Source: Hygrophila difformis
Lineage: Eukaryota > Streptophyta > Magnoliopsida > Lamiales > Acanthaceae
Reading direction: 5' to 3'
Assembly: GCA_030278955.1 (NCBI GenBank)
Contig: JAOANR010000014.1
Location: forward strand, 23,252,068-23,316,067
DNA length: 64,000 nt
In this document: one piece after another, positions 1-64,000 of the stretch
Layout of the letters: every line of letters starts with the position of its first letter
Numbering within the stretch: the stretch's first letter is position 1
The notes under the pieces: model-generated
What the model was told of the DNA's origin: nothing
The model's input: only the letters and a program-made list of their open reading frames with translations
Database searches by the model: none
Position numbers and translations under genes: made by a program

Positions 1-1
1 T

Positions 2-3000
2 GCACAAGGGAATGATGGCACCGAAGAGGAAGAAGAGGATCCTGTATTGATGCAGGGTCCCGAAGGTAAATCTGATCTCCCACTACCCAATTCTCGCAAA
101 TTACTCCCTTCCGTTGAATGCCCACCAGAGCTTGAACTTAAAACATTACCCGATCATCTCAAGTACGCGTTTCTCGCAGAACATAAAAAATTACCTGTGA
201 TTGTTTCGGCTAAGCTCTCCCAAGAGCAAGAAAATGCTCTGGTGGTCGTTCTTAAGAAACATGTACATGCAATAGGTTGGACCATTTCTGATATAAAAGG
301 AATAAGCCCTTCTATTTGCATGCACAGGATTTTAATGGAAGAAGAGTATAAACCCTCCCGTCAGCCTCAGAGGCGTTTGAACCCCCTCATGCAAGAAGTG
401 GTAAGAAAGGAGGTTATCAAGCTCTTAGATGCTGGTATAATCTACCCTATTTCTGACAGCAAATGGGTCAGCCCAGTGCAGGTCGTACCAAAACGAGGAG
501 GGATGTGCATAACCAAGAATGAGCAAGGAGAAGAGGTTGCAACCAGGCCAGTGACCGGATGGAGAGTTTGCATCGACTACCGGAAACTGAATGAGGCCAC
601 CCGCAAGGACCATTTTCCATTGCCTTTTATTGATCAAATGCTTGAGAGGTTGGCAGGGAGAGAATTTTATTGCTTTTTGGATGGTTATTCTGGGTATAAT
701 CAGATTGTTATTTCAAGCGAAGACAATGAAAAAACTACTTTTACTTGCCCTTATGGCACTTTTGCCTATAGGCGCATGCCATTTGGTCTTTGCAATGCAC
801 CTGCTACTTTTCAAAGATGCATGATGTCTATATTCTCTGAATTTATCGAAAAATGCATTGAGGTCTTCATGGATGACTTCTCTGTATATGGAGATACGTT
901 TGATGAATGTTTGACTAATCTTGCTAAGATTTTAAAGAGGTGTGAGGACACTAACTTGGTTTTAAACTGGGAAAAGTGCCATTTTATGGTCACTGAGGGC
1001 ATAGTGTTAGGTCATCGCATTTCTCGTGCAGGTATTGAGGTTGATCCAGCCAAAGTTTCCATCATTTCCAATCTCCCTCTTCCTAACTCGATCAAATCAG
1101 TTAGGAGCTTCTTAGGGCATGCCGGTTTTTACCGGAGATTCATTAAGGATTTCTCTAAAATTGCCAAGCCGCTCACTAATCTGCTTTGTAAAGAAAATCC
1201 TTTCTTAATAAATGAAGCGTGTGTCCAAGCCTTTGACACGCTCAAGAAGATGTTGGTTTCTGCACCAATAGTGCAACCACCCGATTGGTCAATACCCTTC
1301 GAGGTAATGTGCGATGCTAGTGGTCTCGCCGTAGGCGCAGTTCTTGGACAACATAAGGATGGGAGACACTGCGTAATTCATTACGCAAGTCATGCCCTGA
1401 ATGAAGCCCAAATTAACTACACCACAACGGAGAAAGAGATGTATGTTGTAATCTTCGCGTTTGATAAATTCAGACAGTACCTTATAGGTATGAAGACTAT
1501 AGTATACACCGATCATTCTGCATTGAGATACTTGTTTAGCAAACAAGACGCCAAACCTCGATTAATCAGGTGGGTACTTCTGTTGCAAGAATTCGACATC
1601 ATAATAAAAGATAGGCGAGGTCGAGATAATGGCGCTGCTGACCACTTATCTCGATTAGATAATGATAAAAAGGAAAAAGCCGTCAATGAAGAGTTTCCGG
1701 ACGAACAGTTGTTCGCATTGCATCTGCATAATCAAGCTTGTCCATGGTTTTCCGACATCGCTAACTTCTTGGCATGGGGAATAACCCCACAGTTTTCGAA
1801 CTATCATCAGAAGAATAAGTTCAAACGAGATGTATTAAGTTACTTCTGGGAAGAACCTTATCTCTTCAAACACTGCGCCGATTCAATAATCAGGCGATGT
1901 GTGACCGAGCATGAAGCCTATCAAATTGTCAGAAAATGCCATGAATCAGAATATGGAGGTCATCATGGTCCCGCTCGAACTGCCCACAAGGTCCTCGAAT
2001 GTGGATTCTATTGGCCTCACATCTATGAGGATTGCAGGACATTTGTGAAAGGTTGCGACAAGTGCCAAAGATTGGGAAACCTCTCCAAGAGGGATGAGAT
2101 GCCTCAAAAGGGAATCCTCACACTTGAGATTTTCGATGTATGGGGCATTGACTTCATGGGACCGTTTCCACCATCTGGTGGAAACTACTATATCTTTGTA
2201 GCTGTCGATTACGTGTCCAAATGGGTTGAGGCTGTCGCATTACCAACCAATGATGGTAGCCAAGTCATCAAGTTCCTCAAGAACAACATTTTCAGTCGAT
2301 TTGGCATACCTAGGGTGGTGATATCTGATGGAGGAACACACTTTATTAATAAAGCTTTTGAAACTTTAATGAGTAAAAATGGAATCCTCCATAAGATAGG
2401 CACGCCTTATCATCCCCAGACTAGTGGGCAAGTCGAAGTATCCAATCGAGAAATCAAACATATACTCGAGGCCACAGTCGGGATAACCCGTAAGGATTGG
2501 GCACGTAAGCTCAATGATGCTCTATGGGCATACCGCACAGCATTTAAGACTCCCATTGGGATGTCCCCTTACAGACTTGTCTTCGGAAAAGCCTGTCATT
2601 TGCCTGTAGAGTTAGAGCATAAAGTTTACTGGGCCGTTAAAACGCTTAACTTCGATCCGAAAGTTGCTCAGAGCAAACGCAAGTTGGACCTCAATGAAAT
2701 TGAGGAAATACGAACGCTAGCTTATGAAAGCTCTCGAATTTATAAGGAGCGGACCCAGAAGTTGCACGATCGCCGGATTAAGCCTAAGCATTTTTATGTT
2801 GGTCAAAATGTATTATTGTTCAATTCTAGGTTAAAGCTGTTCCCTGGGAAGCTTAAATCCCGATGGGAAGGACCACATGAAGTGCTAGAAGTGTTTGAAA
2901 ATGGAGCCGTCAGGATCCGAACTGACAAGGGCAACATAGTGGTGAATGGACAACGGTTAAAGGAGTACCTCGGACAGTTCGATCCGGAGAAAGAAAGCCA

Positions 3001-3028
3001 AGCAGTGGCAGACCCGGCTTACACCTAA
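2..3028 (+). CDS. pol: Ty3/gypsy (Athila-type) polyprotein, RT-RNase H-integrase part
   Basis: The frame is already open at base 2, so the true start, gag and protease are upstream; the first in-frame ATG is at 50. Counting from 47, reverse transcriptase covers about residues 120-330, with CIDYRKLN near 175 and the catalytic FMDD near 274. RNase H starts near 420 (MCDASG). The integrase HHCC zinc finger is near 634-675, and the catalytic core has D in GIDFMG (~702), D in ISDGG (~760) and E in VEVSNRE (~797). There is no stop or frameshift through to TAA at 3026-3028, so this part could be functional. It makes and integrates element cDNA. No chromodomain is visible at the C-terminus, which fits Athila rather than a chromovirus. 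The protein ends 130 bp before the first hairpin/purine module. Confidence 0.93.
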
Positions 3029-3159
3029 TAAGAAACAGCAAAAAAAAAAAAATTCAGTTTATATATATATGTATAATCTTATGGTATACTATTCTCATAA
3101 CAGGAGAGTACCCAAAAATCAATTAAACATTTAGAGTACTAAGACTCTAAATGTGAGGA
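3029..3159 (+). promoter_or_regulatory. pol/internal-region junction with hairpin and purine tract
   Basis: Non-coding spacer after pol. A 10-bp perfect inverted repeat (arms ACATTTAGAG 3127-3136 and CTCTAAATGT 3145-3154, 8-nt loop) is followed by GAGGA and then TGTTGA at 3160. The same arrangement precedes the true LTR starts at 7495 and 34245. It looks like a polypurine-tract/LTR-start boundary placed inside the element. The homologous stretch in element 2 is 14232-14371. Confidence 0.6.
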
Positions 3160-3509
3160 TGTTGATATTTGGAGAAAATCTAATGCGTTGTATTTATCTG
3201 TCTTGCAGAAAGTTCGGAACCATCAAAAAGAGGAACAGTAAAGTAACACGGAAAACCAGGTTCTTGGTTGGATTAATCCCATGAATTTAAGAAAATATTT
3301 CCGGAAATTGAAGCAATTTAAATCCGGAATAATTTTTGCAAACAAATGGAATTAACCCAACCTAATTTATGCAAGTGGATCTTTCTTTAATTTCAGCCCA
3401 GTGTGTTTTGAATTTATTTGGACTGAATTTATTCAGGCCCAAATCAAATAAAATGAACTTATGCCCAACATCACATTCGGGCCCAGTTCACGAAAAATTT
3501 GAAAATTCA

Positions 3510-3810
3510 AAATTCGTGTCGTGGAACCAACCACTGTGTCGCGAAGAAATGCTCCGCGACCAGGCCTGGTCCCGCGACACAGTCGCACTTAGTACCCTTT
3601 CGATGTCGCGGAACATCTGTCGCGGTCCATGGGTCCGCGACCGGCTCTCCATTCCGCGACACCATTCCCCGTTGACTTTTCCATTCCAGAACTCGGTCGC
3701 GAAACTCCTGTCGCAGACCATGGCTCCGCGACCAGACTCAGATTCCGCGACTCGTGTAATGTCGCTATGCCCTGGTCGAGGAACCCTGTTCCGCGACACG
3801 ATCTGGTTTC
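3510..3810 (+). repeat. GTCGCGG palindrome cluster in X1
   Basis: Several imperfect dyads with a CCATGG-type centre, for example around 3619-3642 (GTCGCGGTCC-ATG-GGTCCGCGAC, one mismatch) and 3711-3736. They lie just upstream of the TATTTATA at 3829. They are CpG-rich and related to the arrays in both LTRs. Confidence 0.7.
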
Positions 3811-3983
3811 CGCGACTAGTGTTTTTAGTATTTATACCCCCCCCCCCCCACCTCATTTTCCTTGCACTCACGTCAGTTTCATCCAACCTCCATCTTTTCA
3901 TCTTCTCCTGTTCCCTCTTCTCTCTACCGAACGAACACCACCGTGTTCTTCGCACTCAATCACTCCTTTTTCAAGGGAAGACT

Positions 3984-5723
3984 ATGGACCGATTCTACAG
4001 GATCCTTCCAAATCTGGGACCTCTACCTAGGCCCGAACCATGGAGGGCAGGGTAGAAACCCATTCTTTCCCCCCCCCCCCCCCCGCGTTCATAACTCCCT
4101 CGGTTTTTCCTTGTTCCCTTGTCTGTATTGTGATTTGTGAAAAGCATAATGTGGTTTGTGTGCACTGGTTTTTCCTGTTCTTGAGGTTTTAAGTGTTCTC
4201 GGTTGCAAGCATTGTTTTGAGATCTTTTTGGATCTTTAAACAACCCATTTTCAAAACTGTCATGAGTAAAATTTTGGGAAGTTTAAAACTTGAAAGAATA
4301 AACTAATGAACATTGGGGTGTTGTTTTGAACACCATGATGTTGTTGGTTTCTCTATTCTTGAGTTTCAGGGTTGTGTGTTTTATTTTTGTTGAATTTTTG
4401 CTTCTGATTTTGAGTTAAGGTTTCTGTAGTGTAGGTTTGAGGCATTCGAGGTGGAAGATCTTTTGGCATACTTGCTTACATATCAGGGATCTCTTGGGGA
4501 ACAAATGTTTGTTTGTTTATGGAAACATAGTACAAACACCCAATGAGAAACTTCCACTTTTTAATAAAGGTGACCTTTTGGAAAAAGACAAAAATAGTTG
4601 ATAGGTTTTTAATTGACTTGTGTTCTTTTTATTCCCAATGGAACTGTAGTGTGAGTAAATAGCAGTATTTTCGTCACCCAACTGCTATTCTTTTCAGAAA
4701 TCCAAAATGGGACCACTCACATCCCACTTCTCCTAATAAATCAAGTCAACCCTTTAAAAATTAAAAAAGAGTGTTTGCAATTTTCGGATGTTTTCAACTG
4801 TCCAAAACAGTCCAGGCAGTCCAGAAATAGCAAATCCATTGTGCCACGCCTCCACTGCACATTCCTTAATTCGAGCATTTCACCCCATCCACCCATCTCT
4901 CACCATTTTCAACAAGTGCCTCGGATTTGTTTAATAATATTAAAAAATCAAAATTTTGGGTCCGATGGCCCATTAATAATATATAGGGGCCCAATGACCC
5001 CTATCTTTTCATAAAAAAATCTATTTTACCCATGCTTTAAATTAAAATTAAAGTCAGAAACTCAATAATCTCACATTTAGAGCAAAACTCTAAATGTGAG
5101 GATGTTGGTTTCTAAACTTGAATAATTTCCGAGAAATTATAAAAATTGGATTCATCCCTTCTTATCTTTTCAGGGAAAATCTTCCAATCCCAGACCCAGT
5201 GCCCGGAGGAACCCATCTGCTGGACCTCCCAGAGGAGCTCCTAGGTGAAATCCTCTCCCGAATAGGAGAGGATGAGATCAGGGAAGTGTTCACTGCTCAA
5301 GAAACATGCCGGAAGCTTAGAAACGCAGGAAACCTTGCCATCGTTTACAAGCGATGCGAGTTGGATACGGCTAGGGTGAGGCAGTGGCAGGGGAGGATAC
5401 GACAACAGAAAGAAAGATTTCTGAACACGTGCACTGAAGCTGGAAACTTCAACCTCAGAATTGTTCCAGCACTCCAAGCATTCACAGAAGGGGATGAAGA
5501 GCAAGCCTGCGAATGGCTACGGCCAGGCATCGAAGACAATCATAAAGCGTCAATCTTCACACGTGGACTGATGCTCATGAGCAAGCTAGATGAAGGCCAG
5601 GTCAATCAGGGGATCGCAATGATAGAAAGAATGGTGACCGATCGAGAGGTCCTGAACTACACGTCTACCAACACCCTCTCGTGGATGGCAGACAATCATG
5701 CCCCCTACCTGTTTGCAGGGTAA
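3984..5723 (+). CDS. F-box/Sel1-like protein, two predicted exons, carried by element 1
   Basis: Predicted join is 3984-4051 plus 5174-5723 (205 residues). Exon 1 has an ATG and 22 codons plus two bases. It ends at GG|GTAG, where an in-frame TAG at the donor would stop unspliced translation. Exon 2 starts after a pyrimidine-rich TTATCTTTTCAG at 5173, in matching phase. Its frame has no ATG before the internal MLMSK, so it needs an upstream exon. Exon 2 begins with an F-box (HLLDLPEELLGEILSRI, then CRKLR). A region like plant F-box proteins of the At2g35280 type follows (FLNTCTEAGN, ASIFTRGLMLMSK). F-box proteins normally bind SKP1 to recruit targets for ubiquitination. An in-frame TAA at 5721 is followed by about 35 open codons with a Cys-rich tail (CRRM, CLRC) to TGA at 5832, so the C-terminus looks cut off. 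The splice sites are inferred; the F-box family call is fairly firm. Confidence 0.65.
4052..5173 (+). other. Predicted intron of the element 1 F-box gene
   Basis: It begins GTAGAA (a modest donor) and ends CTTATCTTTTCAG. Exon 1 ends after two bases of a codon and exon 2 resumes with one base, so the frame is kept. The intron contains the second hairpin/purine module (5072-5102) about 70 bases before the acceptor. It has no long open frame and is homologous over most of its length to the predicted intron 26492-28027 of element 2. Confidence 0.5.
5072..5102 (+). promoter_or_regulatory. Hairpin plus purine tract before the payload exon
   Basis: Perfect 11-bp inverted repeat CACATTTAGAG (5072-5082) and CTCTAAATGTG (5088-5098) with a 5-nt loop, then AGGA and TGTTGG at 5103. 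It has the same layout as 3127-3159 and 27920-27950. It may be a second (central) polypurine tract or a splicing element; its function is unknown. Confidence 0.6.
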
Positions 5724-5835
5724 CCACCCCGAGTCTTCTGCAGAAGGATGCATGAACCCCTAAGAGACCACAATGGCTGGTGCCTGCGCTGTGATCTGAC
5801 CAGCTACGTCCACTGGCTCAGATACATGTTCTGAG

Positions 5836-7494
5836 AAAAGGAGGAAGAAGGAAAGAATCCTAGTATGCTCTAGTTCTTTTTAAGCCCTAGTATCGGCATC
5901 ATATAAGGGATTTCCTCTTTTGTATGCAGGTTCACACTAACTGCATAGGGATCCTTTGAAATTATTGTACTTTATCGCTTTCCACAAATTGAACTCAAGA
6001 TTGAGATCTGCAACAATCTTTATTTGCTTCCTTTGAAAAGATGTCTGACAGTCCAAGATGAATAAGCGACTGTCAGGCCAAAAATATGCTGTTGACATAC
6101 TCCGTATGTCAGCAGTGCCTCTTTACTGCTTTAAATCAAATAACCAGCAAAAATATGCATAAACCTGCTCTAAATTCACATGTTGAATTTAGGCTTATGA
6201 TTAAATTTTCAAACTTTTAAATTGGGATAATATAATTGAGAACATGCATGACATGAATTCCTAAGGTTTTGAGCTATAAAAATTTAATGATGCGATCAGC
6301 TTATTGGGTAATAAATCTGCATGTTAGAGATTCCAATTGAATAAATTGTTAGAATTAAGCTCTGATTAAATTTGAGAATATTGTATGACATGAATCAACC
6401 CAACCTTGTGAGATTTGAGCCATGAGTCACTTTTACTCATTTATTTTCTTTGATGTGTGAATCATTTTGATTAAAGGAAACTAGAACTTGCGATTGGGAC
6501 CGATTCAAGACCATGCCATATTCCCAAAATCGAGCGTATGATCGAGGCACTTAGAGAACCCAATTTTTGGCCTTCTTTTGAAATCCAAACCCAAAAATAT
6601 TCTCCCTTTAGGATTAACCAATTTGAGCCTTAAGCCTAATTTTTCTTTGAAGCCCCCTATATTATTCCTATCCTTACAAAAAGACCAAGAAATTCAAACC
6701 CAAGTGTGCAAGAATAAATTTTATCAAGGCATTACAATTTTTTATCATCATCAAAAATTTCAATCGGTATTCAAGAATCCGATCGAAAAAAAAAGTCGAG
6801 TTTCAATCGACAAAAATAAATTGCAAATGACAAAGCAAATTAGACATAGTCTAATGTCATGCAATAAGAAAAGAAAAGCAAAAGAAAGAAAAAGAAAAAT
6901 ATTGTTGATCATAAATTTTTAAATAAATGTGCCAAGTTATGATAGAATTAATTCCTGCCACTTCTTAACCCAATACTTCCCTTTCCTACCAGATGATACA
7001 ATCGTATGCCCCATTACAACCCTTAAATAAGACCTCATGATCTCGATTTGAGGAAATGAGCCGGTGGCGAGTTGGTCTGGTTGCAAGCTTATGGGATAAT
7101 TTAATTAAATTTGATTTTGAGCGTTCAACAATTAAACCCCAATTGAGAGTGAGTGAACTTTCCGATTCTCCTACATGTGAGGCTCTGTTTCATGAATTAT
7201 GTTATGTTCGTGTCATACCTTAATTCTGATTTTTAATCTTTGCATCTTTCAAACATAATATTCATGAAGGGTCGATAATAATGTTTGATTTGTAGGCCCG
7301 ATGTAGTGAGCAAGTATCGTTTCATTAAACACTGCAATCAAGGGAATTTAACACTTGTCGTTTTTGATTGTCCTATCCCAATCTAAAAAGAATGTGATTT
7401 ATGAAGCCACGAAAATGAATTGAATATGTAGAGTCCGTGTTCTTAGGAATATTGACTCTGACTGCTCGGGGACGATCAGTCTTAAATGTGAGGA
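5836..7494 (+). other. 3' untranslated region of element 1
   Basis: No convincing coding frame. From about 5895, and clearly from 6030, the sequence aligns with 32683-34244 of element 2 even though the coding sequences upstream are unrelated. The homology therefore resumes just after the F-box stop and marks the right edge of the exchanged payload. It is AT-rich, with A/G-rich runs near 6780-6910. Confidence 0.65.
7460..7494 (+). promoter_or_regulatory. Hairpin and polypurine tract before the 3' LTR of element 1
   Basis: Imperfect 8-bp stem, GACTGCTC (7460-7467) with GATCAGTC (7474-7481), then AAATGTGAGGA ending at 7494, directly before TGTTGATAATGG. The purine-rich end is the expected plus-strand primer site. 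The same block precedes the LTR at 34245. Confidence 0.7.
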
Positions 7495-7839
7495 TGTTGA
7501 TAATGGCCAGAAATGACCATTATTTTCAATCCATTTCCGTGTCTGAACGGGCATTTGATCGCATTCCGGTCTTATAATAAATAAGAAAGCAGTTGAATTG
7601 GACTGATTTATGCATAATTGTAAAAATATTGAGCTGGTATGAAAGATGCATAAATATGTAATTTTATTACATATTTATGTTAGAAAAATCCAAAAACATG
7701 AGAAAAAGAAAAGAAAAGAAAAAGGATACAAAAGATGGGCAAAAGAATAAACAAGCCCACAAAAATTCATAAAGATGGGAGAGATAGAAGAGCCCACAAA
7801 AAGAGCAACTTCGGCCCATCTGGCCCATTCAGCTCTGTC

Positions 7840-8165
7840 TGGAAACATCTGGTCGAGGAACCCCGGTCGAGGACCATGGTTCCGCGACACAGGAGAGATT
7901 CGCGACCCAGCATGCAACATGAAGAAGAGACCAGTCTGGGAACATCCGGTCGAGGAACCCTGGTCGAGGACCATGGTTCCGCGACACGAACACCTTGGAG
8001 GCCAAGCCACGCCCCAGTCGAGGAACCCCGGTCGCGGTCCATGCTTTAGCGACACGGACATGGATAGCGACAAAGACGCACCAATAGAGACACAAGACCC
8101 AGTCGAGAAGCCTTGCCACATGCAGCCCTGTCCCGCGACACAAAGGTGATTCCGCGACAAAGTTG
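7840..8165 (+). repeat. Palindrome array upstream of the LTR TATA box
   Basis: Repeated GTCGAGGA/TCCGCGAC units with CCATGG-type centres, for example near 7875-7898 and 7965-7988. The array ends about 70 bp before TATAAATA, a position fitting a promoter operator or insulator. The equivalent array in the other LTR is 34600-34935. Confidence 0.7.
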
Positions 8166-8232
8166 TGATGTGTGTGATGTCTTGAGACACAGTGGGCCTC
8201 AGATCAAGCCCATGGGCCTAGGGCTCCACTCC

Positions 8233-8240
8233 TATAAATA
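8233..8240 (+). promoter_or_regulatory. LTR TATA box (element 1)
   Basis: TATAAATA in the context CTCCTATAAATATG. It is conserved at 34995-35002 in the other LTR. It is the probable core promoter for the element RNA. Confidence 0.6.
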
Positions 8241-8859
8241 TGAGGAAACCCCCATGAGCTTAGGGTTAGAAATTCATTCTCTTGAAGACACAGTTGGAGA
8301 ATCCCTCTCTAGGTAGTTCTTAGTTTAGGTTTACTTTCATTTTTTTATATTATTTAATTTGAGCCATAGTGTAGCTTAGCTTAGTTTAGATTTATGTTAT
8401 TTTCTGTTTAAGAAGCATAGGTAGCCACTGTTCACAGTTTTATTTTTGTTGTTTAGCTTGCTTTTAGGGTTTGTATTACCCAAATGATGGGTACTAACAA
8501 ACTATTCAATAAATGGGAAAATATTCACCAAGTTGTGTCCCAAAATCATGAAATGGGTGCTATAAACCCATGGACTTTTACTGCTTTCCCTTTATTTGGG
8601 TCATTTGACCCCTATTGCTTTTTGTCTCTTATTTTTGGATATGTTGTATGCTTATGCGTGGTTGAACCCTAGATTAGGTTTTGCTTTATTTTAAATTCTG
8701 TTTTGAGTAGATTTAATCCTGTTCTAGCATGTTCTTGTAGATTTTTAAATTCTGTATGGTTAGTGTAGTTTAGAATAGCTTTTAATCCGAAATGGGGTGA
8801 GATCACACTGTCTGCATGCTACTGTTCAACTTTGCTTTTACTGACTTGGGTCCTGAACC

Positions 8860-9400
8860 ACCCATGTCGCTAACCGACTCCTGTCGCTAAGCCACGTTTG
8901 TCGACAGGAGGGTGTTCCGCGACATGGATGTCTAAGGACACTTGTCTTCATTATTTGAAAACATTTGGTTGCTAAACACCCTGTCGCGGACCCACGGTCC
9001 TCGACTCAACCATGCTTAGCGACCAGGAACCAAACTCTTGTTATTATTCTCTGCATGGCTCCTGTCGCGGAACACCCTTGTCGCGGACCCATGGTTCGCG
9101 ACTCAACTTTTATTCCGAAACAGGAAATTATGCCTTGCATTTTTATTTTGAAAGCCCCAGTCGCTAGACATCCTGTCGCGGAGCATGGCTCCGCGACACA
9201 ACTCCAGACTAGCGACTGGGAACCAAAACGCTTAGAAATTTCCAGAGCAATCTTGTGTCACTAAACACCTGTCGCGGACCCACGGTCCGCGACACAATCT
9301 TTGCTTAGTGACACGAGGTGAAACTCTGCCCAAATTTCTGTAAACCTGTCGAGGTACCCATGTCGCGGGTCTAGGCCCCTGACACAATTTATGGTATCTC
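8860..9400 (+). repeat. Second palindrome array in the element 1 LTR
   Basis: It contains two perfect 25-bp dyads with an 11-3-11 layout: TGTCGCGGAGC / GCTCCGCGACA at 9174-9198 and TGTCGCGGACC / GGTCCGCGACA at 9270-9294. Several imperfect ones surround them. It lies about 600-1150 bp downstream of the TATA box, so it would be within the transcribed LTR if the start site is at that box. Confidence 0.8.
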
Positions 9401-12006
9401 GACAGAATCCTCTTCTCTATTTAATCCTAAAATTCTGATCTTCTATCCTCCATTATATTGCAAAAACTCACATCTGAATCCCACGGATTAAGATGTAATA
9501 CCCTAGAATTGCAATATAAGGCGTTATGTTGCCAAAATTTTGATTCTCCATTCCCCACCTGTTAATTAATTGAACCCTCTAGTCATTAATGATTGATGAT
9601 TCTAATTAGCAATATTTAAATCACTAATTGTTGTGATTAGAGGACCTTTGTTCAATTGTCATTAAAACATTTTTCTATAAACAAAATCATGATGCCTTAA
9701 ACAGATAATCCGGACTGTAATTAATTATGGTAGGAGGGATTATTTAAGCCATCAACTATGGATTGATTCCATAACCTTGCATGAGAAACCAATGTCTCTC
9801 ATGCAAGTTCTTCTCTTTATTTCATTTTATTTTGTCTTTTGCGTGTTGTGTGCAACAATTAGTAAAGAATACATCAGACTAATGTTGGCGGGTATTCCCT
9901 CACGGATAACTAGCTCGTATTCTGGGTATTAGTTACTAAGTGTTATTTTGCATGGTCTGGATGGCAGTTAGTGGAAGCCTTGGCAGTTCGTCCATCCGGG
10001 ACTATAATAGCTGCTCAACTGATTCTCATCCAGATACAGTTTTATTTTATTTATCTTAACTTCCAAACCCAAATTCCAGTCTGCATCATAAATCTGCTAA
10101 TGTCTGTCAACTTTAGCTGATAAGTATTGCAGAAAGGAAGCATGTAGGTTTTTCTCTGAATTCACAGACAGTAGGGGCCCAACTGGTAGCGACTCTGCCA
10201 TTTTAGGGTTTCACCTGTCTAAATTCGCTTCATCCGAGTAATTGGGAAATCGGACAGTAGATGTTTACAGTCCACCCAATTATTCTGCCCTTATTTTGGT
10301 CTCCTGACCACATCATATCTGTGTTTCACTTTCTGTCTAGATCCGCCCCTATATTTTGGGTCAGTTAATTTTACACTTCCATATATCCTTATGCATGCTA
10401 TTATTATGTATTATTGTGGTCTAAACTATTTTGGGATCCTTCCCTTGGACAATAGAAGTCTATATCTCAAACAGATATTGCATATTAAATTTCCGATAAA
10501 AACTCCTTTATAAAATCCGGATCTGAGTAAGGGATAAATTCTTCAGTTATGACTAATTCACACTCTATCAAGGGTTGAATTTGGGAAATTAGAAGCAGAG
10601 TCAGCGATTAGGTCTCATCTAGACTGAAAGGATCTGTGTTTTAATTGAGAGTCTAGTACCTGTTTAGGGAATGGTTTTCAAATTCATTATTTTCCAAAAT
10701 TGCTGTTTGTTGGGAATCTAAGATTAAATATTACACCGAGATGGGGTCCACTTGGACTCAAATACAGTGCAGTAAATAACCTTAGAGGAATATCATCCAG
10801 GCCTTGGTTATTTTCTAAGATAGGGTTGAGTTTTCTTTCAACTGTTATCCTCTCCTGCCAAAGTCTATTTTTGAGTCCTGAGTGAGTGCATCCGGAACGA
10901 ACTAACTAGTTAGTTCGTTTCATTAGTTTGTATCTCATAACCACCCGGAAGGAAGTGAACGCATGAGTAGTTCACCAAGAGCCGGGAATTCTTGATCCAT
11001 ACCCCTTCATTCTGATGGGGAGCTGTCTTTTACTACCAGGGTCAGACCTTCAAAACCTCCGAGTGATAGGTTTTAAATGCTTTCTTTACTGTTTTCTTTA
11101 CTGCTTTCTTTAAATGCTTTCGATAGAGGTCACTCGGTTGTATTGGGAGTTGCGTAACTGTTACTAGGATTGATAGTTAAGGGATAGTTTAGGGCTTAAT
11201 TAGAATCTTCGGGTGTGACATGGGAGAATGATAGTAGTACTTGGCATTTCAATAAATGAATTGTCAGGTGTTGCTCAACCACCACAGATGAAGTAACATA
11301 CCCAGGCCAGGGCAGTTACAAGTCTGTGGTATCTTAGAGTTTGCGGTTTTAAGAACATGTAAACTCATACTGTAAGTACCTGTCTGTTAAAGGGAACGCA
11401 GTATTGAGAGCATGAGAATTAGCTATCTGATAGAATTATCCCAAACAAAGATCTGTGTATAAAAATGGAAGTTTAATACCGCCTTATCTAAATCTTGTCC
11501 AATTTTTATTCTTTCCTTCCTGTCCCTTCTGTCTACATTGTGATTCAGCTTCATAGCTAGCATGATGTAAATTTTCATTGCTTTTATAGATAGTATCTAT
11601 CGCATTCTTAAAATAATCTTTACCCGCTTTCTAGAATAGACTTATTTGCTTTGTAGAATAGATTTAAGTGCTTTCGTATTCTAATTTAAATTCATGTTAG
11701 TAGACGTTAACCACTTTTCAAACCAACTGGAGCAATACGAATGGAAAATCTAGTAAAACGACGTGGGCCCTGCTTCTATCGCACATCCTCCAGTGAACGA
11801 TCCGGTCTTACTATAAATTACTGCAATTTTTGACACCGTGTGCTTTCAGGCCACAGTTTCTTAACACGATTAATAAAAACGTGACAACCTATAAATATAT
11901 CCCTAATCCTAACTCCGCCTTCATAAAATGATTTTCATTAAATAAAATCAAGACCGGGGTTCTATTATTTCGAAAATACTCGTGTGGGAAATTGTCAAAA
12001 GTTTCA

Positions 12007-14213
12007 CTGCTCAGCTGACTCCTATCCGGATACAGTTTCCTTTTCTTTATCTTGTTCTCAAACCTGAATTTTGAGCTGTAATATTATCCAACAGTGTCGA
12101 TCAACACTGTTTGAATAGTACTACAGTAAGAAAATATGTAGGTTTTTCTCTCATTCCACAGATAGTAGAAGTCTTGATGATAGCGATCACTGTCACTTAA
12201 GATCTTCTGCTGTCTAAAATCATCTCACCTTAATGATTAGGGAACTGGACCACAGGTAACTGCAATCCAATTAACCCTAATTATTCTGTCATCTCTTTAG
12301 CCAAAATTCCTCCCACCTCCGGCTATTTCATCTCTGTGTTCCACATTCTGTCTAAACTCACCCTATATTTTGGGTTAATTTAATTTTACACTTCCTTATA
12401 AAATTATGCATGATATTATTATGTAAATATTGTGGTCTAATTATTCCGGGATCCTTCCCTTGGACGCATGAGTCTTGATTTTAATCAAATGTCTCACAAT
12501 AAATTTCAAACAAAAATTCATTTATAAAACCCGGATCTGAGTAAGGGATAAATTCCACAGTTATGACTAATTCACATTCTACCGGGGGTTAATTTTGGGA
12601 AACTAGAAGCAGAGTCAACGATTAGGTCTCATCTGGACTGAAAGGATCTGTGTTTTAAGTGAGAGTCTAGTACCTGTTTAGGGAATGGTTTTCAAATTCA
12701 TTATTTTCCAAAATTGTTGTATGTTGGGAATCTGATATTAAATGTTGCACTGAGATAGGGTCCACTTGGACTCAGATACGGTGTGATAGTTAATACTAGA
12801 GGAACAACATTCGGGCCTCGGTTATTTTCTGAGATAGGGGTTGAGTACTCTTTCAACTGCTATCCTCTTCTGCCAAAGCCTATTTTTGAGTCCTGAGTGA
12901 GTGCATCCGGAATAAACTAATTCATTAGTTCGTTTCATTAGTTTGTATCTCATAACCACCCGGAAGGAAGTGAACACTGCGAGCGGTTCACCGAGAGCCG
13001 GGAATTCTTGATCCACACCCAGTCATTCTGACTGGGGGCTTTCTTTTACTACCAGGGTCAAACTTTCAAAAACCTCCGAGTGATAGGATTTTAAATGCTT
13101 TCTTTATCGCTTTCTTTTAAAATGCTTTCGTTAGAAGTCACTCGGTTGTATTGAGAGTTGTGTAACTGCTACTAGGACTGAGAGTGAAGGGATAGTTCAG
13201 GCTTGATTAGAATCTTTGGGCGTGACATGGGGGAGTGATAGCAGTACTTGGCATCTCAATAAATGATTTGTTGGGTGTTGCTTGTCCACCGCAGGTGACT
13301 AACACATTCTTGCAAGGCATTGCAAGGGGAGTTATGAGTTTGTGGTATCTTAGATTTTGTTGACTTAAGAGCATGCAAATTCTGACTGTAAGTACCTGTC
13401 TGTTAAAGGGAACATAGTACAGAAAACATGAGAGTTAGCTAACTGAAAGGATTATCCCAAACAAAGATCTGTGTATTAAAATGGAAGTTTAATTGTGTCT
13501 CATCCGAATCTTGTCCAATTTTTATTATTTTCTTCCTGTCCCTTCTGTCTCCTTTTAAATCTGCTTTCTTAGAACAATTTATCGCTTTCTTAGAATAGTT
13601 CATTGCCTTCTTAGAGTAAATTTAATTCGCTTTCTAGAATAATTTTATCTGCTTTATTTTAATTACTTTCATAGCTTAGTTTAAAATTCCGTCAAGTAGT
13701 TGATAATCAAACACAAACTTGAATCGAGTAACCGAGTGGAAAATCTTAGTAAACGATGTGGGCCCTGCTTCTATCGCACATCCTCCAGTGAACGATCCGG
13801 TACTTACTATAAATACTTTTACTCCGTGCGCTTTCGGGGGCACAATTTCTTAACACGAGTAAATAAAAATGTGACAACCTATAAATATATCCCTAATCCC
13901 AACTCCGCCTTCATAAAGTGGTTTCATTAAATAAAATTAAAAACCGGGATTACTATTTTTCAGAAAATACTCATATAGTGGGAACTTGTCAAAAGTTTCA
14001 TGACAAGGATCTTCATGGCAGGAAATTGTCAAAAGTTTCATGCCGGGGAGTTCCACAGCGCCGTTTGAAATCAAAGTTTCCCACATGAGTAATAAAAAGT
14101 GGAATATATCCTTAAACCCCTTCCATGAATCATAACTCTTTTCATTTAATAAATTCAAACTTGATGTATTTTATAAAATATTCGTGTTAATGAAACTTGT
14201 CAAAAAAGTTTCA
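12007..14213 (+). repeat. 5' LTR of element 2, right half only
   Basis: It aligns to 36675-38886 with roughly 2% differences by eye, and ends CA at 14213 right before the primer-binding site. Its first base abuts the exact end of the element 1 LTR. The missing left part corresponds to 34245-36674 and should lie upstream of element 1. The last 230 bp contain three copies of a TTGTCAAAAGTTTCA-type terminus. Confidence 0.85.
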
Positions 14214-14231
14214 TGGCGCCATTACCGGGGA
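14214..14231 (+). promoter_or_regulatory. Primer-binding site of element 2
   Basis: TGGCGCCATTACCGGGGA begins right after the LTR end. It closely resembles the TGGCGCCGTTGCCGGGGA site known from Athila elements, thought to pair with tRNA-Asp. This fixes the 3' boundary of the LTR and supports the Athila assignment. Confidence 0.85.
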
Positions 14232-14371
14232 GGATGCAGCATCGTTTATTAAGAGAATTACACTCCTGATTACTCATAGCTAGTTAGTGTAGTTTCTTTA
14301 TTTATTTCAGAACAGAGAAGTACCCTCAAATCAATTAAACATTTAGAGCACTAAGACTCTAAATGTGAGGA
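14232..14371 (+). other. Shortened leader and junction module of element 2
   Basis: Only about 140 bp separate the primer-binding site from the next module. From about 14315 it aligns with the post-pol spacer near 3105-3159, so the deletion removed everything from the leader through pol. It holds a 10-bp hairpin (14339-14348 / 14357-14366) and a GAGGA tract before TGTTGA at 14372. Confidence 0.65.
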
Positions 14372-15206
14372 TGTTGATTTGAGGAGAAAACCTGACCAAT
14401 TGGGTATTTATCTGTCTTGCAGGAAATTCGGAACCGCCAAAAAGAAGGAGCAGAAAAACAGCATGAAAAACCAGGTTCTTGGTTGGATTAATTCCACGAA
14501 TCTAAGAAAATATTCTCGGAATTTAAAGCAATTTAAAATTCGGAATAAGTTCAACAGATAAATGGAACTGATCCGACCTAATTTTATGCAAGTGGATTAT
14601 TTTAAATTCCAGCCCAATATTTTGAATTTATTTGGACTGAAGTCGTTCAGGTCCAACGCAAATAAAATGGACTCAGGCCCACTCGGGCCCAGTCTGTTAA
14701 AAATTTGAAAATTCAAAATCCGTGTCGCGAAACCTCTTCCCTGTCGCGGAACCTAGTCTCGCGCCAGGAGGATAGCGACACGAACCTTTCAGACTCAGCT
14801 AAGGACTCCTGTCGCTAAACTCAACCCATGTCGCGGACCCTTGTTCCGCGGCACAGGGCAAGCCTAGCGACCGGGTCTCCAAACCCTCATAACCACATCC
14901 TGTCGCGGAACAACCTTGTGTCGCAAGACCACATCTAGTGCCAGGGGACAGTTCCGCGACACACCTTCTCCTGACCCCACTTCCCTCCTTTCAACCCTGT
15001 CGAGTAATACCCCAGTCGCTAGGCCACGCCTCGCGACTGGCTTCCAGTTTAGCGCCCCCTCTAATGGCGCTAGACCCCAGTCGTGGAACCCGGTTCCGCG
15101 ACATGGGCTAGGGTTCCGCGACCAGGCCCATTTGTTTACTTAAACTCCCTCTTTTCGTCTTCTTCCTCACTTCTCCAACACTTAGCCAGTTTTTCAATTC
15201 TCTCGC
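14372..15206 (+). other. Internal LTR-like region X2, left part
   Basis: Homologous to 3160 onward of element 1. It has the TGTTGA start, the same acceptor-like TTATCTGTCTTGCAG ending at 14422, and a palindrome cluster at about 14720-15130 (for example TGTCGCGGACC near 14830). It is cut at 15206 by the Tekay-like insertion and resumes at 26343. Confidence 0.6.
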
Positions 15207-17806
15207 TGTAATACCCGAGAATTTTCCAACATAAAATAAAACAATAATTAAATAAATAAATAATAAATAAAATAAATACTATAAATAAATAAACAAATCC
15301 AGCAAATAAAAGAAATAAATAAAGATAAGGAAATGAGAAATGAGATTTTTACTTAGAAAAGAATTAAAGGAATTTAATTCAGTAAAAGGATGGATAAATG
15401 GTACACCAAAACCCGACACTAATGAACTCGAGTATTCGAGTCCAAAACATCCAATTAGACTGAGAATAAGATTAGAGAGAAAGTATGAACCCGAATATAC
15501 CCCGGAAATCGGAATTCGGGAGCATAGAGGGATAGAAACCCGAAAGAGAGGCGGAGAAGCACGACGGATCGCACGACCCGCCCGGACCGAAGTCCAGGCG
15601 AAGTCGGCGCGGTGGCCGCGCGGTGAAGTGGCTTTAGCGCGCCACGACCGCGCCACCCCACAGATTCGTTTGTTGCGTGAATCTCTCGCCCGAACGCGGA
15701 TTTTTCGACTTTCGGTTGAACATCTCTCGACTCCGGACCTTTAGGTCGGTTGTGGATGCCCTAGGGATTAAGAATTCTATAAATAAGCCCCTTGGGAGCC
15801 CCAAACAAGTTTACAAAACCCTGCAATCTTCTATACGTTCGAAACCCTAAATTCGGAGTCGACGGAAAGCACCAAACGGAGGCAGCAGCTTTGGACGAAA
15901 ATCCAAGGTCTCCAAACGTTGTGGTAAGCTCTAGTCCAATAAATCTTTTCACGTTTCAATCCGAAAACGGATTCTAACTTCGGTTCTTTTCTTTCTACAC
16001 CCCGTATCGAATCTAGATCGTAGAACCCGACGAACGGAGAGGAGAAACGGTGATCTGGAAGCCACGCCTCCGAACTAGACATTCCCGACGTTCATAGACA
16101 CTGTAAGTTAACCTTACATGGTTTTGGGAGATTTTAAAACATTCGAAACCTAAAAGATTCAACAAGAACCATAAATCTGTCCACTTTTGCTTTCTACCGA
16201 CGCAACAGATTTGGTGAATTTTTCCGACCCTTAAAACGAAATCAAACGGAAAAACTTAAAACACGAAAAACGTTCCTAAGACTTAGACCTAGCTATTGTA
16301 AAAATTTGAGAATTTTTGGAGTTGATTTGATATGTGAAAACCCGTTGAAACCGAACTGTTTGATTCTAGATCTTGAAATCTTGGACAGAACTTAGGAATG
16401 ATCTTGATCACGTTTTTGGCATAGGATCTAGGCTGTTTTAGACCTTTGGCCGAACATGAAAGTTGTAGATAAATGTCTTAAGATGATCCCTGTCAAATTT
16501 CATTAAATTTGGAGTTGAATTGATATGGTAGAATTTGAAATCTTTGAACTGTGATGTATTAAACTCGGACAGATTTCTTCTTATGCGAAAATTGGCGATT
16601 TTGACCTACTTAGGTATCTCGGATTGAAAAAGTTAAAACACGAAAGTTGTAGATCTTGATGTTTCCGAGTCAGATATGAAATTTTGGAATTTTTGGAATT
16701 AAATCTGATTTTAGACGAATTTTGGAGTAAACTGTGATTTACCGAAACGAAATCTTGAAATCTTGTTGAAACATGGAATTGACCTTTAGGGTTGAAACGA
16801 ATCGAGATATTATTTCTAAATTAATACAATGGAAGGCAGATTTTAAAAACTAAATCCCCTTACAAACTTGATAAATTAAAATTAGGGGTGAGTGCTCTGC
16901 AGGGTGCCCCCTAACGATTCACTTCGTGCCGTAATAGACGATGGTGACCCCGCGCGCTAAATTTGAGATATGGATTGCCTAAACGGCGAAACTTAGAGCC
17001 TACACTCTCGTGAATATCCGTATGGGTTTCCCGAGGCTCCGGAGTGGTACTGGGTATGGCTGATACGGTTGCGGCCGCCGGGCTACCGGCTAAACTTGTG
17101 GACATCGCGATTTTATCGTGAAACTTTGAAATACCAAATCGGGAATGTAACGGGGATTCTAAATTAAATTAAACTAGATTAAATGATATTGTTGTCCAAT
17201 TAAATTATTTAAATGCTTTATTTAAATTATGGCTTTTATGATTAAACCATGTGAGATGTGTTATTAAATAGAGCCTGAGATAAATTATGCTATTGGATAC
17301 TTGATTGGATTAAATTATATATTACGTTATTATCATGCTTTTGTTAAATTATTTAAATTTATGGCTTTTAAACCCTAGGATCATGCATGTGTTAACTTAC
17401 TCAGCAATTTTGCTGACCAAAACCATTTTTATTCCTTTCTTTACAGAATATGTGGAATGAGCATGTGTGAGCACGCATCATGCATGGGATTTTGGGGATT
17501 GTTATTTTGCTTTTAAATTTCGTACTTAGACTATATTATGAACGGGCCTGTTTAACCCGTGTTTTGGCCATGTCGGCCCTTTTTATATTTTCCGCTGCGA
17601 TACTGTACTAAACTAAATATTTCCGCTGCGCTATGCTATTATTATTTTCGAATTATATTGCATGGGCTATTTTGAATGCTTTAAATGTTTTAAATACTGC
17701 AATACCTAGCCTTGCATCTCTTTGGTAAGCTCGGAGAAACCGTGTCTTACTAGGGAGATGTGGCGGTGACATCCCGACCTGGGTGACCAAAAACCGGGGT
17801 GTTACA
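15207..17806 (+). repeat. 5' LTR of the Tekay-like element
   Basis: It runs from TGTAATACCCGAG to GGGGTGTTACA, the usual termini of this group. TATAAATA at 15778-15785 is the likely core promoter. Small open frames on both strands are repeated exactly in the 3' LTR and have no recognisable domain, so I read them as non-coding. Confidence 0.95.
15778..15785 (+). promoter_or_regulatory. TATA box in the 5' LTR
   Basis: TATAAATA in TTCTATAAATAAGCCC, about 570 bp into the LTR. The 3' LTR copy is at 24314-24321. Confidence 0.65.
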
Positions 17807-17809
17807 AGT

Positions 17810-17821
17810 TGGTATCAGAGC
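17810..17821 (+). promoter_or_regulatory. Primer-binding site (initiator tRNA-Met type)
   Basis: TGGTATCAGAGC, three bases after the LTR end, complementary to the 3' end of initiator tRNA-Met as in most plant gypsy chromoviruses. Confidence 0.93.
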
Positions 17822-18021
17822 CCGGCTATTTTTAAACTATTATTTTTAAACCATTGCTATTTTTAAACTATTATTAGTATTTTGACTATTCTTTTAAATT
17901 ATAAAGTATTATTTCCATGGAAAAATTTTTATTTTAAAACCCATGGAAAAATATATATATGGTGCATTAAATTATTATTGGGGGGAAATATCATTTGCAT
18001 ATGCATGTTGCATCTCTGCTT

Positions 18022-18165
18022 TGAACTTAGAATCTTGGAAACTTGAATTTAGAATCTTGGCGAAACTTGAACTTAGCATCTTGGCGAAACTTGAACTTAG
18101 AATCTTGGAAACTCGAACCTAGAATCTTGGCGAATTGAACTTAGAATCTTGGTGAATATTAACTT
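18022..18165 (+). repeat. Short tandem repeats in the Tekay leader
   Basis: Six or seven imperfect copies of a roughly 22-24 bp unit around GAACTTAGAATCTTGGCGAA, just before the small leader ORF. The non-coding stretch 17822-18185 holds nothing else I recognise. Confidence 0.8.
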
Positions 18166-18185
18166 AGATCTCTTGCTTGCGCTAG

Positions 18186-18521
18186 ATGGCTAGTCAAGAC
18201 ATGATGCAGTTGATGGTCAGGATGATGAGCGTTCATCTCGATTCCCACCAAACCCTAGAGCAAATGAAGTACCGTATGGCTCAGTTGGAGGCCAATTTAC
18301 ATCACATGGGCAACTTGAGAGAGGCGGATCATCACCGCATAAACCAACTCGAACGCCAAGTCCAAACCCTCACTACACAAAACTTAATACTAAAGGAATA
18401 CATCGATGCCCACAGGCAAGACTTAAACACTATCTTTGACGACCTACTACCGCCGAGTTCGGAGGAGGAAGATCCGGAGGAAGATCCTGCTACCCCACCG
18501 GGAGACGTCATGAGGCACTAG
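18186..18521 (+). CDS. Small coiled-coil leader ORF of unknown function
   Basis: Starts at ATG and encodes 111 residues. Residues 24-75 are strongly helical with heptad-like spacing (MKYRMAQLEANLHHM, INQLERQVQTL). The C-terminal end is acidic and proline-rich (PPSSEEEDPEEDPATPP). It lies between the primer-binding site and gag, in a different frame from the polyprotein and about 260 bp upstream of it. I do not recognise a domain. It could be an accessory gag-like or oligomerisation protein, or a leader ORF that limits gag-pol translation. It is intact, as expected for a young element. Confidence 0.55.
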   Translation: MASQDMMQLMVRMMSVHLDSHQTLEQMKYRMAQLEANLHHMGNLREADHHRINQLERQVQTLTTQNLILKEYIDAHRQDLNTIFDDLLPPSSEEEDPEEDPATPPGDVMRH

Positions 18522-18782
18522 AGATTCTATTGTTAGACATTGTTTTGCTAGAAAAATATTTCTACTTTTGTACTAAAATTTCTTTTGAGGAAATAAAATG
18601 GCCGATTTATTTATCTTTTAAAAATCGAAAGGGAAATTTTAAAATAAAACCCCGAAGCATACGATGCTTCTTAATTCGAACGAAGCACTACGTGCTAAAT
18701 TGCTACACACATATACCTTTATAGAAATTGCTTAGACTATATGTTAAATTCACCAGTCCTAATCTATCCTATTTGTACTAGA

Positions 18783-21700
18783 ATGGCACCCAGAGGAAGA
18801 GGAAGAGGAAGAACTCAAACCACTCCCCAAACCACCACTGAAACACCTACTGAAACACCACCAAACGTCACTGAACCAATTCAACCTGATGAGGAACAAC
18901 CCCAAGGTGCGCAGGACGCCCCCGCACAGAACAATGTGGGCGATCGTCTTAGGACGATAGAGGAAGTGTTGATTGCGCTCGGAAATGCGCAAGTCAACCA
19001 GGGTCAAGCTGCGGCGGTACCTCCGCCCCAAGCTCGCCCTAACTACCTGGCGATGGTGAATCCCTACCAGCCGCCCCACTATGCTGGTGAGGAGGATCCA
19101 GCTAAACTGGAGGAATGGATCCGGACTTTTGACAAGCTGCTGGGAGCGGTCAAATGTCCGGAAGGAGAGAGGGTACATGTCGCTTCATACTACTTGGGAG
19201 GCGAAGCTGATGACTGGTGGCAAGCAACGCAAGCCAAACTGACTGAAGATGACGAGCCTTACTCGTGGATGGAGATGATGGAACTACTCAGGGATCGATT
19301 CTATCCCTTGAGTACCAAAGCTGCCATGTACGAAGAATTCCTGTCGTTGAAGCAAGAAAGCCAAACGGTGCAGGAATACTACACCCGCTTCAAGGAGCTG
19401 GTGAGGTTCGCACCAAGGCTAGTGCCTACTGATGCGGAAAAGGCACAGAAGTTCGAGATGGGACTGAACCTGTCTGTGCGCGAAGTGATCGCGGGGGTAC
19501 ACTACCCCGATTTGCAAGCCGTATACGATCGCGCTGTAGCGGTAGCACGCGTGCAGCAGCTGAAAAGAAGGGTGAGTGGGGAGTCCAGCAGGGGTCCTCA
19601 AGACAAGAGAAGTCGAGATTCACGAAACGGGAACAATACTGGAAGGAACGAGCAGCGCAGAGGGTCAAATAGGCCCCAACAAAACAACACTGGGAGGAGG
19701 TTCAATCAAGAAGATCCGGTACCGCCTTGCCCGCGATGTGGACGACCACACCTGGCAAGGGGATGCCCGCAACAAGGCGCCTGTTACCGATGCGGTCGAA
19801 TGGGTCACGTTCGACGGGATTGTCGAACTAGGCTCGAGAACATAACGAAGAGGGACGATTTGGTCGCGGGGCAAGAACAGCCTCAAAACCAAAACGGGCG
19901 AAACGGGAATAACCAAGGGTACAGACCCCCTCAAAATGGGCCGCAAAACCAGAACCAGAACCAACGACCTCCGCCCTCGCAGAATCAAAACCAACAGCAA
20001 AACCAGCAGCAGAACGCGAACCAGCAGGGCAACCAAGGACGCCCTGTGGGGAGGCTCAATGTGGTAAACCAAGCGGACGTGCCTGCGCAAGGAGAGGTGA
20101 TGGCAGGTACATTTTATGTGTTGAATACGCCCCTTAGAATTCTATTTGATTCTGGAGCTAGTTGCTCAATTATTGCATCAAGGATAGTGCCTGAGTTAGA
20201 TCTACCTAAGTGCGAGAGAATTAGCTTAGGAATTCAATTGCCTTCTGGAGAAGTAGTGTCTTGCTCTAAACGATATAACGGAATTCCTATAGTGATAAAG
20301 AACGTAGAATTCTTCGCGAACTTGGTAGAATTTAACTTAAGAGACTTTGACATCATACTGGGGATGGATTGGCTATCCCAGTATAAAGCGGTGATCGAAT
20401 GCCAAAAGCAAAAGATCACCTTGTCAAAAAGTAGGGGAAAGAGAGTTATCTTTTACTCTCAGCCCCCTAAGAAAAGTAACAAAATCGTTAGTGCACTTAA
20501 ACTAAGTAACTTGATGCATAAGGGGTATGAACTATATGCGTGCTATGTGCACAACCTTGAGGCGGAAGAGAACAAGGTTGATAGCATACCAGTGGTAAGA
20601 GAATACCCGGACGTGTTCCCTGAAGACGTTCCGGGCATGCCACCTGAGAGAGATCTTGAATTCACGATAGATCTCATTCCGGGGACAGAGCCTGTCTCAA
20701 AAGCTCCGTACCGGATGGCACCACTGGAAATGAAGGAGCTAAAGGACCAGCTCAAGGAGCTACTGGGAAAAGGTTACATAAGACCGAGTACGTCCCCTTG
20801 GGGAGCACCGGTTTTGTTTGTCAAGAAGAAAGACGGAGGACTACGTCTTTGCATAGATTACCGAGGACTAAACCAAGTGACCATTAAGAATAAATACCCC
20901 CTTCCGAGAATAGAGGATCTGTTTGATCAACTGAAGGGAGCTTCAGTATTCTCGAAGATCGATTTGCGATCTGGGTATCATCAATTGAGGATCGCCGAGA
21001 AGGACATTCCGAAGACGGCGTTTCGAACGCGATATGGCCATTACGAGTTCACAGTGTTATCCTTCGGGTTAACAAATGCTCCGGCCATGTTCATGAATCT
21101 CATGAACAACGTGTTCCGAGGATTGTTAGACCAGTGTGTCGTAGTGTTCATCGACGACATCCTGATCTACTCGAAGAGCGAGGAGGAGCATGCGAAGCAC
21201 TTACATCAAGTGTTCGAAATCTTGCGAGGAAATCAGCTATACGGCAAGCTGTCGAAATGTGACTTCTGGCTGAAAGAAGTGGCATTTCTCGGACACATAG
21301 TATCCGCTGATGGAGTATCAGTGGATCCGGCGAAAGTTTCTGCCGTAACTGAATGGGCAACTCCGAAAAGTCCAACGGAAATAAGGAGTTTCCTTGGATT
21401 AGCCGGATATTATAGACGATTTGTGAAGGACTTTTCAAGGATTGCACGTCCTTTGACCCAGCTACTAAAGAAAGGAGCAAAATACGAGTGGACCGAAGCT
21501 TGTGAGATTGCGTTTCAAGAGCTGAAGAAACGACTCACAACCACACCCGTATTAACATTACCATCAGAGAATGGTGACTTCGAAGTATATAGCGATGCTT
21601 CGAAGGAAGGTTTAGGTTGTGTCTTGATGCAAGACTCGAGAGTCGTAGCCTATGCATCACGCCAACTAAAACCTCACGAGGAAAATTATCCGACACATGA

Positions 21701-23129
21701 CCTGGAGTTGGCAGCGGTCGTTTTCGCTCTAAAGATATGGAGACATTATCTTTATGGGCGGAAGTGTCGAATGTTCACCGACCACAAGAGCTTGAAATAT
21801 ATATTCACTCAGAAGGAGTTGAATTTGAGACAGCGAAGGTGGTTGGAACTTATTAAAGACTACGATTTAGAGATAGCATACCACGAGGGGAAGGCGAATG
21901 TGGTAGCCGATGCCCTAAGTCGGAAAACCCAACACGTGACAAACTCGTTGGTAATTCCGCCGGCATTGTACATGGATTTGGCAAGATTGGAGTTAGAACT
22001 TGTGCATCCTGGCACAGTGAGAGAAACGGTCAATGCCATGGTCGTAGAGACTCCAATATTAGACGAGATTCGACTCGCTCAACCGGGCGACCCGAAACTC
22101 GAGAAGATAAAAGGGTATATTGCCGAAGGAAAGGCAATAGGAGTTGCTGTCCACGAGGATGGAAGCATCCGTTTCAAAGGGAGGTGGTGTGTGCCTTTTA
22201 AATGTGCCAAGTTAAAGCAAAGGTTGATGGAGGAAGGGCACAACACGCCATATTCCGTACATCCCGGAGGTGACAAGCTATACAAAGATCTGAAGAAGAT
22301 CTATTGGTGGCCAGGAATGAAGAAGGAAGTCGCGAACTTCGTGGCGAGATGTCTCACCTGCCAAAAGGTTAAGGCAGTGCGACATAAACCCTTAGGACTG
22401 ATGCAACTACTAGAAATTCCAAGTTGGAAGTGGGATAGCATCTCAATGGACTTTGTCTCGGGATTACCCCGATCACCTAAAGGCATGAACAAGATTTGGG
22501 TGATTGTGGATAGGCTAACGAAGACAGCCATATTTATCCCAATGAAAGACACGTGGACTATGGACCAATTGGCCCGAGCCTACATTGATAATGTGGTACG
22601 ACGACATGGAGTACCACATGATATCATTTCCGATAGAGACAGTAGATTTGTCTCTCATTTCTGGATGGAGTTACAAAAAGCTCTCGGTACTCAAATCAAA
22701 ATGAGCACCGCATTCCACCCGATGACGGATGGACAAACCGAAAGGACAATCCAAACCCTAGAAGACATGCTGAGAGCATGCGTGTTGGAATTCAAAGGAA
22801 ATTGGGAATCTCATTTACCCTTGATTGAGTTTTCCTATAATAATAGTTACCATGCTAGTATCGGCATGGCACCTTTCGAGGCATTGTATGGACGAAAGTG
22901 CCGAAGCCCTTTGAGCTGGGAAGAAAACGATAAGTCCGTGGTAGTGGGACCACAACTTATCGAAGACATGGCTCAACAAATCAAAGTGATCCAAGGGAAG
23001 ATGAAAGCCGCTCAAGACCGTCAAAAGAGTTATGCCGACGTGAGACGACGAGACCTAGAATTTCAAGTGGGAGATAGGGTCATGCTAAAGATATCACCCA
23101 TGAAGGGGGTGATGCGCTTTGGCAAATGA
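18783..23129 (+). CDS. gag-pol: Gag-pol polyprotein of the Tekay-like element, prematurely stopped
   Basis: The start is the ATG at 18783 ([10 protein letters not shown]); an in-frame ATG at 18741 is less likely. Residues below are counted from 18741. The gag domain is near 100-260 (GGEADDWW), the CCHC knuckle [14 protein letters not shown] near 349-362, and a Q/N-rich linker follows. Retropepsin has DSGAS near 470, RT has CIDYRGLN near 705 and FIDD near 803, and RNase H starts near 947 (YSDAS). The integrase zinc finger is at 1167-1212, and the DDE residues are near 1233 (MDF), 1297 (ISDRD) and 1334 (TERTIQ). TGA at 23127-23129 interrupts a frame that stays open to 23513. The preceding codon context suggests a CGA-to-TGA change, a common CpG deamination. 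The stop removes the integrase C-terminal tail. Confidence 0.93.
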
Positions 23130-23513
23130 GGGAAGTTAAGTCCTCGATACATAGGACCTTACGAAATCCTAGAACGAGTCGGAACTCTAGCCTACCGATT
23201 GGCTTTACCGCCGCACTTAGATAGAGTTCACAACGTCTTCCATGTCTCGCAACTAAAGAAGTATGTGCCGGACCCGACACATGTACTTCAACCGGAGATA
23301 ATTGACCTAGACGAAGATTTGACTTATGAAGAAGTCCCAGTGCGTATTCTCGATACTAAGGAACGAGTAACGAGGAACAAAACCATCAAAATGATCAAGG
23401 TTCTTTGGTCAAACCACGAAAGTGAGACGGCAACTTGGGAAGTAGAATCCGATATGAGGGAACGATACCCGACATTGTTCCAAACCGATTCCGACACAGT
23501 TATGGGGACATAA
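23130..23513 (+). pseudogene. Cut-off C-terminal tail of the polyprotein (integrase end, chromodomain-like)
   Basis: It stays in the gag-pol frame after the TGA. It contains the usual LSPRYIGPYEIL and HNVFHVSQLKKY motifs and ends with a chromodomain-like segment (KVLWSNHESETATWEVE). This tail normally directs integration into chromatin. It is now separated from the rest by one stop codon and ends at TAA 23511-23513. Confidence 0.85.
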
Positions 23514-23742
23514 CTGCAATCTTAAGGGGGAGAGGATGTCATACCCCCTAATTTTTCGTGCATTTTTGTAAACTTTTGAACTACGTTATGGCTTGATCCC
23601 ATTACCGGGTACGTAGGCAGCTTAGAAGTTTTAATTCTAAGTTCAGTCACAACATAATAAAACAAACACAAGACCTTAGCACGAGACGAGAAAAGCCGAA
23701 ACACAACTTCGAGGACGAAGTTGATTCTTAAGGAGGGTAGAC
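23514..23742 (+). promoter_or_regulatory. 3' leader with two polypurine tracts
   Basis: The tract next to the LTR is AAGGAGGGTAGAC (23730-23742), right before TGTAATACCC. About 200 bp upstream, AAGGGGGAGAGGA is followed by TGTCATACCCCC (from 23524), which itself looks like a polypurine tract plus LTR start. The first is probably a relic or a second plus-strand primer. Confidence 0.65.
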
Positions 23743-26342
23743 TGTAATACCCGAGAATTTTCCAACATAAAATAAAACAATAATTAAATAAATAAATAAT
23801 AAATAAAATAAATACTATAAATAAATAAACAAATCCAGCAAATAAAAGAAATAAATAAAGATAAGGAAATGAGAAATGAGATTTTTACTTAGAAAAGAAT
23901 TAAAGGAATTTAATTCAGTAAAAGGATGGATAAATGGTACACCAAAACCCGACACTAATGAACTCGAGTATTCGAGTCCAAAACATCCAATTAGACTGAG
24001 AATAAGATTAGAGAGAAAGTATGAACCCGAATATACCCCGGAAATCGGAATTCGGGAGCATAGAGGGATAGAAACCCGAAAGAGAGGCGGAGAAGCACGA
24101 CGGATCGCACGACCCGCCCGGACCGAAGTCCAGGCGAAGTCGGCGCGGTGGCCGCGCGGTGAAGTGGCTTTAGCGCGCCACGACCGCGCCACCCCACAGA
24201 TTCGTTTGTTGCGTGAATCTCTCGCCCGAACGCGGATTTTTCGACTTTCGGTTGAACATCTCTCGACTCCGGACCTTTAGGTCGGTTGTGGATGCCCTAG
24301 GGATTAAGAATTCTATAAATAAGCCCCTTGGGAGCCCCAAACAAGTTTACAAAACCCTGCAATCTTCTATACGTTCGAAACCCTAAATTCGGAGTCGACG
24401 GAAAGCACCAAACGGAGGCAGCAGCTTTGGACGAAAATCCAAGGTCTCCAAACGTTGTGGTAAGCTCTAGTCCAATAAATCTTTTCACGTTTCAATCCGA
24501 AAACGGATTCTAACTTCGGTTCTTTTCTTTCTACACCCCGTATCGAATCTAGATCGTAGAACCCGACGAACGGAGAGGAGAAACGGTGATCTGGAAGCCA
24601 CGCCTCCGAACTAGACATTCCCGACGTTCATAGACACTGTAAGTTAACCTTACATGGTTTTGGGAGATTTTAAAACATTCGAAACCTAAAAGATTCAACA
24701 AGAACCATAAATCTGTCCACTTTTGCTTTCTACCGACGCAACAGATTTGGTGAATTTTTCCGACCCTTAAAACAAAATCAAACGGAAAAACTTAAAACAC
24801 GAAAAACGTTCCTAAGACTTAGACCTAGCTATTGTAAAAATTTGAGAATTTTTGGAGTTGATTTGATATGTGAAAACCCGTTGAAACCGAACTGTTTGAT
24901 TCTAGATCTTGAAATCTTGGACAGAACTTAGGAATGATCTTGATCACGTTTTTGGCATAGGATCTAGGCTGTTTTAGACCTTTGGCCGAACATGAAAGTT
25001 GTAGATAAATGTCTTAAGATGATCCCTGTCAAATTTCATTAAATTTTGAGTTGAATTGATATGGTAGAATTTGAAATCTTTGAACTGTGATGTATTAAAC
25101 TCGGACAGATTTCTTCTTATGCGAAAATTGGCGATTTTGACCTACTTAGGTATCTCGGATTGAAAAAGTTAAAACACGAAAGTTGTAGATCTTGATGTTT
25201 CCGAGTCAGATATGAAATTTTGGAATTTTTGGAATTAAATCTGATTTTAGACGAATTTTGGAGTAAACTGTGATTTACCGAAACGAAATCTTGAAATCTT
25301 GTTGAAACATGGAATTGACCTTTAGGGTTGAAACGAATCGAGATATTATTTCTAAATTAATACAATGGAAGGCAGATTTTAAAAACTAAATCCCCTTACA
25401 AACTTGATAAATTAAAATTAGGGGTGAGTGCTCTGCAGGGTGCCCCCTAACGATTCACTTCGTGCCGTAATGGACGATGGTGACCCCGCGCGCTAAATTT
25501 GAGATATGGATTGCCTAAACGGCGAAACTTAGAGCCTACACTCTCGTGAATATCCGTATGGGTTTCCCGAGGCTCCGGAGTGGTACTGGGTATGGCTGAT
25601 ACGGTTGCGGCCGCCGGGCTACCGGCTAAACTTGTGGACATCGCGATTTTATCGTGAAACTTTGAAATACCAAATCGGGAATGTAACGGGGATTCTAAAT
25701 TAAATTAAACTAGATTAAATGATATTGTTGTCCAATTAAATTATTTAAATGCTTTAGTTAAATTATGGCTTTTATGATTAAACCATGTGAGATGTGTTAT
25801 TAAATAGAGCCTGAGATAAATTATGCTATTGGATACTTGATTGGATTAAATTATATATTACGTTATTATAATGCTTTTGTTAAATTATTTAAATTTATGG
25901 CTTTTAAACCCTACGATCATGCATGTGTTAACTTACTCAGCAATTTTGCTGACCAAAACCATTTTTATTCCTTTCTTTACAGAATATGTGGAATGAGCAT
26001 GTGTGAGCACGCATCATGCATGGGATTTTGGCGATTGTTATTTTGCTTTTAAATTTCGTACTTAGACTATATTATGAACGGGCCTGTTTAACCCGTGTTT
26101 TGGCCATGTCGGCCCTTTTTATATTTTCCGCTGCGATACTGTACTAAACTAAATATTTCCGCTGCGCTATGCTATTATTATTTTCGAATTATATTGCATG
26201 GGCTATTTTGAATGCTTTAAATGTTTTAAATACTGCAATACCTAGCCTTGCATCTCTTTGGTAAGCTCGGAGAAACCGTGTCTAACTAGGGAGATGTGGC
26301 GGTGACATCCCGACCTGGGTGACCAAAAACCGGGGTGTTACA
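23743..26342 (+). repeat. 3' LTR of the Tekay-like element
   Basis: Same length (2600 bp) and termini as the 5' LTR. The differences I can see by eye number about eight, most in the last 600 bp. Confidence 0.95.
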
Positions 26343-27950
26343 CTTGCACATTCGAAAACCTCTTATTCCCGAAGAACACCACGTGTTCTTCGCACTCTCC
26401 GATCACCATCTCAGGCGAAACACCATCCATTTTTCGCGAAAAGCACAATGGAGCCCTCATCTTCTTCGTCCCCGAAGAAAGCCGAGCCATGGTAAGCATT
26501 TCTCCATCCAATTCTCGCACCCCTGTTCTCGCAATTTTAAGGAGTTTCGAGTTTTTGGTTGTGCGAATGCATGAGTAGAGGTCGCAATGTGTTTATCGCC
26601 TTGTTTTTAGTTTGATTTCGCGGATTATTTACTGTGAGCAGTGTTTATTAGAGGTTTTTGATTTGGGTGTTGGCCGATTATGATTAGGAGGAAGGGGTTG
26701 TTGTTTTTGCAATCTGGAAGTGTAGGGAAGTTCGTAATCTATTGGGCATTTGGAATTTTGAACTGAGGGCTGTTGGAGAACATAGTGCAGGATTGGGGGT
26801 GTATTAGGATTGTTTCCACCATCGTTGAGTTTTCAAGTTTTTTAGGATTCTTAGGGAATCCTTCTATTTTAGTCTAAATGTCCGGGTACTCTCTACTTGA
26901 TTTTGCTGAATCCCTCATGACTTTGGAATCTTGAACTCTGGAAGGCAAGGATTAATGAACACAGGGATACTATATGGGTGTTAATGTGTTGTTAGTACTC
27001 CTGTCTTTGGATTTCCTGCCCACTAAGCATGAATGTTGTGCCTGTTATTCTATTTCTGTGGTAATAAGCAGCAGTTTAGCAATATGCTCTTGTTAGTTTG
27101 AACTATGGTTTGAGAAGCATGATTGTTCTGATAGATAGGCAGCATGCCAATCTGTTTAAGTTTTGGTGGAGAGGATAGCATGATCTTGTGTTGATGTACT
27201 GTGTTCTTGTTTCTTGCATGCCAATGCAGGCATTAATTGCTTTTACCCTGTTCGGGCAACTTTGTTTGTTTATGTGGAAATCCTGGAAAGTTAGTGTATG
27301 GGTGTATGTGGAAGTTTCAGTGCACACCACACACTTTTCAGAAAAGGGATTTTCACAAAAAGACAAAATATGTTGGTGGAATAAAGTTTGACTTGGTGTT
27401 TTTTGTTCCCAATGGAACTACTAGTGTGAGTTAAAGTAGCAGTATTTTTGTCATATAAACTGCTATCCCTTTTCAAAAATCCAAACATGGGACCACACAC
27501 ATCCCACTTTTCATTAAATAAAACAAGTCAATCTTGAAAATTAAAAATAAAAATAGTGTTTGACGAATTTTGTGAGTGTTTCACTGTCCAAAGACAGTCC
27601 AAGCAATCCGGAATTAGCAGATCCATCCGCCACGTCTCCACTGCACATTCCAATTTCGAGCATCCGTCCCATTCGTCTCGTCTCATCCCATCTTCAACAA
27701 GTGCCTCGAACTTGTTTAATAAATCTGAGAAAAATCAAGTTTTTGGGCCCAATGGCCCATTAAGAGATTTTTGGTCCAATGACCATTTTATTTTCTCTTT
27801 TTGGACTAAAGAGTCCAAATCAAAAACATCCTTACGTCCAATGACCTCAATTTTAATATTGCAGCTATAAATAGTATTATGTATTCTTTGTAATAAAATT
27901 CAAGTTAAATCAACTGAATCACATTTCGAGCAAAGCTCAAAATGTGAGGA
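26343..27950 (+). other. Internal region X2, right part (leader exon and intron of element 2)
   Basis: Continues element 2 after the Tekay insertion. The AACACCACGTGTTCTTCGCACT block matches 3932-3953 of element 1. Exon 1 (26448-26491) is followed by about 1.5 kb homologous to 4052-5102. No other coding frame is convincing. Confidence 0.6.
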
Positions 27951-30900
27951 TGTTGACTTTCAACTTGAACAAATTCTTGAAAATTATAAAAAACTTGAAT
28001 ATCTCTGATCTTTTCTATCTTTCTCAGGAGTGAATTAGTGGTAAAGTCAGGCATCGGGTTGCTTGACTGCACATATAGAGATGCAGCTATTCAAGCATCA
28101 TCTGACCGGACTGAAATCAAGAACATGAGAGCGGCCATTGTCTCAGAATATAAAGTGCCGCTCGATCATACCACAGAGGATAAACTTGAGCTTGCACCAG
28201 GGTGGGATGTGAACATACCTCCGGAGGAGAGAACCATTGTAGCAGCATCCATAGAAAGAGACTATTATCACTTCCTAAAGAAATTTTGGGGAATGATGAT
28301 AGACCATGCCCCACAGGATGCACTCACAACTCCAGAAGTCCACCATGAACGCATCCAGCTACGATTCGGAGAACACAGAGCAATCTGGAACAGGCATGTG
28401 GAAAGAGGGACAAAAGAGCCACATCTAGCTGACTTCGATGTCATCATCCCAGTCCAAATCATAGACCCCCAAGTCAGAATGGCATTCACAGACAAGCAGA
28501 TCGATCTCAGCAGAATCCTCAAGAGCGGAAACATCATGATGCACGAAGCATTCCCATTCAAGTGGAACCCATATCTTTTTGAAAGAAGGGGACCGGTGGA
28601 GCAAAGATGGATCACAGATCAAGCCCGCATCAGGCACAGAGAATTGAGTTTGAACCTGTACAAGCACCTTAAAAGTGCTAAAAAGTTTGAGCAAGGCCGA
28701 AACACTTCACTACTGGAAACCATGAGAAAGATGATAACGGACGCACGGCAAGAATGGGAAGATCTGACTTTTTCATGGGGAAAAGGAAATCCGAGCATCA
28801 CTAAGTCTTTTCTGGATCCGGGAGTGGAACTGCCCGCTGAAGAAGTATTTGAATCTGTTTTTACACACAGAAAATATGGGCAATTTAAAACAACTAGGGA
28901 AGATGAGCTCCCTCGTCACATCGTTGTACTGAGAGAACAACTGCTGGTGGATATACACAAGGGAAGTTGGAAGCCTATAAGGAAAGGGGACAGACAGTTC
29001 AATATGATGTCTAAAGCTGAGGCAGGGACCTACCTCGACTACAACCAGGCACAGGACATGACTTATCTCGAAGGGATCCGAAAAGACCTGGTAGGGGCTA
29101 TGATAGACAAGTATCGGGAGGCCTACCTGGAACTGATCATGGAAATGGATAAAGAGGGACTCCGATACTGTAATGAGAAGTCAGAAAGGAAGAAAAAGAT
29201 TCTGCACTACAACCACAATGTCCGCAGCAAGTTCTGCAAAAGGATAAAGGACGATTGGGAAGTACAGCTAGAACACATCACTCAACGGAGCTTCGTGGAA
29301 GACTATTTGAAATACACTGAGAAGCTGCTGGGCTATGAGGGTAAGCCAGGCACTGAAGGAGATGCCGAAGAGGACCCAAACGCTTTCATTAATGCCTACA
29401 TCTTGACACCTCCTCCTGACGCCAACCCGCAGCCTACCCAACCAACAGTGCAAGCGTCTGCCTTGCCACCGAGGGAGCAGGCTGAAGCTCAGAAAACTGC
29501 TAACCCCGAGTCTGTGGTACAACAAGAAATAGTTCGGACTCCAATACAGCCAACTCAATCTGAAATGCCAACACCAGCAGTGGATAAACCTGCAGCACAA
29601 CCTGAACAGCCTGTACAGTCCAGACGACGGCTAGTTAAATCAGCTGAGAAAGAAAAGACGGCAAGGGCTCCGGAGAGACAAGTGGTGATCCAAGAGCCTA
29701 AGCTAACTGCCAAAAAGCCAGCAGCACTGTCAGATCCTAAAGATAGAGGCAAAGAAAAGATGCCACCACCACCTCCTAAACAGAAAGAACTGATTGCTCA
29801 AGATGCTGCACTGGCTAGAAAATTGCAGGAAGAAGAGAATGCCTTAGCCGGTCTGGGTGAACAAGAAAACGAAACAGGAGGTTCAGGGATGGACAAGATA
29901 CTTGAGGAAAAACGAGCAGAAAAAGAAAAGGAAACTAAGGAGGAAAGGAGAAAGAAAGAATTGCACGACAAGGAAATTGCTGAAAAACTCCAAGCGGAAC
30001 TGGAGACGAGGAAATCGAAAGAGGTGGAGAAAGAGAAAGGGAATGACGAAGAGTTGATGATCACAGGCGGAGTAGAGGGAACCGGGCTGAAAATTAAAGA
30101 AGAACAACCACCTGGTTGGACTGGCCCCACTGCACATGATGCTCAAACCATCCGGAAACATATTCGAGAAAGGCTGAATGATCAAATTGAAGCAAGGATC
30201 GATGCGGGAGAGGGGCAGGATCAGATCAGATATCAGACGGAAGTGTCTCAGCTCATTGATCCACTTGTAGGCACTGCCAGAATTGAAGCTGTAATTGGAA
30301 CTGTTGAAACATCTGCAAATCCAATTACGCTGTCAGAGCTGCTGAAAGGCAAGGCTGATGAACCACAGAAAAAAGATGAGCAAGCTTCTAGAAAGCTTGC
30401 GTCTGAGCTCGAATCCAAGGAGGGGGCTGGAACTGAAGCAACGGTGAAGAAACCACCACTTGAAAGATTCAAGAAAGTGAAACTTGAAAGAGAAGAGGAA
30501 GAAAAGAAGAAAAGGGCTAAGAAATCTGCCGAGCCTAAGAAAATCCAAGACATAGATGATGACGAGCTGCAAATATTGGAGGCAATGCCATCGTTAAAAC
30601 TTTCAGCTAGGGATGAGCCTCAGCTTTTTGCACATTTGACCCCGGAGGAGAAGTTGGATAAATTAAGGGAAATAAGTTTCTTAAGAAAGGATGACCCCCT
30701 TTGGCAGGAATACTTGGCTGAAAGGGAAAAATTTTTGAAAAACAAAGCAGCAGCCAATACAGAAGGCCCGTCGCACCAAGCGGAACAACCAGAAGGATCA
30801 TTGGATTCTGTCGATCCAGCAGCATTGGCTAACCGCTTGGAAGAACAGCCAGAAGAGCAACCAAGTGAACACCCTATGGCCTCTGCACTCAAGGAAAATG

Positions 30901-31625
30901 TCCGGAATATTGTGGCAGAAGCTGCAGCTGAAAACATATTAAGGGAGGAGGAGGAGGTATCAACTAGTGTTGATCCTTATTTTCCTGTTTTTAATTTTCC
31001 AAAGCCTGTAATGACTGAGTACAACAAAATGAATAATGTAATTAAACAGGTTGATGATGATTCTAAGAAAGAAGCAGCTGAGGAAAGAGGAGAACCAAGT
31101 CATGGGGAGCATGAGGCAGGATCCAGCAATGAACCTGCCCAAGGAAACCCAAGTGGGTCAACAGATTGGCACACGAGTGAAGACTTGGAGTCAATTGGGT
31201 CTGTTAGACCAATTGAATTTTGGTCTGAAAATACTATAAGGCACCGGATGGGAGTGACAAAGCAATATGAAAAGAAGAAACTGGACAAAGCAGACTTGGA
31301 GGTTAAATTCAATGGGCGCATGGAAGGGGCTGAACGATATGCAAAATTATTGAAGACGATCGTGCCAGATAAGGGATTCAGCCCAAAAGTCTTGCTTCAC
31401 CCCACAGTTGAAACATTCTACAGAAACCAAGAATGGGGGAACTTCATGTTGCACCATGAGGAAGATGGAATTGTTGAGCTAACGCGCGAATTCTTCTGCA
31501 ACATTGAAGCAAATCACAGAAGGACTTGGATCCGGGGTCATGTTATCAACATCTCACCCAAATGGTTGAATACATTCTTCGAGACCCGGATATCCGAGAC
31601 GAATTCGCCGAAGGAGAAATTCTGA
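26448..31625 (+). CDS. Giant 3' gene of element 2, predicted exons 1 and 2
   Basis: Predicted join is 26448-26491 plus 28028-31625. Exon 1 starts at ATG (MEPSSSSSPKKAEP) and ends CCATG|GTAAGC, a strong donor; an in-frame TAA sits at the donor if unspliced. Exon 2 follows TTTCTATCTTTCTCAG at 28027 in matching phase, and its frame is open from the acceptor with no ATG until 28125. Exon 2 residues 1-420 (counted from 28038) are an unrecognised helical region with many W, K and D residues. Residues 430-1000 are low-complexity P/E/K-rich coiled coil (KILEEKRAEKEKETKEERRKK). Residues 1100 onward (VETFYRNQEWGNF, WIRGHV) resemble the 'putative plant transposon protein' domain (PF20167-like) found in Athila-type elements. 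It sits where some Athila elements carry an env-like gene. The frame breaks at about 31583 and continues in another frame. Confidence 0.65.
26492..28027 (+). other. Predicted intron of the element 2 3' gene
   Basis: It begins GTAAGC and ends TTTCTCAG. The phase (two bases, then one) is the same as in the element 1 intron 4052-5173, and the intron sequences are homologous. It includes the hairpin/purine module 27920-27950 about 80 bases before the acceptor. Confidence 0.6.
27920..27950 (+). promoter_or_regulatory. Hairpin plus purine tract before the payload exon of element 2
   Basis: Arms CACATTTCGAGC (27920-27931) and GCTCAAAATGTG (27935-27946), 3-nt loop, one mismatch, then AGGA and TGTTGA at 27951. 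Compared with 5072-5098, both arms have changed while most pairing is kept. Confidence 0.6.
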
Positions 31626-32647
31626 TGAAGACAGGGAAGACCAAGAAAGCTGCATTGTATTCAGCTATAGCGAACAGTATGACAAGGGTACCCGCTTCGG
31701 ACCATACTTTCGATACAAACTGGTTGAAACTGCACTTCATGCCGACCTATGAGTTTTACATGTCGAAAATCCGGCCCAACTCGCACCCACACACGACATC
31801 TGGAAGCGTTCTTATAGGACTCGCAAAGTTGTGGCATGGAGTGAAGCTAAACGTAGGGAGGCATGTCTTTGAAGTTCTGACGACCCGGATAGAAGACAAG
31901 CAGGTCTTTTGCTATCCAAATTTGATCCGAAGAATCTGCATAAGCCAGGGCGTCGATTTAAGTGCGTTTGCAACCGATGAGCTAGTGAAGATAAACCCTC
32001 CCATCAGCGTGCCGAATCTCCGCTTGCGTGAAAGGATTACATATGCACTACCTCAACTACCCGGTGAAGGCAATTCCGATGCCCAATCTTCGTTCATATC
32101 CGGTGGTCAAGCACCTTCCACAAGCAAGAGAATCAGGTCATCTAGGGCCAATAAGGGAACAAAGAAAGCCCGTACTGATGCGGGACCTTCAACTGCAGTA
32201 CAAGAAGAGCACCAGCAGGAACATACGGAAATACCACCTCCACCCCCAGCTCAACCTCCACCTCATCCAGTCCAAGTCCCACCTGCAAGTCAGAATGTCT
32301 CACAGCATCCGGCTGACTCCCTTGTGGTGGAACTTGTGAGCAGCATGAACAAGACAGTCACAGACAGCATAAGGACGCTGGCAGACACAGTGATTTTGGG
32401 AAAGGAGGATGAAAGGAGGGAAAGAACCGCAGAGATAGCCGAACAGAGGAGGCGAGATGAAGAGTTCAGAAAGCTGCTAGTGGACAGAGAAGAGCGCATG
32501 CATAGAGAGAGACTGGAAAGTGAAGAGAGGCAACGGAAGATGATGGAATTTGTACTGTCTGCACTTGTTAAACAACTTCCACAGCCACCAGCTCCACCAA
32601 AAGATGATGTTGGCCCTTCCAATCAACCCCAGGATCCAACTGAATAA
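31526..32647 (+). pseudogene. Frameshifted C-terminal part of the giant 3' protein
   Basis: This frame overlaps the end of the first frame by about 100 bp. From about 31580 it carries the expected continuation of the PF20167-like domain (RDPDIRDEFAEGE, then WLKLHFMPT, FCYPNLIRRICISQGV). A proline-rich stretch (PPPPPAQPPPHP) and a charged coiled coil (RERLESEERQRKMMEF) follow, with TAA at 32645-32647. The switch is -1 relative to the first frame, most simply a one-base deletion near TTCTTCGAGACC (31575-31586). No heptameric slippery site is visible, so programmed frameshifting is unlikely. Confidence 0.7.
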
Positions 32648-34244
32648 GTGCGTCTCAATCTTATCATTGCGAGCTCAAATGTAAACATCATATAAGAGAA
32701 TTTTCTATCATTTGTGCAAGTTCAATCTGATTGCATGGAAATCTCTTGTAATCGATGTATTTATTGCTTTCCAAAATGGAACTTCGTTTTGAGGTCCAAA
32801 CAATTTTATTCTTGAAAAGATGTCTGTACAGTCCGAGATGAATAAGTGACTGTCAGGCCAAAAATATGTTGTTGACATACTTTGTATGTTAACAGTGCCT
32901 CTTTACTGCTTTAAATTAAATAACCAGCAAAAATGTGCATAAACCTGCTCTAAATTCACATGTTGAATTTAGGCTTATGATTAAATTTTCAAATTTTTAA
33001 AATTGGGATAATATAATTGAAGATATGCATGAAATGAATTACTAAGGTTTTGAGCTATAAAAATTTAATGATGCGATCATCTTGTTGGGTAATAAATCTG
33101 CATGTTAGAAAATTTGATTGAATGAAGTGTTGGGATTAAGCTTTGGTTAAATTTGAGAATATTGTATAACATGAATCAATCCAACCTGTGAGGTTTGAGC
33201 CATGAGTCACTTTTACTCATTCATTTCCTTTGATGTGTGAATCATTTTGATTAAAGGAAACTAGAACTTGCAATTGGGACCGATTCAAGACCATGTCATA
33301 TTCCTGAGATCGGGCACATGATCGAGGCACCTAGAAAACCAAAATTTTGGCCTTCTTTTGAAATTCAAACCCAAAAATATTTTCCCTTTAGGAATAACCA
33401 ATTTGAGCCTGTAAGCCTAATCTTTCTTTGAAACCCACTATATTTTTCCTAGCCTACAAAAAGACCAAAATATTCAACCCAAGTATGCAAGGATAAATTA
33501 TATCAAGGCATTAGATTTATGATCATCAAAATGTATTAATCAGGTAATGCTATAAGCCGGTTAAAAAAAAATGAATGAAATGAATTGCAAATGACAAAGC
33601 AAATTAGACTTAGTCTAATGTCATACAAAAGAAAAGCAAAAGAAAGAAGAAATGATAATGATCATAAATCTTTAAATAAAAATATGCCATGATATGATAG
33701 AATTAATTCTTGCCACTTCTTAGCCCAATAATTTCTCTTTCCTACCTAATGATACAACCGTATGCCCCGTTATAACCCTTGAATAAGACCTCGAGATCTC
33801 GATTTAAGGAAATGAGCCGGTGGCGAGTTGATCTGATTGCAAGCTTATGGGATAATTTAATCAAAACTGATTTTGAGTGTTCACTGATTGAACCCCATTG
33901 AGAGTGAGTGAATTTTCCGATTCTCTTATATGTGAGGCTCTACTTTATGAATTATGTTCGTGTCATACCTAAATTATGATTCTTAATCCTTGCATTTTTC
34001 GAACATGATATTCATGAAAGATTGATAATAATGTATGATTTGTAGGCCCGATGTAGTGAGCAAGTATCATTTCATAAAACACTGCAATCAAGGGAATTTA
34101 ACACTTGTAGTTTTTTATTGTCTTATCCCAATCTAAAAAGAATGTGATTTATGAAGCCACGAAAATGAATTGAATATGCAGAGTCCGTGTTCTTTAGAAC
34201 ATTGACTCTGACTGCTCGGGGACGATCAGTATTAAATGTGAGGA
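32648..34244 (+). other. 3'UTR and polypurine tract of element 2
   Basis: Non-coding and homologous to 5895-7494. It ends with the imperfect hairpin GACTGCTC...GATCAGT (34210-34230) and AAATGTGAGGA just before the LTR at 34245. Confidence 0.7.
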
Positions 34245-34599
34245 TGTTGATAATGGCCAGGAATGACCATTATTTTCAATCCATTTCCGTGTCTAAAACG
34301 GGCATTTGATTGCATTCCGGTCTTATATTAAATAAGAAAGCAGTTGAATTGGACTGATTTAGGCATAATTGTAAAAATAATAAGCTGGTATGAAAAGTGC
34401 ATAAATATGTAATTTTATTACACATTTATGTTAGAAAAATCCAAAAACATGAGAAAAAGAAAAGAAAAGAAAAAGGAATGAAAAAGATGGGCAAAAGAAT
34501 AAAACAAGCCCACAAAATATAAAAAGATGGGAAAAGAAAGAAAAGCCCACAAAAATACATATTCCGGCCCATCTGGCCCAACTTGGCGGTGTCCAGGAA

Positions 34600-34935
34600 T
34601 ACCCTGTCGCTAGACACCCCTGTCGTTAAGCATGGTCTAGCGACACGGGGGGAGTCCCGCGCCACAAGCGCAGAAGAAAGCTGAAGCCAGTCCCTAAGCA
34701 CCCCAGTCGCGTAACATGGCCTCGCGAATGGGAGGTGTTCCGCGACACACAACTACTTGAAGGCAAATTCCAGTCTCCAGACACCAGTCGCTAGGCACCC
34801 AGTCGCTAAACATGGCCTCGCGACTGGGTGTGGTCTAGCGACACGGAAGGCAGGTTACAGATCCAGTCGTGAAGCTTTGCAGCATAATGCCTCAGTTCGC
34901 GCCACATCGCGTGATCCGCGACATGGCTGAGATGT
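34600..34935 (+). repeat. Palindrome array upstream of TATA, element 2 LTR
   Basis: Units such as GTCGTTAAGCATGGTCTAGCGAC (near 34622) and GTCGCTAAACATGGCCTCGCGAC (near 34802). It is equivalent to 7840-8165 but with different arm sequences. Confidence 0.7.
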
Positions 34936-34994
34936 TTGTGATGTCTTGCGACACGGGCCTCAGATCAAGGCCCATGGGCCTAGGGTTTTACCTC

Positions 34995-35002
34995 TATAAA
35001 TA
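34995..35002 (+). promoter_or_regulatory. LTR TATA box (element 2)
   Basis: TATAAATA, 60 bp downstream of the palindrome array, at the same place as 8233-8240. Confidence 0.6.
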
Positions 35003-35634
35003 TGTGGTGATCCCTATGTGCTCGGGGTTAGAAAAATTGTTCTTGAAGACACTCTAGAGGAGATTAGTTTTTAGGTAGTTTCTCTTTAGTTTAGTTTAAT
35101 TTTTTTTTGTATTATTTAATTTATGCACTAGTTTAGTTTAATCTAGTTTATTTTAATATTGTTTTCTATTTTAGCAGTTTAGGTAGCCAGCTTCTACCTT
35201 GTTTTCATTTTCAAAACCTTTGTTTTAGGGTTTTAATGCCTAAATAATGGGTATTAGCAACCTTCTTAATAAAATGGGAAAACATTCGACATTCTTGTGT
35301 CCCAAAAGCATGAAATGAGTTTCACAACCCATGGATTAATGCTTTCTTGTTTATTTTGAGTCTTTTGACTCTTCTTGCATTTTCCTAGTTTAGCTTCTTG
35401 TTCTCTTTATTTTTGGAGCATGATGCATGTAAGTATGCGATTAAACCCTAGATTAGGATTCTGCTTTATTTTAAATATTGTTCCAGTTTAGCTTATTTAT
35501 GTTCAAGCATGTTCTTGTTTATTTCAAATTCTGTTTGGTTATTTCTAGGGTAGAATCACTTTTTGATCTGAAATAGGGTGAGGTCACGTACTATGCATGC
35601 TACTGTTCTCTTTTCTGACTTGTGTCCTGAATCA

Positions 35635-36180
35635 CACTCCTGTCGCTAACCTCTTCCTGTCGCGAGACCACGTCTAGCGACAGGAAGGCAGTCTAGCGAC
35701 ACGAGTGATTAAGGACCCCTGTCTCTTTACCTAAAACCTGGTCGATAGGCAATCCTGTCGAGAACCCATGGTTCTCGACACACTTTTAGTCTAGCGACTG
35801 GGATCAAATTTTTGCAAGTTCTTTTCTTAATGGCTCCAGTCGTGTAACTCCTGTCCTGAACCCATGGTTCAAGACACAATTTCAATATTCATGACTGGGA
35901 AATTATGCCTTGGTTAAATTCTGAAAAACTCCAGTTGCCAGCCTCCTGTCGCGGAACCACGTTTCGCACCACAATTCATGGTTAGCGACTAGTCTCAAAT
36001 TTTAACTTCTAAACATCCTGGCGCTAGACTCCAGTCGCTAGGCCATGCCTCGCGACAGGAATTTCATCTAGCGACAGGCGAACCCTAATTTTCAATTTCT
36101 CTTATCTCCCACCTCTCTATCGTGATCCCCCTGTCGTGGACCCACGGTCCACGACACAAATTTTGTTTCACGACATGCAT
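35635..36180 (+). repeat. Second palindrome array, element 2 LTR
   Basis: Perfect 11-3-11 dyads: TGTCGAGAACC / GGTTCTCGACA at 35756-35780 and TGTCGTGGACC / GGTCCACGACA at 36132-36156. A one-mismatch dyad lies at 35852-35876. Arm changes are paired relative to the dyads at 9174 and 9270. Confidence 0.8.
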
Positions 36181-38886
36181 GGCACTCTCTTGCCAAATTT
36201 TCACTCTCCATCTCTCCCCATTAATTAATTGAACCTTTATATTAATATTTTGAGGTTGAAATCCAATGATCTCGACCCATGATTAATTTGATATAAAGAA
36301 CTTTGTTCAATTCCTCACTAAAAGATTATTCTACACAAAATTAAACTCTAATGATCTAAGCACATAATCCGGACTGTAATTAATTATGGAATGAAAGATT
36401 ATTTAGACCATAAGGAGTGATTACGGATTTATTTCCATATCATTGCATGAGAAACCAATGTCTCTCATGCAAGAATGTGTTTTAATTATTTATTTTGTCT
36501 TTTCCGTACTGTGTGAAACAACTAGTAAGGAATATATCAGACCAATGTTGGCGGGTACTCCCACACGGATAAACTAGCTCGTGGTCTGAATATTAATCAC
36601 TAGTTGTTATTTTGCATGGTCCGGATAGTGGTCGGTGGAAGCCTTGGCGGTTCGTCCTACCGGGATTATAATAGCTGCTCAGCTGACTCCTATCCGGATA
36701 CAGTTTCCTTTTCTTTATCTTGTTCTCAAACCTGAATTTTGAGCTGTAATATTATCCAACAGTGTCGATCAACACTGTTTTAATAGTACTACAGTAAGAA
36801 AATATGTAGGTTTTTCTCTCATTCCACAGATAGTAGAAGTCTTGATGATAGCGATCACTGTCACTTAAGATCTTCTGCTGTCTAAAATCATCTCACCTTA
36901 ATGATTAGGGAACTGGAGCACAGGTAACTGCAATCCAATTAACCCTAATTATTCTGTCATCTCTTTAGCCAAAATTTCTCTCACCTCCGGCTATTCCATC
37001 TCTGTGTTCCACATTCTGTCTAAACCCACCCTATATTTTGGGTTAATTTAATTTTACACTTCCTTATAAAATTATGCATGATATTATTATGTAAATATTG
37101 TGGTCTAATTATTTCGGGATCCTTCCCCTTGGACGCAGGAGTCTTGATTTTAATCAAATGTCTCACAATAAATTTCCAACAAAAATTCATTTATAAAACC
37201 CGGATCTGAGTAAGGGATAAATTCCACAGTTATGAATAATTCACATTCTACCGGGGGTTAATTTTGGGAAATTAGAAGCAGAGTCAGCGATTAGGTCTCA
37301 TCTAGACTGAAAGGATCTGTGTTTTGAGTGAGAGTCTAGTACCTGTTTAGGGAATGGTTTTCAAATTCATTATTTTCCAAAATTGCTGTATGTTGGGAAT
37401 CTGATATTAAATGTTGCACTGAGATAGGGTCCACTTGGACTCAAATACGGTGTGATAGTTAATACTAGAGGAACAACATTCGGGCCTCGGTTATTTTCTG
37501 AGATAGGGGTTGAGTACTCTTTCAACTGCTATCCTCTTCTGCCAAAGCCTATTTTTGAGTCCTGAGTGAGTGCATCCGGAATGAACTAATTCATTAGTTT
37601 GTTTCATTAGTTTGTATCTCATAACCACCCGGAAGGAAGTGAACACTGCGAGCGGTTCACCGAGAGCCGGGAATTCTTGATCCACACCCAGTCATTCTGA
37701 CTGGGGGCTTTCTTTTACTACCAGGGTCAAACTTTCAAAAACCTCCGAGTGATAGGATTTTAAATGCTTTCTTTATCGCTTTCTTTTAAAATGCTTTCGT
37801 TAGAGGTCACTCGGTTGTATTGAGAGTTGTGTAACTGCTACTAGGACTGAGAGTGAAGGGATAGTTCAGGCTTGATTAGAATCTTTGGGCGTGACATGGG
37901 GGAGTGATACCAGTACTTGGCATCTCAATAAATGATTTGTCGGGTGTTGCTTGTCCACCGCAGGTGACTAACACATTCTTGCAAGGCATTGCAAGGGGAG
38001 TTATGAGTTTGTGGTATCTTAGATTTTGTTGACTTCAGAGCATGCAAATTCTGACTGTAAGTACCTGTCTATTAAAGGGAACATAGTACAGAAAACATGA
38101 GAGTTAGCTAACTGAAAGGATTATCCCAAACAAAGATCTGTGTATTAAAATGGAAGTTTAATTGTGTCTCATCCGAATCTTGTCCAATTTTTATTATTTT
38201 CTTCCTGTCCCTTCTGTCTCCTTTTAAATATGCTTTCTTAGAACAATTTATCGCTTTCTTAGAATAGTTCATTGCCTTCTTAGATAAATTTAATTCGCTT
38301 TCTAGAATAATTTTATCTGCTTTATTTTAATTACTTTCATAGCTTAGTTTAAAATTCCGTCAAGTAGTTGATAATCAAACACAAACTTGAATCGAGTAAC
38401 CGAGTGGAAAATCTTAGTAAACGATGTGGGCCCTGCTTCTATCGCACATCCTCCAGTGAACGATCCGGTACTTACTATAAATACTGCAATTTTTGAATCC
38501 GTGCGCTTTCGGGGGCACAGTTTCTTAACACGAGTAAATAAAAATGTGACAACCTATAAATATATCCCTAATCCCGACTCCGCCTTCATAAAGTGGTTTC
38601 ATTAAATAAAATTGAAAACCGGGATTACTATTTTTCAGAAAATACTCATATAGTGGGAACTTGTCAAAAGTTTCATGGCAAGGATCTTCATGGCAGGAAA
38701 TTGTCAAAAGTTTCATGCCGGGGAGTTCCACAGCGCCGTTTGAAATCAAGGTTTCCCACATGAGTAATAAAAAGTGGAATATATCCTTAAACCCCTTCCA
38801 TGAATCATAACTCTTTTCATTTAATAAATTCAAACTTGATATATTTTATAAAATACTCGTGTTAATGAAACTTGTCAAAAGTTTCA

Positions 38887-40654
38887 CCAGCTAATTTAAA
38901 ACAGCTAGTACAAGGCTAAGCAACACATAAACTGATTATCTGATTAATACAGGTAAAAGCAGAAGCTAAATAAATTAAAATCACATAGACACATTAAGTT
39001 CTCACATATTACAAATATTAATCCAGGCTACAAGCCTCATAGAACATTATCAGACAACACGTCAAATCTCAACAGAGCTACCAGCCCAAAGCAGTAATTC
39101 ACATAGGTCACAAACCGTCATAATATAAATCTCAGGCTCACATGCCTCAACTAGCAGATAAACAAATGCCAAGTAATAATAAATAAGAAACGGAGTACCA
39201 CATAAATATATGTAATAAAATGAACATATAGATCCTATCTATGTGATATCTCAACCCCAACCTAATCATGCTCCAGCACCTCCAGCAGGATCTATAAAAC
39301 AGACAAAAGCAAAGGGAGTCACTACAACGTACTGAACAAGGATACGTGCAGGGGAATAAGGGAAAACAGTTAATAATAATAATAATTAATAACATAATTA
39401 AAAGAACGAAATGTAATAAAGCAAAGTAAACATCACAGCGTCTCATACCGGTGCTTCAACTACAGTCATACAATTTTATGCACGTGATGCATGGCCTAAC
39501 ATACACCTATCTACCCTATATGTAAATGCAAATGAGTATGCCTAGTCGGAACCTAAAAACCCGGGCGGTATGAACCCACGGGAGAGGATAACATCAACTC
39601 CAACCCGTTACAGGGTAATATACACCATCCCCGCAGTGACCACAGGCATCACAGCCCAAACCATACACCCCGAAGGGTCAACAGGCATAACAACCAATAA
39701 CACCAGGCCTAACAGCCAATAATTCACCCCGTATGGCCATCGGGGCTCAACAACACCTGTTAAGGCTGCCCGTGTAATCATGACCCATTCCATAACATTC
39801 CATAATCATTAAATTTTCCATAAATACTCGAGAAGGCACATCATATAGGTGTAAATAAATCACTAAATTACACAAACCAAAATACACTATAGAGCAATGG
39901 AATTGGAATGAGAAATTAATAGTAAAATTTTAGAAAAAACCAAAGCCTACACAAGATGCCAACAATGGAATTGGGATAGGAAATTAATAATAAAATTTAA
40001 AAAAAAATAAAAGCCTACATAGTCCGCCCACCAGGTCTGCCCTTCTCTGCACACTTTCCCATGTTTGGTTTCAATATAAACATTTACTACCAGAGAATAA
40101 CGAGCTTGATAGAGATGTCCATGGATTAGGATTTAAATTTAATATTCCAGGAACTAACATCCATAGCTGAGCTATCATTCCAGAATTTAGAGTCAGGCAA
40201 TAGATTCAATTAGTTGAACTATCAGATATTGAATCAAAACCCCCAAACGCAGTTCTACATTTACTATAATTTCAACTCACGAAATAACCCACTTGTAGAT
40301 CCAAAGTGAAAACAAACGCGTAGATGATAAACTGGGAATTTTGCAAACAATGATAATGCACATAGAACCCTTGTCGGAAATCACCCCAATACTCCTCAAA
40401 CACGTAATTTAAGCATACAAATCCCTTGCCTCAATATCTTCCAACGATTAACACCTCCGATTCCGCTCAATCCAAGCCTCAGTCGAACCAAAAAACTCAA
40501 AACCCAACTTTTCAAAACCTCATCAAATCACCACCAAAACGAGTGAAATAAAAATCATTGAGAAGAGGGAGGCGAGGAGAAAACCTTACTAGCAACGGAT
40601 CAATCGATTGCTCAAGAAACGCGATGATTCGGGTGAGTTGAAATTCTCCCCTTC

Positions 40655-40689
<35 letters not shown>

Positions 40690-40893
40690 CGCGTTCCCTT
40701 CCATTATTTCTTCCGTTTCTTCTAACATTTTATCAAACTACAAAATGGCCCCCCACTTAATACAATTTTTTAATTTAGCAATTAGTCCCTCCTACTCTCA
40801 TTTCACTCAATTGAACCTCATCCGGACTCGAGCGAAATTATTCAATCACCAAATAATTTATACAGTTCAATTTAAATAATTCGCGTCATTACA
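38887..40893 (-). repeat. Gypsy-type LTR remnant, minus orientation, cut by element 2
   Basis: Read on the minus strand it begins TGTAATGACGCGAATTATTT at 40893. It continues with sequence typical of plant gypsy LTRs (a stretch around GGGGGGCCATTTTGTAG, a GA/CT tract and a leader-like region). The other end is not reached: the sequence stops at the element 2 boundary at 38887, so the remainder should lie beyond element 2. No coding frame is visible. Confidence 0.5.
40658..40686. repeat. (CT)n microsatellite
   Basis: About 14 CT units inside the LTR remnant, a common feature of 5' leader or promoter regions. Confidence 0.95.
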
Positions 40894-42229
40894 CCTGCCC
40901 TTTATCGAAACTCAAGACATTTCTCTTCGGCTGAGGGATGTCATTCATGATGGCAATTGGAACTGGGGGTGTATTACTTCCAAAATTCCAGAAACAATTC
41001 TTCAAGAGATAAACTCATCCCCCCCCCCCCCCCTCCTGTTCTGGAGGAATCTATTCCCGACACCCGATATGGGATGGGCATCCGAGTGACCACTTCACAG
41101 TCAAATCGGCCTATCTCTTCCTCTTGAAAATTGATAATCCTTCTTCTGATTGGGCTTGGATGTGGAATGTGAAATTGCCAGAGAAGGTTGGTCTGTTTCT
41201 CCGGTTGCTCTCCCACAACTCCCGGCTAACCAATGCAATTAGGTTCCGGAGGAACCTGGCAACTTCTCCTCTTTGCATGCTATGTGGTGTCACCTCGGAG
41301 ACTTGGAGCCACTGTCTTTTTTTTTTATTATTGCAAATGTGTATCACATTGTTGGGAAAAGCTTAAGATACACCTTCCTGCATATTGTGACCAGATGAAT
41401 CAAGCCACTTTTGAAAGTTCTGTTGAAGATGTATGGGGTACGATTTATCATGGCCATGTAGGCTTTTTGGCTTGAAAGAAGTGCGAGAATTTTCAAGGGG
41501 AAAGACAAGCCTCCTTGGGTGATCCTTAGAGACATCCAGCACTTATGCATTGATGTGAAGAATTCGTTTTCGGAAAGACCCCCACCATGCCATCAATTAA
41601 GGTTCGTTAGCTGGAACATGTTAGGGTATAAGGGGCTCATTCTCCATGTGGACGGTAGTTCCTTTAGGAACTCGGGACGTGTGGCTTTTGAATTTGTAGT
41701 GCATGATGACAGTGGGTTTTGGCATGGGGGAGGCTGTGGTTCTCTTGGTAGGGGGAAAATTCTCTATTCTGAGGTGTCTGCTTTGTTCTTCGGGCTGAGA
41801 TCCGTTTACCGGTTTGGGATTAAGAAGGTCTGTTGTTACTCGGATTCCTTGGCGGGGATTGAACTACTTGACAGTATGGATGTTGTGCATCCTCTCGCTT
41901 CGGTTCTCTTTCAGATAGGAAGCTGCGGGAATCCTTTGATTCCTTTGAAATTCATCATATTCCCAGGGAAGGCAACAAGGTTGCCGACGGCCTAGCTAAA
42001 CATGGGGCATCCAAAGAAGAATTTTTTACCACTTGGCGTTCCCGCCTGACTTCATTCGAGGAGAACTCTTTGCGGATGCTTCGGATGTTTGCTATCCTAG
42101 GGTGCAGCTGTGATGCTTTATTTTTCTGTCCTCTGCCTTGTCTTTTGTTTCTTCTGTTTTGGTTTGTAACTTCTTCCTTTGTTATCAGGCCTTATGGCTA
42201 AGCGAAAAAAAAAAAAAAAAAAAAAAAAA
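40894..42229 (+). mobile_element. L1-type LINE tail (end of ORF2, RNase H, poly-A)
   Basis: Several frames contain the end of plant LINE ORF2. First is a zf-RVT region (VKSAYLFL, then KLPEKVGLFLRLL, LCMLCGVTSETW). An RNase H domain follows at about 41630-41990 (LHVDGSSFRNSGR, YSEVSALFFGL, CYSDSLAGIELL). A 25-A tail ends it at 42205-42229. Frames are broken, so it is dead. It starts abruptly at the LTR end at 40893, either as a normal 5' truncation or because that LTR inserted into it. Confidence 0.8.
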
Positions 42230-42540
42230 GGGCTTTATTACTTGATTCTACACCACGCCCACTTGTGGTACAGTATGTATGCAAAATTCATAGATCCAAG
42301 AATGTAAGGATCGAATTGTCAATTTTGGGTAAATGAATTATGTGACAACTAGTGTAACTATCCCCACTCATGCATGCTCCTAAGAACAGAAGTGGCAAAA
42401 AATGTAAAGATACAAGAAAGGTAAAACTGGTAAAAGTAATTTGGAGAGGAGTTCCTTAATGATCTTCATATTTATAGCTTTGAAACTCTTTGATAGGTAT
42501 TGCCAACTTTTAACCGCTTCTATCAAGATGATCGATCATT
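42230..42540. other. Spacer between two LINE tails
   Basis: AT-rich; no gene, repeat or RNA recognised. Confidence 0.6.
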
Positions 42541-43835
42541 CATGGATTTTTAATACAAGGGTAAAGTTGTAAAGTATTTGTATATTCATTACTTTTGGTG
42601 AAGCCGACACCAGATAAAAACAATAAAAGTGTAAAAGGAAAAAACAAGGAAATGAAGAACGCCCTAATAAAATCTATAATCTGGGAACACCACGCCGGAG
42701 AGATCCGCCGCCAAATCCCCTCGAACAAAGTCATATGAGATCCATGTGGTGAAAAACTCTTCCTTAGAGGCACCATGTTTTGCCAGTTTGTCCGCAACAC
42801 TGATGCCCAAAGAGCGTGATTGATCTCGAACCACTCAAGGGAAGACCGTGCTTCACGAGCTCGCTGGATGAGAGAGGCTAGAGAATGACAGCAGTCATGA
42901 CATTCCAGCAAAGCCATAAACAATTTGGAGTCTGTATATACACAGAGTCTCTGGATCCCAAGTTGAACCGCGTGCTCAAGACCGAACACTATTGCAGCAA
43001 CCTCAACATAAGTGTCAGTGTGAACCCCTAGATAGCCGCAACCCCCAACTCTGCAGTGACCGTCACCATTCCAGATGACATACCCAAACCCGGAACGCCC
43101 TGGGTTACCAAGAGAACTCCCGTCCGTGTGTAGGATGTATCCCTGATAATGAAGGTCAATCCAACCAATCCAACGAATGATGCTGCCATGCGGATTAGAC
43201 AGTCCCCGAGCTCGGTTAAGTTGTAATCCCAGACAATTTGCCTCTCGCTGCAACAGCCAAGCATGCTTAAGCTTTCCGTTCAATCCATATCACCCATAAG
43301 GTCACCACAAATAAATCACCATTTGTTAGAAACATCCCCTGGAGGAATTCCCGTATGTTGGCCTTAGGAATTTGAGCACAGACAACAGGAATGTGAAGAT
43401 GAAGTAGATGCCAATGCCATATTTGTCTAGCCCAAGAGTAGTAAAAAAACACAAGGAGACCACGCCCCTATTGCGTCGCCACACAAATTGCAGAGCGGCT
43501 TAGATGCCACATTTCGTTGATATCGCAGATGATTGGTAGGGAGTGCTACATGGCTCATTAACCAAAGGGTGAATCCAATCTTTTCAGGGATCCCAGCTTG
43601 CCACAAACATCGCCAGCGGCCTCCGACGTTTTCCCAACCAGGAAGGCATATCTTGAACTCACTGTATATTTGCCCCACGTCTGTCCATTCCAGACCCAGG
43701 CATCTGGGAGTGTTGAATGCAAAATAGGAAGGGGGGCAAGAGCTAAATTCCCGAATAATAGATGGAGGAAAGGTAGTGAACACCGAGCTAAAATCCCATC
43801 TACACGTTTTAAATACAACGTTCAAATTCGGTGTT
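42541..43835 (-). mobile_element. L1-type LINE tail on the minus strand
   Basis: The minus frame 43283-42540 encodes a clear RNase H domain (HTDGSSLGNPGRSGFGYVI, YVEVAAIVFGLEHA, VYTDSKLFMALL). Upstream, 43825-43427 encodes the zf-RVT region (GIPEKIGFTLWLMSHV, KPLCNLCGDAIGAW). The two are in different frames, so it is a decayed copy. No poly-A is visible at the left end, and the 5' end is truncated near 43835. Confidence 0.8.
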
Positions 43836-44556
43836 AAGAATATAATCTTGATTTGATAGTTTTGTAACTTATCCCTCGATCTGGATTAGCCTATCTAGTG
43901 GCTGGAACACCGGATGGGTAAGTACTAACAAAACAAAGACCAAAAAAAAAAAGTGTTCGGAGGGCCATGGGAGAACTGCGTTAGCCATGGTTGTCAATTA
44001 CTGCATTTTCTAATTTTTTAAGGTTGTTATCTAAGATTGAGTACATTATAAATTTATAACTTAAATCAGTGTTGCTCAAAGCTCTCAATTTATTGATAAT
44101 ATTCACACTTATTTTTTCCATGGAAAGGAGACAAACTTAGAAATGATCACATATTTTGTCAACCTAAAACATAGCAACTGCAGATATGCTTGCAGCAGAA
44201 ATTATTCATATAATGGAATAAAAGCCAGTATGAACAAATGACTATGAAAACCAATATGCTCTGTGTGTGACTACAAACTAGATGAGAGAACATTCAGCAT
44301 ATGATCAAAAAACCTTGCAATCTTATTTACAAACTGCATTTGTAAGGTGGTCCAACAATCAAGTAGTAATTATTTATTCAGCTCCAATTTTTTACAATAA
44401 GCATTTGTTCATGTAGCAGCTGGACTTAACTTACCCACAATTCAATTCACTGATGATTACATTAACATGCTCCAAATATTGCAAGAATGAACCAATCCAA
44501 TCACCTTATTATAAAACCAGGCATAATTTCTGCTTATTCCCAAAGTTAAAAAATTC
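43836..44556. other. Intergenic DNA and probable 3'UTR of the NTPase gene
   Basis: No coding frame or repeat recognised. The part next to 44557 is expected to be the transcribed 3' end of the minus-strand gene, but no clear poly-A signal decides it. Confidence 0.5.
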
Positions 44557-45162
44557 CTAATCAACATTGCAAGAATCAAGAAATTCAATCACTTTATGAA
44601 CCATCATCTCCTCAACCTCAACAAGTGCAGTGGTGTCCAACACAAGTTTAGGGATCTCCCGCATATCATAATCCCAGCACCCACCATAACCCTCCAACAA
44701 CCGCTCCATCTCTTCCCAAGTCGCCGGTTTGTGCCATCCCGAGCCACCGCCGGCGCCCCTAGCCTCAACACGCCTGCGCCATTCTGCTTCATCCCCTGGT
44801 TTACACTCTACCACAACCACCTTAGCACCACTTTCATCAGCAATCTCCACCAGCCGGTCGAGGTGTGCCCGTCTGGACAGTGGGGAGTCCACCACTACAC
44901 TCAATCCCAAGCCGAGCTGAGTTGCTGTCACCCGCCACATAGCCTCATATGACAGGTCATTCAATAGCTTAGCAGCCATGGATGGTGAAATTTGCATCAG
45001 GGCCTCCTGAATTGGATATGTGGAGTCCCGGAAATGATCCTTGTCCACTAATGGGCATTTTAGGGCCCTTGCAATGGCGCTCGCCTGCGTGCTCTTCCCT
45101 GTCCCCGGGTGACCTTTCATCGCTATCAGAATTGGCCTCTCTCCCAATTTTCTAACCTCCAT
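44557..45162 (-). CDS. P-loop NTPase / AAA_33-type kinase-like protein (non-transposon gene)
   Basis: A single open frame of 201 residues from ATG at 45162 (MEVRKLGERP). The Walker A motif is GHPGTGKST at residues 17-25. PLVDKDHFRDS follows near 37-47, a Walker B-like hydrophobic strand and Asp at LSVVVDSPLS, and an Arg-rich lid at EWRRRVEARG. The pattern matches plant P-loop NTPases related to the zeta-toxin/AAA_33 kinases. These bind ATP and probably phosphorylate a small molecule; the substrate is unknown. The frame continues upstream to GTG at 45192, but TGTGTACGCAG just before 45182 looks like a 3' splice site, so a 5'UTR intron is likely. No frame damage is visible. It sits between LINE remnants and a Harbinger element. 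Confidence 0.85.
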   Translation of the reverse strand: MEVRKLGERPILIAMKGHPGTGKSTQASAIARALKCPLVDKDHFRDSTYPIQEALMQISPSMAAKLLNDLSYEAMWRVTATQLGLGLSVVVDSPLSRRAHLDRLVEIADESGAKVVVVECKPGDEAEWRRRVEARGAGGGSGWHKPATWEEMERLLEGYGGCWDYDMREIPKLVLDTTALVEVEEMMVHKVIEFLDSCNVD

Positions 45163-46612
45163 GATGAGATTTTTAAGCTTTCCTGCGTACACAAATTGTG
45201 AAAGTATTGATGAGGTATATTAAAAGACTACAAACTAAGAAATCGGCTGATCCATTTTTCTGCCCTTCTTATTGGTTTCTGATGGGAAATGACAAAGCTT
45301 GGCTGAGCTTTGAGCTTATCCATAGTGCAGGTAAAAGTACCCCCGTCAGCTTGTATTGGAAAAATTAATTAATTATCCAAACAAAAAACGAGTCTTTAGA
45401 ACAAATAGAAGATAAAATAAAACTTTAAAATACCCAAAACTGTCCATAAAATTAAAGCCAATTGATGAACACAAGATTTCCATTTTATTCAAAATATCAC
45501 AGAACCAAGGAAAACCCAATACTTAAATCAAAGGAAAGGGCTCAGATCTGGTAGCGAAACTGGGTAAACGAGGGTGATGAGAAAGAACAGAGACACCGCC
45601 ATGGCTGCAGACCCAAAGATAATTAGGTCGCCCCGCCAAGATACGGGTATGGATTCTTGTCCCAAAACCCAGGCCGTGTTAAGAAAAAGAGTCGTCATAG
45701 CCCATCCGTGCTGGTGGAAAGAAAGATGCGACAGATACAGAGATCACAGATGAGTTGTTGGAGTATTGGAGTTGGAAAAGGATGGATGGATGTGTGTTCA
45801 TAGATTGCGTATATACATACATACACACACACAGACACAGTGAGAAAGAGAAGGGCTGTTGTTTTGAAGGATGGGAGGAATCATTGGCGATGCAGAGAGG
45901 AGCAACCGCCCTCAAGAACACCTCGGCTCTCCGCAGCCTCAATTTCCCTAGTTTAGTTTCGCCATGGAAAGTGGAAAACTACTACGTATGAAATGATTGA
46001 ACAATAGGGGGTTTTTGTAGATGGAGCATGGCCCAATTTTGAGCCCTACGGGTAACGGGTAGAGACCCAACTCAGTTGGCGTTTGGACTTCAGGCTGTTC
46101 AGTTGGTTTGATCTTTATATTTGGTCTTGTCTGATGCATTTTTACCTACTAATTGACCCAAAAAAAAGGTCCAGGTTTAGGGTTAATTGAAAAATAAAAA
46201 TAAAAATTACAAGCCCTACAAGGCTATGAACAAGAATGTAAGGTTAAATATATCACTAGTTAGTATTGTTACATGATTTTTATTTTTGAAACAAAGCGGT
46301 GCAAATGAGGACTAATGGTCAATATTAGTAGTAGGTAGATCTTCATTCTTGAATTGAAGTCCAAATCATCCTCGCCCTGGTGATATCATTCTTGATTGAG
46401 GTTGTTGATTCAATCATTCATTCATAGATGTCCCCACAATCCTTTCCCTGTCTAGTGAGTCTCTTTGAGAATTTCTTGCCAAGGATATGGTTTCCCATTT
46501 GATCAAAGTTGAATCATGGATCTTCTATAACTTACCTTTCGGCTTTCGGCAACTCTGATTTTGTGGCATATATGTCCATAGAATGCCATACCATCCATTT
46601 CTGCATCATTTC
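45163..46612. other. Upstream region of the NTPase gene
   Basis: It probably contains the 5'UTR intron and promoter of the minus-strand gene. An unassigned 56-residue minus frame (45698-45528, MTTLFLNTAWVLG...) has one hydrophobic segment near residues 24-50. A 33-residue plus frame at about 45892 (MQRGATALKNTSALRS) looks like an organelle presequence. Neither can be supported as a gene. A (CA)n-like run lies near 45815-45840. Confidence 0.4.
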
Positions 46613-46615
46613 TAA

Positions 46616-46727
46616 GGCCATCTCCAACCACACCCTCCATTTTTGCAGGAGCTACAGTACAAATCTCTATTTTTGCAGGACTGCTACAGTAACTGCATCT
46701 CCAACCCAACCCTCCATTTTTGCAGGG
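46616..46727. repeat. Left terminal region with a duplicated terminus
   Basis: The terminal block CATCTCCAACC...CCTCCATTTTTGCAGG occurs at 46619-46650 and again at 46697-46727. The transposon thus carries an internal copy of its own end, about 80 bp inside. Confidence 0.75.
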
Positions 46728-47030
46728 TCAAAGAATATTCCCCACATATTCCATTTCATATATTATTTTATATTACTTTTCTTATTTACAAATAACACCC
46801 AACATTTTATAATTTTTACATATTCCACTTCACAATAATATTCTAAATTATTATTTTATATCATTATTGTTATTTAAATTTATTTAGTAATTTTTAATTA
46901 TCTGATAACATAAATTAATGAAAAAAATACTTTTAATAAAATAAATTCGTAATATTACGAAACAACACTTATCATATAATATAGATAGAACACATAACAT
47001 TAATTACGCAAATCCAATAATACAACATAA

Positions 47031-48371
47031 TTAATCATCTGAGTTACTATATTGTTCCCATATATGCTCAATCAAAGCATCACGTAGTTCGTAATGTGCA
47101 TCCCTGCTTCTGATTCGAGTGTATCGCTCGAGAAATTGATGATATTCATCTTGATTTGTTGCCCTTTCAACGGATGGGAGCGGTGCCTCTTGATACTCTC
47201 TTATTGGCGCGCTAATATCACGTTCTTCTTCTATTATCATATTATGCATGATAATGCACGCAGACATTATATCATGCAAAATATTTTTATGCCAATAACG
47301 ACTTGGTCCTTTCACGATCGCCCAGCGTGATTGTAGAACTCCAAATGCGCGCTCTACATCTTTCCTGCAAGATTCTTGCCTTTGTGCAAATAATTTTTTT
47401 TTCGGGCCACGCGGGTTACTAATAGTTTGTACAAGAGTGGCCCATTTAGGATAAATACCATCGGCTAAATAATAACCCATTTCATATTGTTTTCCTTGAA
47501 TGTTATACCGTGCGGGAGGTGCAACACCCGAAGTAAGATCTCTAAACAATGTCGATGAGTTTAAAACATTAATATCGTTATTAGTTCCCGGCATACCAAA
47601 ATACGCATGCCAAATCCAAAGGTCATAATCCGCCACAGCTTCAAGAATTATAGATGGTTTTCCACTGCGCCCTGCATATTGCCCTGCCCAAGCAGTTGGA
47701 CAATTTTTCCACTCCCAATGCATACAATCCAAACTACCCAACATACCAGGAAAACCACGGCTTTCACCAATATGAAGCAATCGTTCAATATCAGCTTCAT
47801 TGGGGGCTCTGAGATAGCGTTCTGAAAATATCTCTACAACTGCACGACAAAATCTTTTAACACATTCAATAGTTGTTGATTCACATATCTTTATGTATTC
47901 GTCAGTGGAATCCGCTGGTGCACCATATGCTAGCACCCGGAAAACTGCAGTTGCTTTTTGATAGGTAGACAAGCCAAGCCTCCCAAGACCATCCCGTCTT
48001 TGTGTAAAATATATATCATGATCTTTCACTGCATCAACAATTCTAAAAAACAAACTTCGAGATAATCGAAATCTTCGTCGAAATGTTTGTTCATCATACA
48101 GTGGATTAGTTGAAAAATAATCATTAAATAATCTCAAATCTGCTTCCTCACGATTACGATTAACAACTACATGACCTGGAACAGAGCCACCGTGAATTGG
48201 TTGAGGTATGTCGAAGCAACGCCGGAAAAGATTATTTCTTTGAATTGATGATTCCATTATTGCTTCATCTGCATCAATCGAATTCATAAATGGGAACTGC
48301 TGCTCTTCACCTTCATCAGATGAAGAAGATGAACTCTGAAATGAAACACCACCAACACTAAAGAAATTCAT
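47031..48371 (-). CDS. Harbinger transposase (DDE_Tnp_4 / HARBI1-like)
   Basis: 446 residues from ATG, full length for the family. The N-terminus is Ser/acid-rich. A helix-turn-helix-type segment lies near 85-150 (FRRRFRLSRSLFFRIVDAV, LSTYQKATAVFRVLAYG). The catalytic core has D in GSLDCMHWEW (~215), D in GTNNDINVL (~265) and E in DVERAFGVLQSRW (~339). The HNMIIEEE motif follows. It cuts and joins transposon ends in the nucleus, in family members together with the ORF1 protein. No stop or frameshift is visible and all three acidic residues are present. It is divergent from the plus-strand gene at 49486, with about 1.1 kb between them. Confidence 0.95.
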   Translation of the reverse strand: MNFFSVGGVSFQSSSSSSDEGEEQQFPFMNSIDADEAIMESSIQRNNLFRRCFDIPQPIHGGSVPGHVVVNRNREEADLRLFNDYFSTNPLYDEQTFRRRFRLSRSLFFRIVDAVKDHDIYFTQRRDGLGRLGLSTYQKATAVFRVLAYGAPADSTDEYIKICESTTIECVKRFCRAVVEIFSERYLRAPNEADIERLLHIGESRGFPGMLGSLDCMHWEWKNCPTAWAGQYAGRSGKPSIILEAVADYDLWIWHAYFGMPGTNNDINVLNSSTLFRDLTSGVAPPARYNIQGKQYEMGYYLADGIYPKWATLVQTISNPRGPKKKLFAQRQESCRKDVERAFGVLQSRWAIVKGPSRYWHKNILHDIMSACIIMHNMIIEEERDISAPIREYQEAPLPSVERATNQDEYHQFLERYTRIRSRDAHYELRDALIEHIWEQYSNSDD

Positions 48372-48479
48372 ATTGGAATATAAGTGATTAACAGAAAGTT
48401 TAGGATGATTTTTCGTGTAAACCCCATATCAATTTATAGAATATATGAAGAAGAAGATATGGATAACGCATATCTCATC

Positions 48480-49375
48480 CTATGGTTGTGTGAATGATGA
48501 AATCTAAATGGATGGCTTGGATTGGCCAATGATCCATTACTTGGATGGCATATCTCATCCAATGGTTATGAAGAAAGACATCTAAATGGATGGCTTGGAT
48601 TGGTCACGGGATCAAATCCCTTACTTGGTTTGTGTGCAATCCTAGTCGGACTTGGGTTTTTGTGCATTATGGAGTTGGAATAAAGACACAAGTAATCAAG
48701 TCATTGTCCACTTTATTGGATAAAGAATCGTTCATCCAATGGTTGTGAAGAAAGAAATCTAAATGGATGGCTTGGATTGGTCAAGTTATCAAATCTATGA
48801 TAGGGTTTGTGTACAACCCTATCCGGACTTGGGTTTTTGTGCATTATGGAGTTGGAATAAAGACACAAGTAATCAATTCATTGTCCACTTTCTTGGATAA
48901 AGAATCGTTCATCCAATGGTTGTGAAGAAAGAAATCTAAATGGATGGCTTGGATTGGTCAAGTTATCAAATCTATGATAGGGTTTGTGTGCAACCCTATC
49001 CGGACTTGGGTTTTTGTGCATTATGGAGTTGGAATAAAGACACAAGTAATCAATTCATTGTCCACTTTCTTGGATAAAGAATCGTTCATCCAATGGTTGT
49101 GAAGAAAGAAATCTAAATGGATGGCTTGGATTGGTCAAGTTATCAAATCTATGATAGGGTTTGTGTGCAACCCTATCCGGACTTGGGTTTTTGTGCATTA
49201 TGGAGTTGGAATAAAGACACAAGTAATCAATTCATTGTCCACTTTCTTGGATAAAGAATCGTTCATCCAATGGTTGTGAAGAAAGAAATCTAAATGGATG
49301 GCTTGGATTGGTCAAGTTATCAAATCTATGATAGGGTTTGTGTGCAACCCTATCCGGACTTGGGTTTTGTGCATC
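48480..49375. repeat. 177-bp tandem repeat between the transposon genes
   Basis: The landmark TAAAGAATCG occurs at 48721, 48898, 49075 and 49252, an exact 177-bp spacing. The copies are nearly identical from about 48720 to 49370, and one or two degraded copies precede them. The array fills the shared upstream region of both genes and overlaps where their promoters should be. Confidence 0.95.
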
Positions 49376-49485
49376 ATTCACTTGTCTATAAATTATGTAA
49401 CCAAATGTTCCCAAATCACACTTCAAACTCTTTCTATTTTATATTTACTTGCCTATCATCTTTCACTTTGTTTAATTTTTAAATC

Positions 49486-50559
49486 ATGTCTAAAAGAGCA
49501 ATTGCATATACCGATGAAGAAGATAAGTTACTATGCAATATCTATTCCGATTTCACTCAAGATTCGATTACAGGCAGAGGCCAGTCCAAGGAAGCCTTTT
49601 GGAATCGAATTGTTGAGGCATTCAATGAGCAACGTAAGAAGGATGTAGCACCGGAGGTTCCCCACTATCGTACTTTAAAATCATTGGAGGGTCGATTTTC
49701 GTTGATCCAAACGCAGTGTAAGTTATTTCTGAGTTGTATTAAAAATGCTGAAGACCTGAAAGTGAGTGGAACATCAGAAATTGATACTGTAAGTATTACA
49801 TATTTATGTGTTCTTTATATATGCTTTTCATGTGCACAAATATATTTAATTCTTAATTATTATGTGCAGTTAGCGATGGCTAGAGACATGTTCAAAAGGA
49901 ATCCAGCAGGGTCAAAAAAAGGATTTCATTTCGATCATGTTTTTGAGATAATGAGGAATTTAGAAAAGTTTAAAGATCATAATGAACTAAGGAATCCACA
50001 TAAAATTGCTCGAAAAAATTTCTCTACCCATGTGTCATCATCATCGGAAAATGCTACATCCGACTCTCCTAGAATTTCATCATTTAATATTAACTTATCT
50101 GATGATAATGTTGATGTAACATCATTTCCTTTAGCTACGGAAACTGATGGATCTTCTCATGAACGACCAATGGGGGTGAAAAAAGCAAAGGCCAAAAGAA
50201 AAAATGATGATGCATATGGTGCTGAGTTTGCCAAGTTGGATGAACACAATGCAACAATTCAAGCAATGATGAAGGATAATGCTGTTGAAAGAGAGAAGTA
50301 CTTTGCGCTTGAACAGAAAAAATTGGCAATCCAACAAGAAAAAATGGCATTGCATCAAGCTAAAAGAGAAGATAAAATAATGTCGGTAGACTTGAGTGCC
50401 ATCACAGATCCTACTACATATGCTTATTATAAACAGGAGAAGGAAAAAATCATGCGCAACCGAATGGGAAATCCACCGGAAGATTCTTCGTCGGGACTTT
50501 TTAGTCAATTTTTCAGCAATTTCGGTGGGGGTGATGGAACCAATTTGGGTGATTATTGA
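49486..50559 (+). CDS. Harbinger ORF1: Myb/SANT-like DNA-binding protein, two exons
   Basis: Predicted join is 49486-49788 plus 49870-50559 (330 residues). The N-terminal half is a SANT/trihelix-type domain (YTDEEDKLLCNIY, FWNRIVEAFN, RTLKSLEGRFSLIQ). The C-terminal half is Lys/Glu-rich helical and resembles the NAM-associated domain (RPMGVKKAKAKRK, then FALEQKKLAIQQEKMALHQAK). In Pong-like elements this protein works with the transposase on transposon ends. The 81-bp intron (GTAAGT...TGTGCAG) has no stop and a length divisible by three, so the frame is open even if it is retained. Retention would insert 27 mostly hydrophobic residues. The gene looks intact. Confidence 0.88.
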   Translation: MSKRAIAYTDEEDKLLCNIYSDFTQDSITGRGQSKEAFWNRIVEAFNEQRKKDVAPEVPHYRTLKSLEGRFSLIQTQCKLFLSCIKNAEDLKVSGTSEIDTVSITYLCVLYICFSCAQIYLILNYYVQLAMARDMFKRNPAGSKKGFHFDHVFEIMRNLEKFKDHNELRNPHKIARKNFSTHVSSSSENATSDSPRISSFNINLSDDNVDVTSFPLATETDGSSHERPMGVKKAKAKRKNDDAYGAEFAKLDEHNATIQAMMKDNAVEREKYFALEQKKLAIQQEKMALHQAKREDKIMSVDLSAITDPTTYAYYKQEKEKIMRNRMGNPPEDSSSGLFSQFFSNFGGGDGTNLGDY

Positions 50560-50929
50560 GTGAAGAATTTTATGTTGTACTATGCGTGTTTAAGTTTATG
50601 TTGTACTAGGTGTTGAAGTTTATGTTGTATTTGGTATTTAATTTTATGTTGGGTTTGCATTTTATGTAATTCTCAAGTTTTTATTATTATTTAATGAGTG
50701 TTTAATATTTAAATTAAGTGATTCAACAATATTTATGCACAAAATATATTTAAATTATAAAAATAAAATACAAATAAAATAAAAGAATTAAAATATAAAT
50801 TTTAAAAATAAAAAATAAACTTCAATAATTTCATTTTAACCCTTTGGGGGTCAAAACACAATTTCACAAACTTATAAAACCTATTTAAAAAAAAAAAAAA
50901 AAAAAAAAATAACACCCAGCGGGTGTGAA

Positions 50930-51062
50930 CAGTGTTCCGCCCAAAGGGGCGGAACACTGTAGATCCCTCCCTCTTGAGAGGGAGGGACCTCCATTTTTGC
51001 AGGGTGGGTTGGAGAACCCACCCTGCCTCCCACCCTGCATTTTTGCCAAAATGCAGGGTGGG
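50930..51062. repeat. Cluster of four perfect hairpins near the right transposon end
   Basis: The arms are 50930-50942/50947-50959 (13 bp), 50964-50974/50977-50987 (11 bp), 50999-51010/51015-51026 (12 bp) and 51029-51043/51048-51062 (15 bp). Loops are 2-4 nt. The last includes the terminal repeat sequence. A smaller ACACCC/GGGTGT hairpin lies just upstream. Confidence 0.9.
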
Positions 51063-51077
51063 TTGGAGATGATCTAA

Positions 51078-51999
51078 GACCCTACTACGGATCTTAATAC
51101 CCTTTGTGCCTCAGTATATAATTTATCCTACTCAGACTGTCAACCAAATAACTAAAATTTTTTAACGATTCAATTGCTAAAAGACGCTACAAATAATGAA
51201 CAGAAGATACCCGATTGTTTATACCAAATGATGCTAGAATCAAATGGCTAGGTTCACAGTATTAAGAATTGAAAGACATTAATCAGACACATCAATCAGC
51301 ATCCAACCTTTATGTGATTCTCTGTGTGACTGTGTTCATCATCCAAGAAAGTGGATTTGCATAAAAAAAAAAAAAAGTCTAACATTATTAGCATTTTTGT
51401 TTATCATCCAAGAATGAAGAAATGAGTTGGGCATTCAGGACAGTACCTCTTTCTAGGGCGAAATGAACCTTAAAACGGTAATGCGTTTTGCATAAATTGA
51501 TTGCAATATGCCAATATTGTGAGATGTCTGATGCAGCACAGCCAATATACATTACAACTAATCTAAAAAACTATAACACTACGATGCACCAAATGCCAGC
51601 CACGAACATCAAAGCTCCCAACAAATGACATGAACAAAACCATCAATGTTCTTCCTATCACACGCAAAAACACCAAGCACTAAAGCATGTTTTCTTTTTT
51701 GTTTTTTCAGTTTAAGGACTGCCTCGCTTCGAGAAATCTATTGCCTTGAATATCAGAACAATAATAATAATAATTTTTTAAAAAAAAAAAATTAATAAGA
51801 AACCAGGAACCCAAATCCATTTCCGCTTTTGCGCGACAGATACCAGATTTCCCAGCTTTCACCGCCCACTCCACTTATCCTAAGCCCTGAAATCCAAAAA
51901 GGAGGGGTGATCTTCAGTCAGAAAAACTTCCAATTCGCAATAAAATGAACCACTAATTATGAAATTTTCACAAATTGAAACCAAAAAGGAGTAAGAAAA
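51078..51999. other. Intergenic spacer between Harbinger element and U6
   Basis: AT-rich with several A-runs. No gene or repeat family recognised. The 3' flank of U6 lies at its right end. Confidence 0.6.
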
Positions 52000-52049
52000 A
52001 AAATTTGGACCATTTCTCGATTTATGCGTGTCATCCTTGCGCAGGGGCC

Positions 52050-52081
<32 letters not shown>

Positions 52082-52101
52082 TCGGATGTCCCCGAAGGGA
52101 C
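52000..52101 (-). ncRNA. U6: U6 spliceosomal small nuclear RNA
   Basis: Read on the minus strand it starts GTCCCTTCGGGGACATCCGA at 52101. It contains the invariant ACGATACAGAGAAGATTAGC (with the ACAGAGA box) and CATGGCCCCTGCGCAAGGAT, and ends CCAAATTT followed by a T-run terminator. Length (about 102 nt) and sequence match plant U6 as known. It acts in the spliceosome, pairing with the 5' splice site and U2. The promoter elements upstream are properly placed, so this looks like a functional locus rather than a retro-copy. Confidence 0.97.
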
Positions 52102-52123
52102 GACCTGTCATACCACGCCTGCA

Positions 52124-52131
52124 TTTATAAA
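52124..52131 (-). promoter_or_regulatory. U6 TATA box
   Basis: TTTATAAA, 23-30 bp upstream of the U6 start on the minus strand, the usual place for plant snRNA genes. Confidence 0.85.
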
Positions 52132-52155
52132 CTGGAACGAAAATCTCGATGATTG

Positions 52156-52166
52156 CAATGTGGGAG
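52156..52166 (-). promoter_or_regulatory. U6 upstream sequence element (USE)
   Basis: Minus strand CTCCCACATTG, close to the plant consensus RTCCCACATCG. The gap to the TATA box is 24 bp, the spacing associated with Pol III rather than Pol II snRNA genes in plants. Confidence 0.85.
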
Positions 52167-52203
52167 AGAAGCAGCATTGCAAATATTGGGCCGGGGCTGT
52201 TCT

Positions 52204-52350
52204 AAAATTGTATTTGAAATTGGGCCTAATATATGGGCTTGGCTGTTATAAAATTGTATTTGAAATTGGGCCTAATATATGGGCTTGGCTGTTATAAAAT
52301 TGTATTTGAAATTGGGCCTAATATATGGGCTTGGCTGTTATAAAATTGTA
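52204..52350. repeat. 46-bp tandem repeat upstream of U6
   Basis: The landmark AAAATTG recurs at 52204, 52250, 52296 and 52342, exactly 46 bp apart. The three full copies are nearly identical. It lies about 40 bp beyond the USE, just outside the core promoter. Confidence 0.95.
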
Positions 52351-53570
52351 GTATTCAATTCATCATTTGAATAGAAGGGCTCAATAATTTAGTCTGCAGT
52401 TTCAATGTGAAAAACGTAACTATTGTCAAGTGTGTTGTACAACTCGCAAACTTAACAATTGTGGATGATTAATCTGCTTTAAAACGGTAGTTAAAAAATT
52501 GTTGTTTTGCTAAAATCACCCTTTAAACGCAGATAAATATATTTTCTATATTCTCACATAAATTATATATTTTCAACACTCTCATACAAGGTTGTTAATA
52601 TCGGGATCGTAGGATCGAATCGGAAATATAAGATCTTATGAAATTGCAATAATGGATAAACTCAATTATGCACACTAACAAGTAAATGCATTTTTCGTGT
52701 GTTTATGAATCTTGCAAGATAATTAATACTACAATACAGTACCAGAACATCACAAACATAAAATATTTCAACATACATACATATTTATTTTTTTCACACA
52801 TCATACATAAGGAGTATAACTTCTTAAGTTTAAAATTAAAGAGAAAAGTTACTTACTTTCATCACAAATCATAAAATTCTACAAAAATTTTATGGGTTTA
52901 AGAGGGTATGATCGTAAGATCGTAGAAGCGTTTAAGGGAGACCATAAGATTGTGGCATTCTACAATCATGATCGGAATCTTATTTAGATCTTACTAATTT
53001 TAAGATCCTACAAGGATCGGGATCGCTTTAGAGAGGTGTGATCGTAAAATCGTAAAATTCTAAGATCATGATCAGGATCTTAACAACTATACTCTCATAT
53101 GATCCGTGCATCACAAATTAAATATTTTACAACACATTCATTATTTAAACAAATAATCACTAAATGATTGTATGCACATGGAGTCACATGGCCAACCGTT
53201 TCCTATCCCGCACATATGGTGTCCGTTCATTGGGTTTATCTGATCTAGAGCCTCCATCGATCCTTCAATCTACATATTTCACAACATCGGTCAAGAAAAA
53301 AAACTTCTAATATGTAGTTTATTCAGAAATTATTTTATGTTTTTCAAATTCAATTGAGTTTGAAATCCTGTTATTTTTTTTCCTTTTTTTTTTAAAAAAA
53401 ATAATTGGGATAAAAATTTTCACTATTCTTTATCTAATTTTTATTGAACAACATTAGGAAGGATACGAAAATTCAAATTCAAATCATCTTCCGAAATCCC
53501 TTCAATTCCGAGTTTTCGACAGACCTGACGATGACTTATTTTAGAATAAGATTAAAATTTTCTAAATTAA
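52351..53570. other. AT-rich intergenic spacer
   Basis: Around 52585-53090, GGATCGTAGGATCG / GATCGTAAGATCGT-like words recur imperfectly. No gene recognised. Confidence 0.5.
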
Positions 53571-54107
53571 GCAGGGCTCGATGGGAGAGGCTTCCGTAGG
53601 GATGGATTAAAGCTGATTGCGATGGGAGAATTAGTCGTGGCATTGGCCTGGGCGCCTGGCCTGAGGGACTCTAATGGAGATTGGCTTGGTGGTTGCCGGT
53701 CCAGAAGGGACCACTTCGGCATTGCCCAAATAGAAGCTTGGGGCATCCTTCTTACTCTCCAATACGCCTGGTCCTTGGCCATCACTGAACTAATTGTCGA
53801 ATCGGACTGCAAGGATATTGTGGATCTCATCAATGATGCTTCTGACCCAGTTGGTTCTGCCCACAGTTGGATTACTCACATTTGCAACATGAAGTTATTG
53901 AGTTGGAAGCTCCGGCTTTCCTTAGTTCCGAGGGAATGCAACACGGCTACGAGCCATTTCCTTAGAGGCCATTCCTTCCAATCAAGTACCCAACATTTTG
54001 TTAGACCCCCGGAATTCATGTTAGATATACATAATTCGGACCGTATTGGCTTGTACCACATGAAGCAATTTTTGCAATAAAAATCGACATCGGCCCTCCT
54101 TCGAAAA
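53571..54107 (+). mobile_element. LINE RNase H tail fragment
   Basis: The frame 53622-54080 encodes an RNase H-like (RVT_3) domain: LRDSNGDWLGG, IEAWGILLTLQYAWSLAI, LIVESDCKDIVDLIN, VPRECNTATSHFL. It ends at TAA near a short A-rich stretch (CGAAAAAAATAAA). It is severely 5'-truncated, only the last part of an L1-type ORF2. Confidence 0.75.
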
Positions 54108-54977
54108 AAATAAATTTCGAAATTAAATATTTTCCCCCCATGAAAGTTGTTAACCATGCTTATAATTTATCCAATAATATAGTTTTGGGAATATATAATA
54201 TTTTAACTGAACAGCTTATACAAGCTAGGAAATGGATTGTGGGAGTACATGCTACACAAATTATAAAAAGACAAAGTGAATGATAGAAAGTCGGGTGGAA
54301 AATCGAACTCTCAACCTCCCAACTTAAAGGTTGAAGTTAGCGGGCTTGACCGTTTGACATATAATTTGTTCAATTATTATAATGATGATGATTTTGATAA
54401 TTTTTTAATGTTTGCTACATTTAGTTTTTGGGTACTGTCCACACACTACTTTAACTTAAAGTTTTATCATTGTTATACAAGTTACTTCCTCCATTTTTTT
54501 ATATTTGCTACGGACCCACAGTGCACTTAGTATAATGCATATTTTAAACTATTAATAACTCAAGTTGGGTTCAAGTAAAAAATTTAAAAGTTGGATATTT
54601 TAAAACTATTCGACAAGAGGAATCTAAAAAGATCTCACTTAACTATATTTTAACTTGTAAAACTATGATAAAACTTTAAGTGAAAAGGTATGTGTGAATA
54701 GTAGACAAAGCTCCAATGGAGCAAATAAAATAAAACAGAAGAAGTAAAATATAATCAAGTGATGTTTTATTATATTTATTTTATAAGTTTTAAATATCAA
54801 ACTTTGAGAATTTTATTTTTATCGAAATTAAATTGTTAATGATTTAAAATATGCAATTAAAAAAACAGATGAAGTATATCATAATTATAATGATATTAGT
54901 ATTAGCATTTATCTTATTATTATTATTATTATTATTATTAATTAATTAGTTAATAAAAGTATTATCATTGTTATTAA
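54108..54977. other. AT-rich spacer with a short dispersed repeat and (TTA)n
   Basis: 54200-54365 is related to two copies at 60735-61067. A (TTA)n microsatellite spans 54914-54940. No gene recognised. Confidence 0.6.
54200..54365. repeat. Short dispersed repeat, copy 1 of 3
   Basis: Shares CACAAATTA.AAAA, an AATCGAACTCTCAACCT-like core and an inverted GGTTG/CAACC pair with 60735-60880 and 60915-61067. It could be a SINE or a MITE; ends are not clear. Confidence 0.55.
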
Positions 54978-57787
54978 TTATGTGAATGTCGGTTGATTAC
55001 CATCCCACCCATTATCCATCCCCTCTACCCAACTTGTAATTTGCTTGCAGATAGCCCGATAAATTGGAGAGACTCCAGGCCGTTGGATGAACTGACCATC
55101 CCTACAATTGTATTTGTGACGCAGCAGATGACACGCGGGTTTGGGAGCTGCCTGTAGACAATCAACAACTAATTTTCCCAACATTGCTATATTCATATCT
55201 CGACATTTTCGAATACCAATGCCTCCCAATTTCCTTGGCAATGCAGTTTTCTCCCAAGCTACTAAATTAATCCCATGACCAGTACAGTCCTTCCAAATGA
55301 AATCCCGAACACTTCGGTCGATCTTAGCACAGGTGGACGCCGGCAACCAAGTCGTTTGCATGATATAAGTTGGAATAGATGAGAGGACTGCCCGTGCCAG
55401 TGTGATTCTCCCTGCTTTGTTGAGAAGCCCACGCTTCCAAGATCCAAGCCTAACATTAATATTATCCGTCAAGAACTCCAATTGATTACTGCTCATACTT
55501 CCATGAAATAATGGAAAACCCAGATATTTCCCCAAGTCGTCACAAAAATTGATACTAAGGATTGCAGCCACAGCTTGTTTGGTAGAAGTTGGAACCACCG
55601 CCGAAGCATAGGCTCTCGATTTACAATTGTTCATGCTGAGTCCCGCATGGCGTGCAAATGCAGAGAGGACCTCGTCCATACACCGAGCGCTATCCAATGA
55701 TGCTTGAGAGAATAAGAGAAGGTCATCTGCAAACATCAAATGAGAGAGAGGGGATGTATGGCGACCCAATGTAATAGGCAGCCATGATCCATTCTCAACC
55801 TGAGCAAGAATGGCTCTCGATAGCTTTTCCATAACAATCAAGAACAGATACGGGGAGAGAGGATCTCCTTGCCGAACACCTTTGGCGGAAGAGAAAGGTG
55901 GTAGCGAAACCCCATTCCACAGTAGCGAGAAGGTTGGAGATCGAACACAAAACATCACAATACGAATAAGCGAGGCGGGAAGGGCCATGTCGACTAAGCA
56001 GCCTTCCAAGAATTCCCAATCCACGTTATCATAAGCCTTCTCTAGATCCACTTTCAATAAAAAATCACATGATCTCCGATTCTTATTCTTAAAGGCGGTG
56101 ATCACCTCCTGGAGGATAATCGCATTCCCAAAAGTACCACTCCCAGGGAGGAAAGCCGATTGGTATGGCCCAATGTGTGATTGAAGAAATGGCCTCAACC
56201 GATTAACTAGTACCTTAGTTAATATCTTGTAGGCGACATTACATAGGCTGATCGGCCTATAATGCCTAATCTCCCGAGGGATCTCCATTTTAGGAATGAA
56301 ACACAAAAAAGTAGAAGCCAGGCTAGTATCAAAGCTGCCTTCAGTCACAGCTCGTCGAACAAACCTCCATACCTCATCACCAATCGAGTCCCAATAGGTT
56401 TTAAAAAACATTGCAGGAAATCCATCCGGCCCGGGCGCTGAGAGCCCTTTCATTCCTTTAACAACCACTGAAACCTCCTCCAACGTGACCTCGGCCGACA
56501 AGCAACCCCCATTGCTCAAAGCAGGCAAGGCTGGAAGTGGACTATAGGCCGCACGTTCAGGTCGCGACTGACCAAGGAGCCACTTGAAGTGATTAACTGC
56601 GTGCGAGCGCATCCTGTCCTCGTCTGTCACCCAATGGCCATCTATCTCAAGCCCCCTGATTCGGCTTCTCTGACGTCAAATTAATGTTTGAGAGTGGAAA
56701 TATCGGGTGTTCCTATCTCCATGGTCTACCCATTTATCTCGAGATTTCTGGAACCATAGCACCTCCTCTTGCTTAAGAAGTTCCTCAAGATCTTGCATTA
56801 GCTTCTGCTCCAAGCGCATCAAGCAAGCCGAGTCCACCCGAAGTTGACAACGTCGAATACCATCCAACCGCTTCAACAATCGGCGTTTCCGTTTGTATAT
56901 ATTACCAAATGAGTATTCATTAAAGTGCAGGGAGGATACACGGACCTGATTCAGAAGTTGCTGGATGGAATTACCACCATCATACCATGCCGCTTCACTA
57001 CATGTCTATAATGCGCATGTGACGCCCACATATATTCCCAGCGAAAGGGTCGAGAACCTTTGACCACCAAAGTTTGGCAGCACCGAATAAGCAGTGCATT
57101 GTGGTCAGAAGCTCGACGTGTCAACACTTCAGCAAAGCCATGAGGAAAGAATGAAACCCAATCTACATTAGCTACGGCACGGTCCAGTCGCTTTCGAGCT
57201 AGAGGCCCACCCATGGTATTTCGTTGCCAATTAAATTGGTCACCGATTGTGTAAATAGAGCAAAGCCCACAAGCAGTGAGCATGTCGCGAAATATTTCAC
57301 ACTGTCTGGGGTTCTCTTTCATTCCCCCTGCCTCCGATAAGTAGGCAATATTATTCCAGTCTCCCACAGAAAGCCAAGGTCCTTGGATCATCCGACTGAC
57401 CGAGCGCATATGTTCCCAGTCGAGCAGGCGTCCCCGTGCACATGGATCAGCATAAATACAAGAGAGGTACCAAGAGTCCGCTCCATATGAAACCAAAAAT
57501 ATCGCCAACCTAGGCTTAGTATCCACCACCAGGAAGGAATAAGAAGAGCCAATACGATAAAGTATCCACATACCTTCCGCACAGCCAACACATTCCTCAA
57601 TATGGAGAACATCATAATTGAGCCGGTAAAGGAAATTAAGTCTGTCGAAAGCACCCCTCGGCTCCATCAGGATGAGTACCGAAGGCTTATGCAGTCGAAT
57701 ATAATCCGCAACATGACGTTGGGTGCTCGTATGCATGGCGCCGCGGATATTCCATGCAAGCACCTTAAAATCCTTGAACGCAATCAT
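54978..57787 (-). pseudogene. LINE ORF2: endonuclease and reverse transcriptase
   Basis: The endonuclease (57787-56951) has LAWNIRGA, ILMEPRG, GDWNN, DRAVANVDW and SDHNALL. A linker (56879-56676, VLWFQKSRDKWVDHGDRNTRYFH) is in another frame, so there is a frameshift between them. The RT (56630-54978) has GPDGFPAMFF, YRPISLCNVAYK, LKVDLEKAYDNVDW, GVRQGDPLSPYLF and the catalytic FADD. A stop separates linker and RT. The protein nicks target DNA and copies the LINE RNA in place. It ends at GWDGNQPTFT without the C-terminal zinc finger. Confidence 0.88.
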
Positions 57788-59483
57788 AGTGGCGCTAAGG
57801 CCAAATCAGTGTCAGAAGTGACCTCCACGCCATCCCCATTAGTAGACAGCCCTCCTATTATTGCACCAGGCACCGTCGAGTCTACCCCCAGGCTGTTCAG
57901 TTGTTCTTCCAATCGACTCCCCAAGCCAGAAGTGACTGCAACATCATCTCCCAACCCTCCATTAAGTAAGTGGCGATACTTAGCCGGGAAATTCTTCTCC
58001 GCATCCGCTTTCCCTCCAACCTGACCCTCATCCCCCCTAGGCGCTTTCTTGGCCAGGGGATTCTTCTTCACTCCATGCAGTAGTTTCTGAAGTCTAGCCG
58101 AATTCTTAGTGAGATTGCTACTTGTATCAATCACAACACCAGTAGCAGGTACTACCAAGGATTCAACCATATCACTCGCCCCCGTCTCATGCACAGCTTC
58201 AGACAAGACCACAGCCTCGTCATCCTTAGATTGTAATTCTTTATCCGTGGATTCACTATCATTAAGGGCCAGATTTCTCATCTCCTGTTGATGGTATGAA
58301 AATAGAGAGCGGCCAGGCGGCGGAGCCTTCTTCCTCTCCTCCAGCTTCTTCTCCCCCTCCGTATTTATATTACTCCGGTTCCCATGCTTCATCAAGCGTG
58401 GCTTCCTCCGTTTAACTGTCATCCAATCACCCACACCTAGAGCCTCAGACTTCTCAAGCTCCGATCCGGATGACTTATCCTCCTTTCCATCTGCCACAGG
58501 ACCCTGCGGCAAGGCAATATCCTTCTCAACCACCGGGGTGTCCGTCGAACACACCATCGTAGCCTGATCCTTCAATGGTTGACCCCAGCGCCATCTTTTG
58601 AGTGATTTGGACAATGTTCCTGTGTGTGTCCAAACTTTGCACATTGCATACATAGAAGGTGAAGTCCTTCATACGATACATGAACTATATCGCCCTCCAC
58701 ATCCAGCGTTTCCAACAAAGGCTTGTCAAGATTAATCTCAACGCAAGCCCTAGCGTAGTGGCCCCTAGAGATGGCCGTAGTATTCTTGTCAACTTTGATT
58801 AGAGTGCCCAAGGCTGTAGAAATAACTCGCAGTGCGTTCTCATGGTAGAACGCTTGTTTAAGTTCCGTAAACCTAACCCAAGTCTGAACAGTATTGATCT
58901 CAGATTTCCTCGGGTTAAAATCAGGCGTCCATCTTTTGATTGCAATGCAATGGTCAAATACCATCCATGGTCCCCCCGTAAGCACCTTCTCACGATCTCC
59001 AGGATTCAGAAATTTGGCGATGAAACAACCATGGCCAACATCCAAGAGATCGAACGTCCCCGAAAATTCCATGCACGCGTGAGTCTCTCCTTCATGGCAA
59101 TAAATCCCACCTTAATCCCTAATACCTTGAGCAACAGCGTATCTTGACATGGCTCAAAAAGTTCTTCAAGCACAGGCTTGCCAAAGCGAATTTTCGGGCA
59201 CCTATGGTGAGGCCCATCCATGTCGATGGATGCCAGATTCTCCTTCAGCCAAGGACACAAACGAACTACTCTCAGACGGCATCGCAGACGCATGGTTTCC
59301 CATCACAACATCACGGAACGAACCCGTATGAGAATTCCCTCCATCCGCCGAGATAGAAACCGGAACCGGAGTGCCAGAAGAGACCAAAGTTGGCAGCTTT
59401 CCGCCAGGATCATGAGGCGTCGTTGATCGAGTCGTGGAGGAAGACCTTGTCGCCCTAGAAGAAACCCTAGAAGACCTTGTCAT
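57784..59483 (-). pseudogene. LINE ORF1: DUF4283-type RNA-binding protein with zinc knuckle
   Basis: Starts at ATG 59483 with an S/T/R-rich leader (MTRSSRVSSRATRSS). The DUF4283-like domain lies at about 59072-58640 (GGPWMVFDHCIAIKRW, VWVRFTELKQ-like), followed by a zinc knuckle (CMQCAKFGHTQEHC). The low-complexity C-terminal part runs to TGA at 57786-57784. At least three frame changes occur along it. The stop overlaps the ORF2 start as ATGA. The protein normally coats LINE RNA. Confidence 0.8.
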
Positions 59484-60293
59484 CGCGTAATATATATTAT
59501 ATATATTTATAGTATTGATATAGATAAATAGTTCTTTATAGCTAAAACATGTTTTGCTGGTATCCATTTGCTCATGTATAATCCGTCTATGTTAGGGTCG
59601 GATAGGGTAAAAAAACTTCGTATAGTGAGTGGAGGCGGCAACCCGTGCCCTATCTGACATGTTTACATCCATATATATGGGGATATTTAGTATTTAAAAT
59701 AATGGTATGTTAATGTTTAAAGTATCTTATGTGATTGTAATGAATTTGAATTTTTAATATTTATTTATGTGTGATGTGATGGTTGTAGGTTGAAATTTAT
59801 TAATGGTAGTGAGTTTGATATTTGAATACGAGGTATTTAGTTATTGATTTGATGTGATGCGGTATGTTTGGTGATTAATAATAATTACTATTTCATAAAA
59901 GTTGAAATGAGACAAAAATATTGGCACGAATTAAAAAAAAAAAGAGACATAAATAATGAAATAGAGAGATTATTTATTTTATTACATAAATAAATAAAAA
60001 AAATAGACCACTAGAATGAAGTATTTTCACTTTTAAGCAATCACTTTTAGCAATGTGCGTACACATTGCTAAAAGCATCCGGTGACTAACTTTTCTAAAT
60101 TAAAATATCGTTGCCAAAAATTCAAGGGACTCGGGGTTCCTTCTAGTGACCGAAAAAAGTTATTACCTTTATAGTAAATTCCATAACATAAAAAATAAAA
60201 TGAAACTATTGAGATAAAGAGGAGTTAAAGTATAGCTAGAATGATGCGTTTAATTTTTTATGTATAAAGTATTGTGTAAATAGTACTCCGTGG

Positions 60294-60295
<2 letters not shown>

Positions 60296-60371
<76 letters not shown>
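60296..60371. repeat. (AAT)n microsatellite
   Basis: About 25 uninterrupted AAT units. Confidence 0.98.
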
Positions 60372-60374
<3 letters not shown>

Positions 60375-60734
60375 TAACTGTAAAATGATGCTTTAATGAA
60401 ATGCAGCCCTTTTCATTCCTTTGATTTTATTTTGAAAGGAATCAAGTGTATATGGATGATAATGCAGCCCTGATTCTATTGTAGTTGGTGGACATTTGTC
60501 AAAGCAGTGGTAATCACAAGTGTCACGTAATCCACATTAGCATTATATCAAATATGACGTGCGTGGCTATGTCTATGTGTCACTTTATGAGCCTGGCACA
60601 ATTACCTCCAAACACTTTATTTATTTATTTTCTTAAAAACACTTCCATTTAAATTAGTTTTTCTATTTTATCGTTTTGTATTTATTACAATATTATATAT
60701 GAAATATTTTAAAATTTCTATATCTTTTTTTGTT

Positions 60735-61067
60735 GGACAGTCGTTAGAAAATGAGTAGTTGGAGCTCTTGCCACAAAAACTATAAATGGACAAAGGAAGG
60801 GGTAGAGGATACAAACCCCTAACCTATATGTTGAGAGTTGGGGACTTGACTATTAAGCCAAGTCCTCATCCCCTTTAATAAATATCTATATTATTTTTTT
60901 TAAACATTGACACTCTTGTGTCAGCATCGGTGTGTGAAAGTACAAGCCACACAAATTACAAAAGGGGACAAAAGGGAGGGATCTGGGTGGGGAATTAAAT
61001 CCCCAACCTATAGGTTGGGAGTTGGGGGACTTGACCAACAGGGTAAGTCCCCATCCCCAATATCTAT
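60735..61067. repeat. Two tandem copies of the short dispersed repeat
   Basis: Copies at about 60735-60880 and 60915-61067 share AAACCCCTAACCTATA / AAATCCCCAACCTATA, GAGTTGGGG.ACTTGAC and AAGTCC.CATCCCC. They are related to 54200-54365. Class unknown. Confidence 0.6.
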
Positions 61068-62481
61068 ATTGTTCTTGATTTATTTTCCTTGCAAATTAAA
61101 TAGTATTTCATCGTAATACCTATTTCAACTATTGTGACATGAATATTTCCTAGCCTTTACAGATTGTATCGCAAAAAACAAAAAAAAACAAAAAAAAACA
61201 AAAACAAAAACAAAAACAAAACTAAACTAAACTATTGTGACATGAATATGAATGAAATATAACTGGGTTGAATGAGCAATAGACTTAAAAACAGAGGTGT
61301 AGATGAGTCAAGCTTCTCAATATGACACGATAAGTATTTTAATACTCTCTATTTCCCATTTAAAATCTCCTAAAATGTTTGGATACTCAGTCTAATGCAT
61401 TTATTTTGCAGTTCATATACTAAAATATCTAGAAGTAAAAATTAAAAAATATATATATATTGTAAAACTATGCAAAAATACGAATCCAGTATGATCTCAC
61501 TTGATTATATTTTTTCTTATATACTGAAACAAAACTTTAGGTTAAACATGCATAATGAACGTGTAAAAGTTCAAATGAAACGTTGTAAATAGGATGGAGG
61601 GAGTACTTTCTTTGATATAAGCTTGAGCTCATCAAGCCCAGCTATTTCATAGTGTCGATCAAATTTAAGTACAAATTATATTTGTACCCATTAGCTCATT
61701 AAGTAGCAGGAAATTCTAAGTATATGTTCTGTGTAGATATATATTATAGAGATACTATAGAAACTTAAATAGGAATTATTTGTTAATAGTTTATTGTCAA
61801 ATAGCTACGATTTGTAAGATAGTTTTCAAAGAGCATTATAATAGTTGGACTAAACTCAAACATTATTGGCAATTTATCCAATAAAATTGAGCTCAGCCGA
61901 GTTCGAGTATATCACCAAGTATTAAGCTCGAGTTCGAACATAATTTTAAATATTCATTCAAGCTCGAACTCAATTCGAGCATGAGAAAAATACATTACTC
62001 GTGCTTGACACAACTCATGGTACCCCAAATTAAAATGCAGAAAGTAATATACCACCAACATTTTGGTGGTAGTGGTTGAGGGAATGCATATATAAAACCT
62101 CAAACTTCAAATTGCCAAACCTAAATTATTTTCTCACCTAATTCCAATACCATAAAAAGTCGATCAAAATTATTTGTTAATGAATATAGGAAGAAAACCC
62201 TAATTAAGCTAGCGATCACATTCCAATACCCTTCAATTCTTCCTTTCCCTCATATATTATTCAGATATAATTAATAGCTCTCCCCTCAGTCCCCACCTCA
62301 CCACTACTTTAATTTGTTGTCTCTTTACACCCCATATCATCTTTATAATTATATATTTATACGCACACATTATAATTCAATTTAATTACTCCATTCATTA
62401 ACACGCACATAGATGTAATCAAATATATATAATAATCAAACCCTAAACAGAAATTTCTTATAATAAAATCAGTTGGCCTGA

Positions 62482-63150
62482 ATGGCATGTAGCTGTGACA
62501 GCTTACTGTAGGTCCCTTAGTGATTCAAGATTCTGTTACGGTCGTTATTACGATGTTCCAACTACGATAAACGAAAGCGATAAAGAACACAGTAATTTGA
62601 TAACCCAGTTCGGTCCTTCCGACCTACGTCTGGGGGATACCAATCCAGGCGACCTTCACTAGACAGAAAAACCAAAACACAAACACGCTATACTAGCCTA
62701 ACACCAGAATCCAAACTCTACCACTAGATGATACGATCTAGTTGATCAGACGTCGTTGAGACTCCCCCTCAACACACCTGTAGGGAACACACCCTAGAAT
62801 GGAATCTTCAAGGCATCAGCGCTGTCCGTCGTTCTCCTTGGTTTTCTTCTTTTGATCGCATGAATTCCTCCAGATCTTTCTTGAATATTGAAGATCACAA
62901 TATCTCCAGATATTCCAATGTAATCTCAATCTAATCTTGTTCTTCTAAAAGTATCTCACACTATGAATTCTTGAAGAACATTTACAAGACTCTCTCTGAA
63001 CTTTCTCACTGTAATCTCTTAGAATGAATACCAAATAAAATCGCTCAAAGAACTACTCTAAACAGATTACAGACCCTGCACTATATAAAGAGTACAAAAG
63101 TCATAACTACCAGCAGAGTTAACTGTCGTCGTCAGTCTGATGTGCCAACA
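62482..63150 (-). repeat. Probable solo Copia-type LTR
   Basis: On the minus strand it starts TGTTGGCACA at 63150. It contains TATATA promoter-like sequence, a GTTGAGGGGGAGT stretch and a GAACTGGGTTATCAAATTAC block of a kind seen in plant Copia LTRs. CCTGA occurs at 62477-62481 and 63151-63155, a good 5-bp target duplication, with one extra base next to the left end. No internal domain adjoins it. Confidence 0.6.
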
Positions 63151-63204
63151 CCTGAGAAACATCTCAATGAAAAGTACAAGGTTAAGTTGTCATAACACAG
63201 TATT

Positions 63205-63704
63205 NNNNNNNNNNNNNNNNNNNNNNNNNNNNNNNNNNNNNNNNNNNNNNNNNNNNNNNNNNNNNNNNNNNNNNNNNNNNNNNNNNNNNNNNNNNNNNNN
63301 NNNNNNNNNNNNNNNNNNNNNNNNNNNNNNNNNNNNNNNNNNNNNNNNNNNNNNNNNNNNNNNNNNNNNNNNNNNNNNNNNNNNNNNNNNNNNNNNNNNN
63401 NNNNNNNNNNNNNNNNNNNNNNNNNNNNNNNNNNNNNNNNNNNNNNNNNNNNNNNNNNNNNNNNNNNNNNNNNNNNNNNNNNNNNNNNNNNNNNNNNNNN
63501 NNNNNNNNNNNNNNNNNNNNNNNNNNNNNNNNNNNNNNNNNNNNNNNNNNNNNNNNNNNNNNNNNNNNNNNNNNNNNNNNNNNNNNNNNNNNNNNNNNNN
63601 NNNNNNNNNNNNNNNNNNNNNNNNNNNNNNNNNNNNNNNNNNNNNNNNNNNNNNNNNNNNNNNNNNNNNNNNNNNNNNNNNNNNNNNNNNNNNNNNNNNN
63701 NNNN
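63205..63704. other. Assembly gap (500 N)
   Basis: Exactly 500 N, so a placeholder of unknown true size. Open frames drawn through it are meaningless. Confidence 0.99.
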
Positions 63705-64000
63705 AAAATTATGAAAACTTTGATATTCTAAATCTATGCTATTAGACGAATCTAACAAGATCTCAATTGACTATTTTTTTATTATATATAACTATGTTAA
63801 AAAGTCGAATCAAAATTACAGAATGAACCGTAACAAAACTCCTACCGTGTCAAATAAAAAGTAACGGATGTACTATTTAACTCATGACAATGGGGATGTT
63901 TGGGAGTCAGCAGATCCGCTAGCAGATAGCAGATTCGGAGAGAGTAACTGTGAGAGAATATGCTCTTCCAATATGCTATATGCTACCAAATATGTTTGCT
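63705..64000. other. Sequence after the gap, nothing recognised
   Basis: Short AT-rich stretch without a supported feature. Confidence 0.6.

Follow-up and report, generated by a model that had tools for sequence, protein, structure and literature searches.

Unrelated terminal exons appear to have been exchanged at one splice acceptor in an Athila-like retrotransposon family of Hygrophila difformis

Results

Overview

In a large LTR retrotransposon family of Hygrophila difformis, unrelated last exons appear to have replaced one another several times at the splice acceptor; two members of the family, elements 1 and 2, lie in the window analysed here, a 64,000-nt stretch of this genome (Table 1). 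We put the probability of our overall reading, an Athila-like family with a complete-looking small gene and an exchangeable terminal exon, at roughly 0.8. According to this reading, the gene would lie between pol and the 3' LTR. CpG boxes, a TATA-like site and an ATG-free leader would precede a short phase-2 ATG exon, the intron would carry a PPT-like box and a strong acceptor in its tail, and the gene would end with a terminal coding exon and a 3' UTR that the copies share. At least three times, an intron tail would have come to be paired with the other payload, F-box/TPR_27 or PF20167-type protein, through a break at the acceptor. The most likely route of exchange is a template switch from one co-packaged RNA to another, and the F-box sequence probably first entered the family from the spliced mRNA of a host gene; the use of the promoter and of the splice is likewise deduced from sequence.

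Lineage and layout of the two elements

Both elements belong to Ty3/gypsy and are Athila-like by exclusion. Pfam profiles place RVT_1 (residues 184-340), RNase H (404-531) and integrase (636-805) along the element 1 pol, which is the Ty3/gypsy order. The part of element 1 pol in the window, 1,008 residues reaching its end, gave no chromodomain match, which excludes the chromoviruses. We take the overall resemblance of the elements to be to the Athila lineage, and the PBS-like site at 14214, which directly adjoins the element 2 5' LTR, presumably corresponds to the end of tRNA-Asp, agreeing with it at about 16 of 18 bases. No second RNase H was matched between RNase H and integrase (residues 532 to 624, element 1), which excludes Ogre/Retand by a criterion in the accessible part of PMC6317226. 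A sense 3' ORF with partial PF20167 similarity is described for sunflower Athila in the available portion of PMC11728184. Element 2 runs from LTR to PBS and then directly into the 3' region, with gag-pol absent. For both box (i) and box (ii), folding gives a stable stem-loop with the box at its 3' arm. Boxes similar to the CGCGAC/GTCGCG boxes of element 1 are also present in the LTR.

Table 1 Features of elements 1 and 2 in the window
Feature	Position	Strand	Remark
Element 1 pol, 3' part (RT, RNase H, integrase), frame open up to its end	2..3025	+	
Element 1 box (i), PPT-like AAATGTGAGGA + TGTTGATA, arranged as in 3' LTR junction	3149..3167	+	
Element 1 strong acceptor-like site, candidate acceptor for genomic-RNA splice	3190..3208	+	
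Element 1 CGCGAC/GTCGCG boxes, CpG-rich, 5' of internal gene	3520..3820	+	CpG obs/exp 1.35
Element 1 TATA-like TATTTATA	3829..3836	+	155 nt 5' of exon-1 ATG
Element 1 leader, pyrimidine-rich, without ATG	3845..3983	+	
Element 1 coding exon 1, 68 nt, ending in phase-2 GT donor	3984..4051	+	
Element 1 intron (predicted)	4052..5173	+	3' half homologous with element 2
Element 1 box (ii), second PPT-like box	5092..5108	+	~70 nt 5' of acceptor
Element 1 payload exon, F-box/TPR_27 protein, early stop in window copy	5174..5723	+	
Element 1 3' untranslated region	5724..7494	+	homology with element 2 starts ~5890
Element 1 3' LTR, final ~210 bases missing	7495..12006	+	
Element 2 5' LTR, 5'-truncated	12007..14213	+	98.5% identity with 3' LTR
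Element 2 primer binding site, tRNA-Asp-like	14214..14231	+	
Element 2 counterpart of element 1 post-pol region	14303..15205	+	homology; gag-pol absent before region
Nested Ty3/gypsy element inside element 2 leader, separate from gene	15207..26342	+	target duplication CTCGC/CTTGC
Element 2 coding exon 1, 44 nt, phase-2 GT donor	26448..26491	+	
Element 2 intron (predicted), containing box (ii) at 27940-27956	26492..28027	+	
Element 2 payload, large PF20167-like protein	28028..32647	+	frame change near 31600
Element 2 3' untranslated region	32648..34244	+	
Element 2 3' LTR	34245..38886	+	

Predicted splicing in the window

The first-pass annotation had proposed that each element joins a short ATG exon to a downstream frame, and its coordinates, phases and splice sites are correct for both. 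Exons 3984-4051 and 26448-26491 stop two bases into a codon at a GT, the second exons follow TTTTCAG (5174) and CTCAG (28028), and both joins restore the frame. Approximate scoring with generic matrices ranks both acceptors in the top 0.4% of the 3,747 AG sites in the window, and among its 2,951 GT sites donor 26491 in the top 0.5% and the weak donor 4051 of element 1 in the top 12%. Homology of the introns extends over the 3' half (4555-5010 with 27332-27795, 76% identical; 5032-5171 with 27883-28015, 74%), but the 5' halves do not align; the claimed 3' UTR homology is present, in element 1 from about 5890. The in-frame stop at the donor exists as described but is no independent evidence, since a phase-2 GTAA or GTAG yields TAA or TAG automatically. 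The Glu-Pro-Trp motif, described at or near the donor in both window elements, is not constant there, many F-box copies carrying Glu-Pro-Arg at the donor.

Family-wide conservation of phase

We searched the window's own 915-Mb genome for copies with box (ii), the intron-tail box beside the acceptor. The pattern occurs at 1,805 exact genomic places vs 0 for its reversed control, so the architecture seen in the window is not due to chance. The earlier proposal to look for further copies with conserved donor and acceptor phase, and for the genes that follow, gave a positive answer. Two unrelated payloads, an F-box/TPR_27 protein and a PF20167-type protein, sit behind the same intron tail; a census of 30 position-ordered C1 places gave 28 F-box-derived and 2 PF20167-type payloads. 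Of 70 copy rows examined, 64 were readable, and in 62 of these the phase-2 frame is the longest open one in the payload; the count is not independent because the copies are related, and it includes the window's own copies again as two rows. The two exceptions are F-box copies damaged by early lesions. With motifs that, like the TATA words below, were picked after the rows had been viewed, we located an ATG exon 1 with an intact phase-2 GTA donor in 56 of 61 rows having at least 1,400 bases upstream (GT lost in one, exon 1 not found in four) and in 60 of all 81 rows (lost in one, not found in 20, mostly pieces too short).

A putative internal promoter

The sequence ahead of exon 1, with its TATA-like sites and ATG-free leaders, is suggestive of an internal promoter, a feature absent from the first-pass annotation. 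The ATG-free run before exon 1 has a median of 212 nt in 49 distinct rows; in a control, 2.8% of 1,378 ATG gaps in introns reach 195. A TATA-like word lies 120-190 nt before the ATG in 29/30 F-box rows and 10/21 other rows, compared with 45/811 intron windows; it is absent in 11 of the 21 PF20167-type or unclassified rows, including element 2. Alternatively, the 3' gene could be expressed in the retroviral manner, from an LTR-promoter genomic RNA spliced from a 5' donor to an acceptor at 3209/14423, with 4052-5173 as a second splice. That acceptor scores in the top 0.4%, the 19 bases up to its AG are identical in the two elements (3190..3208 in element 1), and a spliced env-like mRNA is reported for Bagy2 in the accessible part of PMC7264820. 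However, the stretch from this acceptor to exon 1 contains ATGs (11 in element 1, 7 in element 2), whereas the copies lack ATGs in the final ~200 nt ahead of exon 1 and often have a TATA-like word, which fits a start site near exon 1. We consider the genomic-RNA route unlikely.

Exchange at the acceptor

The first-pass annotation had suggested a retroelement family that can swap its 3' gene, and last-exon exchange is supported by tree discordance together with homology that stops at the acceptor. On the intron-tail tree of 55 rows, the payload changes three times, and none of 200 bootstrap trees, a bootstrap that had not settled, has a single change. An ancient single replacement followed by vertical descent would agree with the strong clustering of payload class on this tree (3 changes vs a shuffled mean of about 17), but one F-box clade is rejected both for the 55 rows (AU p 1.5e-20) and, with 2 payload changes, within the 13 rows of intron clade I, a subset chosen after the tree was seen (p 0.0086). 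Moreover, in clade I the F-box copies L054 and L063 and the PF20167-type copy L083 have the MASSSSNP type of exon 1 and the intron in common. We regard descent without repeated exchange as very improbable. As to where homology stops, F-box copy L063 and PF20167-type copy L078 are 89% identical over the last 85 intron bases and 83% over the last 400, and their payloads are 40% identical vs 42% for a shuffle. The data show exchange at the acceptor without telling which side moved, because the trees would disagree equally if the upstream module had been exchanged. In intron clade II, exon 1 and promoter differ between the F-box and PF20167-type lines, and the exchanged unit there may exceed the last exon.

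The two payloads

The element 1 payload matches TPR_27 (PF23310) above the Pfam cut-off (E 3.6e-8), as do L039 and L054, with L063 just below (26.5 vs 27). Its F-box match (E 0.003) is below the cut-off in the window copy, as in L039 and L063, and above it in L054 (21.9 vs 20.5). The element 1 frame ends after 182 codons of exon 2; in other F-box rows it reaches at least 215 in 24/33. In the element 2 payload, some 450 residues form a conserved N-terminal domain, accompanied by a PF20167-like C-terminal part, whose two matches (E 5.9e-4 and 3.5e-5, both below cut-off) fall across two frames. A second intron explaining the frame change near 31600 was rejected: the gap between the matches, ~160 bases for ~41 profile positions, is probably too short for a usual plant intron. 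Sequence-profile searches with the N-terminal domain gave at best E 0.51 in PDB and E 0.03, under its cut-off, in Pfam; a protein search with the spliced F-box product gave 215 candidates, none reaching E 1e-3; and viral contigs searched with pol, PPT box and PF20167 part held no relative.

The payloads had been called unrelated, which agrees with our comparison: they fall in different Pfam families, and homology between them was rejected with alignment at noise level for DNA and translation. Extra ORFs within one lineage are often too diverged for comparison, according to the available part of PMC6317226, and the two payloads might thus be one fast-evolving protein family. This we consider the least probable of the alternatives, since F-box classes with box (ii) 50-73% identical stay recognisable over large distances and the PF20167-type N-domain does so at 27% identity.

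Both payloads look selected. Comparison of synonymous and non-synonymous change, proposed earlier as a check, gave dN/dS medians by dS class of 0.12-0.30 for 24 F-box frames and 0.10-0.27 for 11 PF20167-type frames, computed on long open copies only. Plant LTR elements are known to capture host genes, Bs1 being an example (accessible part of PMC13317346), and the payloads could be unrelated genes that travel as passengers or arrived by simple nested insertion. This fits poorly with dN/dS well below 1, with the common phase of 62 of the 64 readable rows, and with family sequence at both payload edges (family intron on the left and family 3' UTR on the right in 13/13 F-box copies checked, 41 classified), and has little chance of being correct. 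One copy, L056, is a chimaera of two F-box subclasses in which a single break accounts for 193 of 201 informative sites. The F-box payload runs through the positions of two introns of the host-type gene L110, one at TPR_27 position 36/37 and another in the F-box region, which suggests capture from host mRNA; the comparison is with this one partial gene, and intronless host relatives may exist.

Discussion

For plant LTR elements, both heterogeneous extra ORFs on the 3' side and env-like splicing have been described before, and our comparisons draw on the accessible parts of the cited articles. The env-like ORFs of Athila4, Calypso and Bagy2 lie, as here, between pol and the 3' LTR in sense orientation with splicing predicted or reported (PMC7264820), and Athila4 and Calypso also have an extra PPT in the linker (PMC2829016). 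The gene here differs from them in having a short ATG exon, intron, TATA-like site and leader of its own, in its two extra PPT-like boxes, and in a terminal exon apparently exchanged for an F-box protein. In soybean Diaspora, an Athila/Calypso relative, the PPT lies 128 bp past the pol stop (PMC1142308), close to the ~120 bases of box (i), but Diaspora is described there without a 3' gene, whereas a whole gene follows box (i) here. The sunflower aORF with Transposase_32 (PF20167) is likewise sense and partially similar, but it has 487 aa (PMC11728184), whereas the payload here is far longer than 1,000 residues, has a further conserved domain at its N-terminus and lies behind a conserved intron. 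Grande gene23 is also a 3'-region accessory gene with its own promoter (PMC7264820), putative in our case, but it is antisense, whereas the gene here is sense and has an intron. Sireviruses (Ty1/copia) share multiple PPT copies in the linker and repeated CpG-rich boxes, located in the LTRs and at the 5' side of the env-like gene, but they belong to an unrelated superfamily and their upstream PPTs are said to lack the LTR-start bases and stem-loops, both kept here (PMC2829016). Host-derived coding sequence is carried and kept by maize Bs1 and other capturing elements (PMC13317346) and by an orchid Ty3/gypsy element with an RNA demethylase ORF (PMC9289625); the accessible parts describe no exchangeable exon behind a conserved acceptor. 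For an F-box gene in a plant LTR element, we found no description in titles and abstract openings of the open-licence literature.

Beyond the exchange itself, polerovirus P0 recruits the SCF ligase against a host silencing factor, and by analogy one may speculate that the F-box protein does the same. Tentatively, and with the odds somewhat against it, promoter, first exon, phase-2 acceptor and flanking PPT-like boxes might form an evolved exon socket through which accessory proteins are traded during reverse transcription; the F-box effector, which perhaps degrades a silencing factor, and the PF20167-type protein would then be alternative cartridges within a single replicating pool.

In plant LTR elements, the ORFs at the env position are very heterogeneous, those of one lineage forming many unrelated groups that suggest fast evolution or independent acquisition, and the survey asks whether they are functional (accessible part of PMC6317226). 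Unlike eORFs in general, a concrete route appears visible here, exchange at one acceptor in one phase. A fixed one-phase acceptor with traded, selected proteins would offer a simple, testable mechanism for this heterogeneity. With an F-box gene kept at low dN/dS and very large copy number, the retroelement family would provide a candidate for counteracting silencing, and among the annotated F-box/TPR_27 genes of plants some may be element cargo.

Architecture of the two elements

The window (C6:23252068-23316067 of a 915-Mb genome) contains two LTR retrotransposon copies, elements 1 and 2, whose 3' gene comprises a short ATG exon, an intron and a terminal coding exon, or payload. The pol of element 1, inside which the window starts and whose frame is open up to its end, contains RT, RNase H and integrase in Ty3/gypsy order; since the domain search found neither a chromodomain nor a second RNase H ahead of the integrase, element 1 would be Athila-like by exclusion. 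Pol is followed by PPT-like box (i), CpG-rich CGCGAC boxes, a TATA-like site, the ATG exon, an intron with PPT-like box (ii), the F-box exon, the 3'UTR, the terminal PPT (iii) and the LTR. Element 2 has a similar plan without gag-pol, and its LTRs, the 5' one being 5'-truncated, are 98.5% identical over 2,204 sites. Because a strong acceptor-like CAG lies close to its PBS/post-pol junction, element 2 may come from spliced or deleted genomic RNA.

The leader of element 2 harbors a young nested element with 99.7% identical LTRs and the target duplication CTCGC, one copy of which is now CTTGC. In L010, a near-identical copy, the leader is as in element 2 and the site is empty. L010 and the F-box copy L002 lie on C6, about 123-136 kb downstream of the window copies, with the L010 intron 100% and the L002 F-box exon 99% identical, in unchanged order and at a spacing about 12.6 kb shorter. 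The comparison suggests a segmental duplication predating the nested insertion.

The word GTGAGGATG occurs at six plus-strand places and at none on the minus strand of the window, namely boxes (i), (ii) and (iii) of both elements. The internal boxes retain the first bases of the LTR, and all four are located at the 3' arm of a stem-loop more stable than any of 200 shuffled versions (z -3.5 to -6.3); neither terminal PPT has a comparable fold (z -0.7 and 0.4). An extra PPT was already reported in Athila4 and Calypso (PMC2829016), and the window elements carry internal PPT-like boxes.

Features of the window (window positions; plus strand unless marked)
Feature	Position	Remark
End of pol, element 1	3025	
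Predicted splice junction, element 1	4051/5174	phase 2
3'UTR, element 1	5897-7494 (stretch compared with element 2)	
LTR tandem	7495-14213	end-less 3' LTR of element 1 abuts 5'-truncated element 2 LTR; about 79% identical, 2 kb
PBS-like site, element 2	14214	after 5'-truncated LTR
PBS/post-pol junction, element 2	14214-14311	gag-pol missing
Post-pol region, element 2	from 14303	homologous to element 1 starting ~60 bases past pol stop
Acceptor-like CAG	ends at 14310	strong
Nested Ty3/gypsy element	15207-26342	gag, protease, RT, integrase matches
Predicted splice junction, element 2	26491/28028	phase 2
Conserved domain opening PF20167-type payload	28029-29400	about 450 residues
3'UTR, element 2	32686-34244 (stretch compared with element 1)	
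Open frame	44557-45219 (-)	AAA_33 similarity, weaker zeta-toxin-like kinase similarity
Tandem repeat	48460-49377	period about 177 bases

The first-pass annotation had proposed that both splice joins keep frame, and both indeed restore it; the two acceptors and the donor of element 2 score as strong, the donor of element 1 as weak. Its view that introns and 3'UTRs are homologous holds for the 3'UTRs and for the 3' half of the intron only. Specifically, the two elements are homologous in the post-pol region, in the 3' intron half and in the 3'UTR; the similarity ends at the acceptor and returns about 170 bases past the F-box stop. The 3'UTRs are 88% identical, above the 72-80% of the LTRs, and share no long ORF; this excess could reflect constraint or recombination. 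The payload of element 1 matches TPR_27, with the F-box match below cut-off, and that of element 2 matches PF20167 below cut-off, divided over two frames. The window's F-box payload is truncated and the element 2 payload frame is interrupted; many other genomic copies are open. For the N-terminal domain of the PF20167-type payload, no Pfam or PDB relative was found. The minus-strand frame of the table is perhaps a host gene.

Genome-wide family

Further copies with genes behind the acceptor, which the annotation had proposed to look for, exist: the box (ii) pattern has 1,805 exact genomic places (reversed control, 0), and two payload types follow it. The F-box exon gave 2,231 first-look candidates, the 40 scored being 93-100% identical. 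We read loci chosen by F-box similarity (8, L001-L008), by similarity to the element 2 intron (30, L009-L038), as C1 places in position order (30, L039-L068) and as further C1 places with unusual box variants (20, L069-L088); of these, L001 and L009 are the window copies themselves. The payload was F-box-derived in 28 of the 30 position-ordered places, including L044 (cut short) and L061 (degraded), and PF20167-type in 2. The unusual variants comprised 14 PF20167-type, 5 F-box and 1 unclassified by script. In the intron-chosen sample, a stricter script classified 19/30, all PF20167-type, and a looser one read 24/30, every start being PF20167-type-like.

With the acceptor after the box chosen by script as that opening the longest frame in any phase, this frame was the phase-2 one in 62 of the 64 rows that could be read; in 6 of 70 rows the acceptor was unreadable. 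An exon 1 belonging to one of three types and ending at an intact phase-2 GTA donor was present in 56 of the 61 rows with at least 1,400 bases upstream (GT lost in 1, exon 1 not found in 4) and in 60 of all 81 (GT lost in 1, not found in 20), a descriptive count rather than a test because the motifs were picked after the rows were inspected. MDR..LGP.PRPEP belongs to F-box copies of intron clade II, M[EA]..SSS..PW to PF20167-type copies of clade II and L070, and MASSSSNP to both payloads in clade I.

Exchange at the acceptor

An intron-tail tree, built from the 600 bases that end at the acceptor in 56 of the 77 classified rows, splits into two deep clades, I and II, each containing both payload classes. 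With the long row L070 removed (55 rows), three payload changes are required, 0 of 200 bootstrap trees need a single change, and constraining F-box copies together is rejected (AU p 1.5e-20). Clade I alone, a subset of 13 rows picked after the tree was seen, requires two changes (p 0.0086). Within it, the intron of L063 (F-box) matches that of L078 (PF20167-type) at 89% identity in its last 85 bases and at 83% in its last 400, and payload identity is 40% vs 42% for the shuffled control; two more such pairs gave 37% vs 41% and 42% vs 36%. All 13 F-box copies tested, including four from clade I, have a 3'UTR homologous to those of the two window elements. Additionally, L056 is chimaeric between two F-box subclasses, the parents having been chosen by eye: one break accounts for 193 of 201 informative sites, and none of 2,000 permutations is as good. 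Tree discordance, acceptor-bounded homology, the shared 3'UTR and this chimaera together point to recombination between element RNAs, which would occur most simply by template switching. The same data fit movement of either the upstream or the downstream module. Both the architecture and the repeated exchange at the acceptor are well supported.

Selection and origin of the payloads

NG86 dN/dS medians by dS class were 0.12-0.30 for F-box frames (24 long open frames, 275/276 pairs binned) and 0.10-0.27 for PF20167-type frames (11 frames, 43/55 pairs binned, the unbinned pairs among those shown being saturated); the sample holds long open copies only, pairs are non-independent, and the highest medians come from the lowest-dS classes with just 3 pairs each. 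The host-type gene L110 is interrupted by one intron at TPR_27 position 36/37 and by a second within the F-box region. The F-box payload is continuous across both, so capture from spliced mRNA is suggested by this one partial gene. TPR_27 gave 5,039 first-look candidates, and among the 150 matches listed most are frames of about 260 residues. The one member read, L109 (C11:18057700-18058600), is an F-box/TPR_27 protein with 31% identity to the F-box class of the window; a phase-2 acceptor seems to precede its exon, and the short stretch read showed no box (ii).

Putative internal promoter

Across 49 distinct rows, the exon-1 ATG is preceded by an ATG-free stretch of median length 212 bases (two are short, 67 and 154); 2.8% of 1,378 control intron ATG gaps reach 195. 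At 120 to 190 bases ahead of the ATG, 29/30 F-box rows and 10/21 other rows have a TATA-like word, compared with 45/811 control intron windows; element 2 lacks the word there. L048, L049, L050 and L052 keep their exon 1 type with a different promoter region. In L048, the one row examined for such motifs, CTACGACGC boxes and CACCTATAAATA (TATA) lie upstream of exon 1. The unchanged exon 1 type beside a different promoter region in L048 suggests that the promoter was exchanged as well.

Relation to known elements

Each of the following is already known singly: spliced env-like ORFs, additional PPTs, Athila 3' ORFs with PF20167, eORF heterogeneity, capture of host genes, and accessory genes with an internal promoter. 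Literature searches covering open-licence papers listed no account of F-box payloads or of exchange at a single conserved acceptor. As judged from sequence, the internal promoter and the splice likely drive expression of the 3' gene. Polerovirus P0 serves as a model for F-box-protein action on silencing (PMC6593998 and others), and by this analogy we speculate that the F-box payload protein may target silencing.
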